Part shown: positions 1-64,000 of the stretch, piece after piece
Position numbering within the stretch: position 1 is the first letter of the stretch
How the letters are laid out: the number at the start of each line of letters is the position of its first letter
Assembly (NCBI GenBank): GCA_029582155.1
Contig: CM055898.1
Coordinates: 36,083,455-36,147,454 of the forward strand
Reading direction: 5' to 3'
DNA length: 64,000 bases
DNA from: Panopea generosa
Taxonomy: Eukaryota > Mollusca > Bivalvia > Adapedonta > Hiatellidae
Program-made: the position numbers and the translations under genes
Notes under the pieces: model-generated
What the model was told of the DNA's origin: nothing
What the model saw: the letters and a program-made list of their open reading frames with translations, nothing else
Databases searched by the model: none

Positions 1-1888
1 GCATTGGCAATACGATATTCTATAGATTAAACAGTAAGAAATCACAATCGAGTGGTTTTATAAACAAGTTTAAAAAAAAGTAAAACAATAACCAACAAAT
101 ATGTTTATTGTTTAATCTTGAAACAAATATGAAAATAGACGGGGGAAATTATTTCCTGTCGCGTATGATTATTTTGGCGGTTATCAAGAAGACTGCAGCA
201 TCTGATCACGACAACAAACGCAGGGCTATGCTTTTGGAAAAAGACTTGGCTGAAAATTATTATTATAATGTATGTCAGTCAAATGACGTAAAACTCATAG
301 TGAACAGCCACTTTAACTGTACGCGCACAATTAACGCATAAAATAATCATAACCATAATAATGTCGTGGTTAGACATTAATTTTTTGTAAGGAGACCATT
401 GTCTCTGTAAATTCACTTGTCTCCAGGAAAACATTACTTGTCTCCATTTTGTTGTTTTTCCACAATAAATTAAATATATGGCAGAAGTATCTGAAATAAA
501 TGCAGTCCATTTATTTTACTACCTAACTAATAACATATTTTAAAGAATGGGTTGTGTTGCATCAATTCATTATAATGTTATTTAAAGAAAACTTTTAATG
601 ACATTTATTTCCCACCAATAAATGGAAATTTGAGTTTCAAGTTTTAAAATTTACTTTTAAACTTATTTAAAAAAAAAATACTTGTCTCTCTAGAAATTAG
701 CATGACAAAGGACAACAGGACAGCCTTTTTTGTGTGAATATGTTAAGACATTCGACAATGGAAGTGACAAGAAAACACTTTTGTTAATGCATCCTTTTCC
801 AAAGCGTTTAATATACATATTAGCCGTATAAACTTTAATTGATAATTTAAATTGTTTTTATATATGATTACTCAATATTATAATTACAAATTTAGTAATT
901 GTTTTATATTGCTACAACTTCAAGAAAAATGATAAATTAGAAAACTTAAAAGTAAATATGAATCAACTTAGATATGCAAACATTAAATAAAAAACGACAT
1001 TACCATTTACGAGCTTTACAAAGAAACAGAAAATGCATATGAATGTTATTAAGTGACACGAAAACATCAGAAACTGCCGCATGAAAATGAACATCTGAAG
1101 GTTGGTTAGTTAATTTGTAACCAAATCAATACTAAAATACTTACAAGTCTCGGCGAAAATATATAAAATTACATAATGGTACTAGATGTCTCGCTTCGAG
1201 CAGCCACAATGTAATACAATTTATAACCCTGTTTGATCTTCACGTCGTGTTTCAGTTATGAAATTTTGATTTCATTAGATTTTTTTCCAGAAATGTCCTT
1301 TTCCAACGAACTATGTAAAATTCGGTCTACAAGCTTTTCATTATGAGATGTAAATACAACTGTAAAATGATTTTTCTTTTCGACATACCTAAATGATTGA
1401 ACGTGTCATCACTTAATAGTTATGTAATTGTTTTTCAAGGTTACAAAGAAAATGTATTTCCAACAGAAGACGTAGCATTCAAAGGACACAGCCATACAAA
1501 TAGCACAAACACAATCGATATATGGAACCGCCATCAAAGTTCAATGCAAGTACACAAAAGAAGTGAAACGTCGCAGTACAATGGTTGACAACGAAAACTC
1601 CAGAGAAATGTTCAAAAATATTTTAATTGAGGTGCTACACCATTTTCAATATATTTCGGGTTAAACGTATATATTATCATGGCATTCACTTTTATTGGAG
1701 GAGGGAAACTAAGCAATTGGCATGACTCAGACTGTCAACCAAACAATTCAATAATTTCTGTTTGATTTTTGTTTTAGCTCGAGCTACAGTCTATAATTTG
1801 TTTCGACTGGTGTGTCCCTTTAAGATTAATGTATATATGTGTATTCGGTGAAAGGAAAAAGAAAGTATACATACCTATAAACGTCGAC
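1..1888. other. unannotated AT-rich stretch
   Basis: I see no gene, RNA or classifiable repeat. Open frames of 60-77 codons (for example 108-341 and 1397-1588) have no recognisable domain and are the size expected by chance in DNA of this composition. The phrase ACTTGTCTCC recurs around 410-445 and CTTGTCTCT near 682, without a clear repeat unit. Confidence 0.6.
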
Positions 1889-2237
1889 AGGTCAAGGAAC
1901 AATAAATCTATTGCATATAAATTGTGTATATTTATATTTCATCATACTGTTGAATCAAAAAACAAACATTTAATTCATTTCAAAGCAAAACAATAAGAAA
2001 AAATAAGTTCATTTTTCCATCACATGAATAAACTTAGTCAATAATAAAATAATTTTAAAAACCAAACTGTATGCTTTCTTTTTCCTTTCAGTGTATATAT
2101 ATGAATGTATATTACAACTTGACTGATATATATATTTGTACGGTTTGTTGAGGGATGGCCCACCCCGACCCTCACAGACCTATTACGGTGTGATTAAATT
2201 GATCACTTTTCAGTGATTGAATTTTAAAAAAAAAAAA
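1889..2237 (+). repeat. dispersed repeat R1, copy 1
   Basis: The stretch from GTCAAGGAACAATAAA to an A-rich end near 2237 matches, in reverse complement, 51513-51866, including the distinctive CCCACCCCGACCCTCACAG core at about 2160-2178. Short inverted repeats built on GAAAGGAAAAAGAAAG occur at about 1850-1868 and 2073-2090, so this may be, or contain, a non-autonomous DNA element. No coding capacity is visible. The family is unknown to me. Confidence 0.75.
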
Positions 2238-3475
2238 ACAATTCAATAATTCATTTAGCGATCGTTTTGTTTCCAAAGCCACTATTTTCCATACACGAGC
2301 TAATAGTCTCTAAGTAAAGACTACACTGTATTACATTGTATTTACTTGGACAAACAAAAACATTTGGCCAGTGGGCGGAACGATAGTCGCTCTCGCGTCA
2401 GGTTTATTACCAGATCCATAAACATGATTGTAGGGGAGCCACCATTATATGTATTAATAAGAGAGCTTTGGTTTGGAAGCAGAACTTCAGTTGTTTACTA
2501 GTATTAAAGTAATAAAATCCGTTAAAACAGTACATCAATATGCATGTGTACCATAAGCGTTTAATATATAGGCCAATAGCAAATATTTCAACGTTGCAAC
2601 ATTCAAATTAGCAAAACAATTTCTCATTAAACTTTCCTCATTTATCTCTTTGTATTAGATAGTTTCTCTTGGGACACAAATGAACAAACAATCAAGAAAT
2701 GTAAAATATTTCAATGACTTAACATTTAAAACTCGACACTTCCAACTAAGAAAATTGCAACTATAGCACAAAATTATTAATTTGATATATCCGAAAACGG
2801 AATGTCAATTTTGTCAAGTATTTCGGGAAATGAAATGTTTTAATTATGATCAGTGAATCAGCAAGTGTTGGCAGTGACTTAATTACAGAAAATGGCAGGC
2901 TAATATCTCCGGCATCTCCACTAATGTTACAATAAAGTTTTGCATCACGTTGGCATCTCCATGAATGGCACCCTCAAGTATGATGTTCTTCTTATTAATT
3001 GTTAAAGTTCTTAATTAAAATTTCGATGCGGTTACTGTGAAGCAACCCACCTGCTTCCTTGGTTTTTTGTCTCTACATTCTATTCGCTTTGTGAGGCCCT
3101 GAGAAATATATAGTGAAACGCTTTTATGATGTTCATGCCGTCTTTTGGAAAGCGCGATATATCAAGTGTTTCATATAAAATCATGGGTGTTGTCATGCCT
3201 TGCAAAGATTACAGTGATCTTTATTTGGATAATCAAAACTGATATTCGCACTGACCAAATATTTTTATCAAATAAATTAAGAGACATGCAACTTTTTATA
3301 ATAAAATTACTTTTTACTTAGTGTTGATGTGACACAACACACACGTCTGTAATTTGGATGAAACCATTGAATTTATTATTATTGGTACCAATGTAAAGCG
3401 GATAAATCTGATGACTTACCCAATTACCAAGTATTTTCTTACTAAGATCAATTAGTAAGGGTTGAAAACAAAATA
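2238..3475. other. unannotated stretch
   Basis: No open frame longer than chance and no clear repeat. The short segment GGGCGGAACGATAGTCGC near 2376 looks slightly tRNA-like but lacks a convincing B box, so I do not call it. Confidence 0.5.
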
Positions 3476-3960
3476 TGTTGGGATTTTTACGAAATATTTA
3501 TTCGTTTAACAAAAAAATGTAACGTTTACGTCTTAACAAAAACATTTTAACGACCGCCTTGGACGTTGAAACTGCAACTTGAACAGATTAACGTGCACAT
3601 AACAAGTATCTATGTAACGCAAAAGATTGTTAATGCAACTGTGTAAATACTGTGTTTGAAAGCTATAGATACAGACGGCAAACAGTCCGATAACATCAAC
3701 GTTACGTAAGTAACGGGGAAGCGAAATTCGTTCCTCACGTAATCTAGATGCGTTTATTACATATGGTTGATTAGATTACCCCCGAAGCATATCCGGAGTT
3801 GGTATAAATACCAGAGCCTGTATGTAATATCTTCTCGAGTTCAACACTCGGTGTATAAAGATTAAAAGCTAAGATCTTATATTGTCTCTGGATTGTTTTA
3901 TATTATTCAACTCATAAACCCATAAAAAAGGTTTGTAAAACCTATATCAAGTTTTGCGCT
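3476..3960 (+). mobile_element. possible solo LTR (fossil, boundaries uncertain)
   Basis: The stretch has the layout of a Ty3/Gypsy-like long terminal repeat. It has a TATA-like GGTATAAATACC at about 3799-3810, a downstream ATTAAA-type poly(A) signal near 3863, and then a TTGTCTCTGG-rich end. No gag or pol lies beside it, so if the reading is right it is a solo LTR fossil. I could not fix the ends or find a target-site duplication. It could equally be another kind of repeat. Confidence 0.35.
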
Positions 3961-4011
3961 AAGTATTCGATATGAAGCATTGAGAACATATTTCAGATTT
4001 CAATATTGTAT

Positions 4012-4226
4012 ATGGGCCGGGCCCGATTAGCGGACATTTGATATACGACATTGTGTCTCATTATCATTCGTCTCTCACCACTGATTCAAGTGGGAAAGTT
4101 ATCAGTTACTTGCGGAGATGGGGTGTGCTCGAGTACTGGTTAATCCCAAGAAACAGTGGTTAGGTAAACTGATCGTCTGTTAGCCCTCGATGGCATAAAA
4201 ATGACGCTAAATATTCAATCAATCAA
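4012..4226 (+). mobile_element. tRNA-derived SINE, flanked by 12-bp TSD
   Basis: The element is flanked by perfect 12-bp direct repeats TCAATATTGTAT at 4000-4011 and 4227-4238. The head is shortened: GGGCCGGGCCCGATTAGCGG stands in for the A-box part, and the B-box region is missing. The body (TCTCACCACTGATTCAAG ... AGTTATCAGTTACTTGCG) and the tail (GTTAGCCCTCGATGGCATAA ... GACGCTAAATATTCAATCAA) are typical of the family seen at 13.4, 15.3, 22.5, 29.0, 49.2 and 61.9 kb. The (TCAA)n tail end is where LINE-driven reverse transcription would have started. The element is non-coding. Confidence 0.9.
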
Positions 4227-4238
4227 TCAATATTGTAT

Positions 4239-6035
4239 TCATGTTTTAAAAATACTTTTTACCATCGCATTACTGTCAATCGAAACACCCTAAACGTTTG
4301 TCAACATAAGGAGAAATCTAAATGTTGTGCGCAGAACCAATGACATGATGCGGAAAACTGATGTCTTTTGGATTGTTTAAAACACATTTGACTTCGCACA
4401 TTGTTTTTTTTTAGAAATGTCTGCATTCAAAGATTAAAGCACCAACACCATACGCACAGAACTTTTCGTGATTAATTCTTATCAGATAAAAATAATGTTT
4501 TCTTAATAGATTGTTTGATTACTTTCTGTTTACGAGCCAACATGTATAACCCAAGTATAATAGTTTCAAATATTATATCTCTTTTCGTTTCGTACGTTTA
4601 TTATCTTTTTCTTAGTATAATGACATCTACGCAATGTACATAATTAAATCCACTTTATTGGCCGAATAATGGCGAAGTATAGCATGTGAACGATAATTGA
4701 CTCTATGGTATATACGTTGTCCACAGCTTCTGTGCATGTGAACATTCTAGACTATTGTCAACTCCTTTCTTTAATGCTAACTTTGATGTATATGAATCCA
4801 GAGCAGCTATTTCTGAACCCAGACATAACTTAACTACTTTTTCATTTCCGATGACATAGGAAACTCTACAATTAGTCGCCAGGGATTCGTGATTGCGTTA
4901 ATGTGGTCTTGTTACGAGACCTACGAGACATTAATAGTCTTTACATATACATTATAAATGCTTATAGGCTGATGTATCGTTTTGTAATTATATGATTGTG
5001 GTACAAGTGTCGGTCCGAAGTACGGACCATGTTTTATATCGCAATAACCTGTTTAGCTTTTTTGCAGTTATTGTTCAAAATTGGTCATAGCATTTGTTTT
5101 ATGCTTAACAGCAAATAGTACTGTAGTTATGGGAATCTAATTCTTATAACCTGTTATGTGAAACATTATTCTTATGTTTAGCTTTATATAAATATACAAT
5201 GACCATTGCTGTCACTTAGTGACGCAGTATAATAAATTAAACAAATCGGTGTTCTAATGACTGTTAGATTGCTATTCGAATGCTTTTCGAAAGCTTTGTC
5301 ATATATACACATACGCTGAAGTCATAGCTTCACGGCATACTAACAAATATATAAGAATAAAATGTTTGGTTATGATGATATTATAATTATAAGATAAGTT
5401 TTGTTTTAGTTTAATCATCACTCCGGGAATACTTTAGCAGATAAGCTCAAAGGACAAGACTTTTCTTAAGGACTCATTGCGCTACTATAATTATTCTTCA
5501 GATGCTGGAGGTAGAAGTAGAAATACAGTTCTCTTTTCACCTTTTTATTCTTGCAATGATTTCTGTATATCAACCATTTCGATTGTTTAATGCAATACTG
5601 CTCTATTTCTGCGTTTGTTTATATGTAGATAGAACAATGTTGCACTGAACCCTCGATTTGCTGAAGTAAGTATTTCAGAAAGTGTCCAAGTAAACTTTGT
5701 TCAATACCTGTAAGTTCATAGCTTATGAGTGTTCAACAAATAAAATGCACGTTTGCCTCGGAATATTTATATTAATATTATTCATACACTAGATTAACAC
5801 TACCTCGTCTTTCATCTATCTTGCACTGGCGTGCCTTAATAGTGCGTTAAATCGTTAAGTTATGGATAATAAAAGAAACAGAAATGCACCACCTGTTGCT
5901 TCATGAAATCAAAACATTTTAAACAATGGTATCGGTAGAACAGACGGACGCTCCAGAACAAGTGTTAGATATTATACTTAGCCCTATGTTCATACTGTTG
6001 AGTTATACCCAAAGAGACAAAACTAACAAAACATA
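4239..6035. other. unannotated stretch
   Basis: I see no gene or classifiable repeat. The region is AT-rich with short chance frames only. Confidence 0.5.
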
Positions 6036-6640
6036 CAGAAAGTAGAGATATTACTGCCAACTAAGAGTTATGACACATTGCCCTGTCTATCTCGGTAGAA
6101 TTCCTTCCATAATTTTAAAGATATACAGGACAAGCAAATATAGCAGAAAAAATACCAAGGGGGAACAATTCTGGCATTATTCACGATAAAGTTAAGGTTC
6201 TTTGATTCTAAACTTCCACATATTACCTTCTATCCTTATTCGAAATCGTGTTCGATTCTCTTATATACTGTTGAAGATATGCTCATGACAAGCAAAAATA
6301 ATCTAAAATAATGTACATACGGGGAGATTATTCTGTCATTATACAAAATAGATTTATGGTTATTTAGCTCCTCACGTCCACACTTTGCCCTCTATCCATG
6401 TTCCATATACATAAGATTCACTTCTATATTTCTTTCAAAAATATTTGCTCCGGGTAAGCAAGAACAAACAAAATTAATTACAAATGTGGGAATTATTTTT
6501 TTCATTTTTCAAGACGGAGTTATGGTTCTTCCAATCTGCACTTCCACACAAATTTTCAATCCATATTCCAAGTTTCGTTGGATTATCTTCAGTACTTTTG
6601 TAGCTTGTTCCGATAACGAGTTCGGATGTACGCATGACAT
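6036..6640 (+). repeat. degenerate tandem repeat, about 160-bp unit, ~4 copies
   Basis: Four diverged units follow each other. Each has the order: a GGGGAGATTATTCTG-like start, an (A)GAGTTATGG(T)TCTT-like phrase, CACTT/CACACT, 'CTCTATCC', a TTTCAA/T-rich part, and a G(A/G)(T/C)ATGCTC(C/A) phrase leading to ACAAGCAAA. Unit starts are near 6040, 6163, 6321 and 6485. I recognise the consensus as a repeat common in molluscs and other marine invertebrates, but that is memory, not a search. Open frames at 6486-6737 (+) and 6474-6680 (-) lie inside it and are not genes. Confidence 0.65.
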
Positions 6641-7289
6641 TAATTTTCGCTGTATTTACGAATCTAATTGTAGAACGCAAATTCGTCGTCGCCTAAACGC
6701 TACCTTTTATAGATTTAGATTCGAAGATTTAACATAATCATCTCGCAAAATCGTGACATTGTGAGCATATTGCATTTGTCAAGTCAAAGAATATTCTCAT
6801 TCTTAAAAATGAGCTCAATACACATTTGATTAAGTCTGTTTTACATGAATGGGAAGATGCTAAATATAAACTAAATATAATTAATGGAATGTCTGGCGAA
6901 TTAATCTTCAAATGAAATATCTGTACGACGTGTATGGAGACGAAAATTATGAATTATGTTTATTTCATGTTCGTAACAAAACATCAGGATGGGCTACCAC
7001 ATTACGTTTTACAAATGATAATTTGAGCTATAATTGAGCAAGAATCTTGTCAACATCAGTCAGTTATTGCTATCGAATTCCAAATGTATTTCAGATGGGT
7101 TAATATCATTTTCATGTTAAAGAACATTATCTTTTTGTTTAGTTAATATCCAGCGATTGGTTATTTTTATTTCTTTTTAAATACAAGAATCTTGCGAAAA
7201 TAATTAATGGGGGTTAACGCTTTTTTCAATACATTACAGATTAAAAGACATCAAGTTATATTTTATGGATTACTTAAAGAACAAATTGT

Positions 7290-7361
7290 CCTATTAGTGC
7301 AATAGGGTACCAAGTGTATATAAAATAAGACGGCACTTGATACTTTTTTGCACCAATGGGG
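7290..7361. mobile_element. 72-bp foldback element, copy 1
   Basis: Arms of about 27 bases pair imperfectly: CCTATTAGTGCAATAGGGTA at the left and the complement of TACTTTTTTGCACCAATGGG at the right, around a short AT loop. A second copy, in the opposite orientation, is at 63376-63446, and the match continues into the flanking GCGAATT. This looks like a minimal MITE or foldback repeat. Confidence 0.7.
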
Positions 7362-7609
7362 CGAATTTGATATTGAAAATATCAATACCATTGTTCTTCT
7401 GCAAGTAAATGGCGACGATGCGAGGTTATTTTGAAACATCATCTTAGATTATTAGACCACGAACGATCCAACGGTTTTTGTTAATGATTTTAGGTTATAA
7501 GTTGAGTGTATGCTAATTAATTCTGATTTAGTTTACTGTTCGGCTCAGATTTTATATGCGTCGCTATCTATTTGATTTCATCTGTTGAACCGGTATTTTA
7601 TGAGTTTAT

Positions 7610-7705
7610 TAAAGGTTCATCGGTTTACTGGTCTCGAACACGGACTCTCTGTTATGAACAGTCAACAAGCTATCCACTGTACTACCCGCCCGATTGAAAT
7701 TATCA
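7610..7705 (-). mobile_element. tRNA-like SINE head fragment
   Basis: On the minus strand, GTAGTACAGTGGATAGC resembles a pol III A box and TGTTCGAGACC a B box, about 40 bases apart. The segment does not fold as a complete tRNA and lacks the family tail seen at 4 kb, so it is a SINE head of another subfamily. A similar head lies at 9900-9985. Confidence 0.6.
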
Positions 7706-7740
7706 AAACTTTTACAGTGCAACACATCCGAAATACATTA

Positions 7741-7743
<3 letters not shown>

Positions 7744-7788
<45 letters not shown>
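7744..7788. repeat. (TG)n microsatellite
   Basis: About 22 uninterrupted TG dinucleotides. Confidence 0.98.
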
Positions 7789-7789
<1 letters not shown>

Positions 7790-7790
<1 letters not shown>

Positions 7791-8260
7791 CTAGGTCTCA
7801 CTTAAGAATTACCTCCTTACAAGACGGCAGCAAACTCCTTACACCCAAGAAATATGAGCTGTGTAAATTGGATGGGCTTTAGTTTTGTTGAAGATACATA
7901 AACTTTTAATATATCTTGTACATATTAAAACATTGGAACATTTGCATGATTTCTGCAAAGCGCGTATGATATTGGATGCTGTTTGAAACTATAACAGTTT
8001 AAACATGTTCAACAAATGGTCAGAATTTTCAAAAACGAAGGAGCGTCATAAAACCATCGAAATTGTCAAAAAGCAACCTCACCAATCCCTTAATTTTTTT
8101 TACATAATTGGACCAACAGAGGACTATATATAGAAACAAGGCATTTTTAGAACCATTGGTAAGGTGTAAAGTGTTACAGAAGTGCATTTCTCTATATGTC
8201 GCGCAAAATTGACTGTTGAGCGAGGTGTTAAGAACACAATGTCATTGCAAATGGTATTTA
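7790..8260. repeat. segmental duplication block P, unit A
   Basis: Homologous to 31395-31825 in unit D. Shared landmarks include GAGCTGTGTAAAT(T/C)GG(A/T)TGGGC, GTCAT(A/C)AAACCATCGAAATTGT and TTTAGAACCA(T/G)TG, with many indels between. No conserved reading frame is visible. The minus-strand frame at 8124-8339 lies partly in this block and has no counterpart in the other copy. Confidence 0.75.
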
Positions 8261-8344
8261 AAGAGCTGTATGCACAATCAAAAGACTTAACATGAATACA
8301 CACAGGAAAAATCATTAAATTCTTGTTGGTCTTGTACATCCGAG

Positions 8345-8965
8345 CATGTTTTGTTGTTTAAAGTAGGCCTATTCTTTTATTTATTGTATTGATTACTAAA
8401 ACCCGTATCAAAAGTATATGAAGAATTTGTGAATTCTATTTTACTATTTAAAACGTACGTCATTATGTGTATGCATATTATCATTTATCGATGAAACAAA
8501 ACGGATAAAATGTGTCCTGGTGTTTTGACTACATTTTCTGCAGCATAACAAGTGTCCGAGGTACATAGAAAAATATTTCTTTTAGTTTGCATAAAAAAAT
8601 TGGTAAGGACCCTTTTGTTAGCGGATGAATCCTAATCCTTATGACAGGTATTACGGCGTGGAAGTGAAACTGTAGTATTACAATTTTCTGATTGATCACC
8701 AGTAGCCGTTATCATTGACACTGCCATTCGATACATTGGTTTCCATTCTGCAATAGTGTCATCAGAGTGGCTTCTTCCTATAGGTAATCATATCCATATA
8801 CTATTATAAAGCTTCAACTTGATTGCAAATGCATTTACTTTGGTTCCTCTTTGCCCTAGCGTACTAAACTTAATTCCTCAAAACAACATTTGGCAATAGC
8901 ATCTGAAAATACAGTGTAAGGTTCGTCAGCGGAAGACAAATAATACTAAAATTTAACCAGATTGT
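8345..8965. other. unannotated stretch
   Basis: No gene or repeat recognised. Confidence 0.5.
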
Positions 8966-9296
8966 ATTATATTATGTCATGTCGTGTTGTGTCGTGTTAA
9001 ATCATATTATATCATATCATATCAAATCACATCACATCACATCACATCACATCATATTATATTATGTTTAAAGGTCGATTTGATATCTATATATACCTTT
9101 TAATATAATAATATATCATATCATATCATATCATATCATATCATATCATATCACATCATATTACATCACACCACATCCCATCACAAAGACGATTTGATAT
9201 ATATATATATACATTTTAATATCAAAGCATATCACATCACATCACATCATATCATATTTAAAGGACGATTTGATAAGTAAATATACCTTTTTAACT
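8966..9296. repeat. composite pentanucleotide array with repeated spacer
   Basis: Runs of (ATCAT)n and (ATCAC)n alternate three times with a spacer of about 40 bp of the form (T)AAAGG(T/A)CGATTTGATA ... ATATACCTTTTAA, at about 9067, 9184 and 9258. The higher-order unit is thus microsatellite plus spacer. Confidence 0.9.
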
Positions 9297-9489
9297 ATTA
9301 TTACATTATATCTGTTTATACATAAATTGTATATTGTCTAGTTATTTGTCTATACTTTTTTATATGCAGACAATCTATATGTATACCGTGAGTTAAAACT
9401 GACACGTTGCCATTGACTACGTGATATTGACATTTTACTTGATACTTGCAGTTGGTTTTGAAAAGTTTGCTTTAAAAGACTTAACGCTT

Positions 9490-9810
9490 AGTAAGCACTT
9501 GTGACTTAATTTGGAGAGGGAAATTGCCTTGCACGGCGTTTGCATAAAATTTCCATAAGAAAGATATATATATAAAGGAATAAAAGAGGCAATTCTCCAA
9601 ATCATTCAGTAGTAAACCTCAATTTATTCAACGCCTTGTATACTTGGATAATATTAGTAAAATATTTTGACTTTTAGTGTTTTTTTTCATCAATATATAT
9701 TGTTAAAAATAAATGTACCAACTATTATAGATAACCGCGTATTCTACACATTGTTAACAGGAGAACAGTTCTAGAAAATGGTGTACAATCATTGTTTTTA
9801 TTTCATCATT
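9490..9810. repeat. segmental duplication block Q, unit A
   Basis: Matches 23585-23915, before unit C. Shared phrases include GA(G/A)GG(G/A)A(A/T)ATTGCCTT, AGGCAATTC, TTGGATAA, GATAA(C/T)CG(C/A)GTATTCTACA(C/A)ATTGTTAACAG and AGAAAATG. The match is at DNA level with indels and shows no shared frame. Confidence 0.75.
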
Positions 9811-9899
9811 TAAGTTTAAACTATTTTATCTCAGAGCTTATATGAACCGCTCTCGATTCCACTTCCTGTGTAGAACCAGTAATGAGTGTTATTTTTGAG

Positions 9900-9985
9900 A
9901 AGCATGGGGTTGATCTAGAGATCGAACCCGCATTCTCTGGTGTGAGTGGCCAACACTCTATCCACTGCAGTAATGCCCCCGCTTT
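9900..9985 (-). mobile_element. tRNA-like SINE head fragment
   Basis: The minus strand reads GGGGGCATTACTGCAGTGG ... GCGGGTTCGATCTC, with an A-box-like and a good B-box-like element about 40 bases apart. It resembles the head at 7610-7705. There is no complete cloverleaf and no recognised tail. Confidence 0.6.
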
Positions 9986-10094
9986 CACATTTTAATTTTA
10001 TGTAAAGTAAGGAATGTGCGTCCAACAGGAGATGTTTAATGTACATGCCATCGCATCATATCTAGTTCGAATGAAGAAAATATTGCAGTTGAAT

Positions 10095-10811
10095 AATCGG
10101 GTTGAAAATTTAACAGGGTGAAACATTTCTCCAATGACAGATGGATCAAGATTGAATAATATTCAATAAACAGTCGGAAACTAGAATTGTGTCAATACAT
10201 AACAACAGTCCAGTAATATTGGCGCTCTTCTATCGTACTTCGAACATTATTTACATCTATCAGCACCAAGATAACCCACTTGCTTCCACTTTCAGGCATG
10301 TAATATGAAATCATCAAACATTTCGCCTAATATCTAGTTATATGTAATAATACAATTCAACATTGCGTGCTTATCCACAGTAACTGCCAATAGTACTGTG
10401 ATTTAGAATAACCAGAAGTGTTCCGAATGTTTCAAAATTGTCCGATTTAGAAACGTGAAACAGATTTTGTGGCAACAGAGTATGCGTATATGGTTTGATT
10501 GAACAAACGCTAAATCAGATTTAAGAACCAGAACAATAAACTGTACTTGTATTACGTATGCTAACAACAAATATGGAAATGGCGAGAAAGTTCTTTGGTA
10601 AAAGAGATCTGTCAAAAGTGAAAATAACGCGTTTATGTTATTATATAATGTCATGGAAGTTTATGTTGCAAACATTGCATATATTATATGAACATGTTAA
10701 AGTGGTTTTGAAGATACATATATAAATATATATATCAATTTTTTTATATAAGATGTGTGTTTCATCAAATATAGATATATCATTTAATTTGTGATATTCA
10801 TTTTACCCAGT
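10095..10811. repeat. segmental duplication block 1, unit A
   Basis: Homologous to 16970-17700 (B) and 24320-24560 (C). The best-conserved part is TCTATCGTACTTCGAACATT through ATCTAGTTATATGTAATAAT. Over a 55-base sample from TCGTACTT to TTGCTTCC I count three differences between A and C, and about five between A and B. The A-B match runs on to 10811, where A reads CAGTTTAACCC and B reads AAGTTTAAAGT. The minus-strand frame at 10403-10654 lies here and is broken in B. Confidence 0.85.
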
Positions 10812-11040
10812 TTAACCCTTTACTTCATATAGACGCATTTGGACACGTCTAATATAAAAGCTTTTGGACACCTTTTGGATTATCGGCTATTTTGATTGAC
10901 AGCCCGCGCTATGTCGGCTTGTTTGATTGACAGCCCGCGCTGTGTCAACTTGTTTGATTGACAGCCCGTGCTATGTCGGCTTGTTTGATTGACAGCCCGC
11001 GCTATATCGGCTTGTTTGATTGACAGCCCGCGCTAGGTCA
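10812..11040. repeat. 31-bp minisatellite x5, preceded by a TTAA-CCCTTTAC element end
   Basis: From about 10882 the unit GTTTGATTGACAGCCCGCGC plus TATGTCGGCTT (31 bp) repeats five times with few changes. It is markedly more GC-rich than its surroundings. It is preceded at 10812 by TTAACCCTTTACTTCATA, like the left end of the TTAA-flanked element at 19686. Unit B has an uninterrupted TTTAA at the matching place (about 17698-17702). The array probably sits inside an inserted DNA element whose right end I cannot define. Confidence 0.8.
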
Positions 11041-11420
11041 TTTGTGGTTATACTAGTATGGTGGGTGTCCGCTGTGTGACGGATCCCCTGTTGAGATTAT
11101 ATGTTTGGTTATAATTAGAAAGCAATGTTTGTTTTCTATTTATAAAATAAAACATTACAAACTAACAAACAAGTCCACAACCGATTTTGTTAAATAAATA
11201 GTTGACATGGAAGAATATAATTCACGATACAACAACAATGTTAGAAAATAAAGTACTCCCATAATTCGGTTTTAAACCTTTTAGAAAGTCTCAATACAAA
11301 TTAATCGAGCTAGCCTGTCACATCAAATGCATTTCTCAACGATAACACTGTGTTAGGAGATCATTAATACCGAGCTCAAACTGGAATTTTACCATCTTTT
11401 AAAGTTCATTACCGTTTGTC
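11041..11420. repeat. segmental duplication block 2, unit A
   Basis: Matches 18700-19120 (B) and 27300-27640 (C). Landmarks are GGTGGGTGTCCGCTG at the start, ACAATGTTAGAAAATAAAG(T/C)A, ATAATTCG, AGAAAGTCT(C/A)AATACAAATT and CCTGTCACAT. The opening bases resemble one monomer of the 53-bp satellite found here in unit C. A further weak match continues at 11710-11940 (B 19360-19570, C 28300-28510). Confidence 0.8.
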
Positions 11421-11602
11421 TGACTACTTCATTTTTTATATGTTCTAGATAGTTAATAATTAAAGAATGTATTTCCCATTTATATACAAAACATTGTGTA
11501 CCAAATAATTGTCCATTCGCATACAATACACACAAACGCAAATATGCACGTATACCAACATTCAATCGCACACGAAAGAAAGCACACTAGAATATTCAAA
11601 CA

Positions 11603-11687
11603 TTTTTTTTTTGGTGTGTGATATAACATCGTTATACGATGTTTGAAACATCGTATAACATGTTATATCACACACAAAAAAAAAGCA
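11603..11687. repeat. near-perfect 85-bp palindrome
   Basis: Two arms of about 42 bases are centred on G11645: (T)nGGTGTGTGATATAACAT ... ACGATGTTT, then G, then AAACATCGT ... ATGTTATATCACACAC(A)n. Only a few arm positions differ. The DNA could extrude as a cruciform or its transcript fold as a hairpin. The T-run/A-run ends suggest a foldback element or an inverted tandem duplication. I did not find it at the matching place in B or C. Confidence 0.95.
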
Positions 11688-12700
11688 AAAACAATATAAA
11701 TATATTGTAGACTCAATTAAATGCAACCATTACCATTGAACTATTCATTCATTCTCTTATTTTAGGGTTTCTCTTATAAATGTGCGATTGTCTAAGAGAT
11801 TTTGGTTACTTAACTAAGGCATTATCTAATGCATATACATTGCAGCATACAAACTTATTAATTAAGGTGTTTTAAAGAGTATTTAATAAGAAATCTAAAA
11901 CACTATTTGATTTTTGTAACCTTTAGTTTCCATAGGACTCTTTATTTCCTGTGACACTCGCCTGTCTAAAAAATGTCCAATAAATCAAAGTATTGTAAGT
12001 ACTGAAGATGGGATTACTATAAGACGCTATGTGTTGTTGTTGTTGTTGTATGGTGTAAAACGTCGTCGCTTTCAACATATTTTTAGTTATATCACCATGA
12101 TGTCTACTTGAAACAGTTTTCTGAACGCTGTCACACTGAAGTACCATGCCACAAACACTTGGTATGATATACCACCCAGTCACATTATACTGACAATTAC
12201 TTCGAATATCGAATTAGTGAAGGATACAATTAAAGTAGTTTGTGTTGTAGAATATATGTGCACATAGACTGATACTGTATAAATTATTTTCATATATAAT
12301 ACACACATTGTGTTTCAATAACGTATACATAGTTATAATACTGGTTTCTTTACATCGGCAATAAAGGGAGGTAATGTTCGAATGGTTCTTCTTCGGAATA
12401 TTGAATTAGCTTTCAAGTAAGGAACAGCGTTTATTATAATATAGCTGGAAAACAATTTAGATTTTGATTTAGAAAAAAATACCACCATGCAAATTACATT
12501 CTCCTGTAACTGTCAAAATATAAGAAAAATATGGAGGGGTTAAATATTCATGAGCTCACATAGCCAGTAATGTTGGAAAACAGGCTAAATTGGAAAGCGC
12601 ATGTTAAGCATGTTTGCATGTATAAAATAGTGTATACAGGTAAAGGTGAACAAATTTACAAATTTAGCAACTTATTTTTGTTTAAGGGAATGTTTTTATT

Positions 12701-13190
12701 ATCATGTGCTATATAGTGATGTATAATCCAACATCATGTGCTATATATATATAGATGTATAACCCAACATCATGTGCTATATATTGATGTATAATCCAAC
12801 ATCATGTGCTATATAGTGATGTATAATCCAACATCATGTGCTATATAGTGATGTATAATCCAACATCATGTGCTATATATATAGATGTATAATCCAACAT
12901 CATGTGCTATATATATAGATGTATAATCCAACATCATGTGCTATATATTGATGTATAATCCAACATCATGTGCTATATAGTGATGTATAATCCAACATCA
13001 TGTGCTATATAGTGATGTATAATCCAACATCATGTGCTATATATATAGATGTATAATCCAACATCATGTGCTATATATTGATGTATAATCCAACATCATG
13101 TGCTATATATAGATGTATAATCCAACATCATGTGATATATAGTGATGTATAATCAAACATCATGTGCTATATATTGATATATAATCCAAC
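12701..13190. repeat. 32-bp satellite array, 15 copies
   Basis: The unit is ATCATGTGCTATATAGTGAT plus GTATAATCCAAC. There are three common variants at the centre: ATAGTGAT, ATTGAT and ATATATAGAT, the last giving 34-bp units or longer. Variants occur in an order suggesting block copying (for example units 3-6 and 8-11). No spacers and no coding sense. Confidence 0.97.
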
Positions 13191-13374
13191 AGAAGATTTA
13201 ATAAATGTTCATGTTCTTATCATTTCTTATTGATTGGTAGTAATAAATGACAGGACTATAGGTGTTAGGATAACAATTTATTTAAGATTTTAGATGTTGT
13301 AGTGGTGACGGTGGTTGCGACGCTATAACATCGTCACCTTAAAGTTAATGTTCCACTGGTAACTTAGTTTCTTC

Positions 13375-13643
13375 TTGATTAAAAGGCAAAAAATGTATCC
13401 GTATATGGAGTAACAAGATTTTGTGTAACCGGTCCGATTAGCCAAGTCGGTAACGAGTCTGACTATCAATCCAGGAGTCGTTAGTTCGAATCCCCATCCG
13501 GCCACATTCTCTGTGATGATTTCGACTCATTTTGAATCATTTGATTCAAGTGTGATATTTATCAGTAAAGATGAGTGTGAACTGTCAACATTTCAGATTT
13601 ACAGGAAAGAGTGGTTATGTAAACTCTGGCCACCGATGACATA
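13375..13643 (+). mobile_element. tRNA-derived SINE with 14-bp TSD
   Basis: Perfect 14-bp direct repeats AACTTAGTTTCTTC at 13361-13374 and 13644-13657 delimit the element. Its tRNA-like head starts near 13430, with an A box TTAGCCAAGTCGG (13438-13450) and a B box TAGTTCGAATCCC (about 13482-13494). It ends in a shortened body and tail. About 54 bases between the left duplication and the head are unusual, since insertions of this family normally begin at the head. The minus-strand frame 13323-13505 overlaps it and is not a gene. Confidence 0.85.
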
Positions 13644-13659
13644 AACTTAGTTTCTTCAA

Positions 13660-14754
13660 TCTTGCTCTCATTGCAAATTACTTGGTTTATCCAGATACAC
13701 ATTAGGTCAATGCTTTATTCCTTTACACTCGCAATTTAAATGACTTAAACGTTTTCAATATTAATGTTTTATCCTCTTTTTACAATAGATAATAAATACT
13801 TTGTGTCATAAAAGCAGTTTGCAATTCATGGAAATGCCGCAAATTCTTTGGTACGATCCAATGAAACATTTTGTGGAAAATGTATCGTTTAAATTTAAGA
13901 TAAAACTATTTCCGATGTCAGACAGTTTATCTTTTAATGTTCTTATCAATCTACAATGTACTGTTTTAAATTATTTTCGAAAGTCATCCATAAATTGTAT
14001 CTGTCCCGTCATCATGGGAACGATGTTAAATTAATGGCTATCAGGCGATACGAGGACCAATATGCATTCTTGCTGGACCGCAAAACTTTGTAGTATCAGA
14101 AATATCGCACAGCAGAGCGTAAAAAGAAAGCAATGTGTTTGTGTATTTGAGCAGTATATTATAGTAATTAAGTGCTGTCGTTAGTTGTAATTTAGCCCAT
14201 TAAATTCCGATTTTTTATGGACATTATACATTATTTATATCCTTTTTGAATAATGTAACAAAATAATGGAAATGATCCTTCTCTTACACTAATATATATA
14301 CATGCCACAGAGTAAAAGGTAAACAGTATTTTATCGTCTGCTACTGTTCAGTTTGTAGACCCTATACTACTAGTATAGCCCCGCTTTCCGATAAGCTACA
14401 GTGCCGGGTCTTTCATTCAATCAAATTCCAGGGCCAATCATATAAGAACACGATTTAAGGTTTCGACGGCGTAGTAACATTTCAGAAAATATATAACAAT
14501 CAACACATGCTATCTACACATTTGAAGCAAACAAATGAATATTAATTTATTCGGGTACCTAAAATAAGTTGTTTGTTTTTCTTTATATATTGAACACTAT
14601 GCACGTTTTGGAATTTTCTTTGCACTATATTTTTGGTGTGCGGGTATAAAAGTTCAACTCTTTTTATCTTATCGAGCTCCAAAACTCTGCATGTCAACAC
14701 CGATAAGTGACTAACGCAACCAACAAAAATAAAATTTAATCAGTGTTATCTTAT
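13660..14754. other. unit-A-specific stretch, unannotated
   Basis: No homologue in B or C at this place, and no gene. The 77-codon frame 13801-14034 has no recognisable domain. Confidence 0.5.
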
Positions 14755-15200
14755 CGACGTATATTCTATCTCAGATTTTGCTCTATTCATCTGAAAGAGA
14801 CAATGACATATTTATGGTCGTTTTAAAATATACACATGAATCGTTAAGCGTAGGAATCGCCCGTGTGCAACTAATGTGTTTTGTGGCGTAAATATATTGC
14901 AGACATCGTATCTGTGTGAAACACCATAAACCAATTAAAATACTCATGCGAATAACTTGTGCGTCAAACGAAGGAAACGATGATACACCCACAGTCTGAG
15001 ACACTTCCGCAGACGACAATTGTCTAAAATATCTCAGCACTTTACGTCTTATGTTGAAACGCAGCATAGATAAGAACTTTTTTTTTGTTTATCCATTAAC
15101 GTTCCGGGAGCAACAGTTTGATTTCTGTTAATTACAGTCCAATACACATGAGCAGCTGGCCGGGAAGAGATGCTGAGCATTCGGAGTTTAAACCTTTAAC
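14755..15200. repeat. segmental duplication block 3, unit A
   Basis: Matches 21505-21981 (B), 28500-28985 (C) and, in part, 35755-35950 (D). Landmarks are GAGACAATGACATAT, CAGACATCGTATCT(G/A)TGT, ACAGTCTG(A/G)GACA(C/T)TTCCGCAGACGACAA, ATCCATTAACGTTCCGGG and CCGGGAAGAGATGCTGAGCAT. The minus-strand frame 14783-15067 crosses this block and is not kept open in the other copies, so I do not call it coding. Confidence 0.85.
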
Positions 15201-15287
15201 AACTGTCAATCAAGTTCATTTAGATTCGTCCCACAACTCCTGTATTGAACCAATATACAATCTGGTTTGTATATGAATACCGCCACT

Positions 15288-15559
15288 GAGTGAACCCGGA
15301 AAGTCGGAAGCATCTGATTATCAATGCAGGGGTCGTAAGTTTGAATACCCGCTCGGCCAAAGTTTCCGTGGTATGACATTACTCTTCGTTTCTCACCACT
15401 GATTCAAAAGTGTGAAAGTTATCAGTTACTTGCGAAGGTGGGTGTGCTTGAGTACTGTTTAACTTTCCATGATCTAAGGTAAGAGAGGTTAGGTTAACCC
15501 ATAGTCTGTTAGCCCTCGATGGCATAAAAATAATGCTAAATATACAAATAAGCAAATAA
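15288..15559 (+). mobile_element. SINE shared by units A, B and C (copy in A)
   Basis: The tRNA-like head (GTGAACCCGGAAAGTCGG ... GGGGTCGTAAGTTTGAAT) is followed by the family body and the tail GTTAGCCCTCGATGGCATAA. It lies between the same flanks in all three units: AACCTTTAACAACTGTCAATC before, and GCAAATAAAATACCGCAAGT after. The insertion therefore predates the segmental duplication. The head is decayed but both pol III boxes can still be traced. Confidence 0.85.
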
Positions 15560-15569
15560 AATACCGCAA

Positions 15570-16500
15570 GTAATCAGTAAAGAGTAAACAGCATTGAAAG
15601 CCTGTCGAACAAAATGACGAACGTTATAAAACACAAAGTTCAAAAGAAGATTAAAAAGCGACTCTCCTCATCGCTATTCCCAATTATACAGTAATTTTTG
15701 TACAACATACGATCAATGTTGATGGAGGTAAGAATGATATAAAACACGTTTCACCACACTAGTTAGTTGAGCTAAAAGACGGGCTTCCGGTACTGTTCGG
15801 AAATGAATGGGAAATTGTCTTTTGTTATGCAATAAACAAGAGGTTAGGGCAACATTAATTCGAATTACTCCTCACTTATTTGTCAATTATACTAATTGCG
15901 ACGGACAATGTCGTGGGCCTAATAGAAATACGATTTGTTATGTAGAACTACTTTGGCTATTTGAAGTGGAATCCAATAATTCTAGTTTGGTATGATGCTG
16001 AACAGATGTTTTATACAAGTGTTATAGAAACGCCAAACAGTATTATGCAAACAAAGTTTGTTTCATAATACTAGACAACAAACTCTTAAACATGCAAAAG
16101 AACGGCAATCCATGAACTATGAAAATAACGCTTGTTAGACATACTTATCGATGTCATTATTTGTTACTTTACATATTTGCTGTTTACGAGCAGTGTTTAG
16201 ACGCTAGACAATGTGTGATTCTGGGTAAAAATATCGCCAATGCAGATATCTGTACAGGAGTTTGTCGTGTAAATTTTATCATAATTTAGTGATGTTAAAT
16301 GCTTTACTTAAAACGCCAACCTCTGTGTGACAGCTTGGTGCTACGGCAGGAATAAGGTATGTTTGGTTTGTATATATGTATCGGAACGGGTATCAAATTG
16401 AGTAATCGGTGTATAGTATGTTCAGTCTCTGAACGTTTTTATGAATCAAATCATTTTTTTTCGTATTCATTTGTTAGTGTGTTTAGGTCAATTTGCTGAG
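15570..16500. repeat. segmental duplication blocks 4 and 5, unit A
   Basis: Block 4 (to about 16100) matches B 22800-23190, C 29457-29990 and D 40945-41345. Block 5 (about 16100-16500) matches C 30000-30420 and is absent from B. Around 15950-16050 the A and C copies are nearly identical (GAAGTGGAATCCAATAATTC, AAGTGTTATAGAAACGCCAA). The core AACATTAATTCGAATTACTC ... ACTAATTGCGA(C/T)GGACAATG is kept in all four units. The 62-codon frame 15807-15995 overlaps the core but is not maintained elsewhere. Confidence 0.85.
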
Positions 16501-16619
16501 GTCGTAGAAAGATTGCGTTGCGTAAACCAGATTTATGTGTTCTCCCCAACTCGCACTTCCCGCTGTCATCACTTCAATATTTGTAGTTTTTTATTCCATA
16601 TATAAAATCAGATATCTCC

Positions 16620-16830
16620 TAAACCAGGTCTATTAACCCCAATGAAAAATGCAGGGAATTCCATATTTGTCCCACATTTTATAGCAAATGTATGCTTACT
16701 AAACTATTACGTCAATGAAACTTTCTCTGAAGCCACAGACCAAACAACGTGCCCTAATATTCTGTTATTTAACGGACCCAATAAGGAAAGACGGGTTCGT
16801 TCTACAATCTATGGTTTCACAAGTCTATGA
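16620..16830 (+). repeat. dispersed repeat R2, copy 1
   Basis: Related to 52765-52970 and 56185-56400. Shared phrases are CAGG(T/-)CTATTAAC, AATGCAGGGAATTC, TGTCCCACA, ATAGCAA(T), GACCAA(T/A)CAACGTGC and TATTTAACGGACC(C/T)AAT. The 62-codon frame here is not open in the other copies. Family unknown. Confidence 0.7.
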
Positions 16831-16859
16831 AAAAATGTCATCACCTATATAAAACAATA

Positions 16860-17700
16860 TAACACACATTGAAGAACAAAAGTTATTTATATTCCTAGTT
16901 AAAAACAAGTAAATGTTACAATTTAACAATTGGTGGCGGGGGCGGTGATAATTGGACTAAAATACTTACAGGAATAAATTGTCCAGTGTCTGATGGACCA
17001 AGACAAAATATAATTCACTAAAAAATCGAAAAACTAGAATCGTTTAATATTATTATTTTATAACACTGGTCCAATAAAATCGGCGCTTCTTCTATCGTAC
17101 TTCGAACATTATTTACACCTATCAACATTAAGATAACGCACTTGCTTCCATTTTTAGACATGTTCAATGAAATCATCAAACATTTCGCCTAATATCTAGT
17201 TATATGCAATAATAAAATTCAACATTGCGTGCATATCCACAGTAACTGTCAATAATACTGTGATTTAGAATACCCTGAAGTGTTCCGAATGTTTCAAAAT
17301 AGTCCGATTTATAAACGTGATGCAGATTTTATGGCAATAGAGGAGGCGTATATGGTTTGATTGAACAAACTTTAAAATCAGATTATAGAGCCGCGAGAAT
17401 ATTACGTATGCTAACAACAAATATGAAAACTCATATAATCTGCAATATGCGGAACTGACGGGAAAGAAAATTATTTGGGAATCGTTGGGAAAAGATCAAA
17501 CTGCACATGGTGAATATAATGCGTGTACATTCTATGTTAATATAATGAAAGTGAAATGTTCATGTTGCAAACACATTGAATATAGAATATTAACATGTTG
17601 AAGCGAGTTTAATGTATAAATATAGCAAATGACTAATAAAAGACGTGCACTTCATCAGACGTAGATCTATTAGAATAGTTTAGTTACGCCTTTTACCAAG
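16860..17700. repeat. segmental duplication block 1, unit B
   Basis: Begins with GAACAAAAGTTATTTATATTCC, matched near 24205 in C, and from 16970 matches A 10095-10811. The end TTTTACCAAGTTTAAAGTATT corresponds to A's TTTTACCCAGTTTAACCC, showing the empty state of the TTAA site filled in A. Confidence 0.85.
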
Positions 17701-17754
17701 TTTAAAGTATTCCCTATCGCACTAAAATGAACAGTTTCTATAATATATAATCTT

Positions 17755-18225
17755 TAACGGCTCCTCTAATATATAAAGGCACCATTATATACAGATAACA
17801 CATATAGCCGTCCTTTAAACACATCACGACTTTAGTATATAAAGGCACCATTATATACAGATAACACATATAGCCGTCCTCTAAACATATCACGACTTTA
17901 GTATATAAAGGCACCATTATATACAGATAACACATATAGCCGTCCTCTAAACATATCACGACTTTAGTATATAAAGGCACCATTATATACAGATAACACA
18001 TAGCCGTCCTCTAAACATATCACGACTTTAGTATATAAAGGCACCATTATATACAGATAACACATATAGCCGTCCTCTAAACATATCACGACTTTAGTAT
18101 ATAAAGGCACCATTATATACAGATAACACATAGCCGTCCTCTAAACATATCACGACTTTAGTATATAAAGGCACCAGTATATACAGATTACACATATAAC
18201 CGTCCTCTAAACATATCACGACTTT
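17755..18225. repeat. 66-bp minisatellite, about 7 copies
   Basis: The unit runs GCCGTCCTCTAAACATATCA, CGACTTTAGTATATAAAGGC, ACCATTATATACAGATAACA, CATATA. Most units are 66 bp (22 codons) and some are 64 bp, having lost one TA. The 66-bp units keep minus-strand frames open (17738-18001 and 18094-18309, with a repeating MCYLYIMVPLYTKVV peptide). The 64-bp units break the frame, so I do not treat these as genes. Confidence 0.95.
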
Positions 18226-18555
18226 CGAAAATAGATTTGATAACTTAAAAGTGTTTCCTATACATACAAGGTTATTCCAGCTGACGCATAATGTTCCTCC
18301 TGAAAACATCTATCTTAAAATTTCCTACATTACATAGTTGTTTTCCTTGTTATTTTATTCTGTAAATATACTCATCAAAACTTCAAATATCTTATTAATT
18401 ACGTTAAACATATTCTATTAGTCTAAGATTTAGCTTTTGGGATACTATTTGAAGTATCTAAGGTAAAGTTAATTTAGATCTTGTATGGCGATAGCCATTG
18501 ATGACTTGGTAATACTTTGTTTAACGATTCCTTTCTAAGAGTTATTTGGTGGTAG

Positions 18556-18557
<2 letters not shown>

Positions 18558-18612
<55 letters not shown>
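18558..18612. repeat. (GA)n microsatellite
   Basis: About 27 uninterrupted GA dinucleotides. Confidence 0.98.
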
Positions 18613-18615
<3 letters not shown>

Positions 18616-18699
18616 AGGCACAACACTATTTCACAGGTTTAAGCTCCCAGGTGGCGATTTTTCTATCGACTATTCAAAGGCGGTGATCATTGTCGGTCG

Positions 18700-19120
18700 A
18701 TATTCAATCGGTATGATTGTATAATGCTTATGATATTATTATATGTGTTAAGTGTGGTTAGTCTAGTGTTGAGGGTGTTCGCTGTATGCTATGCCATGTT
18801 GTCTTGAGAATATATTTTTTAATAAATAGAGAGCGTGGGTTGTTTTCTATTTATTAAATGAAACATTAGAAAATGACAAATTACTTCATTGTCGATTTTG
18901 TTAAACGATAGTTGACACGAAATAATTGTCTGCACAATACTAACAAATGTTAGAAAATAAAGCACCCGTATAATTCGATTTTAAACATTTCAGAAAGTCT
19001 AAATACAAATTTATTGAACAAACCTGTCACATAAAACGCGTTTCTCAAAGATAAAATCGTGTTTTCAGATAATTTATACAGTGTTCAAACTGGAATTATA
19101 CAAATTTGCGCCATCAATTT
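18700..19120. repeat. segmental duplication block 2, unit B
   Basis: Homologous to A 11041-11420 and C 27300-27640 (AACAAATGTTAGAAAATAAA, AGAAAGTCTAAATACAAATT, CCTGTCACAT). Its opening, about 18738-18795 (ATATGTGTTAAGTGTGG ... GAGGGTGTTCGCTG), aligns with a single monomer of the 53-bp satellite in C. It is followed by a short (CA)n run at 19322-19340 and a weaker match at 19360-19570. Confidence 0.8.
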
Positions 19121-19685
19121 TAAAATTTATTTTAGTTAGTTTATAACTAAAGAATGTATTCCTCTTTAGATTTATTAGACATTGTGTACCAAGCAGTTTT
19201 AAAATGAACATTGGTAAACCATACGTGTGCATGGATACGTGCAGGCATGCATACGTTCATGGTTGCACGAACGCAAGCACATTTGAATTTGAATATCGAA
19301 CTATATTATACCCATGTAATCGCACACACACACACACACATAAAAACAAATACTATATAGACACCAAATGCAACCATAGTCTGGAAATCTTTCATTTATC
19401 CACTTATAGTGAGGTTTCGTTTAGAAATGTGCGATTATTTAAACAATTGTGGTGACTTGACAAATGCGTCATTGCATATAAACTGCAGCATATCGACCAA
19501 TTATTAAAAGGTGTTTAAACGAATTTTTTAGGAAGAGATACTTGATTTTTGTATCCCATATTTTTATAGAATAGCGTATGGCATTTCTATTGTTTTCCTT
19601 TACAAAAAAAAGTTTTGTTTTCTAAAAATAAAATTAACTGGCCTTTCATGAATATTTCATAAGACAGGACAGTTAAAACTCTTAA

Positions 19686-21423
19686 CCCTTTGCTCCATAA
19701 GCATTTTCTTGGACTCTTCCAAATTGAAAGCACTAATTCACCACGTATCAGCAAATTATATTTATATTAATTGAATATTATTCTCATTTTTTATTGATAA
19801 GCTTGAAAATATAATGAACAAAAGCAATATTCAAGGTATTCAGTTACACCCAGACATTACTCAGATATTGTTGTTGATGTTCGCAGATGATCTAGCTCTC
19901 CTTGCAGACACTGTTGTTGGATTACAAAGACAGTTAAATGTGTTGTTTGAATTTTGTGATACAAATAAGCTGAAAGTAAATGAATCAAAAACAAAAGTTG
20001 TAATGTTCAAAAATGGCGGTATTTTGTCAAGGCATGAGACATGGACTTATAATAATGTCAAACTTGACGTAGTAAATAGTTTTTGTTATATTGGTCTTAC
20101 CTTTACAAGACAATTGTCATTAACAAACATGGTTAAGGAACTTTGTATTAAAGGTTAACGTATTTTTATCTCAATCTTAAGCTCCTTATATGATTCTGGA
20201 CAACTGCCCAAAACCATATTTTTCAAAATATTTGATACTAAAATCTGTCCACAGTTGTTATACGGGGCCGAAGTGTGGGGTTTAGAAACGTTTATCGAAT
20301 TAGAAAGGGTCCAATATTACGCTTGTAAGCGGTTCATGTGTGTAAAACAAAACAAAAATGTAATGCTGTTGCTTTGGGAGACTGTTTAAGATTCCCACTT
20401 TTTTATTGAAACATACAAACGATGTATAAGGTATTGGTTTAAAATACTAAAAATGCCAAAAGAAAGATTTGTTAAAAAGTGTTATTTGATGATGGTAAAT
20501 GATGAAAGAAACGGTTATAAGAATTGGGTATCCATGCTTAAACATGTTCTACAAAGTAACGGTTTTGGTAATGTACGGGAAAATCAAGGTATTGGTCATG
20601 AGATAAAAAACATTTACAAGTAGACTAAAAGATCAATATCTACAAGACTGGAATGGAACTGTTACTTCTAACTCGAAACTAAGTACTTACTATGTAAAGT
20701 TTAAACAATGTTTTGCATATGAAAAGTATCTCGATGTACTAAATATCAGAAAATTTCGTCATATCTATGCAAGCTTCAGATCGAGTTCTCATGACCTGGA
20801 AATTGAAAGGGGTCGTTACAGAAATATAGAAAGAGATCTAAGGTTATGTACATTGTGTTATGTAAATGTTGTAGAAGATGAGTTTCTCTTTTTACTGTGT
20901 TGTAATATATATATACAGATTTAAGAGAAGCATATTTGCCAGATAAATATTCTAATAATCCAACTGAACATAAGTTTACCATTTTAATGGTAACACAAAA
21001 TGACAGTTTGATCAAATCTGTAGCAACTTATCTCCATTATGCCTTTAAGAGACGAAAAGAAGTTCTATGTGTTACTAGTTAAAGTATACCATTATACCTT
21101 CAAAAATACGAAAAGAAGTTCTATGTGTTACTAGTTAAGCTATACATTAATGTATATGTATAATGCTATAATATTTTTGTTTTATGCATGTATAACTGTA
21201 TATAAATGATGTAATACTTCGTGTAGTCTTGAAAACTCACGTACTGATTTGTTAACATTTATTTGTATAAACACATATTGCATGGGCTGGTGGCCTAAAA
21301 GCAAATAAACTATTTGTCATTGTCATTGTCATTGTCATTTCGAGCAATCTGAACTCTTCCTGCACTATTTTCAAAGGCCTTCTGTGATTGGTGCGGGAAA
21401 ACGCATATCTATGGAGTAAAGTG
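19686..21423. mobile_element. TTAA-flanked DNA element, interrupted by a LINE
   Basis: TTAA at 19682-19685 is followed by CCCTTTGCTCCATA. At the other end TATGGAGTAAAGTG precedes TTAA at 21424-21427. The inverted termini CCCTTTGCTCCATA and CACTTTACTCCATA plus TTAA target duplications fit a non-autonomous piggyBac-like element. Only about 115 and 85 bases of it remain outside the inserted LINE. The same left end occurs at 10812. Confidence 0.65.
19800..21339 (+). mobile_element. 5'-truncated LINE (reverse transcriptase C-terminal half)
   Basis: The frame 19814-20158 carries the RT catalytic box FADDLALLAD followed by the thumb-side motif NKLKVNESKTKVVMF and VVNSFCYIGL. After frameshifts the translation continues with LLYGAEVWGLE, then ACKRFM, WVSMLKHVLQSNGFG and a decayed zinc-knuckle (CTLCYVNVVEDEFLFLLC), ending at a stop near 21079-21081. 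The 3' end is a (TTGTCA)n tail at about 21314-21339, the usual microsatellite end of such LINEs. Lacking the N-terminal part and endonuclease, it is dead. A local duplication of AGAAGTTCTATGTGTTACTA is visible at about 21059 and 21116. The clade is not certain; it is a jockey/I/L2-like non-LTR element. Confidence 0.9.
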
Positions 21424-21504
21424 TTAATATTGTTTTCAGACGGAGTCTCTATTTGCTGTGAAAGTCATCTGACAGATCATTTATAATAAACATCAAATTT
21501 AACC

Positions 21505-21981
21505 AGTGACAACATATCGATGTATATTTTTCCAAGTCTTTGCATCTTTCATCTCCATGAAACAATGACATATATTTTGAAACATTTTAAAAATATACAC
21601 AGATAAGTATCGCTCGACTACAACTTACAACTTACATGAATGTGTGTTAAGCCATAGATATATTGCAGACATCGTATCTATGTATAACTATATAGAACAC
21701 TATATACCCATTAACATCCTCATGGGAATACCTTCTGTGTCAAGCAAGGGAAAAGATAATACACTCACAGTCTGGGACATTTCCGCAGACGACAAATGTC
21801 TGTAATATCTCAACAAGTTATGTTGTATTGTAAACGCAGCATAAATCCGAAGTCTGTTTTATCCATTAACGTTCCGGGTGATACAGTTTGACTTCTACAT
21901 ATATAAACTGTTAATTTCTAGTCCAATACAAATCAGCAGGTGACCGGGAAGAGATGCTGAGCATACGAAGCAGCAATAGCC
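21505..21981. repeat. segmental duplication block 3, unit B
   Basis: Homologous to A 14755-15200 and C 28500-28985: CAGACATCGTATCTATGT, ACAGTCTGGGACATTTCCGC, ATCCATTAACGTTCCGGG, CCGGGAAGAGATGCTGAGCA. It is interrupted at 21986 by the TTAA element and resumes at 22448 with CCTTTAACAAACGTCAATCC. Confidence 0.85.
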
Positions 21982-21985
21982 TTAA

Positions 21986-22443
21986 AGGGATTATATTGGC
22001 ATATTACCGTCAATTCCCTGTCCTAAATACACACGCCCAGCATGAAGATACACTGACATCTTAGAGATATATGCGTCTAAAGTGTCTAATTGCATATCCG
22101 ATTTATTACAAACATCGGGTTTCTGAAGCCACGTTTTTGATTTTGTTTACATTTGCCGTTTTTAACGAACCGCTTTCGGGTTTCCGATTAATCATCGGAT
22201 AACATCGTGAAGACTGGTTTTCGAGGACTTGTTCGGGAAGTTTACGGAGTTCAATGTAAACATTGCGCAATACTTTATTGCGGGACATATTGAAGTTTCA
22301 GCCAATATCCAATTACTGTTAATTTGATAACTTTCAAGTAAATAAAGGTTATACATCAATACATAAGCATTATTTTGTGCACACTGCATACAGGAAAAGT
22401 CTGGATTAATAGTGTGTTTGTGTTACTTGCCAATATTATCCCT
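21986..22443. mobile_element. 458-bp non-autonomous TTAA DNA transposon
   Basis: TTAA duplications at 21982-21985 and 22444-22447 flank inverted ends AGGGATTATATTGGCA and TGCCAATATTATCCCT (15 of 16 pair). The paralogous site in unit C (GCCTTAACCTTTAAC, TTAA at 28984-28987) is empty, which proves a precise insertion. TTAA preference with AGGG ends suggests a Kolobok- or piggyBac-type transposase acting in trans. The two minus-strand frames inside (22106-22288, 22192-22389) show no transposase motif, so the element is non-autonomous. Confidence 0.9.
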
Positions 22444-22539
22444 TTAACCTTTAACAAACGTCAATCCAGTTTATTTAGACGCGTTCCATAACTCCTTCAT
22501 TGAACCAATATACAGATTGGTTTCATTTACTATAATATT

Positions 22540-22797
22540 TCAGTCGGTTGCGAGTCTGACCATCAACTCAGGCGTGATTTTGAATTCCCGCCCGGTCATA
22601 GTTTCCCTGATGATTGATATACGACATGCGTCTCATTATCTTTCTGATTCATGTTGGAAGGTTATTTACTTGAGCAGATGTGTGTGTTTGAGTACTGATT
22701 AACCTTCCAATATCTCAGAAAAGAGTGACTGGATTAACTGTTTGTCCGTTAGCCCTCGATGGCATAAAATAACGTTAAATATGCAAACACGCAAATA
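22540..22797 (+). mobile_element. SINE shared by units A, B and C (copy in B)
   Basis: Head remnant CAGTCGGTTGCGAGTCTGAC, body TTGATATACGACATGCGTCT, and tail GTTAGCCCTCGATGGCATAA, with the same flanks as in A and C. The 5' part of the head is diverged. Confidence 0.85.
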
Positions 22798-22799
22798 AA

Positions 22800-23190
22800 A
22801 TACTATAGTTGATAAAAACAGTAAAAACAGCACTGAAAACCGGATTAATAAAATGACAAACACCAAGACAAATTTAAAGAAGATTACAAAATTACTTTGA
22901 TCTTTGCTATTCCCAATGATATAGTATTTTTGTACACCATGTGATCAATGTTATGGGGGTAAAATCGACATAAAAAAGATGTTTCGTCGCGCCAGTTAGT
23001 TGAGCTAAGAGACGGGAGTCCGGTATTGATCGGAGCTGAATGCTGTTCTAATTTGACAAATTGTCTTTTGTAATGTAATGAACAAAAGGTTAGGACAACA
23101 TTAATTCTAATTACTCCTCAATTAATTGCCTTTTATACTAATTGCGAAGGACAATGTCGTGCGTTTAATAAAAAGTCGATTTGAATATAT
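22800..23190. repeat. segmental duplication block 4, unit B
   Basis: Matches A 15570-16000 and C 29457-29860, including AGTTAGTTGAGCTAAGAGACGGG, interrupted by small changes, and GGACAACATTAATTC(T)AATTACTCCTC. Homology to A and C stops near 23190, so block 5 is missing from B. Confidence 0.85.
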
Positions 23191-23269
23191 GGAGAAGAAA
23201 CCAGTGCCTTGCAGAGATGTGTGCCTAGTACGGTTTAGTCACCAAACGGATCCCAGAAACGATGATTGT

Positions 23270-23560
23270 GTACGGTGACCGCTGGTATATAACTGAAATA
23301 GTGTTGAAAAAAGGTACAACACCTGATACAAACTCTTTATATGAGTTAAAAATATTATCTACCACAGCATTTAGCTTACGTAGTCTTTTTAACATTTTTC
23401 TGCTGCCATTGTCATCCTTTTTATAAACTTTATTTGTGATTAATATAACAAATTTCGGATGTTTACGATAAAAATTAAATAATTTTAGTCGCCCAGTACA
23501 TACTAATATGCAGAAGTGTTCACAAATGAAAGCTGAAAACAAGTAAACGAAAACGGAAAA
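23270..23560. repeat. segmental duplication block X, unit B
   Basis: Matches 30680-30920 in C: CTGAAATAGTGTTGAAAA versus ATGAAATAATGTTGAAAA, TATGAGTTAAA, and ATAATTTTAGTCGCCCAGTA versus ATAATTCGAGCCGCCTAAGTA. A 112-codon minus-strand frame (23225-23563) spans it, but differences from C are not concentrated at third codon positions and the C copy has stops, so I doubt it is coding. Confidence 0.65.
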
Positions 23561-23584
23561 CAATTACATAACGTCGAATAAGCA

Positions 23585-23915
23585 GATGTGACATTGGGAG
23601 GGATATTGCCTTACACTACGTTTGCCCAATCCTTCATTAAGTATTATGTGTAATAAAGATTTAACATTTAGGCAATTCCTAATTAAGTAAGCTTATTTAG
23701 AATTATACTTCAATTCTCGCAATACAGTAAACTGGACCCTGGTATAATTGGATAACGTTTATGAAATAGTTTGACTTTTTTTCTTCAAAATATTTTACCA
23801 AAATTCTCGTATATAACAAATTTTACAGATAATCGAGTATTCTACAAATTGTTAACAGCAGAACAACACTTAACTTCAAGAAAATGATCTACGTTTATGT
23901 TTTTTTTTAATTTAC
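23585..23915. repeat. segmental duplication block Q, between B and C
   Basis: Homologous to A 9490-9810 (ATTGCCTTACACTACGTTTGC, GATAATCGAGTATTCTACAA, TTGTTAACAGCAGAACA). Confidence 0.75.
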
Positions 23916-24164
23916 GATGTTCATCGCATGTGATATTAAAATATGAAATAAGGAAACAGATGCAAACCATGCGCCGTATTATTCAACATATACAGCCACC
24001 ACAGTACCACAAACATAAACAATATATTATAGTGTATTCGTAATTAAAATAAACCACAATAAACCGTCTTGGAAAGTCCAGGAAGTTAAAGTGCTACTTG
24101 GCCGCGTCATATAGATCTTCCAACCGCGCTCGTTTCGGCGCCACCACATCACAGACACCGCCAG

Positions 24165-24560
24165 TCTGTGAAAAAATGTCATCATCTATCATATAACACA
24201 CAAAAAGGTTTTATATCCTAAGTTTGAAAGAAGTAAGTGTTTCGATATAATAATTGGGGGTGGTGATAATTTGATAATGTGAAATATTTACCGAATAACA
24301 CTATATTACTTATGTTTTAATGTCAGATGGATCTAGATAAATAGAATTCAATATACAGTCGGAAACTAGAATTGTGTTAATACATAACAACAGTCCAGTA
24401 ATTTCGGAGTTTCTTCTATCGTACTTGGAACATTATTTACATCTATGAACACCAAGATAACCCACTTGCTTCCATTTTTAGACATGTTAAGTGAAATCAT
24501 CAAATAGTTCGCCTAATATCTAGTTATATGTAATAATATAACTCAACATTGCGTGCATAG
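24165..24560. repeat. segmental duplication block 1, unit C
   Basis: Homologous to B 16815-17240 (AGTCTGTGAAAAAATGTCATC, GGTGGTGATAATT) and A 10095-10370 (CAGTCGGAAACTAGAATTGT, TCTATCGTACTTGGAACATT). A short C-specific stretch (24560-24734) follows before the satellite. Confidence 0.85.
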
Positions 24561-24734
24561 TGTAACACTCCTTGTCGTGTTATTAGATAGATGGCGAAAC
24601 AAATATGAAAACAACAAGATTGGATGGCACAGCTGATTTATACAGTTTATATGATTAGTTGCCTTATAAGACGAGACTATCTGATATACAGCCAATAATT
24701 AATATACTTTATTCACACGAAGGTTAAAATACCG

Positions 24735-27300
24735 GATAAGTATGTGCATGTCAGGGTGGTTGGGTGTCCGCTGGTAGTAATATAAGTGATAAGTATGTGT
24801 ATGTCAGGGTGTTTGGGTGTCCGCTGGTAGTAATACAAGTGATAAGTATGTGTATATCAGGGTGTTTGGGTATCCGCTGGTAGTAATATATGTGATAAGT
24901 ATGTGTATATCAGGGTGTTTGGGTGTCCGCTGGTAGTAATACAAGTGATAAGTATGTGTATGTCAGGGTATTTGGGTGTCCGCTGGTAGTAATACAAGTG
25001 ATAAGTATGTGTATATCAGGGTGTTTGGGTATCCGCTGGTAGTTATATATGTGATAAGTATGTGCATATCAGGGTGTTTGGGTATCCGCTGGTAGTTATA
25101 TATGTGATAAGTATGTGCATATCAGGATGTTTGGGTGTCCGCTGGTAGTAATATATGTGATAAGTTTGTGTATGTCAGGGTGTTTGGGTGTCCGCTGGTA
25201 GTAATACAAGTGATAAGTTTGTGTATGTCAGGGTGTTTGGGTGTCCGCTGGTAGTAGTATAAGTGATAAGTATGTGCATATCAGGATGTTTGGGTGTCCG
25301 CTGGTAGTAATACAAGTGATAAGTATGTGCATGTCAGGGTGTTTGGGTGTCCGCTGGTAGTTATATATGTGATAAGTATGTGCATGTCAGGGTATTTGGG
25401 TGTCCGCTGGTAGTAATATAGGTGATAAGTATGTGCATGTCAGGGTGGTTGGGTGTCCGCTGGTAGTAATATAAGTGATAAGTTTGTGTATGTCAGGGTG
25501 TTTGGGTGTCCGCTGGTAGTAATATAAGTGATAAGTTTGTGTATGTCAGGGTGTTTGGGTGTCCGCTGGTAGTAATACAAGTGATAAGTATGTGTATATC
25601 AGGGTGTTTGGGTGTCCGCTGGTAGTAAAATAAGTGATAAGTTTGTGTATGTCAGGGTGGTTGGGTGTCCGCTGGTAGTAATATAAGTGATAAGTTTGTG
25701 TATGTCAGGGTGTTTGGGTGTCCGCTGGTAGTAATATATGTGATAAGTATGTGCATGTCAGGGTGTTTGGGTGTCCGCTGGTAGTAATATAAGTGATAAG
25801 TTTGTGTATGTCAGGGTGGTTGGGTGTCCGCTGGTAGTAATATAAGTGATAAGTTTGTGTATGTCAGGGTGTTTGGGTGTCCGCTGGTAGTAATATAAGT
25901 GATAAGTTTGTGTATGTCAGGGTGTTTGGGTATCCGCTAGTAGTAATATAAGTGATAAGTTTGTGTATGTCAGGGTGTTTATGTGTCCGCTGGTAGTAAT
26001 ATAAGTGATAAGTATGTGCATATCAGGATGTTTGGGTGTCCGCTGGTAGTAATACAAGTGATAAGTATGTGCATGTCAGGGTGTTTGGGTGTCCGCTGGT
26101 AGTAATATATGTGATAAGTATGTGCATGTCAGGGTATTTGGGTGTCCGCTGGTAGTAATATAGGTGATAAGTATGGGTATGTCAGGGTGTTTGGGTATCC
26201 GCTAGTAGTAATATAAGTGATAAGTTTGTGTATGTCAGGGTGTTTGGGTGTCCGCTGGAATCAATATATGTGATAAGTATGTGTATGTCAGGGTGGTGGG
26301 GTGTCCGCTGGCATCAATACAAGTGATAAGTTTGTGTATGCCAGGGTGGTGGGGTGTCTACTGGTAGTAATATATGTGATAACTATGTGCATGCCAGGGT
26401 TGTGGGGTGTCCACTGATAGTAATATATGTGATAAGTATGTGTATGTCAGGGTGGTGGGGTGTCCGCTGGTAGTAATATATGTGATAAGTATGTGTATGC
26501 CAGGGTGGTTTGGTGTCTGCTGATTACAATATATGTGATAAGTATGTGTATGTCAGGGTGGTGGGGTGTCCGCTGGTTGTAATATATGTGATAAGTATGT
26601 GTATGCCAAGGTGGCTGGGTGACCGCTGGTAGTAATATAGGTGATAAGTATGTGTATGCCAGGGTGGTTGGGTGTCCGATGGTATCAATATATGTGATAA
26701 GTATGTGTATTCCAGGGTGGTTTTGTGTCCGCTTGTAGTAATATATTTGATAAATATATGTATGCCAGGGTGGTTTGTTGTCCGCTGGTATCAATATTTG
26801 TGATAAGTATGTGAATGCCAGGGTGGTTGGGTATCCGCTGGTAGTAATGTATGTGATAAGTATGTTTATGCAAGGGTGGTTGGGTATCCGCTGGTAGTAA
26901 TATATGTGATAAGTATGTGTATGCCAGGGTGGTTGGGTATCCGCTGGTAGTAATATATGTGACAAGTATGTTGATGCAAGCTTGGTTGGGTATCCGCTGG
27001 TAGTAATATATGTGATAAGTATGTGTATGCAGGGTGGTGGGGTGTCCGCTGGTAGAAATATATGTGATAAGTATGTGTATGCCAGGGTAGTGGGATGTCC
27101 GTTTGTAGTGATATATGTGATAAGTATGTGTATGCCAGGGTGATGGGATGTCCGCTGGTAGTAACATATGTGATATGTATGTGTATGTCAGGGTGGTGCG
27201 GTATCTGCTGTTATCAATATAATTATGTGATAAGTATGTATATGCCATTGTGGTGTGGTATCCGCTGTTATCAATATATGTGATAAGTATGTGTATGCCA
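24735..27300. repeat. 53-bp satellite array, about 48 copies
   Basis: The unit runs GATAAGTATGTGTATGTCAG, GGTGTTTGGGTGTCCGCTGG, TAGTAATATAAGT (53 bp). Units up to about 26.25 kb are homogeneous, with a GTGTTTGGG / TTTGTGTATGTCA subtype. Those from about 26.28 kb to the right end are more diverged and read GTGGTGGGGTGTCC / TATGTGTATGCCA. Because 53 is not a multiple of three, all three frames rotate; the long minus-strand frames (26447-26965, 26685-27248) are only stop-poor satellite and not genes. The right edge leads directly into block 2. Confidence 0.98.
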
Positions 27301-27640
27301 GGATGGTGGGGTGTCTGCTATATGCTATGTATGCTGTATCTCATGTTTGGCTCGATTTGTTTGTTCTATCAATAATATAAAGCATTCGAGACTGACAAAT
27401 AATACCACAGTCGATTTTTTCAGCGGAAGAATTGTCTGCACGCTACAAAAAAAAGATAGAAAATAAAGCACTCCAATAATTCGGTGAAAACATTTAAGAA
27501 AGTCTAAATTCAAATTTATCGCGCTAACCCGTCACATGAAACGCGTTTGTCTAAGATTAAATTGCGTTTTCAGATAATTTATACCGAGCTTAAACTCGAA
27601 TTATACATTTTTGTGCCATCACTTTTAAAGTTTATTACTG
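27300..27640. repeat. segmental duplication block 2, unit C
   Basis: Homologous to A 11060-11420 and B 18780-19120: GATAGAAAATAAAGCACTCC, AGAAAGTCTAAATTCAAATTT, CGTCACATGAAACGCGTTT, TTATACCGAGCTTAAACT. Confidence 0.85.
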
Positions 27641-27965
27641 TAAAGGTGACTGCTTTATTTTTATATGAAATTTATTAAAGAATATATTCCTCACTTACAA
27701 TGCAAAACATTTTGTACCAAGTAGTTTAAAACGAAAAGCATACAATACACATAGACATGTGCGTACGAACGACCTCACACAAAGACATACAAATCATATA
27801 TAAAATAGGTATCTGGTATGTATGTATATTGTATATTTAGTTATGTATGCATGACATTTCTTTTTTGCGTGGAAATTTTCTTTAAAAACACTTTAATATA
27901 AGACACACTATGTATTGCATCCTGTATGTCAATGTACATGTACATCAGTTTTGTATGTGTTCACA

Positions 27966-28213
27966 CCATACTCTCCATCCATCACCCTTGGGAAATTACA
28001 CTAGCTCTGCGTCGTTTTATTTGAACAGAACAGAACAAAATACAACTAACGTTAACGTATAAACAAAACGGTGTTTGCATGAAACTCGCGTTGCAATTGT
28101 ATAACGTTCCCTTCGTGAAATCGTGAAGGAACCAATTATATGGTTGCATCGTGACTTGGTAGAAACGACGTAAAGCTAGTGTAATATCCCATGATTGATA
28201 AATGGAGAGTATC
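27966..28213. mobile_element. MITE with ~50-bp inverted ends
   Basis: The left end CATACTCTCCATCCATCACC ... TTACACTAGCTCTGCGTCGTTT pairs with the right end AAACGACGTAAAGCTAGTGTAA ... AAATGGAGAGTATC at about four bases in five. A smaller internal hairpin GTTCCCTTCG/CGTGAAGGAAC lies near 28107-28133. Short direct TGTTCACAC motifs lie just outside the left end (about 27957) and about 30 bases beyond the right end, so the true boundary is uncertain. There is no coding frame and no matching insertion in A or B. Confidence 0.7.
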
Positions 28214-28299
28214 GGAATAGATTACGCGTTGGTATCCGACGATATGTTCACACGAGCCTATTGCCATTTAAATTGCACAGTAAAAGTTCTTATTAATAT

Positions 28300-28985
28300 A
28301 TAGAATAAACAAATGCAACCATTGCCTTAGAACTTTTCATCTTATCATTTTTTATCAATTGTCTAAGAAGTTGTGATTACTTACCAAATTCATGTTTAAA
28401 ATGTATACAACATTTCACCTACTTATTAAACTTTGTTTAAATGGATCTTTTAGAAGCGATCTCATAACATACTTGATTTTGACCAATTCTAATATAAAAT
28501 CATTGTTGTTTTATCGATGCTCTTATTCTTTCCCAGTATTTACTCAATTCAGCTGCAGGAGACAATGACAAACTTTGTGAACCGTTTTAGAAATATACTT
28601 AGAATTCTTTTAGCGGATGAATGTCCGTCTGCAACTAACAGCATACATACATAAATGTGTCTTAAGTCGTGAATATATTTCAGACATCATATTTATGTGA
28701 AACAACACACACCCATTACAATCCGTATGCGAAAACATTTGTGTCATACGAAGGAACGTATAACACACTCACAGTCTGGGACACTTTCGCAGACGACAAA
28801 TGTCTTTCGACAATTTACGTCTTATTTTGAAAAGTAGCATAGATCCGTACTGATTTTTTTATCCGTTAACGTTCGGGGTGCAACAGTTTGATTTTTACAT
28901 ATTATATTAACTGTTAATTCCAACCAAATACAAACCAGCAGCTGACCGGTAATAAATGCTGAGCGTTTGATGCAGCAACAGCCTT
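28300..28985. repeat. segmental duplication blocks 2b and 3, unit C
   Basis: 28300-28500 matches A 11710-11940 (AAATGCAACCATT, TTGTCTAAGA). 28500-28985 matches A 14755-15200 and B 21505-21981 (ACAGTCTGGGACACTTTCGC, ACGTTCGGGGTGCAACAGTTT). It contains the empty TTAA site at 28984-28987. Confidence 0.85.
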
Positions 28986-29035
28986 AACCTTTAACGACTG
29001 TCACTCCAGTTTATATAGATTCGTTCCATTGAACC

Positions 29036-29296
29036 GGACCCGGCTAGCCCAGTCGGAAGCGCGTCTGACTATCAATCCAGATATCGTGCATTTGAATATC
29101 TTCCCGATCGCAGTCTACGTGATAATTGATATACGACTCTGCGTCTTGTTGTCTTTCGTTTTTCACCGCTGATTCAACAGTATGAAAGTTATTTCTGGGT
29201 ATGCTTTCAGGATCTGAGGAAAGAGTGGTTAGGTAAACAGATCGTCTGTTAGTCGCAAATGGCATCAAAAGGACGCTTAGTATTCAAACAAGCAAA
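29036..29296 (+). mobile_element. SINE shared by units A, B and C (copy in C)
   Basis: This copy keeps the clearest head of the three (GACCCGGCTAGCCCAGTCGG, TCTGACTATCAATCCAG). The tail is slightly decayed (GTTAGTCGCAAATGGCATCA). The minus-strand frame 29044-29268 is a shadow of it. Confidence 0.85.
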
Positions 29297-29456
29297 GGTT
29301 CTCATTGGCCGAGCAGATGAAGGCGCCGTCTCAAAATCACTTTAACGTTTACCGCTAATGCTCTACTCTGATTCATTCTGAGGTCTTCCTCCATCGAAAA
29401 AAAACTGGACATGCTGTTTATTTTGAAAATGGCATTAAACCAAATCAAAAAGCAAA
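29297..29456. mobile_element. 160-bp insertion in unit C with 7-bp duplication
   Basis: AAGCAAA at 29290-29296 is repeated at 29450-29456. Unit A reads straight through (AAGCAAATAAAATACCGCAAG). The inserted stretch begins GGTTCTCATTGGCCGAGCAG and has no obvious inverted ends. It is a real insertion of unknown class. Confidence 0.75.
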
Positions 29457-30420
29457 CAAAATATCGCAAGTAATCAGCAAACGGTAAACAGCACAGAAAG
29501 ACGGTCCAACAAAATGACAAACGTTTTAGAATACAAAGCTTAACAGAAGATTAAAAAGCAACTCGATCATCGCTATTCCCAATCATATAGTCGATTTTGT
29601 ACACCACGTGATCAATGTTGATGGAGGTAATTGCGATATAAACCACGTTTGATGGCAGAAGTTAGTTGAGCTAAAAGACGGGGTTCCGGTAATGATCGGA
29701 AATGAATGCTGTTCTAATTAATGAAATTGTCTTTTATAATGTAATGAACAAGAGGTTAGGACAACATTAATTCGAATTACTCCTCACTTAATGGTCTATC
29801 ATACTAATTGCGATGGACAATGTCGTGTGCCTACTAAAAATACGATTTGTTATGCAGGAATTACTTTGGCTATTTGAAGTGGAATCCAATAATTCTAGTT
29901 TGGTATGATGCTTAACAGATGTTTTCTACAAGTGTTATAGAAACGCCAACCAGTATTATGCAATGCACAGTTTCATAAAATTAGACAATAAACTCTCTAC
30001 CACACGAATAGATGGCAATCCATGAGCTATGAAATTGGAATTAGAACTATCCATCGTAATATGTTTTACTTTGAGATTAGATCGTTGCTATTTAATAGTA
30101 GTGTTTAGAAACCTGAATTGCGGGGGTCTGGGTAAAAATATCGCCAATGTCAACTCTGCATAGGATTTTCATGTCCATTGAATCATATTGTGTGATGTTG
30201 AATATTTTAGTTAGATTACAAACCTTTGTGTGGATGCAAGGAGATACAGGCGTTACGATAAGAATCAGATCTGTTTGATTTTTACATTATATCGTAACGA
30301 CAAATTGAGTACTCGATATGTAATATTTTAAATTCTGAAAAGTTTAAGGCATTAAATTATTGAAATATTTTTTTTCGAATTTATGTGTTGGTTTGTTTTG
30401 GTCAATTTGCTCGGGACTTG
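29457..30420. repeat. segmental duplication blocks 4 and 5, unit C
   Basis: Homologous to A 15570-16500 throughout, including GGGTAAAAATATCGCCAATG and GGTCAATTTGCT at the end. Best matched around 29870-29950. Confidence 0.88.
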
Positions 30421-30439
30421 AGGGAGTTCGTACATTGGT

Positions 30440-30675
30440 GCCCGGAACCGACTAATCTAATTCGTGTGACTGTTAATCTAAGGGTCGTGAATTTGAATCA
30501 ACGCCTGGTAATGGTCTCTCTGCTGATTGTCGTGAACTTTGTTACACGATCTTGAATCCAACACCTTTGAATACGTGGGGAAGTTGTATGTGAGTTGTAA
30601 ATATATGGTTGGTGGGTCTTAGACTGGTTTACCACCTAGAATGTACCAGGAAAGATGATTTGACCGGCGTTAGAT
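30440..30675 (+). mobile_element. decayed SINE copy
   Basis: Traces of the family head (CCCGGAACCGACTAATCTAA, GGGTCGTGAATTTGAATC) and body (TGCTGATTGTCG, AGGAAAGATGATTTGACC, GTTAGATAAATGAAATAATG). Much more diverged than the copy 1.4 kb upstream. Confidence 0.5.
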
Positions 30676-30679
30676 AAAT

Positions 30680-30920
30680 GAAATAATGTTGAAAACAATC
30701 ACAAAACCTCATACAAACAAACAAACCAGTCATATGAGTTAAAGATAATAAGATATGTTATTTTTTCTGCTTCTATTAGCGTTCTGTTTTAAAAGTTGTG
30801 TTGAACACGACGAATATCGGAGTTTTATAATAAAATTTATATAATTCGAGCCGCCTAAGTACTAGCGTGCATGAATGTGCATAATTGAGAGATCTGTTCA
30901 GAAATAAATGAAGTTAAAGA
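30680..30920. repeat. segmental duplication block X, unit C
   Basis: Counterpart of 23270-23560 in B, with several indels and stops in the frame that is open in B. Confidence 0.65.
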
Positions 30921-31394
30921 GAAGACATTTCTATGTGTAATGATTTTAATGGCACGCGGCTTCATTATCATATGAGAATTCAAATACATATATTTGTATT
31001 TATGTAATGACAATATGTACACATAACGGTATAAAACCGTTATACAATCGCCATGTACCACTTTTGAACATGTTTGTGTAAATTGCCAGATAGGAAAAAA
31101 ACGAAAAACGTCTCTGTCTGTTGAAATTGGGCTATTAAACAGAAGTTGGTATTTTGCGATGCTCATTAACGCACGGGTTTAATTCCCAGAAGTGAAATAT
31201 TACATTATTTTGCATTAATTTTCTTGACGTTTTCAGGAAAGCGCATATTAACGACATGAAAAATGAAATTATTTAAATAAATACGATGTTGCTATCAAGT
31301 TAATCTTTTGTTTTTCTTCTGTAAAAAATATATTTGAAAAAGAGGCAAATGTGTTTGTGTTCTATCAGCCATTTTTAAGTTTTATTTCAAATAT

Positions 31395-31825
31395 GTCATA
31401 TATGTCTCAATTACCACTTACTTTCGCTTAGTGACGGTAGCAAGATTATTTCGCCAAAAAAGTAGAGCTGTGTAAATCGGTTGGGCATTATTTTGGTTGA
31501 ACATGCTTATTTCTGTGTACATGTGAGAAAACTGGAATATTTTCATGAGTTCAGCCAAATCTCGATGGCATTGGATATTGTTTGATGAATATTATAACAG
31601 ACTAAAGACTGCATCAAATAGATGGACTTTTATCAATAATAAATCAATAATAAATGGGGTGTCATCAAACCATCGAAATTGTGAAAAAAAACAATCTGAT
31701 CAACTCCATGTTTGGACAGAGGACAAAAACTAGAAAAAAAACACCTTTAGAACCAGTGTTCAATATTCCAGAAGTGTATGTCTCTTTATGTGGAACAGTA
31801 CACAATTAAATGGTGTGTGAGACGT
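31395..31825. repeat. segmental duplication block P, unit D
   Basis: Counterpart of 7790-8260 in A (GAGCTGTGTAAATCGGTTGG, GTCATCAAACCATCGAAATT, TTTAGAACCAGTG). It marks the start of the fourth unit. Confidence 0.75.
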
Positions 31826-31899
31826 AAACACACACTCAAACACACACACGCACGCCTTGATTAGAATACCGTTATACCTTTATACCATTGTTATACAAA

Positions 31900-32250
31900 A
31901 AACTGTCCGATCTTTAGGTCTTCATACTCAGATGCGCCACTTTTTGTCACTGTAGCAAGTTTCTTGCACTTAAAAAGTCTTATAAAATTTGGTTTGAACT
32001 ATTTTCAAAATGGTTCATAGGGGCTGTGATTTCTTGCTGCAGGTGAGTAAATCAAAAACTGGATCATCACGATAATGTATACTGCAATAAGACATCACTG
32101 TTGCTAAATAAATACATGTACATGTACTTATGAGGATTTTAAAAAGAATATCAGGATGTCACTGAACTGTACTTAAAAAACCAAGATGGGCAAACTTAAT
32201 TTTTATACAGAACGAAGAACAAAATTCAATTGTGTAGTGAGACCTTTAGC
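31900..32250. repeat. duplicated block Z, copy 1
   Basis: Matches 60060-60490: GGTTTGAACTATTTTCAAA, TGGTTCATAGGG, TGATTTCTTGCTGCAG, and AACAAAATTCAA(T/C)TGTGTA(G/T)TGAGACC near the end. It directly precedes the D satellite. Confidence 0.75.
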
Positions 32251-32256
32251 GCATAT

Positions 32257-35200
32257 TATTTTACCTACCTTGTCAATATTTTGTATACCTACTTCAAAGA
32301 AGAAATTTGCTGAACACCATATATATATAACATATTATATTTAACCTACTTTATCAATGTTTTGTATGCCTACTTTGAAGAAGAAATTTGCTGAACATGT
32401 AACCACCATATATATAACATATGATAATATTTTTCCCTACTTTATCAATGTTTTGTATGCCTACTTTGAAGAAGAAATTTACTGATCATGTAACCACCAT
32501 ATATATAAAATATAATAATATTTTACCTACTTTATCAATGTTTTGTATGCCTACTTTAAAGAATACATTTCTGAACATGTAACCACCATATATATAACAT
32601 ATTAATTTTACCTACTTTATCAATGTTTTCTATGCCTTCTTCAAAGAAGAAATTTGCTGAACATGTAACCACCATATATATAACATATAATAATATTTTG
32701 CCTACTTTATCAATGTTTTGTATGCCTACTTTAAAGAATACATTTCTGAACATGTAACCACCATATATATAACATATTATATTTTACCTACTTTATCAAT
32801 GTTTTCTATGCCTACTTTGAAGAATACATTTGCTGAACATGTAACCACCATATATATAACATATTATATTTTACCTACTTTATCAATGTTTTGTATGCCT
32901 ACTTTAAAGAATACATTTGCTGAACATTTAACCACCATATATATAACATATAATAATATTTTGCCTACTTTATCAATGTTTTGTATGCCTACTTTAAAGA
33001 ATACATTTCTGAACATGTAACCACCATATATATAACATATTATATTTTACCTACTTTATCAATGTTTTCTATGCCTACTTTGAAGAATACATTTGCTGAA
33101 CATGTAACCACCATATATATAACATATTATATTTTACCTACTTTATCAATGTTTTGTATGCCTACTTCAAAGAAGAAATTTGCTGAAGATGTAACCACCA
33201 TATTTATAACATATTATATTTTACCTACTTTATCAATGTTTTCTATGCCTACTTTGAAAAAAAATTTGCTGAACATGTAACCACCATATATATAACATAT
33301 CATATTTTACCTTCTTTATCAATGTTTTGTATGCTTACTTTAAAGAATACATTTGCTGAACATGTAACCACCATATTTATAACATATAATAATATTTTAC
33401 CTACTTCATCAATGTTTTGTATGCTTACTTTGAATAAAAAACTTGCTGAACATGTAACCACCATATATATAACATATTATATTTTACCTACTTTATCAAT
33501 GTTTTGTATGCTTACTTCAAAGAAGAAATTTGCTGAATATGTAACCACCATATATATATAACATATAACATACAATCTTTTATTCACATAATTAATGTTT
33601 TCTATGCTTACTTTAAAGAAGAAATGTGCTGAAAATGTAGCCATCATATGTATAACAAATAACATACAACATTTTACCTATTTACTGAATATGTAAACGC
33701 CATCTATATAACATATAACATACAACTTTTTCTCACTTTATCAATGTTTTGTATGACAACTTTAAAAGAAGAAATTTGCTGAAAATGTAGCCACCATATA
33801 TAAACATATAACATACAACATTTTACTCACTTTATCAATGTTTTGTATGACTTCTTTAAAGAAGAAATATGTTGGATATATAGTCGCCATATATATATAA
33901 CACATAACAATAAACTCACTTTATCAATGTTTTGTATGACTACTTTAAAGAAGAAACTTGCTGAATATGTAGCCACCATATATATACCTACGTTAAAGAA
34001 GAAATTGCTGAATATATAGCCACCATATATATAAAACATATTACATACAAAAATAAACTCACTTTATCAATGTTTTATATGACTACTTTAAAGAAGAAAT
34101 TGGCTGAATACGTAGCCACCATATATATAACATATAACATACAAAATTTTACTCACTTTATCAATGTTTTATATGACTACTTTAAAGAAGAAATTGGCTG
34201 AATATGTAACCACCATATATATAACATACAAAATTTTACTGACTTTATCAATGTTTTGTATGACAACCTTAAAGAAGAAATTGGCTGAATATGTAGCCAC
34301 CATATATATAACATATAACATACAACATTTTACTCACTCTATCAATGTTTTGTATGACAACTTTAAAGAAGAAATTGGCTAAATATGTAGCCAATATATA
34401 TAACATATAACATACAAAATTTTAATCATTTTATCATTGTTTTGTATGACTACTTTAAAGAAGAAATTTGCTGAATACGTAGCCACGGTATATATAACAT
34501 ATAGCATATAACATTTTACCACGTTATCAATGTTTTATATGTCTACTTTAAAGAAGACATTTGCTGAATACGTAGCCACTGTATATATATAACATATAGT
34601 ATATAACATTTTCCCACGTTATCGATGTTTTATATGTCTACTTTAAAGAAGACATTTGCTGAAAATCTAGCCACTATATATATAACATATAGCATACAAC
34701 ATTTTACTCACTTTATCAATGTTTTGTATGGTTACTTTAAAGAGATTTTTGCTAAATATGTAGCCACCATATATATAGCATATAACATACAACATTTTAC
34801 TCACTTTATCAATGTTTTGTATGCCGACTTTAACGAATAAATTTGCTGAATATGTAGCATCCATCAATATAACATATAACATATAACATACAACATTTTA
34901 CTCACTTTATCAATGTTTTGTATGACTACTTTAAAGGAAGAAATTGCTGAATATGTAGCCACCATATATATATAACATATAACATACAAAATTCTACTCA
35001 CTTTATCAATGTTTTGTATGACAACTTTAAAGAAGAAATTGCTGAATATGTAGCCACCATATATATAACATATAACAATAAACATTTTATTAACTTTATC
35101 AATGTTTTGTATGAAAACATTAAAGAAGAAATTGCTGAATATGTAGCCACCATATATATAACATATAACATACAGCATTTTACTCACTTTATCAATGTTT

Positions 35201-35729
35201 TGTATGACTACTTTAAAGAAGAAATTGCTGAATATGTAGCCACCATATATATAACATATAACATGCAACATTTTACTCACTTTATCAATGTTTTGTTTGA
35301 CTACTTTAATGGAAAAAATTGGCTGAATATGTAGCCACTATATATATATATATATATAACATATAACATATAACATTTTACTCACTTTATCAATGTTTTG
35401 TATGACTACTTTAAAGAAAATATTGGTTGAATATGTAGCCACCATATGTATAACATATAACATACAACATTTTACTCACTTTATCAATGTTTTGTATGAC
35501 TACTCTACAGAAAATATTGGCTGAATATGTAGCCACCATATGTATAACATATAATATACAACATTTTACTCACTTTATCAATGTTTTATATGTCTACTTT
35601 AAAGAAAATATTGGCTGAATATGTAGCCATCATATGTATAACATATAACATGCATAATTTTACTCACTTTATCAATGTTTTGTATGCCTTCTTTAAAGAA
35701 GAAATTTGGTGAACATGTAGCCACCGTAA
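32257..35729. repeat. 87-92 bp satellite array, about 38 copies, two subfamilies
   Basis: The core is TTTATCAATGTTTTGTATG, then (C/A)CTACTTTAAAGAA, TTTGCTGAA(C/T)ATGTA(A/G)CCACCATATATATAACATAT. The first part (to about 33550) has CCTACTTT ... GAACATGTAACC units of 87-90 bp. The second has ACTCACTTT ... GAATATGTAGCC units of about 92 bp with an extra AACATACAACA. A stretch from about 32718 repeats nearly unchanged from 32981, a 263-bp three-unit higher-order repeat. Several open frames on both strands (for example 32718-33020 +, 34864-35280 -, 35014-35334 +) are by-products. Confidence 0.97.
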
Positions 35730-35754
35730 ACCCCATTAGAGCTTCATGCGACTA

Positions 35755-35950
35755 ACAACTGTGTTATTTGTGTTAGAATTATTCCGTCAAATATCGGAAT
35801 TGCACTGCCAGTCTGGATCTTTTCCGCAGACGAAATAATATTTTTAAATGTCTTGTCTCCATTAATATTGCGGAGGAGTCTGCAGTTGAATTGCTTTATA
35901 TACAGTGATTATCCCTAATCAGCAGATACCCGTGATTGGAGTGGGAAGGG
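35755..35950. repeat. segmental duplication block 3, unit D (partial)
   Basis: Aligns with A 14945-15180: CATGCGACTAACAACTGTGT, CAGTCTGGATCTTTTCCGCAGACGA (broken by small changes), TCCATTAATATTGCGG, AATCAGCAGATACCCG. More diverged than the A-B-C copies. Confidence 0.65.
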
Positions 35951-36427
35951 CCGCTGTTTTAACGAGACGACAATAGTTACAGCAGTCAGAAAATGCTGTA
36001 TGAATATATAGTGAAGTATTACTTTATCAATTACTTGAGCATGGACTGTCGTATACCTGTATACTTATATTATATTGTACTGATACAAGAAGTACACACT
36101 GCTGTTTTGTAAGAAAGATAGAAAACAAATCCATTTGAAGTCTATTTATAATAATAAAAAAAATGTTGTCAAATCAAATTGTCCAGGCAACAGTGTCAAA
36201 AGAAATGAACGACTTCACTAATATAACGTAATGAATAGTAAATCCATGGAACACAGATTTATCTTAAGTTGATTCAGTGTTCGATATACCGGTTTTTACA
36301 CCAGCTGCTTGCGTTAAATTTGCCAAATTACAAAAAAAAATTTATCTTTTTAAACATCATAATTGATAGAAAAAAAAGTGTATCGATTGATTACAAATAA
36401 TTCATGACTGGAAGTCATTAATAATAA

Positions 36428-38490
36428 CAAATCAAATTGAATAAAATTTTATTGGCAATTTCGGCAAACATTTGCCTATGGCCATTTTTAGATAAATATG
36501 GCCAATACACAATACACAACAAAATCATAAATATCATTCACATATAAGTTATGTACTTAGCTATACACATATTAAGTATAAGAAACAGTTATATTATGTA
36601 GGGATCGTAAAGTAGCTTCATTATTAAATATCATTTACTTGTTCTAGTGCTAGTTTTCTTATCTTAAAAGCTAGATACATATTTTCTTATTTTCAAAATG
36701 TTTTTTCTTGTTTTCATTTAACATAATACTTGAACATTTCTGACTGTAGGCCAAGATGAACTATTTAAATATAAAAGTCTGATGTTATGGTATCTTGGGC
36801 AACATAGTAAGAAATGATATTCAGTTTCAACAACTTTCATGGAATACAAATTACATACTATCTATATTATCAAATATTCCAAACTAAATTTCTAAATCGT
36901 GGGAGCTTAATCTAAGGCACGTTTACTGTTTTCTTATTGCATTATTTTTTATAACATCTAAATAATCTTTAAAAATAAACTGTTTCTTGAATTTCCTAAA
37001 TTATTCAAATTCAGGCAATTCTTCAATGCCAATATTCCAACTCTGGATATACTGATCACGTATTCTTTGTCTAAACATGGGAAGTTTACGTCAGTATTAA
37101 AGTTTAACCATAGTTCACCAAATCCTAGTTTATCCAAATATTCCTTCACATAACTCACCCAACATTTACCAGTGACAGATTCACATTGATCAATAAAAAT
37201 CTATATATTATAGAATTTGGGCTTTTCAAAATCTTAGTCAAGAATTTTAATGCTTTCTCTTTAGCTATAATTGACAGTGGATATCTTCCTAGTTCCCCTT
37301 ATACAGCTAGAGTTAAGGTTTGCTGACGAACACCTAAAATACGTTTGCAGAATTTAATATGAATTTTAGCCACTTCCTTGAAATCATAGATACCCCAGAC
37401 TTCCACCCCATATAAGATAAAAGATACCACCATCGAGTCAAAAAGGGATAATATGGTTTTAATGTCGAGTCTATCACAAACAGATAGTAAGTTGTTATAA
37501 GCATTCAATGCTTGTTCAGATAACGCGTTCACGGCGTGTGTCATGTTACCCGTGTGAGTGAATTGTATACCTAAATAACAAAACGTGTCAACAACTCCAA
37601 TAGGTTCCCTGTTAACAAAAAAACCAAAGTTATTAATTTCTTTTCTTTTCTCGAAGATACATATTTTTGTTTTATTAACATTTATTTCAGAACCCATTTA
37701 CGCGAATAGTTTGATATTTCAATTAAGCTGACCTTTTGAGTCAGTAGTGAATAGTGCTATGTCATCGGCAAATAAAATCATGTATATAGACAGTTGATTT
37801 AGATCATTCTCAGACAAACCTTGAAAATCAATACTGAATATCAATATAAATAAAAGAGGCGAAAGTGGCTCCCCTTGCTTTAAACCAAGCGTAACATCGA
37901 AGAACTCCGATAAATTACTGTTAGACGGAATTTTTACACAAGATTTAACATTGTCATAAATACATTTTATGATTTTAACCATTTTACAACTTAATCCTGA
38001 TTGTATAAGTTTAACCTATCCCTAATAACGGTGTCAAAAGCTATTACGTAGTCAATGAATGCACAATATAGTTTGGATTTATTAGCTAATATCTTTTGAA
38101 TAATTGAATGAATAATAAATATACTATCAGCTGTACTTCGTTTATCCCTGAAGCCAAATTGTGAAGCGTTTAATACATTTTCAGATTTGCACCAGCGATA
38201 TATTCTATTCCGTAAAACCAATGAAAATACTTTCGTGATTATATTTACAAGAGTAATTTCTCGAAAATTATTAGGGTCTCCTTTTTATGAATAGGAACTA
38301 TAACTCCCCTACACCACGCATCAGGGTATATACCAGTCAAAATATGATTAAAAATATGCTTTAAATATCGACTAATAAAAACTTTGAATCAATAAAAAGT
38401 CAGCAACATTATTTTCAAAGTCACAACTTGTATGTCTTTGTAGACTGGAAATGGTTTTTGAAATAAATAACATAACGTGCAAATGTATCT
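36428..38490 (-). mobile_element. 5'-truncated LINE, minus strand, RT domain present
   Basis: Reading leftward, the translation gives GVIVPIHKK and FREITLVNIITKVFSLVLRN (near 38200-38330), QFGFRDKRSTADSIF and CAFIDYVIAFDTV (37991-38221), GLKQGEPLSPLLF and ILFADDIALF (37719-37982), NVNKTKICIF and LYGVEVWGI (37299-37697), then GELGRYPLS, SYVKEYLDKLGFGELW and a degraded zinc knuckle (HFLLCC) near 36800. Several frameshifts (near 38010 and 38285) and nonsense codons (between 37697 and 37719, and near 37296) make it dead. The 3' end is near 36428 (on the minus strand GCCAATAAAATTTTATTC). The endonuclease and early RT are missing. It lies inside unit D. Confidence 0.92.
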
Positions 38491-38499
38491 ATGAAATTG

Positions 38500-38810
38500 A
38501 TGGTTAAGCATCGTTAACATCATTGTCTGCTTGTCGTGAGAGATACAATAATAATAGTGCGGGCAATTGGTGGAACTTATTTTGATGAGTTATTTCTTGA
38601 AGCAAGTAACCACAAAGCAATACAAATACATAATCGGCAGATCGCGAGCAATGCGATCCAAAGTAAAAAATACGGGATTCAAATATTTTTTCTTTCACGC
38701 AAAACACATATTTATAATCATATTTTTGTTTACTTTTTGCGTGTACATCATATCCCGTTGTCACGTAACAATGAGAGCGCGGATTCAACATAGTATGGCG
38801 GCCAGGGGCC
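38500..38810. other. unexplained stretch with overlapping open frames
   Basis: Three frames of 84-104 codons overlap here (38504-38818 -, 38536-38793 +, 38567-38821 +). They contradict each other and none has a recognisable domain. I record the region only because open frames on both strands over 300 bp are slightly unusual. Confidence 0.4.
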
Positions 38811-38990
38811 AATTTCACTAAACTTCGTAAGTCTTAAAATTTGCTTACGATCACAATGTGATACACAGGAACGTGTCGCTGGCGAAGTATTTATCTGCAA
38901 CTTTTAAAAAGAATAGATGTCTACAAGACTTCCGAGACTTCGTAAAAAAAATGAAAGCGAAACATTAAATGAATTTCCCGTTTTATGTTC
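38811..38990. repeat. GGGGCC-type repeat, diverged copy
   Basis: Starts GGGGCCAATTTCACTAAACT, then TCGTAAGTCTTAAAATTTGC and later GACTTCCGAGACTTCGTAA. It resembles the repeats starting GGGCCGTATTC at 43474 and 55628, and has the same tendency to end with an inverted copy. Confidence 0.4.
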
Positions 38991-40640
38991 GTAACTTCAA
39001 ATTTTACATTTGTAAAACGGGTCGAAGATGTCGAGATTATGCTTTTGAATATTAAAAAGATATAAAAATAACACTATATTTCTATCTGAATTAGTTAATC
39101 AGACACACTTTTGTTATTATTTCTGATTCCTTCTGAGGGGGAAAAAAATCAATTTTGTTTGAAAAATAGAATACCACTTACGCCTGTGCTGGAGGGCATG
39201 AGGGGACATGAGGGGTGTTGCCTGTTTCATTACCGCTCATGAACAGATTCGATAAGACCAAGTCTGCTTTTTCTTCTTTTTGTTGCGTTTTTTGCTCAAA
39301 AGCTTTTTTTTATCAGATATTATTAGAAAATATTATGTTTTTCAAGTGTTTAATAAAACATTTTTTATTTCAAATAGTTTATAATATTATACATTTGCAG
39401 GCAATTTCGTCAAAAAGATTGGAATACAACCTTATAGAATTCTTTGCCTTATTAATAAAGTCTTGATACCATCTAGTAACGAAAACATTAATTTGTTTCA
39501 TGTAACCGAGACGTCTCAAACTACATAAATGTCTTTCATCACCTGGTCAAAACTCAAAGTTTACTTTCATTGTCAGCACCAATGCAGCAAAGATAAGTCA
39601 GGCCAATGCCATTAATTACTCACTGTCAACTGACGTCAAAGTCTGCGAGTTTCTTGATGCTTTAATGTTCCCCTCTGGCTTCTTCGTCTATTTCTAAACA
39701 CTTAAGACAATCCCATAAGACGTTTTATGGCAATTCGTTTCTCCTGATATAATTAAACAACAAACAACTGTACTTGCGTTCATCTGCAGCCAAAATAGTT
39801 AGTATCCTGTATACGATAACTCATTGCTAAATTAAAGTGAAAGAATAACCACTCAGACACATAAACAAAATTTATCAAAATGTAATTTGCCTTACAATGT
39901 TGCATGACGTTGATTCATTTCACGTACCTTAAAAACAAATGGCGTTATGTCGTACTTTGTCATGTCAATGTTACTTTTTGTTTGCTCTCTTGACATTCGA
40001 ACCTGGAGAAAAATGACACTGTCATTTTTATATTTGCTTTTAACTTTTGTTATATAGTCCTTCATTTTGTTTTGGCACGTTATTCATTTTTACATTATTA
40101 GATGCTGAAACTTAGAATACATATGTGTATATATAGATATACATATTTGTGAATAACCAGCAATAAATATACAGTCCAGTTTGTGGCGAGCGCGTCCAGC
40201 TACAATGAACATCAATGACAAAAGGCTATAAAAAATCAACCGACCCAATATAATTGGTGTCGGGTATGACTTATATACAATGGTTTTACATGCAACACGT
40301 CTTGACTTTGACGACAATTTACATACATGAACTGATAGCTTGATACGAGTAGGATCTAGTCAAGGATTCATAAATACGCACACGCCATATAAAGGCCAAA
40401 CATAAAAAACGTCATATTACAGTGGAATCTGAATAATTGTGCTATTCTCCTAAAGGGAAGTAACAATTTTATAACAACAGAATATATACATAACAAACAA
40501 GAGGCGTTGTATTCAGAGGACACAAACACTTAAACAGTATAAAAACAATCAATGTTCAGAATTAGTATACTGTGAGTGACATACAGATATAAAGTGTTCA
40601 TATTTGATATTGGTGCACCCTGAGATCAATGTTGGTGTCA
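38991..40640. other. unannotated stretch
   Basis: No gene or classifiable repeat. The 83-codon frame 39215-39466 and the 75-codon minus-strand frame 40090-40317 show no domain. Confidence 0.5.
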
Positions 40641-40654
40641 GTAGGAGCGACATC

Positions 40655-40930
40655 TAATAATTATATCACAGCAGTAAAGTGAATGAGTCAAAAGACGTCT
40701 TATAATTACATCACAGCAGTAAAGTGAGTCAAAAGACATTTAATAATTACATCACAGCAGTAAAGTTAGTCAAAGGACATATAATAATTACATCACAGCA
40801 GTAAAGTTAGTCAAAAGTCATATAATAATTACATCACAGCAGTAAAGTTCGTCAAAAGACATATAAAAATTCCATCCCAGCAGTATAGTGGGTCAAAATA
40901 CATCTACTAATCACATCACAACAGTAAAGT
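40655..40930. repeat. 41-bp tandem repeat, about 6-7 copies
   Basis: The unit is TAATAATTACATCACAGCAG plus TAAAGTTAGTCAAAAGACATA. The outer copies are more diverged. It lies just before block 4 of unit D. Confidence 0.95.
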
Positions 40931-40944
40931 AATTAAAAAAATGT

Positions 40945-41345
40945 GGTTTTCTGTTTTGATTGGAAACGGTTGCTGTTATTATTTGGGAAATTGTGTTTGT
41001 AATGCAATTAACTAAATGTAAGAACAACATTATTTCGAATTACTCCCACATTTATTGTTTATTATACTAATTGCGATGAATAATGTCGTGGGTTTGATAA
41101 TATGCTATGCTCTGTAGATACATATTTGGTTGATTAAAATGCTTCATCCCTTTTTGACTTCTTATTTTTACATTTTTCAATATTGTTTAATATTACTATT
41201 ACTATTTCAAGGACCTTGTGTGAAACAATTATGGTTACAATCGGCATAGTTTATTTCATGATTAGAGTAAGTTCTTAAAAGAGAGTTTCTACTTGTGTCA
41301 CAGAAATGCAAAACAGCTAAATGCAGCAAATAGTTTTATAAAAAG
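40945..41345. repeat. segmental duplication block 4, unit D
   Basis: 40945-41105 matches the block 4 core (AGAACAACATTATTTCGAAT, ATACTAATTGCGATGAATAA, TGTCGTGGG). After about 160 unrelated bases the match to C near 29915-29975 resumes (TTTCTACTTGTGTCACAGAAA, GCAGCAAATAGTTTTATAAAA). Confidence 0.7.
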
Positions 41346-42440
41346 AAAGGGAAAAAAAACAAAAAACTATGTATCGTACAAATAAGCTGAGTCCAGGAAA
41401 ATCACCGTAAGAACGTATCAAGGGAGATATTTAGACATATAAGTTAGCCAAAATAGGCTAGAATTGCTTTACATTTATCAATTTTATGACTTTTAATTAT
41501 AAATTACTTAAATATACGCAGTAATAAGTTGCAACATGCTTTGAAAATCCCCCTTACCTGTACATTTTTCTGACGAGCCGTTCTGTAGTTGTATTGGCAG
41601 ACAACAACCGTTTGTTAAGCAGTTTTAAATATTTGTATATTTGCTTTATCATCAAGATATATCAAGATATTTATATCAAGATATTTATATCAAGATATAT
41701 CAAGATATTTTAAAATTTTAAAATTGGCAAAAATATGTTTTGCATGTCAATATTGCTCACTGACCCCGCATTGCCAAACACTTATCTATTTAAACATACC
41801 AAAATAATATTATGAAAAGGGATTTCTTAACTTGGGCTAAATAAGACTAAATTAGATTTCCCGTTAAAAATGGCAACATATTTTGTTATGTATTAATGAG
41901 TCGCGTTATTTCATTTTGATTTCAATTTGATCCGTTCACGCGAAGTAAAACTGGGTGTATCTTATAAAAAGTCAGAATGACGATGCGAAAGTTGTCAAAC
42001 ACTATTTAAGTGATGTCTATTTTTAGAACTGGGATTTCGTTACACGTTTACCACTTCATATAACATATCAATTTTGTCACGTTTTGATGGATTTGACATG
42101 CTAAACTATTCGGTTTTTATTTAATAATGATAATGAGATGTTGATAAATATTTTATTTTTTAAGATATTTATAGCGTTTTATCCTGATACACTCCCTTTA
42201 AATCATGTTTGAATTTTCCAATTGTAATTCCCTTATTAATATTTTTATTTGGCAGCATTATTTTAATTTGATTTACATATTGTGTAAAAAAAAGGAACCA
42301 CTAGTTAAATTTTTATTTTTATATAAAAAAATATATTAAAATGCTATTCTCAATTTTACAGAAACATCTGTACAGTTAATGGAGAAGAACTATTATAAAT
42401 TCCGTTCTAATCCATACTTATGCTTTAACCGATGTGTATG
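41346..42440. other. unannotated stretch with ATCAAGATAT repeat
   Basis: About five copies of ATATCAAGAT occur at 41650-41710. The rest is AT-rich with nothing recognisable. Confidence 0.6.
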
Positions 42441-42442
42441 TA

Positions 42443-42618
42443 CAGTAGAACTTCTGTGGCTCGAATCCGACTGGACTGGACAAAAGAAAATCGAATTAAG
42501 GGGTTGTTCGAGCCAAGTATTGTTCATTGTGTACATGTATATACATCGAAATAGGAATTCGGCCGGGATCAGGTAAGTGGTTTGAGTCAACCGTGTTCGA
42601 GCCAACGAAGTTCGACTG
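42443..42618. mobile_element. 176-bp MITE, TA target site, pogo/Tigger-like ends
   Basis: The ends CAGTAGAACTTCTGTGGCTC and the complement of GAGCCAACGAAGTTCGACTG pair over about 24 bases. TA lies immediately outside each end (42441-42442 and 42619-42620). CAGT-starting ends with a TA duplication are typical of the pogo/Tigger branch of Tc1/mariner. Frames on both strands here are incidental. Confidence 0.75.
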
Positions 42619-42624
42619 TATTTA

Positions 42625-43470
42625 AGTTTGTTTAAACCAAATATTAGCTATACTTAATATGTTGTTTTTTTGGCTTTTAACTGCACGAAATGCTGGTGAT
42701 TTACACGCACGTGACGTTATCCTCCCTAGCGTGGTGAATATAATCATTAATGTTGTCATTGATCATCTTAAAGTTGATATTCGTTTTCTATCAAGTGAGT
42801 AACGTTGATAAGCAATATAAATACTAAATTATTGATGATCCTGTAGTAACAGTACGCACTGCCCATGGTTGTGTCTTTCTTATGTTTCACATTATAGTAT
42901 CTGTACGCATGTCAAAATACCGGTGTTATTTTTAAAAAAAAAAATCTGTTTCGACTATTTGTCGCAGAATTGGGTATATTTAGCTGCGTTAAGAGATCGG
43001 TACATCCGTCGAACCTATGTCAGCCGTTACCCGTATAACAACATCTTGTTTCTTTATGTCTGGTTTTATATTGAAATAAAGTTCATTTTCTCTATTACCA
43101 ATTTGTTTTCCTCAACATGTAGTTAACTAACGTCTACTGTAGCTACCATTTGAATTACTTCTTAAGACAATAGTGTATACAAATATACCACATAACTACT
43201 CAATGACTTTTTGTTGCAATACTTTCATTGTCTTGTAAACATAACAACACAGTGGAATTGATATATATAAAAATATCTTTCAAATTTCTTATATCTCTTT
43301 AAATGGAAATCGTCGAACATGTAACAGTTTAACTCCATAAAAGAAATGCAATTTAAGCTGCAATTCTGTATTTTAATTATCTTAATGAAACAAAGTTTAC
43401 TTAATGTAAAACTGTCTGATAATATCATGCTTTGAAAGCACAAAACATCCGCAAAAGACGAAAATAGTAG
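42625..43470. other. unannotated stretch
   Basis: No gene or repeat recognised. The 85-codon frame 42869-43126 has no recognisable domain. Confidence 0.5.
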
Positions 43471-43473
43471 ACC

Positions 43474-43715
43474 TGGGGCCGTATTCTTCAACCGATCTTG
43501 AAAATATTCTAGACTTGAGCATGAAAATCTAAATTTCAGCCTTAGCTATCTAGTTTCCCAATAATAGATAAAATATTTTTTAGAGTTTATATGACTATTT
43601 ATTAGGTGTCTCAACATTCTTGCATATTTTGACCTCAAACAATGGTCTCTAGGAGTGTTTTTCAAATGCATACTTGAGTTCAAGTCTAAGAATATTTTTA
43701 AAAATGGATGGTGCA
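43474..43715. repeat. GGGGCCGTATTC repeat with inverted ends
   Basis: Begins GGGGCCGTATTCTTCAACCG. AAAATATTCTAGACTTGAG near 43500 is mirrored by CTTGAGTTCAAGTCTAAGAATATTTTTA near 43672-43700 (interrupted match), so the element folds back on itself. Related starts are at 38811 and 55628. Confidence 0.55.
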
Positions 43716-43719
43716 TACC

Positions 43720-44889
43720 ACCCACGGTCTTAATGAAACATGAGGAGTAGTGAAGCCAGCAACAACCTTCACTCCCATGAACACCGGTTTGGATGCTAGT
43801 CGAATTTAGTCAGATTAATACTAGATGAACTCCATAATTCAAATAATTTAAAGGAATTAGACGTAATAGCAGTTATCAATTGCTGATTGGTGGTGGAGTT
43901 ATTGGAATACAGACGCTTTAAACTTTAAGGTTTAGCGTTACGGCGTGATTTTCATTGAAGTGTTAAACAATGCACCGTCTCCTTTGAAACATTTGGAATC
44001 GCAGGTTACGTAAAAGAAATCATCATGTGCAGGCAAAATTGCAATTTAATATGTGTTTTCTACCGCTGTCGCTCATGACTGGTTTCATTTACTTTTACTA
44101 ATCGTTTCATAGTTTAAACTGAAAAAAAACATGTACAATTTGAGGTGATTTGTGAAATGTTTGCGCCCATGAAGGGGATTGTAATTTGTGTGAACTATCT
44201 AGCTCACAAAGGTGATGTACATGTGTGTTATTTTTTAGGGCTGTCTATTTGTTGACGGCAGCCCAACATATCGAACCGTGACCCAACAATGCTTTACTTA
44301 AAATAAAACTATACTGAACATTTTCTGTTATGCATTCTCCATTCTCCAATAATAACACTGTGACAATGTATGGGGAGAACTTTTATGGCCGCCACTAAAA
44401 AACTGATCAAATAAACTTTATAGGTTAAGGCAAATCAATTTTAGGGAACTCAGTAAACAATAGATCATATCTTTAGGCTATTAGTAGGACATAATGGTGT
44501 TAAACACTAGACAAAGTAACAGAACAGTTTAACAAACTTGTTATAGGCTAAAGAAATATTGATATTAAAAATGTATATGCATAATTTATCGTCAACTCAC
44601 GCAAAGAGCAATGTCCTATTAAAGCAATCTATTTCATTTCCCTGAAGTGAACTACAACATGTTTTTACATTACCTCCAAAGTCATTTACATGTTTACATC
44701 ACCATATTTCGCAATAAAAAAAACTTACTATAATATAAACAAGCATTAGTATTTCATTTCATATCTGACCTCCTTGAAGTGAACTTAACCATGTTTTACG
44801 CGAAAACAAGTAACGATTACGCCAAAACAGTATTATGCAACTTGCACAAATGAATGAATAATCATTTTTTACAAAATGTCAACACATAA
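43720..44889. other. unannotated stretch
   Basis: Nothing recognised apart from a small hairpin, GGGCTG ... CAGCCC at 44238-44264. In a eukaryotic setting I attach no function to it. Confidence 0.5.
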
Positions 44890-45025
44890 AAAGGTCGCTT
44901 TGTGCGCACCTTTGCTATTTTCCATTTCTATGCTTTCGTAGCAAAGTAACCGGTATTAAGCAACAATCTGTATTAAAAGGTCACTTTTGCTCCTTTCCAT
45001 GACTGCTTAAGAAAGGTTTGACTTT
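44890..45025. repeat. dispersed repeat R3 (ends GCTTAAGAAAGGTT), copy 1
   Basis: Shares TTTCTATGCTTTCGTAGCAAA, GTATTAAGCAACAA, AAAAGGTCAC(T/C)TTTGCTCC and GACTGCTTAAGAAAGGTTT with 48895-49045 and 62165-62386. Confidence 0.75.
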
Positions 45026-47000
45026 ATAGTGTTTTAGTCCAATCGTCAATAGTCATCTTGTAGGCAGTAGAATTTGTTCTGTGTTTTATATAAAATAAGG
45101 TCTAAGATTTCCATAGTAAAAAAATAATTCCACATAGAAGCTTTTTTTCCATAGTAAAAATGTAAACCCACATGAAATGCACAGTAACGTGTAGGGTGAC
45201 CGCGTTTGTTTTTTTTTATTAAAGAGGGTGCAGTGACACCCTGAGAATTTTGAAAAAAAGAAGTCTTCAAATGCTAATAAATACAGGCATATGTTGAAAT
45301 CCTATAACAGTCACCTTTTAAACACCGGTGATGTCTTATTGCATTATATGCTATGCCAACTTTTGCTCTACTCATCTGCAGCAAGAAATCACAACTACTA
45401 TGAACGATTTAGAAAATACTACAAAACCAAATTACATAGGTCTTGTTTTTAAGCGTAAGCATCATGTTATACCGTGGGAAAAAAGGGACGTAACTGTGGA
45501 GTGGAGGCATAACACACATATGAAACCTGAAATGCTTCCGTGGGGTAGAAATGATTGGTGATCAATAGTTCTTGTTTCTCTTTATTTGTATATGCATGTT
45601 CCATTTAAATGCTCATTTTAATGCCCATTTTGTGATTTCAATGGCGTACTTGATGTATTTGGGACATTTTGAAAGAATTGTCATGTTTGAATTGGGAATT
45701 TATAAAGAAAAATGGTGTTTGGAAATAGGGATATGAATACATTATTTCTAAAGTTTACTTTCTCTTTGCTAACAGTGTGCACAATGAACAGAGGAACTTG
45801 TATTGGATGAAACATGGTCCCTACTTTTCAAATGATATTTGAGTATTTCGTTCATCACACGAAAAATAAAATGTAAGTTTCCCTTCTGCGAATGGATCTT
45901 TTTTTTTTTGTGAATGACAAGCTATTAAAAATGTTATATTCACTATAGAAATAAAAAGGAAAGTCAATGATGGACTTACATCTTTAAGCAAAACCGTCAT
46001 TTCAGATAAACAGGTCATTTTGTCTTGTGGGGTTGGTGCATTATACACTGACAGTCATACACCGTTTCCTTCAAAATTCTAAACATACAAAAAAATGGAC
46101 ATGCGATTAAATGTTTGATACAAAATAGAACGCCCGATTACAATTAAATAAAAATAAAATAGAAAGCATTGCTACTGATGTGTATCATTTTTCGAAAACT
46201 TAAAGAAACAAGACTACTGCTTGCTTTTAACATTAAGAAATGTGAAGTAAAGATTCGTTATATCTGATAATGCTTCTGTTTCCACGCTTAATAGACCGAT
46301 TAACTCGTATAAATCGAGCACAGTTTACATTAGATTTATTCAAAACAGCGCTTGGTTCATTGCATTTCTGTTTATCTATGGAAGATCATAAGAAACTTTA
46401 TTGCTACTGAACATATTTAATGTATTCATGTTTAAAGCTGTTGGGAGATTCAATGGTTAGTAGAGTTTATTTACTTAACATTTTAATATCTAGTACATGG
46501 AGTGCATGCCGTATGTATGATCTGATTTATTTTGGGAATGCGTGCTGTGTGGATCAAAGAGCAGATCTAGTCAACTTATTTTAGAATTATAACCCATGCG
46601 ACTGTATTCATAATTATATGTCAATGCCCTTCTAAACACATCTCGGATTGTTAATCAGTTATTTCACAGACTAAGACATTCATCACATGTTTACTTCTCA
46701 GATATTTACATTAAATGATGTTTAATTAATTTTGAATATGTTTATTAAAAGCTCACCCAACTTGAAAAGATATAGTCGCGACGACATTACTAACAAACAC
46801 TCTTACGGGGCATCTTTCGGTGAGCTATTCTTGAAGAAAACATAATCGCGGCAAAGAAACAGTTCCAGAATACTAAGAACATGTTCCGTGAACATTGTTT
46901 TCGGAACAAAGTTTCACACCATCTTCCAGTGGGACTTACAAATACAAGACACTGCACAAAACGACGTTTTGTTGAAATAAAGAATTTACGTTAAACATTT
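45026..47000. other. unannotated stretch
   Basis: No gene recognised. The 77-codon frame 45328-45561 has no domain; its start (TTTTGCTCTACTCATCTGCAG) faintly resembles the start of block 3, but the match does not continue. Confidence 0.45.
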
Positions 47001-47069
47001 GCACCAGTTTAAACCGTTGGTTTTATTTGTTAATTAATAATAAAGCCATTATTTTATTTAAACTGGTGC
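47001..47069. repeat. 13-bp perfect inverted repeat
   Basis: GCACCAGTTTAAA at 47001-47013 and TTTAAACTGGTGC at 47057-47069, separated by 43 AT-rich bases. It could be the ends of a tiny foldback element. Confidence 0.85.
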
Positions 47070-48890
47070 TTGTGAAATCATTTTTAAGCACACATCACCA
47101 AAAAATGCATATTCTACAGCAGATTGCTATATTTAAACGAATTATTTAATTGGAGGACGTTTTATAAAGTAGTCCCTTAATATAATTATGATTTATATAA
47201 CAACAGAAATGGTAACTTCTCCAAATCAATTAAATTGTTTGTAGGTGCAGCCTTTGCTATTTTTAATACATGTTTTTTTTTATATTTGGCGAAATTCACC
47301 AAGAGAAAATTCCGACTCTAATAAGAAATAGAAGGAACAGATCGCCCGATTATACCTAAGTTCTTTAAATCGAAGGACAGACGTATATGTTCAAAGTTTC
47401 ATATTTGGGGTCAACATAATAGTATCTGAATCAAGTTTGGAATATATACACAGACTCAAGGGTTGTTACAGCATCTAACATTATGTAAAGTTAGAAAAAA
47501 GAATATACAGAATATTAGAAAAATATAGATTGTTGCGATTTTATATGGCCGTTTTCAAAATTAAAACTGCATCAGTATAAGATAAAAGGCAATGTGATGT
47601 AAGTAAAATATTTCATCCTGTGTCTAGTTTATGTCTGACTGCATTCTCTATAAAATAAAACATTTTAAAGTTTAATTAAATAAAGATACACTGAAGCGTT
47701 CCTGAGGCTAACATACATTGTTTATGACTTAATCTCAGTATATATGATAATATTAAGATTTGATCATTTAAAGATTGAATCAATTTATTAAAGAAACTAT
47801 TCATTATTAATTAAAAAACAATCCAATATTCCACTTCCTTTTTTTATTTTCGGATAAGCACATGCTGGGGGTCGAAATTGCGGCTCCGGTAAAACTTAAA
47901 ATGAAAAGAAAATTGAGTTACCCACCCACCTTCTCCCATTTAAACTATATTCTGCCGCTGTTTTATTTTATAATTTCATAAACGGACGTTAATCTTCACC
48001 AAGTTTGAATAGAAAGTTCACATGAAACAATTTCACTCCGCCACGGCTTCAGTACCAGAGGGAACGTATATTCATCTTTATGGTTGGCACCGGTAAACGG
48101 GGGAATTTCGGCTTGTCAAAAGTAGTATAGTTAAATGTAAAAGACATTGTGGATTGTGTTTTCATTACCATGTGGTGGACTTTACACTTGTCACCAGTGC
48201 CATAAATTGTTATATCAATACCGACATGTTTTAAGTTTATTTTATGTTGGTATTTAGCTGATCACGTGATCGGCTGTTCCCGCAGTTCACTTGATTAGTT
48301 TAAATTAGTTTCGATTGCTGTGACTACATTTGACTGCAAATAGTCAATTTAAATAGTTCAATAATATTGATACATGTCTATTATTTTTTCTCTGATGAAT
48401 ATTTGTATTATTATCATATTCGCATACATTTAATGAAGCCGTGGTCTAGATTTGGCATTAAAGTAGCCTAGATTTGGCATTAAAGTAACCAAATCAAATA
48501 CTTTACTTCCGTAGTTTTCTTTTATAAATAATATAATCACTAATTGTCTCATTTGGTAAAGTAACTGATACATGTGTATATGTTTTTAATACGTTTATAA
48601 AGTATTGCCTATCACAACTTAATAAGAATAAATGTCATACGATCACAAATAAATATGAAATAAATAACATTTTTTAGATATTTTTGGATAGTTGTCTATA
48701 GTTATACACTTTATTGTCTTGTAAGGGTTGAAGTGTATCTTCCCAGTAATCACCCTACCATATAAATAGTATGGCTGCTTGTGTAATCTAAGTTCCGCAC
48801 ACAGAAGTAGCATGCACGTGGTATGGTATGACAATACAGACAGTATGAATGTCTATCCAGATTTAATATAGTCAAACCTGTGTATGTTTA
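47070..48890. other. unannotated stretch with a 22-bp duplication
   Basis: CTAGATTTGGCATTAAAGTA is repeated in tandem at 48446-48489. Nothing else recognised. Confidence 0.6.
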
Positions 48891-48894
48891 TACT

Positions 48895-49045
48895 TCTATT
48901 GAGCAGTCACTTGTCTTAAGCAGTCACATTTGCTATTTCCTATTTCTATGCTTTCAGAGCAAATTAACATGTATTAAGCAACAACCTATTTGAAAAGGTC
49001 ACCTTTACTCCTTCCCTTGGCTGGCTGCTTAAGACAGGTTTAACA
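48895..49045. repeat. dispersed repeat R3, copy 2
   Basis: Contains AGCAGTCACTTGTCTTAAGC, TTTCTATGCTTTCAGAGCAAA, ATTAAGCAACAACCT, AAAGGTCACCTTTACTCC and GGCTGCTTAAGACAGGTTT. The copy at 62165 has an additional internal duplication of the GTATT(T/C)AGCAACAACCT part. Confidence 0.8.
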
Positions 49046-49156
49046 GTATACTGACATCGAGCTGATCAGTCCAGGGCTATACCTATTGCCAGGGATGTTG
49101 TTTTAATCATTTTAAAGTATTTGGTATAACCAGGATGGGAATGGATTTGTATGTTT

Positions 49157-49410
49157 GAATATTCAGCGTCACGTTTATGCTATTCAGGGTTTATAGACTA
49201 TCAGTTAACCCAACCGCAATTAATTTGGAGCCTTAAGGTTAACCAGTACTCGAGGACACCCATCTCAGCATGTACTGAACTGATAACTTTCTCACTTCAA
49301 TCAGCGGTGAGAAATGTATACCATTAGAGACGGTAAGTTGTATACTGATCATCACGGAGGCTGTAGCGTGGCGGGACTTCGAACTCGCAACTACCCTGCA
49401 CTTCTGAAAA
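49157..49410 (-). mobile_element. tRNA-derived SINE, minus strand
   Basis: The tail comes first on the plus strand (GAATATTCAGCGTCACG), then the body (CAGTACTCGAGGACACCCAT, ACTGATAACTTTCTCACTTC, ATCAGCGGTGAGAAA), and then a decayed head with a B-box-like GGGACTTCGAACTCGCAA. Same family as the copy at 4012. Confidence 0.8.
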
Positions 49411-50164
49411 CTTCTTCCGGACTTAATTTCATATTGTCTTCCTCTTTCGACTGAAGCTTAACGTTCCTCTTTCTCTTACTATGAAGATTAATTCGAATCT
49501 TATTACAAAACATAAATTAGCGTTATAAACACTTAGACTGTCGTCGTCTGCGGAATTGATATTGATTTTAAAATTTATCTCGTGGCATACCTATATTCAA
49601 TTATAGTTTACAGCGCACGTGAATGGAGTGTAATTACTCACCTCTTTGGCACATAAACTCATATTAAAGCATTTCCGTACGTCTTACACATTGCTTTTTT
49701 ATAGTAATTTAAATTTAAGAACAATTGTAAATAAAACATATGGCTGTTTATGTGTTCAAACGCAAAGTTATTCGCTTATTTAGTGACAGCATTGGCTGCG
49801 GATAATATTTTTGTATTACGTTTCAGTTTTACCGACTATATTAATATTATGTAAATTAATTGATTTGTTAGTGTTTAGTAATGTTATAAATTAATTAATG
49901 TGTTGATGTCTTTAATGTTTCAGTCTACTTGTTAACTTTTTGTTCTTATAATGGAAGGTTCCTTGAAGACCATGTCGGTGACATGTAACTGTTTTATGCT
50001 GGTACACCTAACACCTATCATGTCCAGCTGTAAGTTTCGATTGAAAATGAATATTCTCGTTCAGGCAATGCAACACTAAGATGCGAACAAAATACATAAG
50101 GTCAGTGACTTTTGACGTCTGCTTATTCAGGATAGAAACTAGGGAAATATTTCCTTGAAGAAAG
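49411..50164. other. unannotated stretch
   Basis: No gene or repeat recognised. Confidence 0.5.
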
Positions 50165-50335
50165 CAATGGTATGATTTCGTCATAAAGACTGCTGGAACG
50201 ATTGGATACAGTTGTCGAACTTCCTTCACTGAACGGGGAAGGACCCATTGAACCATGTATTTCTGTAAAGAGCCCCGTATCCCGGAGCTTGCTGCACCTG
50301 GTAAAAGTGGCAGGTTGTAATTATTCAAGAGTGGG
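50165..50335 (-). mobile_element. Ty3/Gypsy-like pol fragment (fossil)
   Basis: Inside a minus-strand frame (50008-50352), a short peptide with SVKEVRQL and the residues just before it resembles the end of the reverse transcriptase domain of Ty3/Gypsy elements, before RNase H. Only this small piece is present. No LTRs, gag, protease or integrase are seen next to it. It is a broken fossil. The rest of the frame shows no known domain. Confidence 0.5.
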
Positions 50336-50352
50336 GTATTAATTAAGATCAA

Positions 50353-51512
50353 CTTAACGTTTTACTTAAGAAGAAATTGCAGTCACATGTCCATACCAAC
50401 TTTACTGCATTTATGAGTTGTATCTTATATATTTCACAGTACCTTAGCTCATGCAGATCGCCAGTGGCATAGCTTCCAGTAGGCAATGTAGGAACGTGCC
50501 TATACCTTTTTTCTTAGAAATCGAGAAAATAAAAATGCCAAAAAAGTAGTAAAATATCGGACCCCTAGTGGGAGTAGGAGTAAAATATAAATTCGCAACA
50601 AAAAAAAAATCATTGAATAGAAATTTAACATATTTTTTCTATTTATTTGGTTATAAAACAGTTAAAAAGGTAATGTTAACAAGGTCCCTAAAACCATAAG
50701 AAATATACGCTTAAACGCACTTACGACAGCCTAGCTGAATCAAATATTACGAAGGAGCATGATGCGGACCCCTACAACTGTGTCTACACATCTACACAGT
50801 CAAGCTACGCCCCTGACCGCTGTTGAAGGACGTAATGTCAGTTGTCATACCATAGCAAATTTTGACAGTGCAAATCCAAATAATGTTGAAAATACAACAA
50901 AGTAAGGATACTTACAATCATACACACACGTTCGCAATAAACGTTTTAAACATATATGTGAATGCAGATTTTACAATGAAAATGACAGTGACAGCAGTGT
51001 ATTTCAAGTTGTTTAGGACACCGGCCAATAACACAAATATAGTTTATAGTTACACAACAGTGTGCTAAAAGGACAAAGACATTGTATAATGGAAGAGAAA
51101 AGAAACACATCATGTAACTTACATCGAGTATACAACATATTACATCAACATTAATCTGGCATTAACAAAGTGTTACTTAAATCTTATAAACCACGGGATG
51201 CATGGTAGGTCACAGCGTGAAGTGAGCAACAGTAATGCAACATATTAGCTCACATTTCTGCTTATGATTTTTTTACACAATATTGACAGGAGATATATAA
51301 AAGACAAATCCGGCGCCATGAATCCGAGTTGAGAACTAATCAGTTGCCTATAGAAACTAATCCATTGCATCTCCGACGTGACAAAGTGACTATACAAAGG
51401 TATCATTTACTAACTTTTTTATCATATTTTCTATTATGCTCGTTATTTAAATAATTATTTACTCATTTCTGTAAATAAGTTTTTTATTTTCTAACCGTTT
51501 TCAAGTATAATC
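50353..51512. other. unannotated stretch
   Basis: No gene or clear repeat recognised. Confidence 0.5.
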
Positions 51513-51866
51513 TTTTTTTTTTAATTTCAATCACTGAAAAGTGATCCATTTAATCACCCCGTAATAGGTCTGTGAGGGTCGGGGTGGGCCATCCCTCAAC
51601 AAACCGTACAAATATATGTATCAGTCAAGTTGTAACATACATTCATATATATATATACACTGAAAAGGAAAAAGAAAGCATACATTTTGGTTTTTAAAAT
51701 TATTTCATTATTGGCTAAGTTTATTCATGTGATTGAAAATGAACTGATTTTTTTTCTTATTGTTTTACTTTGAAATGAATTAAATGTTTGTTTTTTTATT
51801 CAACAATATGATGAAATATAAATATACAAAATTGATATGCAACACATTTATTGTTCCTTGACCTTT
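51513..51866 (-). repeat. dispersed repeat R1, copy 2 (inverted)
   Basis: Reverse-complement counterpart of 1889-2237, sharing CTGTGAGGGTCGGGGTGGGC, TCAACAAACCGTACAAATAT, GGAAAAAGAAAGCATAC and TTATTGTTCCTTGACCT. Homology stops at both ends near the stated limits. Confidence 0.8.
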
Positions 51867-52664
51867 ATCTATACTGTTGAATATTGCAACCAATCTGCAA
51901 GTATCCGGTTGGAAATATTTAACTAATCCGTCGCATAGCAGTAAACAAATCACTTCACGCTGTGACATACTAATTGTCGAAATGTGTTTTGTTAAAACCA
52001 ACCAATGTTATAAAAATACAAGTTTTAATATAATAGCTCTCTTGTAATGGAAGCATACATGTAGTTACTTCAATATGACATTCATTTTATACAGGTTATC
52101 AATGAGTTGAATACTACTGATCAAGGATGATGCCGTGTTATTGCAAATCTGTTATATTTCTAAGATGAAGTGCGTTAAAAACGACCAAGACGCTCTTAAA
52201 CGACGGCAACATAAATTGAGCCTACTGACATTTCAACTTAATATTTATGCCAAAAATATATTTGAAGACAGTTTTGACATCTCCTATTTATAGACAGTTT
52301 TGACATCTCCTGTATACGTGAGAATAAACAGCATGGGATAGAAGCATAGAACACAACGATGGAGAGACAATAGTAAATGGCAGACATTCTATTAATTACG
52401 AAAGAGCGTTCTTAAATTAAAATGATACATGTATGCAATCAGACAGTCCTGATTCTTCAATATATCAACACCACGTATACAAGGAGGAGAACCTATGTCA
52501 CACACACCTGCTTAATACAGTGCCGGTTCATTGTTTCATAAGCTGGTTAAGTGATCTGTCTTTTCGGTTTTGGGTACATATGCAGAGTTCCTAGTTCCTA
52601 GCGACCTTGTGGATAACAGAGGAATCTATTTCACCGATATATAGATCAGTGCGACCTATACAAT
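51867..52664. other. unannotated stretch with a 26-bp duplication
   Basis: AGACAGTTTTGACATCTCCT occurs twice in tandem at 52266-52317 (period 26). No gene recognised. Confidence 0.55.
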
Positions 52665-52669
52665 TCCAG

Positions 52670-52744
52670 ATTACCTCAAAACAGTTGAGCTTTTTATCCG
52701 GTAACGTTTACATTTAGAATGAACCGCAACTGTTCTGAGGTAAT
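52670..52744. repeat. 18-bp inverted repeat
   Basis: ATTACCTCAAAACAGTTG at 52670-52687 pairs with CAACTGTTCTGAGGTAAT at 52727-52744 with one mismatch, around a 39-base loop. It lies just upstream of R2 copy 2. Confidence 0.9.
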
Positions 52745-52764
52745 CCGAAAATTTGATATATCCC

Positions 52765-52970
52765 GAATCAGGTATGTTAACCCCCAATGGAAAAGCAGGG
52801 AATTCTATGCATGTCCCACAATTCATAGCAATTGAACGCTTACTGTACCGTCGTTCGAACTTTCTGTTGAAACAACTGACCAATCAACATCTCAAACGTG
52901 GCTTTCCCTATATTGCTATCTAACGGACCTAATCGTGAGAGCAGGGTCTGTACTACAGGCTAATACTATA
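52765..52970 (+). repeat. dispersed repeat R2, copy 2
   Basis: ATATCCCGAATCAGGTATGT, AAAGCAGGGAATTCTATGC, TGTCCCACAATTCATAGCAA, TTGAACGCTTACT, ACTGACCAATCAAC and TAACGGACCTAAT match the copies at 16620 and 56185. The minus-strand frame 52671-52883 is a chance overlap. Confidence 0.7.
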
Positions 52971-53448
52971 ATAATGGTCTTCTCCCATCCCGACCCCGAT
53001 ATGGTCAGTTCAACGCAGTGATTTTGCATATATTGATTGGCCATAGAGGTCAATAAAACGCGATATGGTAAACGGTACAGTGTTTATAAATTGTTAGATA
53101 AAAATGGAATTCTCTGCATTTTCATTTAGGTAAAACATACCTGAAGCGGGCGGGAGATGTGAATACTACAAGAGTTGTAGCAGAATAATTAACATAACTA
53201 TGCCCAAAGAAAACAAAAACCCGACTGAGCATAATTACACAATTAATTGCCCAGTTTATTAAGATATCAACCCGTAAATAAAGTTTACATACAAAAATGA
53301 CCAATTATGAAGTTAACAATAATAGCTTTCAATTATTATTTTCAATACATAATATGTTATGCTATTGCACATGTATAACTTTCTGATCATGAAATTAATT
53401 ATCCTAACACTATGACATCACAAACAGGACAGTCGATAATGACATAAT

Positions 53449-54713
53449 GACATTTTTAATTTCAATATACTACATATGTGTTTTACTTATAATGGAAATC
53501 AATTGGACGTTGTAAATGATTTTAATTACTTGGGGACAGTTTTTAACTATACAGGAACGTTTGCTCTTAATCAAGAACACCTAGTTGGTAAAGCTTTAAA
53601 GGCATTGAATGTTCTGTTAATTAACTGTAAAAAGATAAAAGTCAAGCCGAAAATCTCTTGCCAATTGTTTGATGCATTTGTAGGTTCGATTTTAGGATAT
53701 GCCTCTGAAATTTGGGGATATAGTAAATCAAAGGAAATTGAACGTATTCACTTAAAATACTGTAAATCTGTTCTTAATGTTAGAACTAATACTTCAAATG
53801 TTGGTGTTTATGGAGAATTAGCTAGATACCCTTTGTACATATCTCGATATATTAGAATTTTAAAATATTGGTTAAACACAGACAATATATTATGAAAAGT
53901 TATGTACAAATTGTCATATGACGATTGCATAGCTGGTAAAAAGTGTTGGTTAACAAATGTTAAACATTTATTATGCCAAAATGGATTCGCTTTTGTTTGG
54001 AATCAACAAGGGACAGCAAATGATAAAAGCTTTATTAATGTTTTTAAACAACGTTTGGTTGATAATTTTTATCAAAGCTGGTACTCTGATATAGAAAGAA
54101 ACCAAGTGTTACATATATATAAATTGGTAAAATTAGAATTTGGTTATGAAAAGTATTTAGATATGTTACAAGTTGACTTAAGAACTTATATTTGCAAGAT
54201 TATACTGTCTTCTCACAATTTACACATCCAAACGGGTCGTTTTGGTAGGAACCGAATACCTCGAGCCGAAAGATACTGTACATATTGTAGAACTCGAGAT
54301 ATTGAAGATGAATATCATTTCATCATTAAATGTTCATGTTACAATACTTTAAGACGGAAATTTATTGAACGTTATTATTACGAAAACCCAAGTATGTTTA
54401 AATTCATAGAACTTTTAAAGAGTACTGATATTGGTACAATAACAAAACTTGCAAAATATCTAAAAGCCGCATTTTTACTGCGTGTTTCACTTTCTCATAA
54501 CACTTAATTCATCCTCTATATATTTTATTTGTTTAGATAGTATTATACTTAGTCACGTGACAACAGTTTTTGAAATGTTTTCATATAATAGAAATGTAAT
54601 ATATGTATATATATATGTATATATATATAAATGTTCTAGTATATGTATGTATTGTATGATGATGTACTTATGTGCAAATCAATAAAATATATGTTCTGTT
54701 CTGTTCTGTTCTG
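53449..54713 (+). mobile_element. 5'-truncated LINE ending in (TTCTG)4
   Basis: One continuous frame, with a single in-frame TGA at 53893-53895, encodes the part after the RT active site. It runs LDVVNDFNYLGTVF, YASEIWGYSKSKEIERIHL, VYGELARYPLYISRYIR, then LLCQNGFAFVW, FEYGYEKYL-type motifs and a zinc knuckle CTYCRTRDIEDEYHFIIKC near residues 267-285. The stop is at 54505-54507. The 3' UTR contains AATAAA and ends in four TTCTG repeats at 54694-54713. Apart from the TGA the frame is intact, so the copy is fairly young. It lacks the endonuclease and most of RT, so it was truncated at insertion. It is related to, but distinct from, the LINEs at 19.8 and 36.4 kb. Confidence 0.93.
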
Positions 54714-55460
54714 TAATATATGTTCTCTATTCGCGAAATGATGAATTCGCGACGTCCGTTTTCGTTGGACTGACACGATTTCGGATATGATAAACAACCG
54801 GATAGTGAACATGACTGCAATTCCAGCGAAATATTTGAATTTGCGAAGGCTGAAACTCGCGAATAATAGCGAAAATAAAGTTCTAGCTAATAAAACGTGT
54901 TACAGTAAGCAATTTTAGATCTTGATCAGTTTGGCTTCTTTCCTTACGACTAAAAATAGCATCTTAGCCCAGATAGCATTTACTCAAAAATCAATTAGTT
55001 CAAACAACAGACATAAACGGAAGAGAATACATAAAATATTAATCTTTCTAGTTTCTCTCGTCATATTTCCTTGAAAGTGTCAAAAACGGATATTGCAAAC
55101 TTAATTTATTTGATTGTCTGGTAGGCTATTTCTTAGTATCGCTGTCTGTCAGACACAGTAAAAAAATATTTGAAGGAAAGATCTCATTTGGGTCCGATAA
55201 CAAAAGCAAACATCGATAAAACACAACAAACGTGTCATGTCGGGACAATTATTTTCATTTCATGTTCCGTACGTCTCGCCAAGTGCCTTTTTGGAAAGAT
55301 TAAGTCAGTTCTGCTTGGATGTACAATATATTTATTCTGTAAAACATACATGGTTATAGACATATTATATAAATGTGTGTGTGTTAAACACATTATATGG
55401 ATCTTTTATACTGCACAAGCCAACAATTTCTTTGATGATTGGCCATGTACTGTATTTTAG
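54714..55460. other. stretch with TTCGCGAA-rich repeat fragment
   Basis: 54730-54890 contains ATTCGCGAAATGATGAATTC and AACTCGCGAATAATAGCGAA, CpG-containing phrases that look like part of a degraded hairpin-type repeat. The remainder shows no gene; the 96-codon frame 55170-55460 has no domain. Confidence 0.45.
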
Positions 55461-55462
55461 CT

Positions 55463-55605
55463 CTGCAGCCATGAATCTCCCACTTCTGAACATGTTGGTA
55501 AGTAGTCAGTAACTTGCTGAGAAGGTGTGTGTAATACTAACGGTTCCCGGGAATGGTTACTAGCTGCGCTGATATATAGCTAAAACACTGTTAAACAAAT
55601 AAAAC
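55463..55605 (+). mobile_element. possible decayed SINE body
   Basis: AGTCAGTAACTTGCTGAGAAGG and GTGTGTGTAATACTAACGG resemble the SINE body (TCAGTTACTTGCGAAGG, GTGTGCTTGAGTACTG), and AAACAAATAAAACG resembles the tail. The tRNA-like head is not visible. Confidence 0.35.
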
Positions 55606-55627
55606 GCCGAATCCCAGTCAAAGTTCT

Positions 55628-55800
55628 AGGGCCGTATTCGCCAAACTATTCTTAGACTTAAGACTTTGAATAAAGAATATTCTTCAAATCCATCGTTACT
55701 AAGAATTGTCTTGAAATCGTATTCACCAATAACGTACTTGGTTGAGACTAATTTAATAACATCGTAAGCGATCTTAAAAGTTGACCGCTTACCGGCTTCC
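55628..55800. repeat. GGGCCGTATTCGCC repeat
   Basis: GGGCCGTATTCGCCAAACTA, TCTTAGACTTAAGACTTTGA and, later, GAAATCGTATTCACCAATAA, so the start phrase recurs inside the element. Related to 43474 and 38811. Confidence 0.5.
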
Positions 55801-56184
55801 GGGAAAACACAAATGATATAGGGAACCACGCGCGTGAATTTTCGCTTTGTCTGTCGGTGCGTTCTGGAAACAAATAAAGAAATGGAGGATTTTTTCCATT
55901 GGCACGGTTACTTTTTCTTGTATTTGTTTTTCTATCTTTCTGTACATGTATTATCTATGCACCCCGATGTATAACATATTCAAACTTTGTTCAGCAGGTA
56001 CTAACGTCTATTGTCTTACATTTTAACATTTCAATATCTGACCATGACTACTGTATATACACATGGACTTATAGCAACAGTAAACGGCATTGTTTAGTCG
56101 GCATTTTATGATTAAGGAGATATTAAACTCAACTTTGAGAAAGATGTTTATTACTAATAAGTCTATCTCAGAACCAGATATTTC

Positions 56185-56400
56185 TCGATTCGGGTCTATT
56201 AACAACCAACGAAAATGCAGTGAATCCTACGCCTGTCCCACAATTCCGATGATAGCAATTGAACGTTTACTAAACTGAGACGTGATCCAAATTTTCAGAT
56301 GAAGCATCTGACCAATCAACGTGCTCAAATGAGTATTTTCTAACATCACTATTTAACGGAACCAATCTCTAGAGCTGGGCTCGTACTGCATACTACGTTT
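56185..56400 (+). repeat. dispersed repeat R2, copy 3
   Basis: TCGATTCGGGTCTATTAACA, CCTGTCCCACAATTCCGATG, ATAGCAATTGAACGTTTACT, CTGACCAATCAACGTGCTCA and TATTTAACGGAACCAATC match the other two copies. Confidence 0.7.
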
Positions 56401-56690
56401 AATACTAATTGATAAATTGAAAGCAACGAACCTCAAATAGAAGTAAGTGATATAGTAGAACCTATAATGCATTTATCGCGTACTTACTTACTCGTAAGAT
56501 TAAATCAATACTGACCACAAAAGTGTGCCACATATACGTAAAACAGGATTCAGTTAGGTCAGTTATAAAAGGTCAATTATAAAAGGTTAGATACATTACA
56601 GCTTGTCCATAAAACCAAAAGCATCACCAATAACATTAAGAATCCATTTTTGTTGGTCAATTGCTTCTTATAAAATCATCTTAATATATA

Positions 56691-58187
56691 CTAGCGGAAA
56701 AAGAAACTGTGCATGTGTTAAATGTTCATGTATCGCTCAATTTTATAAAATAAAGCTTCAAACTTTACACAGGTAAGTTGTGTATCCCTCTCGGTCATTT
56801 ACACTGGTCAGTGCATGAGTTGCACGGGTAGTTTGTCTGGCCAACGTCTTCGTTTTCACGATTTTTCTGGCCGCCAGTCAATCGCAAACACGTTTGTCGC
56901 CTAAACCTGTGTAAAAGCATAGTGTTGATACCTGTAAGACACAAAACCAGCACAATTTTGAAAAACGTCTTTGATACGCCATGCCAAGGTTGAATGAAAC
57001 TGACAGATGCCGCGCCGTAGGCATGATTGAAGCTGGTGTTCGTCATACTGACGTTGCCAGACAATTTGACGTGCACCGAAATACTGTAAACGCCTTGTGG
57101 AGACGGTACCAACAGTTTGGGACCACCAGAGTCCGGCCTCGGTCAGGACGTCCAAGCGTAACGTCTAATCGGCAGGATACGTACATCCGGGTCGTTCATC
57201 TCCGTGAACGACTCAGAACTGCTACTTTGACGGCTAAAGGTATTCCTGTCCTTAGAAGAATTAGTCCCCGAACGGTACGTAATCGATTGTTTGAAGGAGG
57301 CATACGTCCATGACGTCCAGCCATACGTCCTGTTCTCCAGCAACGTCATCTTATAGCACGTTTTGCCTGGTGTAGATGACACATACACTTCACGCAACAG
57401 GACTTGGCACGTGTTCTTTTCACGGATGAGTCCAGGTTTCATCTCGACAGCAGCGACGGTCGTTCTAGAGTGTACCGTCGTGTTGGTGAACGTTTCCATG
57501 ACAGTTGTGTGATTCAACGACGTCCATTCGGCAGAGTTAGTGTCATGGTGTGGGGTGGCATCTCATCCCGTAGCAGAACAGCTTTTGTGGTTGTGGACGG
57601 CACACTTACAGGCGTCAGATACCGTGACGACATCATACGGCCTCACGTCCATTCATTTGTGAAGCAACGTAACGCCACGTTGCAACAGGATAACGCTTGC
57701 CCGCACGTCACGCAGGGCGTCACCTACTTCTTGATCCAGAACAATGTGAATGTGCTGCCCTGGCCTTCAATGTCACCGGATATGTCGCCTATAGAACACG
57801 TGTGGGATGAGATGCAGCGTCGCTTACGTCGCTTCCAAAATCAGCCGTTGACGTTACCTGACCTGTCACCTGCGCTTGTGAGAATCTGGAATGGTATTCC
57901 CCAGGCATTTTTCAGCACACTTGTCGCATCAATGAGGCGTCGTTGCCAAGCATGCATCGATTCCAATGGTGGGCATACACGGTATTGATGAGATGAACTT
58001 TGTTTAGAGAACGTCTCTGAAAATTGATCTCTATCAAAGACGCTGCTGATGCATAACCATATCAATTGAGCTGGTGTTAAATAAAGGTAAGATAAAACCC
58101 TGTTGATTTTTTTTGGCGATTTCTTATATATCTCATATATCTAGTTATAGCATATTATACCCATGCACAGTTTCTTTTTTCCGCTAG
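56691..58187 (+). mobile_element. full-length Tc1-like transposon
   Basis: A 1,497-bp element bounded by TA (56689-56690 and 58188-58189). Its inverted ends CTAGCGGAAAAAGAAACTG and the complement of CAGTTTCTTTTTTCCGCTAG continue to about 25 bases with one extra A. It encodes one Tc1-type transposase (56981-57988). Its GC content is clearly above that of the surrounding DNA, as expected of a recently arrived element. Both termini are whole, but the transposase frame has two stops, so it could move only with help in trans. Confidence 0.95.
56981..57988 (+). pseudogene. Tc1/mariner DD34E transposase, two in-frame TGA
   Basis: The frame runs 335 codons, the usual Tc1 length. Residues 1-60 form the paired-like helix-turn-helix (MPRLNETDRCRAVGMIEAG, then VARQFDVHRNTVNALWRRY), followed by a GRPS motif at the place of the GRPR hook. 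The catalytic triad is D149 (VLFTDESRF), D237 (QQDNACPH) and E272 (SPIEHVWDE), with 34 residues between the last two. MVWGGIS is also typical. Two TGA codons interrupt it at codons 111 (57311) and 133 (57377). In both places related transposases usually have arginine, so CGA-to-TGA transition at CpG is the likely cause. No frameshift is apparent. Cut-and-paste transposition would be its role. Minus-strand frames here are shadows. Confidence 0.93.
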
Positions 58188-58197
58188 TATATTTTCA

Positions 58198-58434
58198 ATG
58201 TGTGGTCAATGCAATTTACATAGTCGGAGAATGTTTTTAACTTTTGGTCGACATTTTGAAAATATTAATCTTCAAGTGTCACTCCGTGAAGCAAAAAATC
58301 GACTTATTCCAGAATACGACCGTAAATATCCAAATGTGATTGAATACAGACAGTTACTGCACAATCAAAATTACAACATCTCTTTCAATGACAGTTTACA
58401 ACACTACAACTCGAACTACACATTATGAAATTAT
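58198..58434 (+). other. 76-codon open frame of unknown nature
   Basis: The frame begins just right of the Tc1 element. The later part (VSLREAKNRLIPEYDRKY ... ISFNDSLQHYN) has protein-like composition, rich in charged and aromatic residues. An AG at 58222-58223 could act as a splice acceptor, and GAAATAAAGG followed by (GTT)n near 58621 could be a poly(A) signal or a LINE-type 3' tail. No domain is recognised and no upstream exon is seen. It may be a remnant of another element or a chance frame. Confidence 0.25.
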
Positions 58435-60055
58435 AATTTATCTAATCCCAATTTTCCTTATACTGTAGGATTCTTACTCTCATAACTTTTTTTAACTTTT
58501 GTGAATGAAAGTAATAGCGAATAAGATTTGTTCTGTCTTCACAAGGGAATCTTATTTGCATTTTCCGTTCTTATTAATTGGTTATTTATCATTGTCTGTT
58601 GTTACAAATGTGACCATGACGAAATAAAGGTTGTTGTTGAATGTTATAACTTCTATTTCATGTGTATATATTCGTATTCTGTATCGACAAGTATTTCTTT
58701 TAGAGGATATATTGATCTGCTAATTTTATTATACGATTTAGAAATAATGTTACATCGGTGTTTGGGGCACCATCTGTTTCGATTTTCATTCTCACATAAG
58801 TTTAATTGGGTTTCCAAGATAATTTGAAACAATCCTCTGGAGATGAAGGCGGAAGAGATGCATTTATAATTTAAACAATATCTCACTTTCTTATCTTGCT
58901 TTAACATATTGTTATTCTTAAAATTCACTTTTCAAATTAAGTTAAAATTCCCTTTCAACCTAGTAAAGATATTAACATCATACTCTTACTGTAACTAAAA
59001 CAAACATAAGTTTTAGTAACGGAATAAAATCGGTTACTATTGTTTTCCGAATCTGACACGACTTCAAACCTTTTGTATTTACTAGCAATTTCCAGACAAA
59101 ACAATTCATTTGTAAAACTATAAATGCACAACAATATAAACGAATTAAAGCGTCTCATAAACCCGAGACACTGTCCCACATAATCAATATAATGTACTGG
59201 AGATTGAGATTTTATTTCGACAAATATTGTTTTAACTTCCCGAGTATTGAATAGAAAAAGACATTATCCCAAATGAGACCGGTTTCATGGTGCATCGTCA
59301 TCAATAATTGAACCCGCTTTAGTGCTTCGAATTATTCTAGATTTACACGCCTACTCTAAAACGAACACTTATTTCTCCACATTTAGGGGGGAAATTTCAT
59401 TTATACCATTATTAATACGCACTTAATCTGTATTAAACATTTGTTTAACATTTTCTTTATTACACACTCTGAAACCATTACTTTGGGTCATTCGTGACCG
59501 GGTGGTCAAAGCAACTGTCCGTGTAGTTTGTACATGACTCGTTCAGAATTGAATCAAGGATGGAGTCTGTGCAATGTCATTCAAGCGTGCGCAGTGATGA
59601 CGAACTTAATAATTAAATCATTGTGTAGGCTGTTTAAACAACTAAGATCGACATAATTATGAAAAATGAAGCTATTCCAATGGTTGTCAAATGAGGTTAA
59701 ACACTAAGTCTAATCTAGACGCCCTTGTTTGAAATAATAAACAATGTCTATGCATTAGTTGCACCGATATGAACCGAACTTGAAATTCTTCTAGCATGGT
59801 ATCTATAAGAATATTCTTGCTTGATTGGTGTCATTGACTCCTCTTTTTTAGTATTAACAGTGAAGTGTTGACACTGCTGAAACGAAATATAATGTCAATA
59901 AATGTCACGTCGTCAGAACCAACACCATTGATGTGAATAAATAGTTCGTTTCACTTGAATGCCATGTATAACTTTCTGATCAACAGTATCACTAAAGTTT
60001 GACGAAAACATATGTTTATTTTACTACACTTAACGTCTCACTATACAGTTGATTC
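58435..60055. other. unannotated stretch
   Basis: No gene or classifiable repeat. Frames 58528-58827 (+) and 58653-58928 (-) overlap each other and have no domain. Confidence 0.5.
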
Positions 60056-60059
60056 TCGT

Positions 60060-60490
60060 CTTTGTCGTGGTAGATTCATGCGCTTAAAAAAGTTCTGTGT
60101 AATTCGGTTTGAACTATTTTCAAACTGGTTCATAGGGTGATGTGATTTCTTGCTGCAGATTAGTAGAACAAATGCTTGCATAGCATAAACTGTTGTAAGA
60201 CATAACTGATGTTAAAAAGGTGACTTTTATAGGATCCTAACAGATGCACATGTTTATGAGCATTTGAGGACTTCTGTTAAAACGTCTAAGGTTGTCATTT
60301 TAGAAAAAAACAAAGCAGGTCGACATCCCAGTTATTATGCATTTTTATATGAGGATACATTCCTGCTGTAAAGAAATACTTTGAGATAAGTCTATGTTGA
60401 ATGATTTTTAATAAGGAAACCCAAACCTTATTTTATATAGAAAAAATAACAAAATTCAACTGTGTATTGAGACCTGAAACGTTATTAACG
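60060..60490. repeat. duplicated block Z, copy 2
   Basis: Counterpart of 31900-32250: TCGGTTTGAACTATTTTCAA, GTGATTTCTTGCTGCAG, ACAAAATTCAACTGTGTATT. About 100 bases longer, with insertions in the middle. No satellite follows here. Confidence 0.75.
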
Positions 60491-60794
60491 TGTTAAGCCA
60501 GTAGTATCTTGATAGAAGTTCGGCATTTGAATTTAAGGCCAAATTACAGCAACGAGGGTGTTATACACTTGCTGCAATTGTTCCAAATTGGATGAGATTA
60601 AAATAAATGCATTTTGTTTAACACTGATATTGTGTAACGATTCTACACGCACAATAAAAGCCACGTTTCCTCGTGACAAATTTCATCGATATACAAATGA
60701 AATTGGCATATTACTGGAAAGTTTTTTTTTCATATCTCTGAAAATACACACTGTCATATTTTATAAAGCGAGCAAAAAAATCATGAAGTAGTCA

Positions 60795-61025
60795 CCAGGG
60801 GGCGATATATTGTCTTGAGATACTCTGTTCGCCAAGTCATTTGACAGCGAGTACATAGTTATGGCTCAACGACGTACCTCTTATTTCATTATAAAGAAAA
60901 CGGAGTACAATTTTATGACAAAATATCACCAAATCAATGCTAACAGCGTGGAAGAAATATAGTAAAGCAATAAATAATTTATATGGAATATGAAACAAAG
61001 ATATGGCTGGATATACTCTCATCTT
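60795..61025. repeat. local duplication, copy 1
   Basis: Related to 62640-62900: GCCAAGTCATTTGACAGCGAG versus GCCAAGTTATTTGACAACGAG (each interrupted by single changes), CGACGTACC, TTATTTCATTAT, and a shared (A)ATAATTTA. The copies are about 1.85 kb apart in the same orientation. Confidence 0.6.
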
Positions 61026-61083
61026 TTATGAATATGCAATTTAGAGAACGAATATTTTTCGTGTTTATTTAAATTTTAAATGG

Positions 61084-61180
61084 TGTGTTTTTTGGTGTTT
61101 GTGGTGGTGTTGGTGGTGGTGGTGCCGTTGCCTTGCTGTTGCTGTTGTCGTTATTTTTTGTTGTTGTTGATGTCGTTATA
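61084..61180. repeat. trinucleotide-rich tract (GGT/GTT)n
   Basis: GGTGGTGTTGGTGGTGGTGG passes into GCTGTTGCTGTTGTCG and TTGTTGTTGTTG. Confidence 0.9.
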
Positions 61181-61354
61181 TAATCAGTGACGATAAATTA
61201 AAATATTGCCAATTTCATTATTAAAATATTTAATATCTATTTTTTTTTACATTCGAGTATTTAGGATAGTGCATGAACATCTATTAAGTAAATTATGACA
61301 AAATATATCGCAAATGATAGTTAATAAACCCCATTTTCTGTATATTGTTGCTTA

Positions 61355-61425
61355 TAATGGACCTCGTCAATAAGCCTTCAATGACATAATATGACGCTAA
61401 ATATTCAAACAAACAAAATGGATTA
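61355..61425 (+). mobile_element. SINE tail fragment
   Basis: AATAAGCCTTCAATGACATAA followed by ATGACGCTAAATATTCAAAC and AAACAAA matches only the last part of the SINE family (single-base changes in the first phrase). Confidence 0.6.
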
Positions 61426-61899
61426 CAGGCTGTTGTCAAAATACTGTTAGCTTCAATTGTTTTCCGTTTTCATTAAACACTGCTATGATATTAGCCTTGA
61501 GACATCAATTTAACAATATCTATATATTCAAATAAGCCATCAAGTAAAACCGATATTACGTATAGGTTAAGACAGAAATGAGAATTCTTCTTAAGTAAGA
61601 ACAGACAGGAGGGAGCAAAACAATCGAATGAACGTTTCTTATTTTTGAAGAGTGTATGCTGTAACCGACTGAGTCAAGCCTTCGGTAGGGCTTTGGGTGC
61701 ATTTGTGTACCTTTATTCACAGTGGTTACGTTAAATCAACTTTAATAAAAATTAGACGGCGAAAATAATTTGCTCTTATTGGATAAAAATAAGAGCATGC
61801 GCTCGAATTGCAACTTGTTGAAAATGACAACATATATAACGAGCAAGAAACTTAGAAATCTCAAGACAAGCCATCAGTCATCTGTTACACAATAAATAT

Positions 61900-62118
61900 G
61901 CCGAATAATCGATTGACTGATTGAATATTTAGCGTCATGTTTTGCCCTCGTGGGCTTACAGAAGATCAGTAACACTAACCACTGTTTCCTGGGATCCTGA
62001 AAGATTCACCATACTCTAGCACACCCAATCTCCGCAGGTAACTTTCTCGCTTGAGCAGTGAGAGACGAATGATAATGAGACACAATGTCGAATACGAATA
62101 TCACGGAGATTATAGCAT
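61900..62118 (-). mobile_element. tRNA-derived SINE, minus strand, head truncated
   Basis: ATCGATTGACTGATTGAATA and TTTAGCGTCATGTTTTGCCC are the tail. TAACCACTGTTTCCTGGGAT, CACACCCAATCTCCGCAGG, AACTTTCTCGCTTGAGCAG and TGAGAGACGAATGATAATGA are the body. The head is mostly missing, much as in the copy at 4012, so both may belong to one head-shortened subfamily. Confidence 0.8.
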
Positions 62119-62164
62119 TTTTAATGCACATTTTACGTAACAGTCAAATTTATGAAAGCGGTTA

Positions 62165-62386
62165 GCTCTATTGAGCAGCCAATAATCTTGAACAGTCACA
62201 TTTGTTATGTTTACTGAGAAAATTAACCAGTATTTAGCAACAACCTGTCTTGAGCGGTCAACTATCTTAAGTAGTCCCATTTGATATGCTTACAGATAAA
62301 TTTAATCAGTATTCAGCAACAACCTCTCATAAAAGACCACATTTGCTCCTTCCCTTGACTGGCTGCTTAAGACAGGTTTTGTTTAA
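62165..62386. repeat. dispersed repeat R3, copy 3 (internally duplicated)
   Basis: AACAGTCACATTTGTTATG, CCAGTATTTAGCAACAACCT, then again AGTAGTCCCATTTGATATGC and CAGTATTCAGCAACAACCT, ending ACTGGCTGCTTAAGACAGGT. The inner unit of about 75 bases is present twice. Confidence 0.8.
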
Positions 62387-62639
62387 TCAGCAATGTTCTT
62401 GTTAAACATACATTTATTCTTTACTTGAATGACATTTCATTCATTATTTTAATAATATTAAAGAGATACAATATTTCTAAAAAATAGGTACTAACTCCAC
62501 CATTTGGGATTTTATAATCCGATTAAACAAACACATACGTTGTTATATAGATTGTTAATAATATAGCCTGAGTCATAACGCTTTAAATGTTTAAGAGATA
62601 GGCAGTGCCCTCTTTCTTAATATATGTCATCGAATTCTT

Positions 62640-62905
62640 ACACGAGATAGACAAAATAGTCGCAAGGGGTACTTAAACACCCATAAATACTTTGTTTGCC
62701 AAGTTATTTGACAACGAGAACGTAATTAAACGAGATCGACGTACCATTTATTTTATTATTAAGGAAATATAACGCCAGGAAAGTGACATAATAACGAACG
62801 CTGTGGGAAAAAGTGGATGTTTTAAATAATTTACACCAGTCTGAAAGATAAATGTCTGTCACTTCATCTAAGGGTAACGATGATGTGGGTAAATGATGTG
62901 GTATG
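62640..62905. repeat. local duplication, copy 2
   Basis: Counterpart of 60795-61025. The 76-codon minus-strand frame 62704-62934 and the 61-codon frame 60837-61022 end with similar peptides (SFNYVLVVK and SHNYVLAVK) because of this duplication. I do not think either is a gene. Confidence 0.6.
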
Positions 62906-63375
62906 GAGACGGAGAGTACTGATCTTTCTAGCATACCATATAAGGCTATATGTTAATTTACCAGATATTTCTATTTCACACTAGGTTCTTGATAACCTCA
63001 TCTCGTTGTGACGTTGTCTAGTCATGTTTTCTAACGGCATAGATGTTGAGCTGCTTTCTCGTTCCTGAAGTTTTTGTAGTACCTGATGAAGAAGGGCAAC
63101 ATCTACTAGCGGTCATGACATTTTATGTGAAATTTAATATTCCATTTAAAAAAAATCCTAAGCGATTTTATTGGCTGAGAAAGTAGGACAACATTTTAAG
63201 TTCGGATTTCCGAATTTCAAACCCATGAAATATTTTAGATCATGTAGCAAGACATGTGACGAAAGTCGGGTAGACTTGAAACATGTCTTTTTCAAATGCT
63301 TACTGTACAAGCAGAAACAAATAGTGTTGGAAGTACACCAAATTTACATCTAGCTTCCTCATCTGTATAATTCGC
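62906..63375. other. unannotated stretch
   Basis: The 60-codon frame 63171-63353 has a cysteine-containing end (SCSKTCDESRVDLKHVFFKC) that faintly resembles a zinc-knuckle end of a LINE, but it is too short to call. Confidence 0.4.
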
Positions 63376-63446
63376 CCCATTAGTGCAATAAGGTACGAAG
63401 TGTAAATGAAAGAAAAAAGCACTTGGTACCTTTTTGCACCAATGGG
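63376..63446. mobile_element. 71-bp foldback element, copy 2
   Basis: CCCATTAGTGCAATAAGGTA and the complement of TACCTTTTTGCACCAATGGG form the arms. In reverse complement it matches 7290-7361, including GGGGCGAATT beyond one end. Confidence 0.75.
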
Positions 63447-64000
63447 ACTATGTGCAGCTTCAGAAGTACCCGTCATAATATACTATGCTATAGGTGAAAT
63501 AAAACAAAAAAATAGCAAAGCAAGAAATAAAATGAATACCAACGTACTAACGTTATGAAAATGCGAAATGTACATAAGATGTTTCATGATAAGTAGCCGA
63601 CCGGTCGACTCTTTTGCTCTGGATTTTGGAAGGATTCTCTGGAGTGATGTACTATAGGGAACAGTATTTCTTTGAATGAGTGAAGACTATATTGCTATTA
63701 TGATTAACACACTTTTTATATGCTGATAATGACAATGTATTGGCGATTATAAATTAGCGAACAAAAACATGTGGTTTGTTATAATAGTTTGCTTATTGTT
63801 TCAAACTTGGAAATACTTAATGATAGAGACTGGCATGTTTACTGATTACTGGAACACAATTTATTCGAATAGAACTGGAACAGTGTATATATAAATATAT
63901 TAACCGAGTACATGCAATCAACTATTACTACTGCATTTTGGACGTTGGTTCATTATCTAGTCAGTTTACATGAAGACTGTAAAAAATTTCAGCCATACAA
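63447..64000. other. unannotated stretch
   Basis: No gene or repeat recognised. Confidence 0.5.

Follow-up and report, generated by a model that had tools for sequence, protein, structure and literature searches.

Three diverged units and a remnant of an old gene-free tandem duplication in Panopea generosa, with different minisatellites between the same two blocks

A tandem segmental duplication made up of three units of at least 1 kb in direct, colinear order (A, B and C) and the remnants of another (D) lies in a 64,000-nucleotide window of the Panopea generosa genome (assembly GCA_029582155.1, contig CM055898.1, positions 36,083,455 to 36,147,454; window coordinates are used throughout). 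With tandem arrays masked, self-comparison placed blocks P, Q, 1, 2, 3, SINE, 4, 5 and X in one order and orientation in units A, B and C, each of which is without one or more blocks. Self-BLAST of the masked window gave 62 matches at a cut-off of E≤1e-4 (best E-value 1e-174), and the units were also compared with one another in a separate BLAST. Within 7790-41400, 23 of the 24 matches were direct, three of these involving an additional SINE at 13.4 kb, and the sole inverted match was a LINE (20064-21033 versus 37600-36673), while the window compared with its own reversed, uncomplemented copy returned no matches. The tandem duplication of a preliminary description, with its blocks recurring in the same order and orientation at given places, was thus recovered by self-BLAST, unit-against-unit comparison and profiles. 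It is real and mostly ordinary in kind, with no pointer to a new system.

Unit A (7790-16518, plus strand; BLAST and profiles) comprises P (7790-8244), Q (9474-9846), block 1 (10093-10869), a minisatellite (10883-11039), block 2 (11043-11943), block 3 (14722-15187), the SINE (15340-15560), block 4 (15570-15968) and block 5 (15969-16518), with no match to X. Unit B (16816-23569, plus strand; BLAST, profiles and Pfam scan) starts with the end of Q and continues with block 1 (16948-17755), a minisatellite (17764-18225), block 2 (18753-19571), a LINE (19775-21033), block 3 (21485-21975), the SINE (22578-22800), block 4 (22810-23183) and X (23180-23569); P, most of Q and block 5 gave no matches there. 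Unit C (23562-30934, plus strand; BLAST and profiles) contains Q (23562-24290), block 1 (24266-24565), a 53-bp array (24725-27320), block 2 (about 27320-28493), block 3 (28482-28980), the SINE (29092-29296), block 4 (29470-29881), block 5 (29882-30433) and X (30566-30934), with no match to P. In remnant unit D (31395-41395, plus strand; BLAST, profiles and the tandem-array list), P (31395-31836) is followed by an 87-94-bp satellite (32252-35728), a weak block 3 piece (35732-35835), a minus-strand LINE (about 36673-38015), a 41-bp array (40649-40930), block 4 (40937-41139) and a block 5 piece (41273-41395). D retains no more than P, blocks 4 and 5 and about 100 bp of block 3, so that the "four units" proposed earlier are three units plus fragmentary remnants, and D is too eroded for placing in time. 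Weak BLAST matches of block 2 to D were seen from A (11409-11481 with 36923-36994, E 0.005) and from B (18968-19231 with 37084-37349, E 2e-4); the block 2 profile did not pick them up, and they were not counted as part of D's block 2.

In the masked self-BLAST, block 1 lies at 10.09, 16.95 and 24.27 kb, block 3 at 14.72, 21.49 and 28.48 kb, and block 4 at 15.57, 22.81, 29.47 and 40.94 kb; the profile search added a weak block 3 piece, about 100 bp long, at 35.73 kb (15 bits, E 1e-4). Offsets between neighbouring units range from 6.5 to 8.5 kb; this is wider than the A-B-C spacing of 6.7-7.4 kb given before, a difference due mostly to C's array. Insertions specific to single units, also part of that description, were confirmed as minisatellites, LINE fragments and a repeat at the A/B join. 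At 1-7.7 kb and 41.4-64 kb, twelve block-segment profiles run over the masked window picked up SINEs and isolated weak pieces but no further unit.

Some block parts are dispersed, as would be expected if transposons had clustered here by chance and no segment had been duplicated. The profile search of the window found six SINE copies above 120 bits and partial ones in addition, and the left end of block 3 recurs at 45.3, 60.1 and 32.0 kb. Beyond the array, weak relatives were found for block 4 (59.2 kb, E 4e-7), X (55.5, 4.1 and 7.7 kb, E 1e-7 to 7e-4), P (45.4 kb, E 0.001) and block 3 (49.5 kb, E 0.007). However, A, B and C share one block order and orientation, self-BLAST alignments crossing block borders reach about 1 kb, and the profiles of blocks 1, 2 and 5 had no match beyond the units at E<0.01 within the window; colinearity refutes chance clustering, which we regard as very improbable. 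An assembly artefact is still less credible, to a degree that is nearly negligible, because the aligned blocks of A, B and C show differences of 23-26%, far above allelic difference or sequencing error; copies that are 74-77% identical are not assembly duplicates. Recent segmental duplications are usually defined by an identity of 90% or more, and with identities below this limit the duplication is old and lies outside the usual catalogue cut-off.

The three fuller units are nearly equidistant and nearly star-like, with K2P distances of 0.322 (A-B), 0.277 (A-C) and 0.313 (B-C), and two-against-one columns of 225 for AB, 217 for AC and 202 for BC; distances of D to the others were 0.29-0.37 on 160-569 sites. 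Among 18 block-by-pair tests, local excesses were observed for AC at A 10171-10217 and for BC in the SINE at 15371-15404 (0 of 2000 shuffles each). A third, for BC at A 9961-10029 (0/2000), was not counted as exchange, A not being clearly homologous there, although its columns are still included in the two-against-one totals. Over 15952-16049, A equals C at 95 of 98 sites and D matches them at 46-47 of 98 in the same alignment; A-D agreement over this stretch is 61/97 in a second alignment. The mosaic patterns depend on the choice of alignment. Block 4 favours AC throughout (55/111), which could reflect branching order instead of conversion. The mosaic tracts support exchange between units after duplication.

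A tRNA-derived SINE is recognised by a Pol III B box together with repeated dispersed copies of 200-240 bp; a B-box-like GTTCGAATCCC was read by eye in the SINE copy at 13.5 kb, and ARAGORN found no tRNA in the window. The unit starts differ from one another: a TG run precedes A, a dispersed repeat precedes B, X is joined straight to Q at the B/C border, and 461 bp free of self-matches precede P of D. Repeat-mediated duplication (NAHR) would place one repeat, identically oriented, at the end of each unit, and neither such a repeat nor breakpoint homology marking the original event was found at the unit ends, where erosion could hide a repeat once common to them. A simple form of SINE-driven duplication was rejected, since it is P that opens the array and the SINE lies within the unit. 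Of the repeat-driven unequal exchange suggested in the preliminary description, exchange after duplication therefore stands on the mosaic patterns, while a repeat origin is not borne out, since the ends differ and the SINE is internal. That description preferred such exchange to selection for gene copies; no recognisable gene was found, and selection on noncoding sequence may have acted, the core of block 1 being far more conserved than its surroundings.

The lack of a recognisable gene was corroborated by coding tests, of which 19 of 20 were negative (P≥0.125), and by a Pfam scan of 13 of the 68 ORFs (at least 65 aa), in which the two above cut-off were both reverse transcriptase pieces. In six blocks, 16 of 83 gaps were a multiple of three, below one third. 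Had the units held a protein-coding gene family of short exons, now diverged or dead, this could account for the single coding test at P=0.005 (block P, plus strand) and for a 101-residue B-C match in block 4 (minus strand, 60% identical) among the tblastx matches listed. However, no uninterrupted frame of such length is listed at the block 4 match, and the remaining tests, the few frame-keeping gaps and the transposon nature of the Pfam hits make this reading highly unlikely; across these tests and scanned ORFs there was no conserved coding sequence of the kind that defines a duplicated gene cluster. Exact block 1 and block 4 patterns did not occur in viral contigs (0 and 0).

Noncoding constraint deserves more weight. 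A block 1 core at 10221-10370 (B 17082-17232 and C 24406-24556 in the alignment) is identical in A, B and C at 129 of 150 gap-free columns (86%), with one further column gapped and two-against-one columns of 7:6:7, while many flanking 50-bp windows drop to about 60-70% or lower. Conserved far above its surroundings, the core is perhaps a constrained noncoding element, judging from sequence comparison. The units might carry such an element (regulatory or a lncRNA exon) at block 1, and perhaps at blocks 2-4, with selection having kept the copies, a reading we hold as a tentative minority one. Identity is uneven along the units, as this would predict, in A-B block 1 (chi-square P 1.9e-5), A-B 15188-15947 (P 8.8e-6) and A-C blocks 4-5 (P 5e-8), but not significantly so in A-B block 2 and block 3 (P 0.057 and 0.21). 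A sixth comparison, A-C Q/1 (P 2e-22), was not counted because it takes in a non-homologous stretch. Repeated gene conversion could likewise raise identity, 54 alignment windows contained no conserved RNA fold (lowest z -2.76), and no Rfam family reached gathering scores in the window.

The interval between blocks 1 and 2 harbours an array in all three fuller units. In A, a 31-bp minisatellite of 5.1 copies takes up all but about 18 bp of it; in B, a 66-bp minisatellite of 7 copies begins about 10 bp past the end of block 1; and in C, a 53-bp minisatellite of 48.7 copies runs into the start of block 2 (all plus strand). Uniform array placement would give this with a product of 4e-5, for an interval picked after the data were seen. 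The region's arrays (31, 32, 66, 53, 87-94 and 41 bp) are minisatellites by their head-to-tail units of about 10-100 bp, and when limits of period ≥28 and score ≥250 are set, a choice made after the fact, all six of the window's arrays that pass fall within the duplicated region. The 31-, 66- and 53-bp monomers are not clearly related: a common origin was set aside after 21 pairwise comparisons of seven monomers, where the only pairs at or below 0.05 were B66-D94 (P=0.005) and A31-C53 (P=0.05) besides the trivial D87/D94, by shuffles not preserving dinucleotides. The 53-bp monomer has a single-copy relative where block 2 of unit B begins (18729-18800, plus strand; score 53, reached in 0 of 2000 background draws). 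The last C monomer with its flank scored 59 against B (0/2000) and 35 against A (P=0.002), and in a wider targeted test of 40 comparisons only B reached P≤0.03, which A did not. A whole-window scan scores the monomer only 40 at the B site, with shuffled monomers averaging 40.6, and reaches 42 at 19294-19358 on the minus strand; the case for the B relative thus rests on homologous position and the targeted tests. Neither the scan nor the targeted tests found a precursor for the 31-bp and 66-bp monomers. Perhaps, though this seems rather doubtful, a weakness intrinsic to the interval's sequence seeded unrelated minisatellites independently in each copy, the block 1 core maybe being functional or break-prone; the locus would then amount to a natural replicate experiment on tandem-array birth.

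We consider it probable that an ancestral tandem duplication was followed by decay in place, exchange and minisatellite gain. The ancestor would have been a gene-free segment of about 6-7 kb in which a putative tRNA-type SINE was already present, as was an older dispersed repeat at block 3's left end, and which was duplicated in tandem, by an inferred mechanism, to at least four copies. These would have decayed in place, taking up unit-specific transposons and losing blocks (B its P, Q and 5, A its X, C its P, and D most of its content), while short tracts were exchanged by gene conversion or unequal crossover. The copies would also have gained minisatellites, the array between blocks 1 and 2 differing from copy to copy; that of C may have grown to about 49 copies from a 53-bp stretch which B retains as single-copy sequence, via replication slippage or break repair and then unequal exchange. 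The order of these events is likewise our inference, while the order of the blocks, their divergence, the lack of coding signal, the mosaic patterns and the single-copy relative of the 53-bp monomer are direct results of the analysis.

At this locus one noncoding segment stands in several diverged copies side by side, showing how arrays can start and serving as a natural experiment on minisatellite birth; comparing these neighbours gives access to the origin of a minisatellite, to exchange tracts and to possible constraint on noncoding sequence. A literature search found no publication on it, which does not prove its absence from print, and to our knowledge old gene-free tandem duplications fall outside catalogues favouring recent or gene-bearing ones. 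Macrosatellites such as human D4Z4 and DXZ4 consist of kilobase-scale tandem units, near-identical and in many copies; the scale and tandem arrangement are alike here, but there are three diverged copies and remnants. Minisatellites can arise by local tandem amplification of single-copy sequence, to which the 53-bp array of C conforms, its match in B being single-copy and equivalently placed, whereas here paralogous neighbours provide an unamplified reference and other units carry other arrays. The sea urchin Sp185/333 cluster, in the parts of the report consulted (PMC5103432), has same-orientation tandem units of 4.2-4.6 kb and others of about 7.1 kb, with a partial unit and tandem repeats beside the duplicated segments; most units contain immune genes, are held to be recent by the authors and are bounded by GAT repeats. 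As far as those parts go, our array resembles it in tandem same-orientation units, a partial unit and nearby tandem repeats, and differs in that no gene was found, divergence is about 25%, and the arrays sit within the unit and have monomers not clearly related.

Because tandem arrays dominate an unmasked self-comparison of the window (64 kb, G+C 33%, CpG observed/expected 0.91, with LINE, SINE-like and Tc1-like elements that suggest a eukaryote), the arrays were masked, which gave 62 matches at E<=1e-4 and none in a reversed-window control. Within the duplicated region (7790-41400), 23 of the 24 self-matches were direct, three of them involving an additional SINE copy at 13.4 kb, and the sole non-direct match was a LINE pair in opposite orientation. 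The remaining 38 matches of the window comprised 22 direct and 16 inverted ones.

Unit-versus-unit comparisons and profiles of 12 block segments gave P-Q-1-2-3-SINE-4-5-X as the order of the recurring blocks. Unit A (7790-16518) carries P, Q, 1, 2, 3, SINE, 4 and 5; unit B (16816-23569) the end of Q, 1, 2, 3, SINE, 4 and X; and unit C (23562-30934) Q, 1, 2, 3, SINE, 4, 5 and X. Remnant D (31395-41395) retains P, a weak piece of 3 (15 bits, E 1e-4), 4 and part of 5, interspersed with a 3.5-kb satellite and a LINE; two weak BLAST matches of block 2 in D were not recovered by the block 2 profile. The full set of nine blocks is common to no two units, and the 12 profiles found no further unit to either side, in the first 7.7 kb or the last 22.6 kb of the window. 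The tandem segmental duplication is real, old and gene-free, consisting of three units plus remnants, and the preliminary description of it is upheld. The satellite in D (32252-35728) has 87-94-bp units and switches variant at about 33.7-34.0 kb. To the left of the units, 6086-6605 is a diverged short tandem duplication (offsets near 156 and 316 bp, identity about 65%).

The absence of a recognisable gene was likewise confirmed. Column-shuffle tests, run on each strand of 10 block segments, found no coding signal in 19 of 20 cases (P>=0.125), and the one P of 0.005 (block P, plus strand) is about what 20 tests could yield by chance. Among the 68 ORFs of at least 65 aa in the duplicated region, 13 were scanned with Pfam and the two above a curated cut-off are fragments of reverse transcriptase (19775-20158, plus strand; 37719-38015, minus strand), the few further matches each falling under their own cut-off. 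A tblastx match of 101 residues between B and C in block 4 corresponds to no frame that stays open over such a length. No Rfam family reached its gathering score, and no conserved RNA fold appeared in 54 alignment windows (lowest z -2.76).

Over the concatenated aligned blocks, identity was 74.0% for A-B (2736 sites, K2P 0.322), 77.0% for A-C (2417 sites, 0.277), 74.6% for B-C (2046 sites, 0.313) and 71-76% for pairs with D (160-569 sites), and since unaligned stretches were excluded, true unit divergence exceeds these figures. Six three-way alignments of A, B and C held 1278 invariant, 74 all-different and 225 AB, 217 AC and 202 BC two-against-one columns, a nearly star-like pattern. A scan for local excess (18 block-by-pair tests, 2000 shuffles) detected AC columns at A 10171-10217 and BC columns in the SINE at 15371-15404 (each 0/2000); the SINE also showed a less marked excess of AB columns (P 0.0125). 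In the stretch A 15952-16049, 95 of 98 sites are the same in A and C, against 46-47 of 98 for D with either of them (A-D 61/97 in another alignment). These excesses and the A-C tract are consistent with brief exchanges among the units once they had been duplicated. Block 4 favours AC along its entire length (55/111), which branching order could explain too. A BC excess at A 9961-10029 was not taken as exchange because A is not clearly homologous there; its columns are still included in the totals. Repeat-driven unequal exchange, the cause favoured earlier over selection for gene copies, is supported only in part.

Identity was uneven beyond binomial expectation in three of six comparisons (A-B block 1, A-B 15188-15947 and A-C blocks 4-5) and not significantly so in A-B block 2 (P 0.057) and A-B block 3 (P 0.21); that of A-C Q/1 was set aside, being inflated by a non-homologous stretch. 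The core of block 1 (A 10221-10370) is invariant across A, B and C in 129 of its 150 gap-free columns; a single further column is gapped, and the two-against-one columns divide 7:6:7. Gene conversion could also have produced this identity, but it would need two events of the same age to space the three pairs equally, which constraint would explain more simply.

Several blocks have relatives elsewhere in the window. Profiles placed further SINE copies at 4.0, 49.1-49.4 and 61.9-62.1 kb (partial at 13.5 and 61.4 kb), and the left end of block 3, itself a dispersed repeat, at 45.3, 60.1 and 32.0 kb; weak relatives were found of block 4 (59.2 kb), X (55.5, 4.1 and 7.7 kb), P (45.4 kb) and block 3 (49.5 kb). 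A dispersed repeat (16577-16815; relatives at 52.7 and 56.1 kb) lies at the join of A and B and may mark loss of X, P and Q there. An inverted 350-bp pair (1887-2236 / 51866-51511) is 92% identical and, judged by that identity, appears to be a dispersed element younger than the unit duplication. A Tc1/mariner-like transposase spans two reading frames at 56975-57988 (HTH_23 and DDE_3 pass the cut-off, PAX barely). Block 2 of unit A contains a palindromic MITE-like insertion (11571-11718) absent from the B and C alignment rows, and the stretch inserted into block 2 of unit C contains inverted repeat arms at 27968-28018 and 28162-28212, likewise MITE-like.

Between blocks 1 and 2, each of the three fuller units holds a different minisatellite: a 31-bp array in A (10883-11039), where non-array sequence amounts to only about 18 bp of the interval, one with a 66-bp unit in B (17764-18225) and one with a 53-bp unit in C (24725-27320). 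Their monomers show no clear relationship (A-B P 0.62, B-C P 0.26, A-C P 0.05). When the whole window was scanned outside arrays, the C monomer matched best, on the plus strand, at B 18731-18779, where block 2 begins and the sequence is single-copy. The score of 40 does not exceed what shuffled monomers attain (mean 40.6), and 42 was reached by a minus-strand match at 19294-19358. The case for the monomer's origin is therefore made by homologous position and targeted tests. Against the B interval the monomer scored 53 (0/300), the only one of 40 targeted comparisons at P<=0.03. Against a short B stretch the array consensus scored 53 and the last monomer plus flank 59 (each 0/2000 background draws), and against a short A stretch 32 and 35 (P 0.007 and 0.002). 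From these matches, the C array most likely grew out of sequence common to the units. On its plus strand the array is strongly skewed to G over C (GC skew 0.38 across 24001-28000), and it has 16 loose G2-type motifs, with no G3 quadruplex motif.

If three, two and one arrays were placed uniformly in A, B and C respectively, all three units would have one in this interval with a probability of 0.0066 x 0.166 x 0.036 = 4e-5, a figure that overstates the case, at a guess by an order of magnitude, because the interval was picked after the fact. All six minisatellites of the window lie inside the duplicated region (chance 0.02, at limits of period >=28 and score >=250 set post hoc). Worth following are the differing minisatellites of the block 1-2 interval and the conserved core of block 1.
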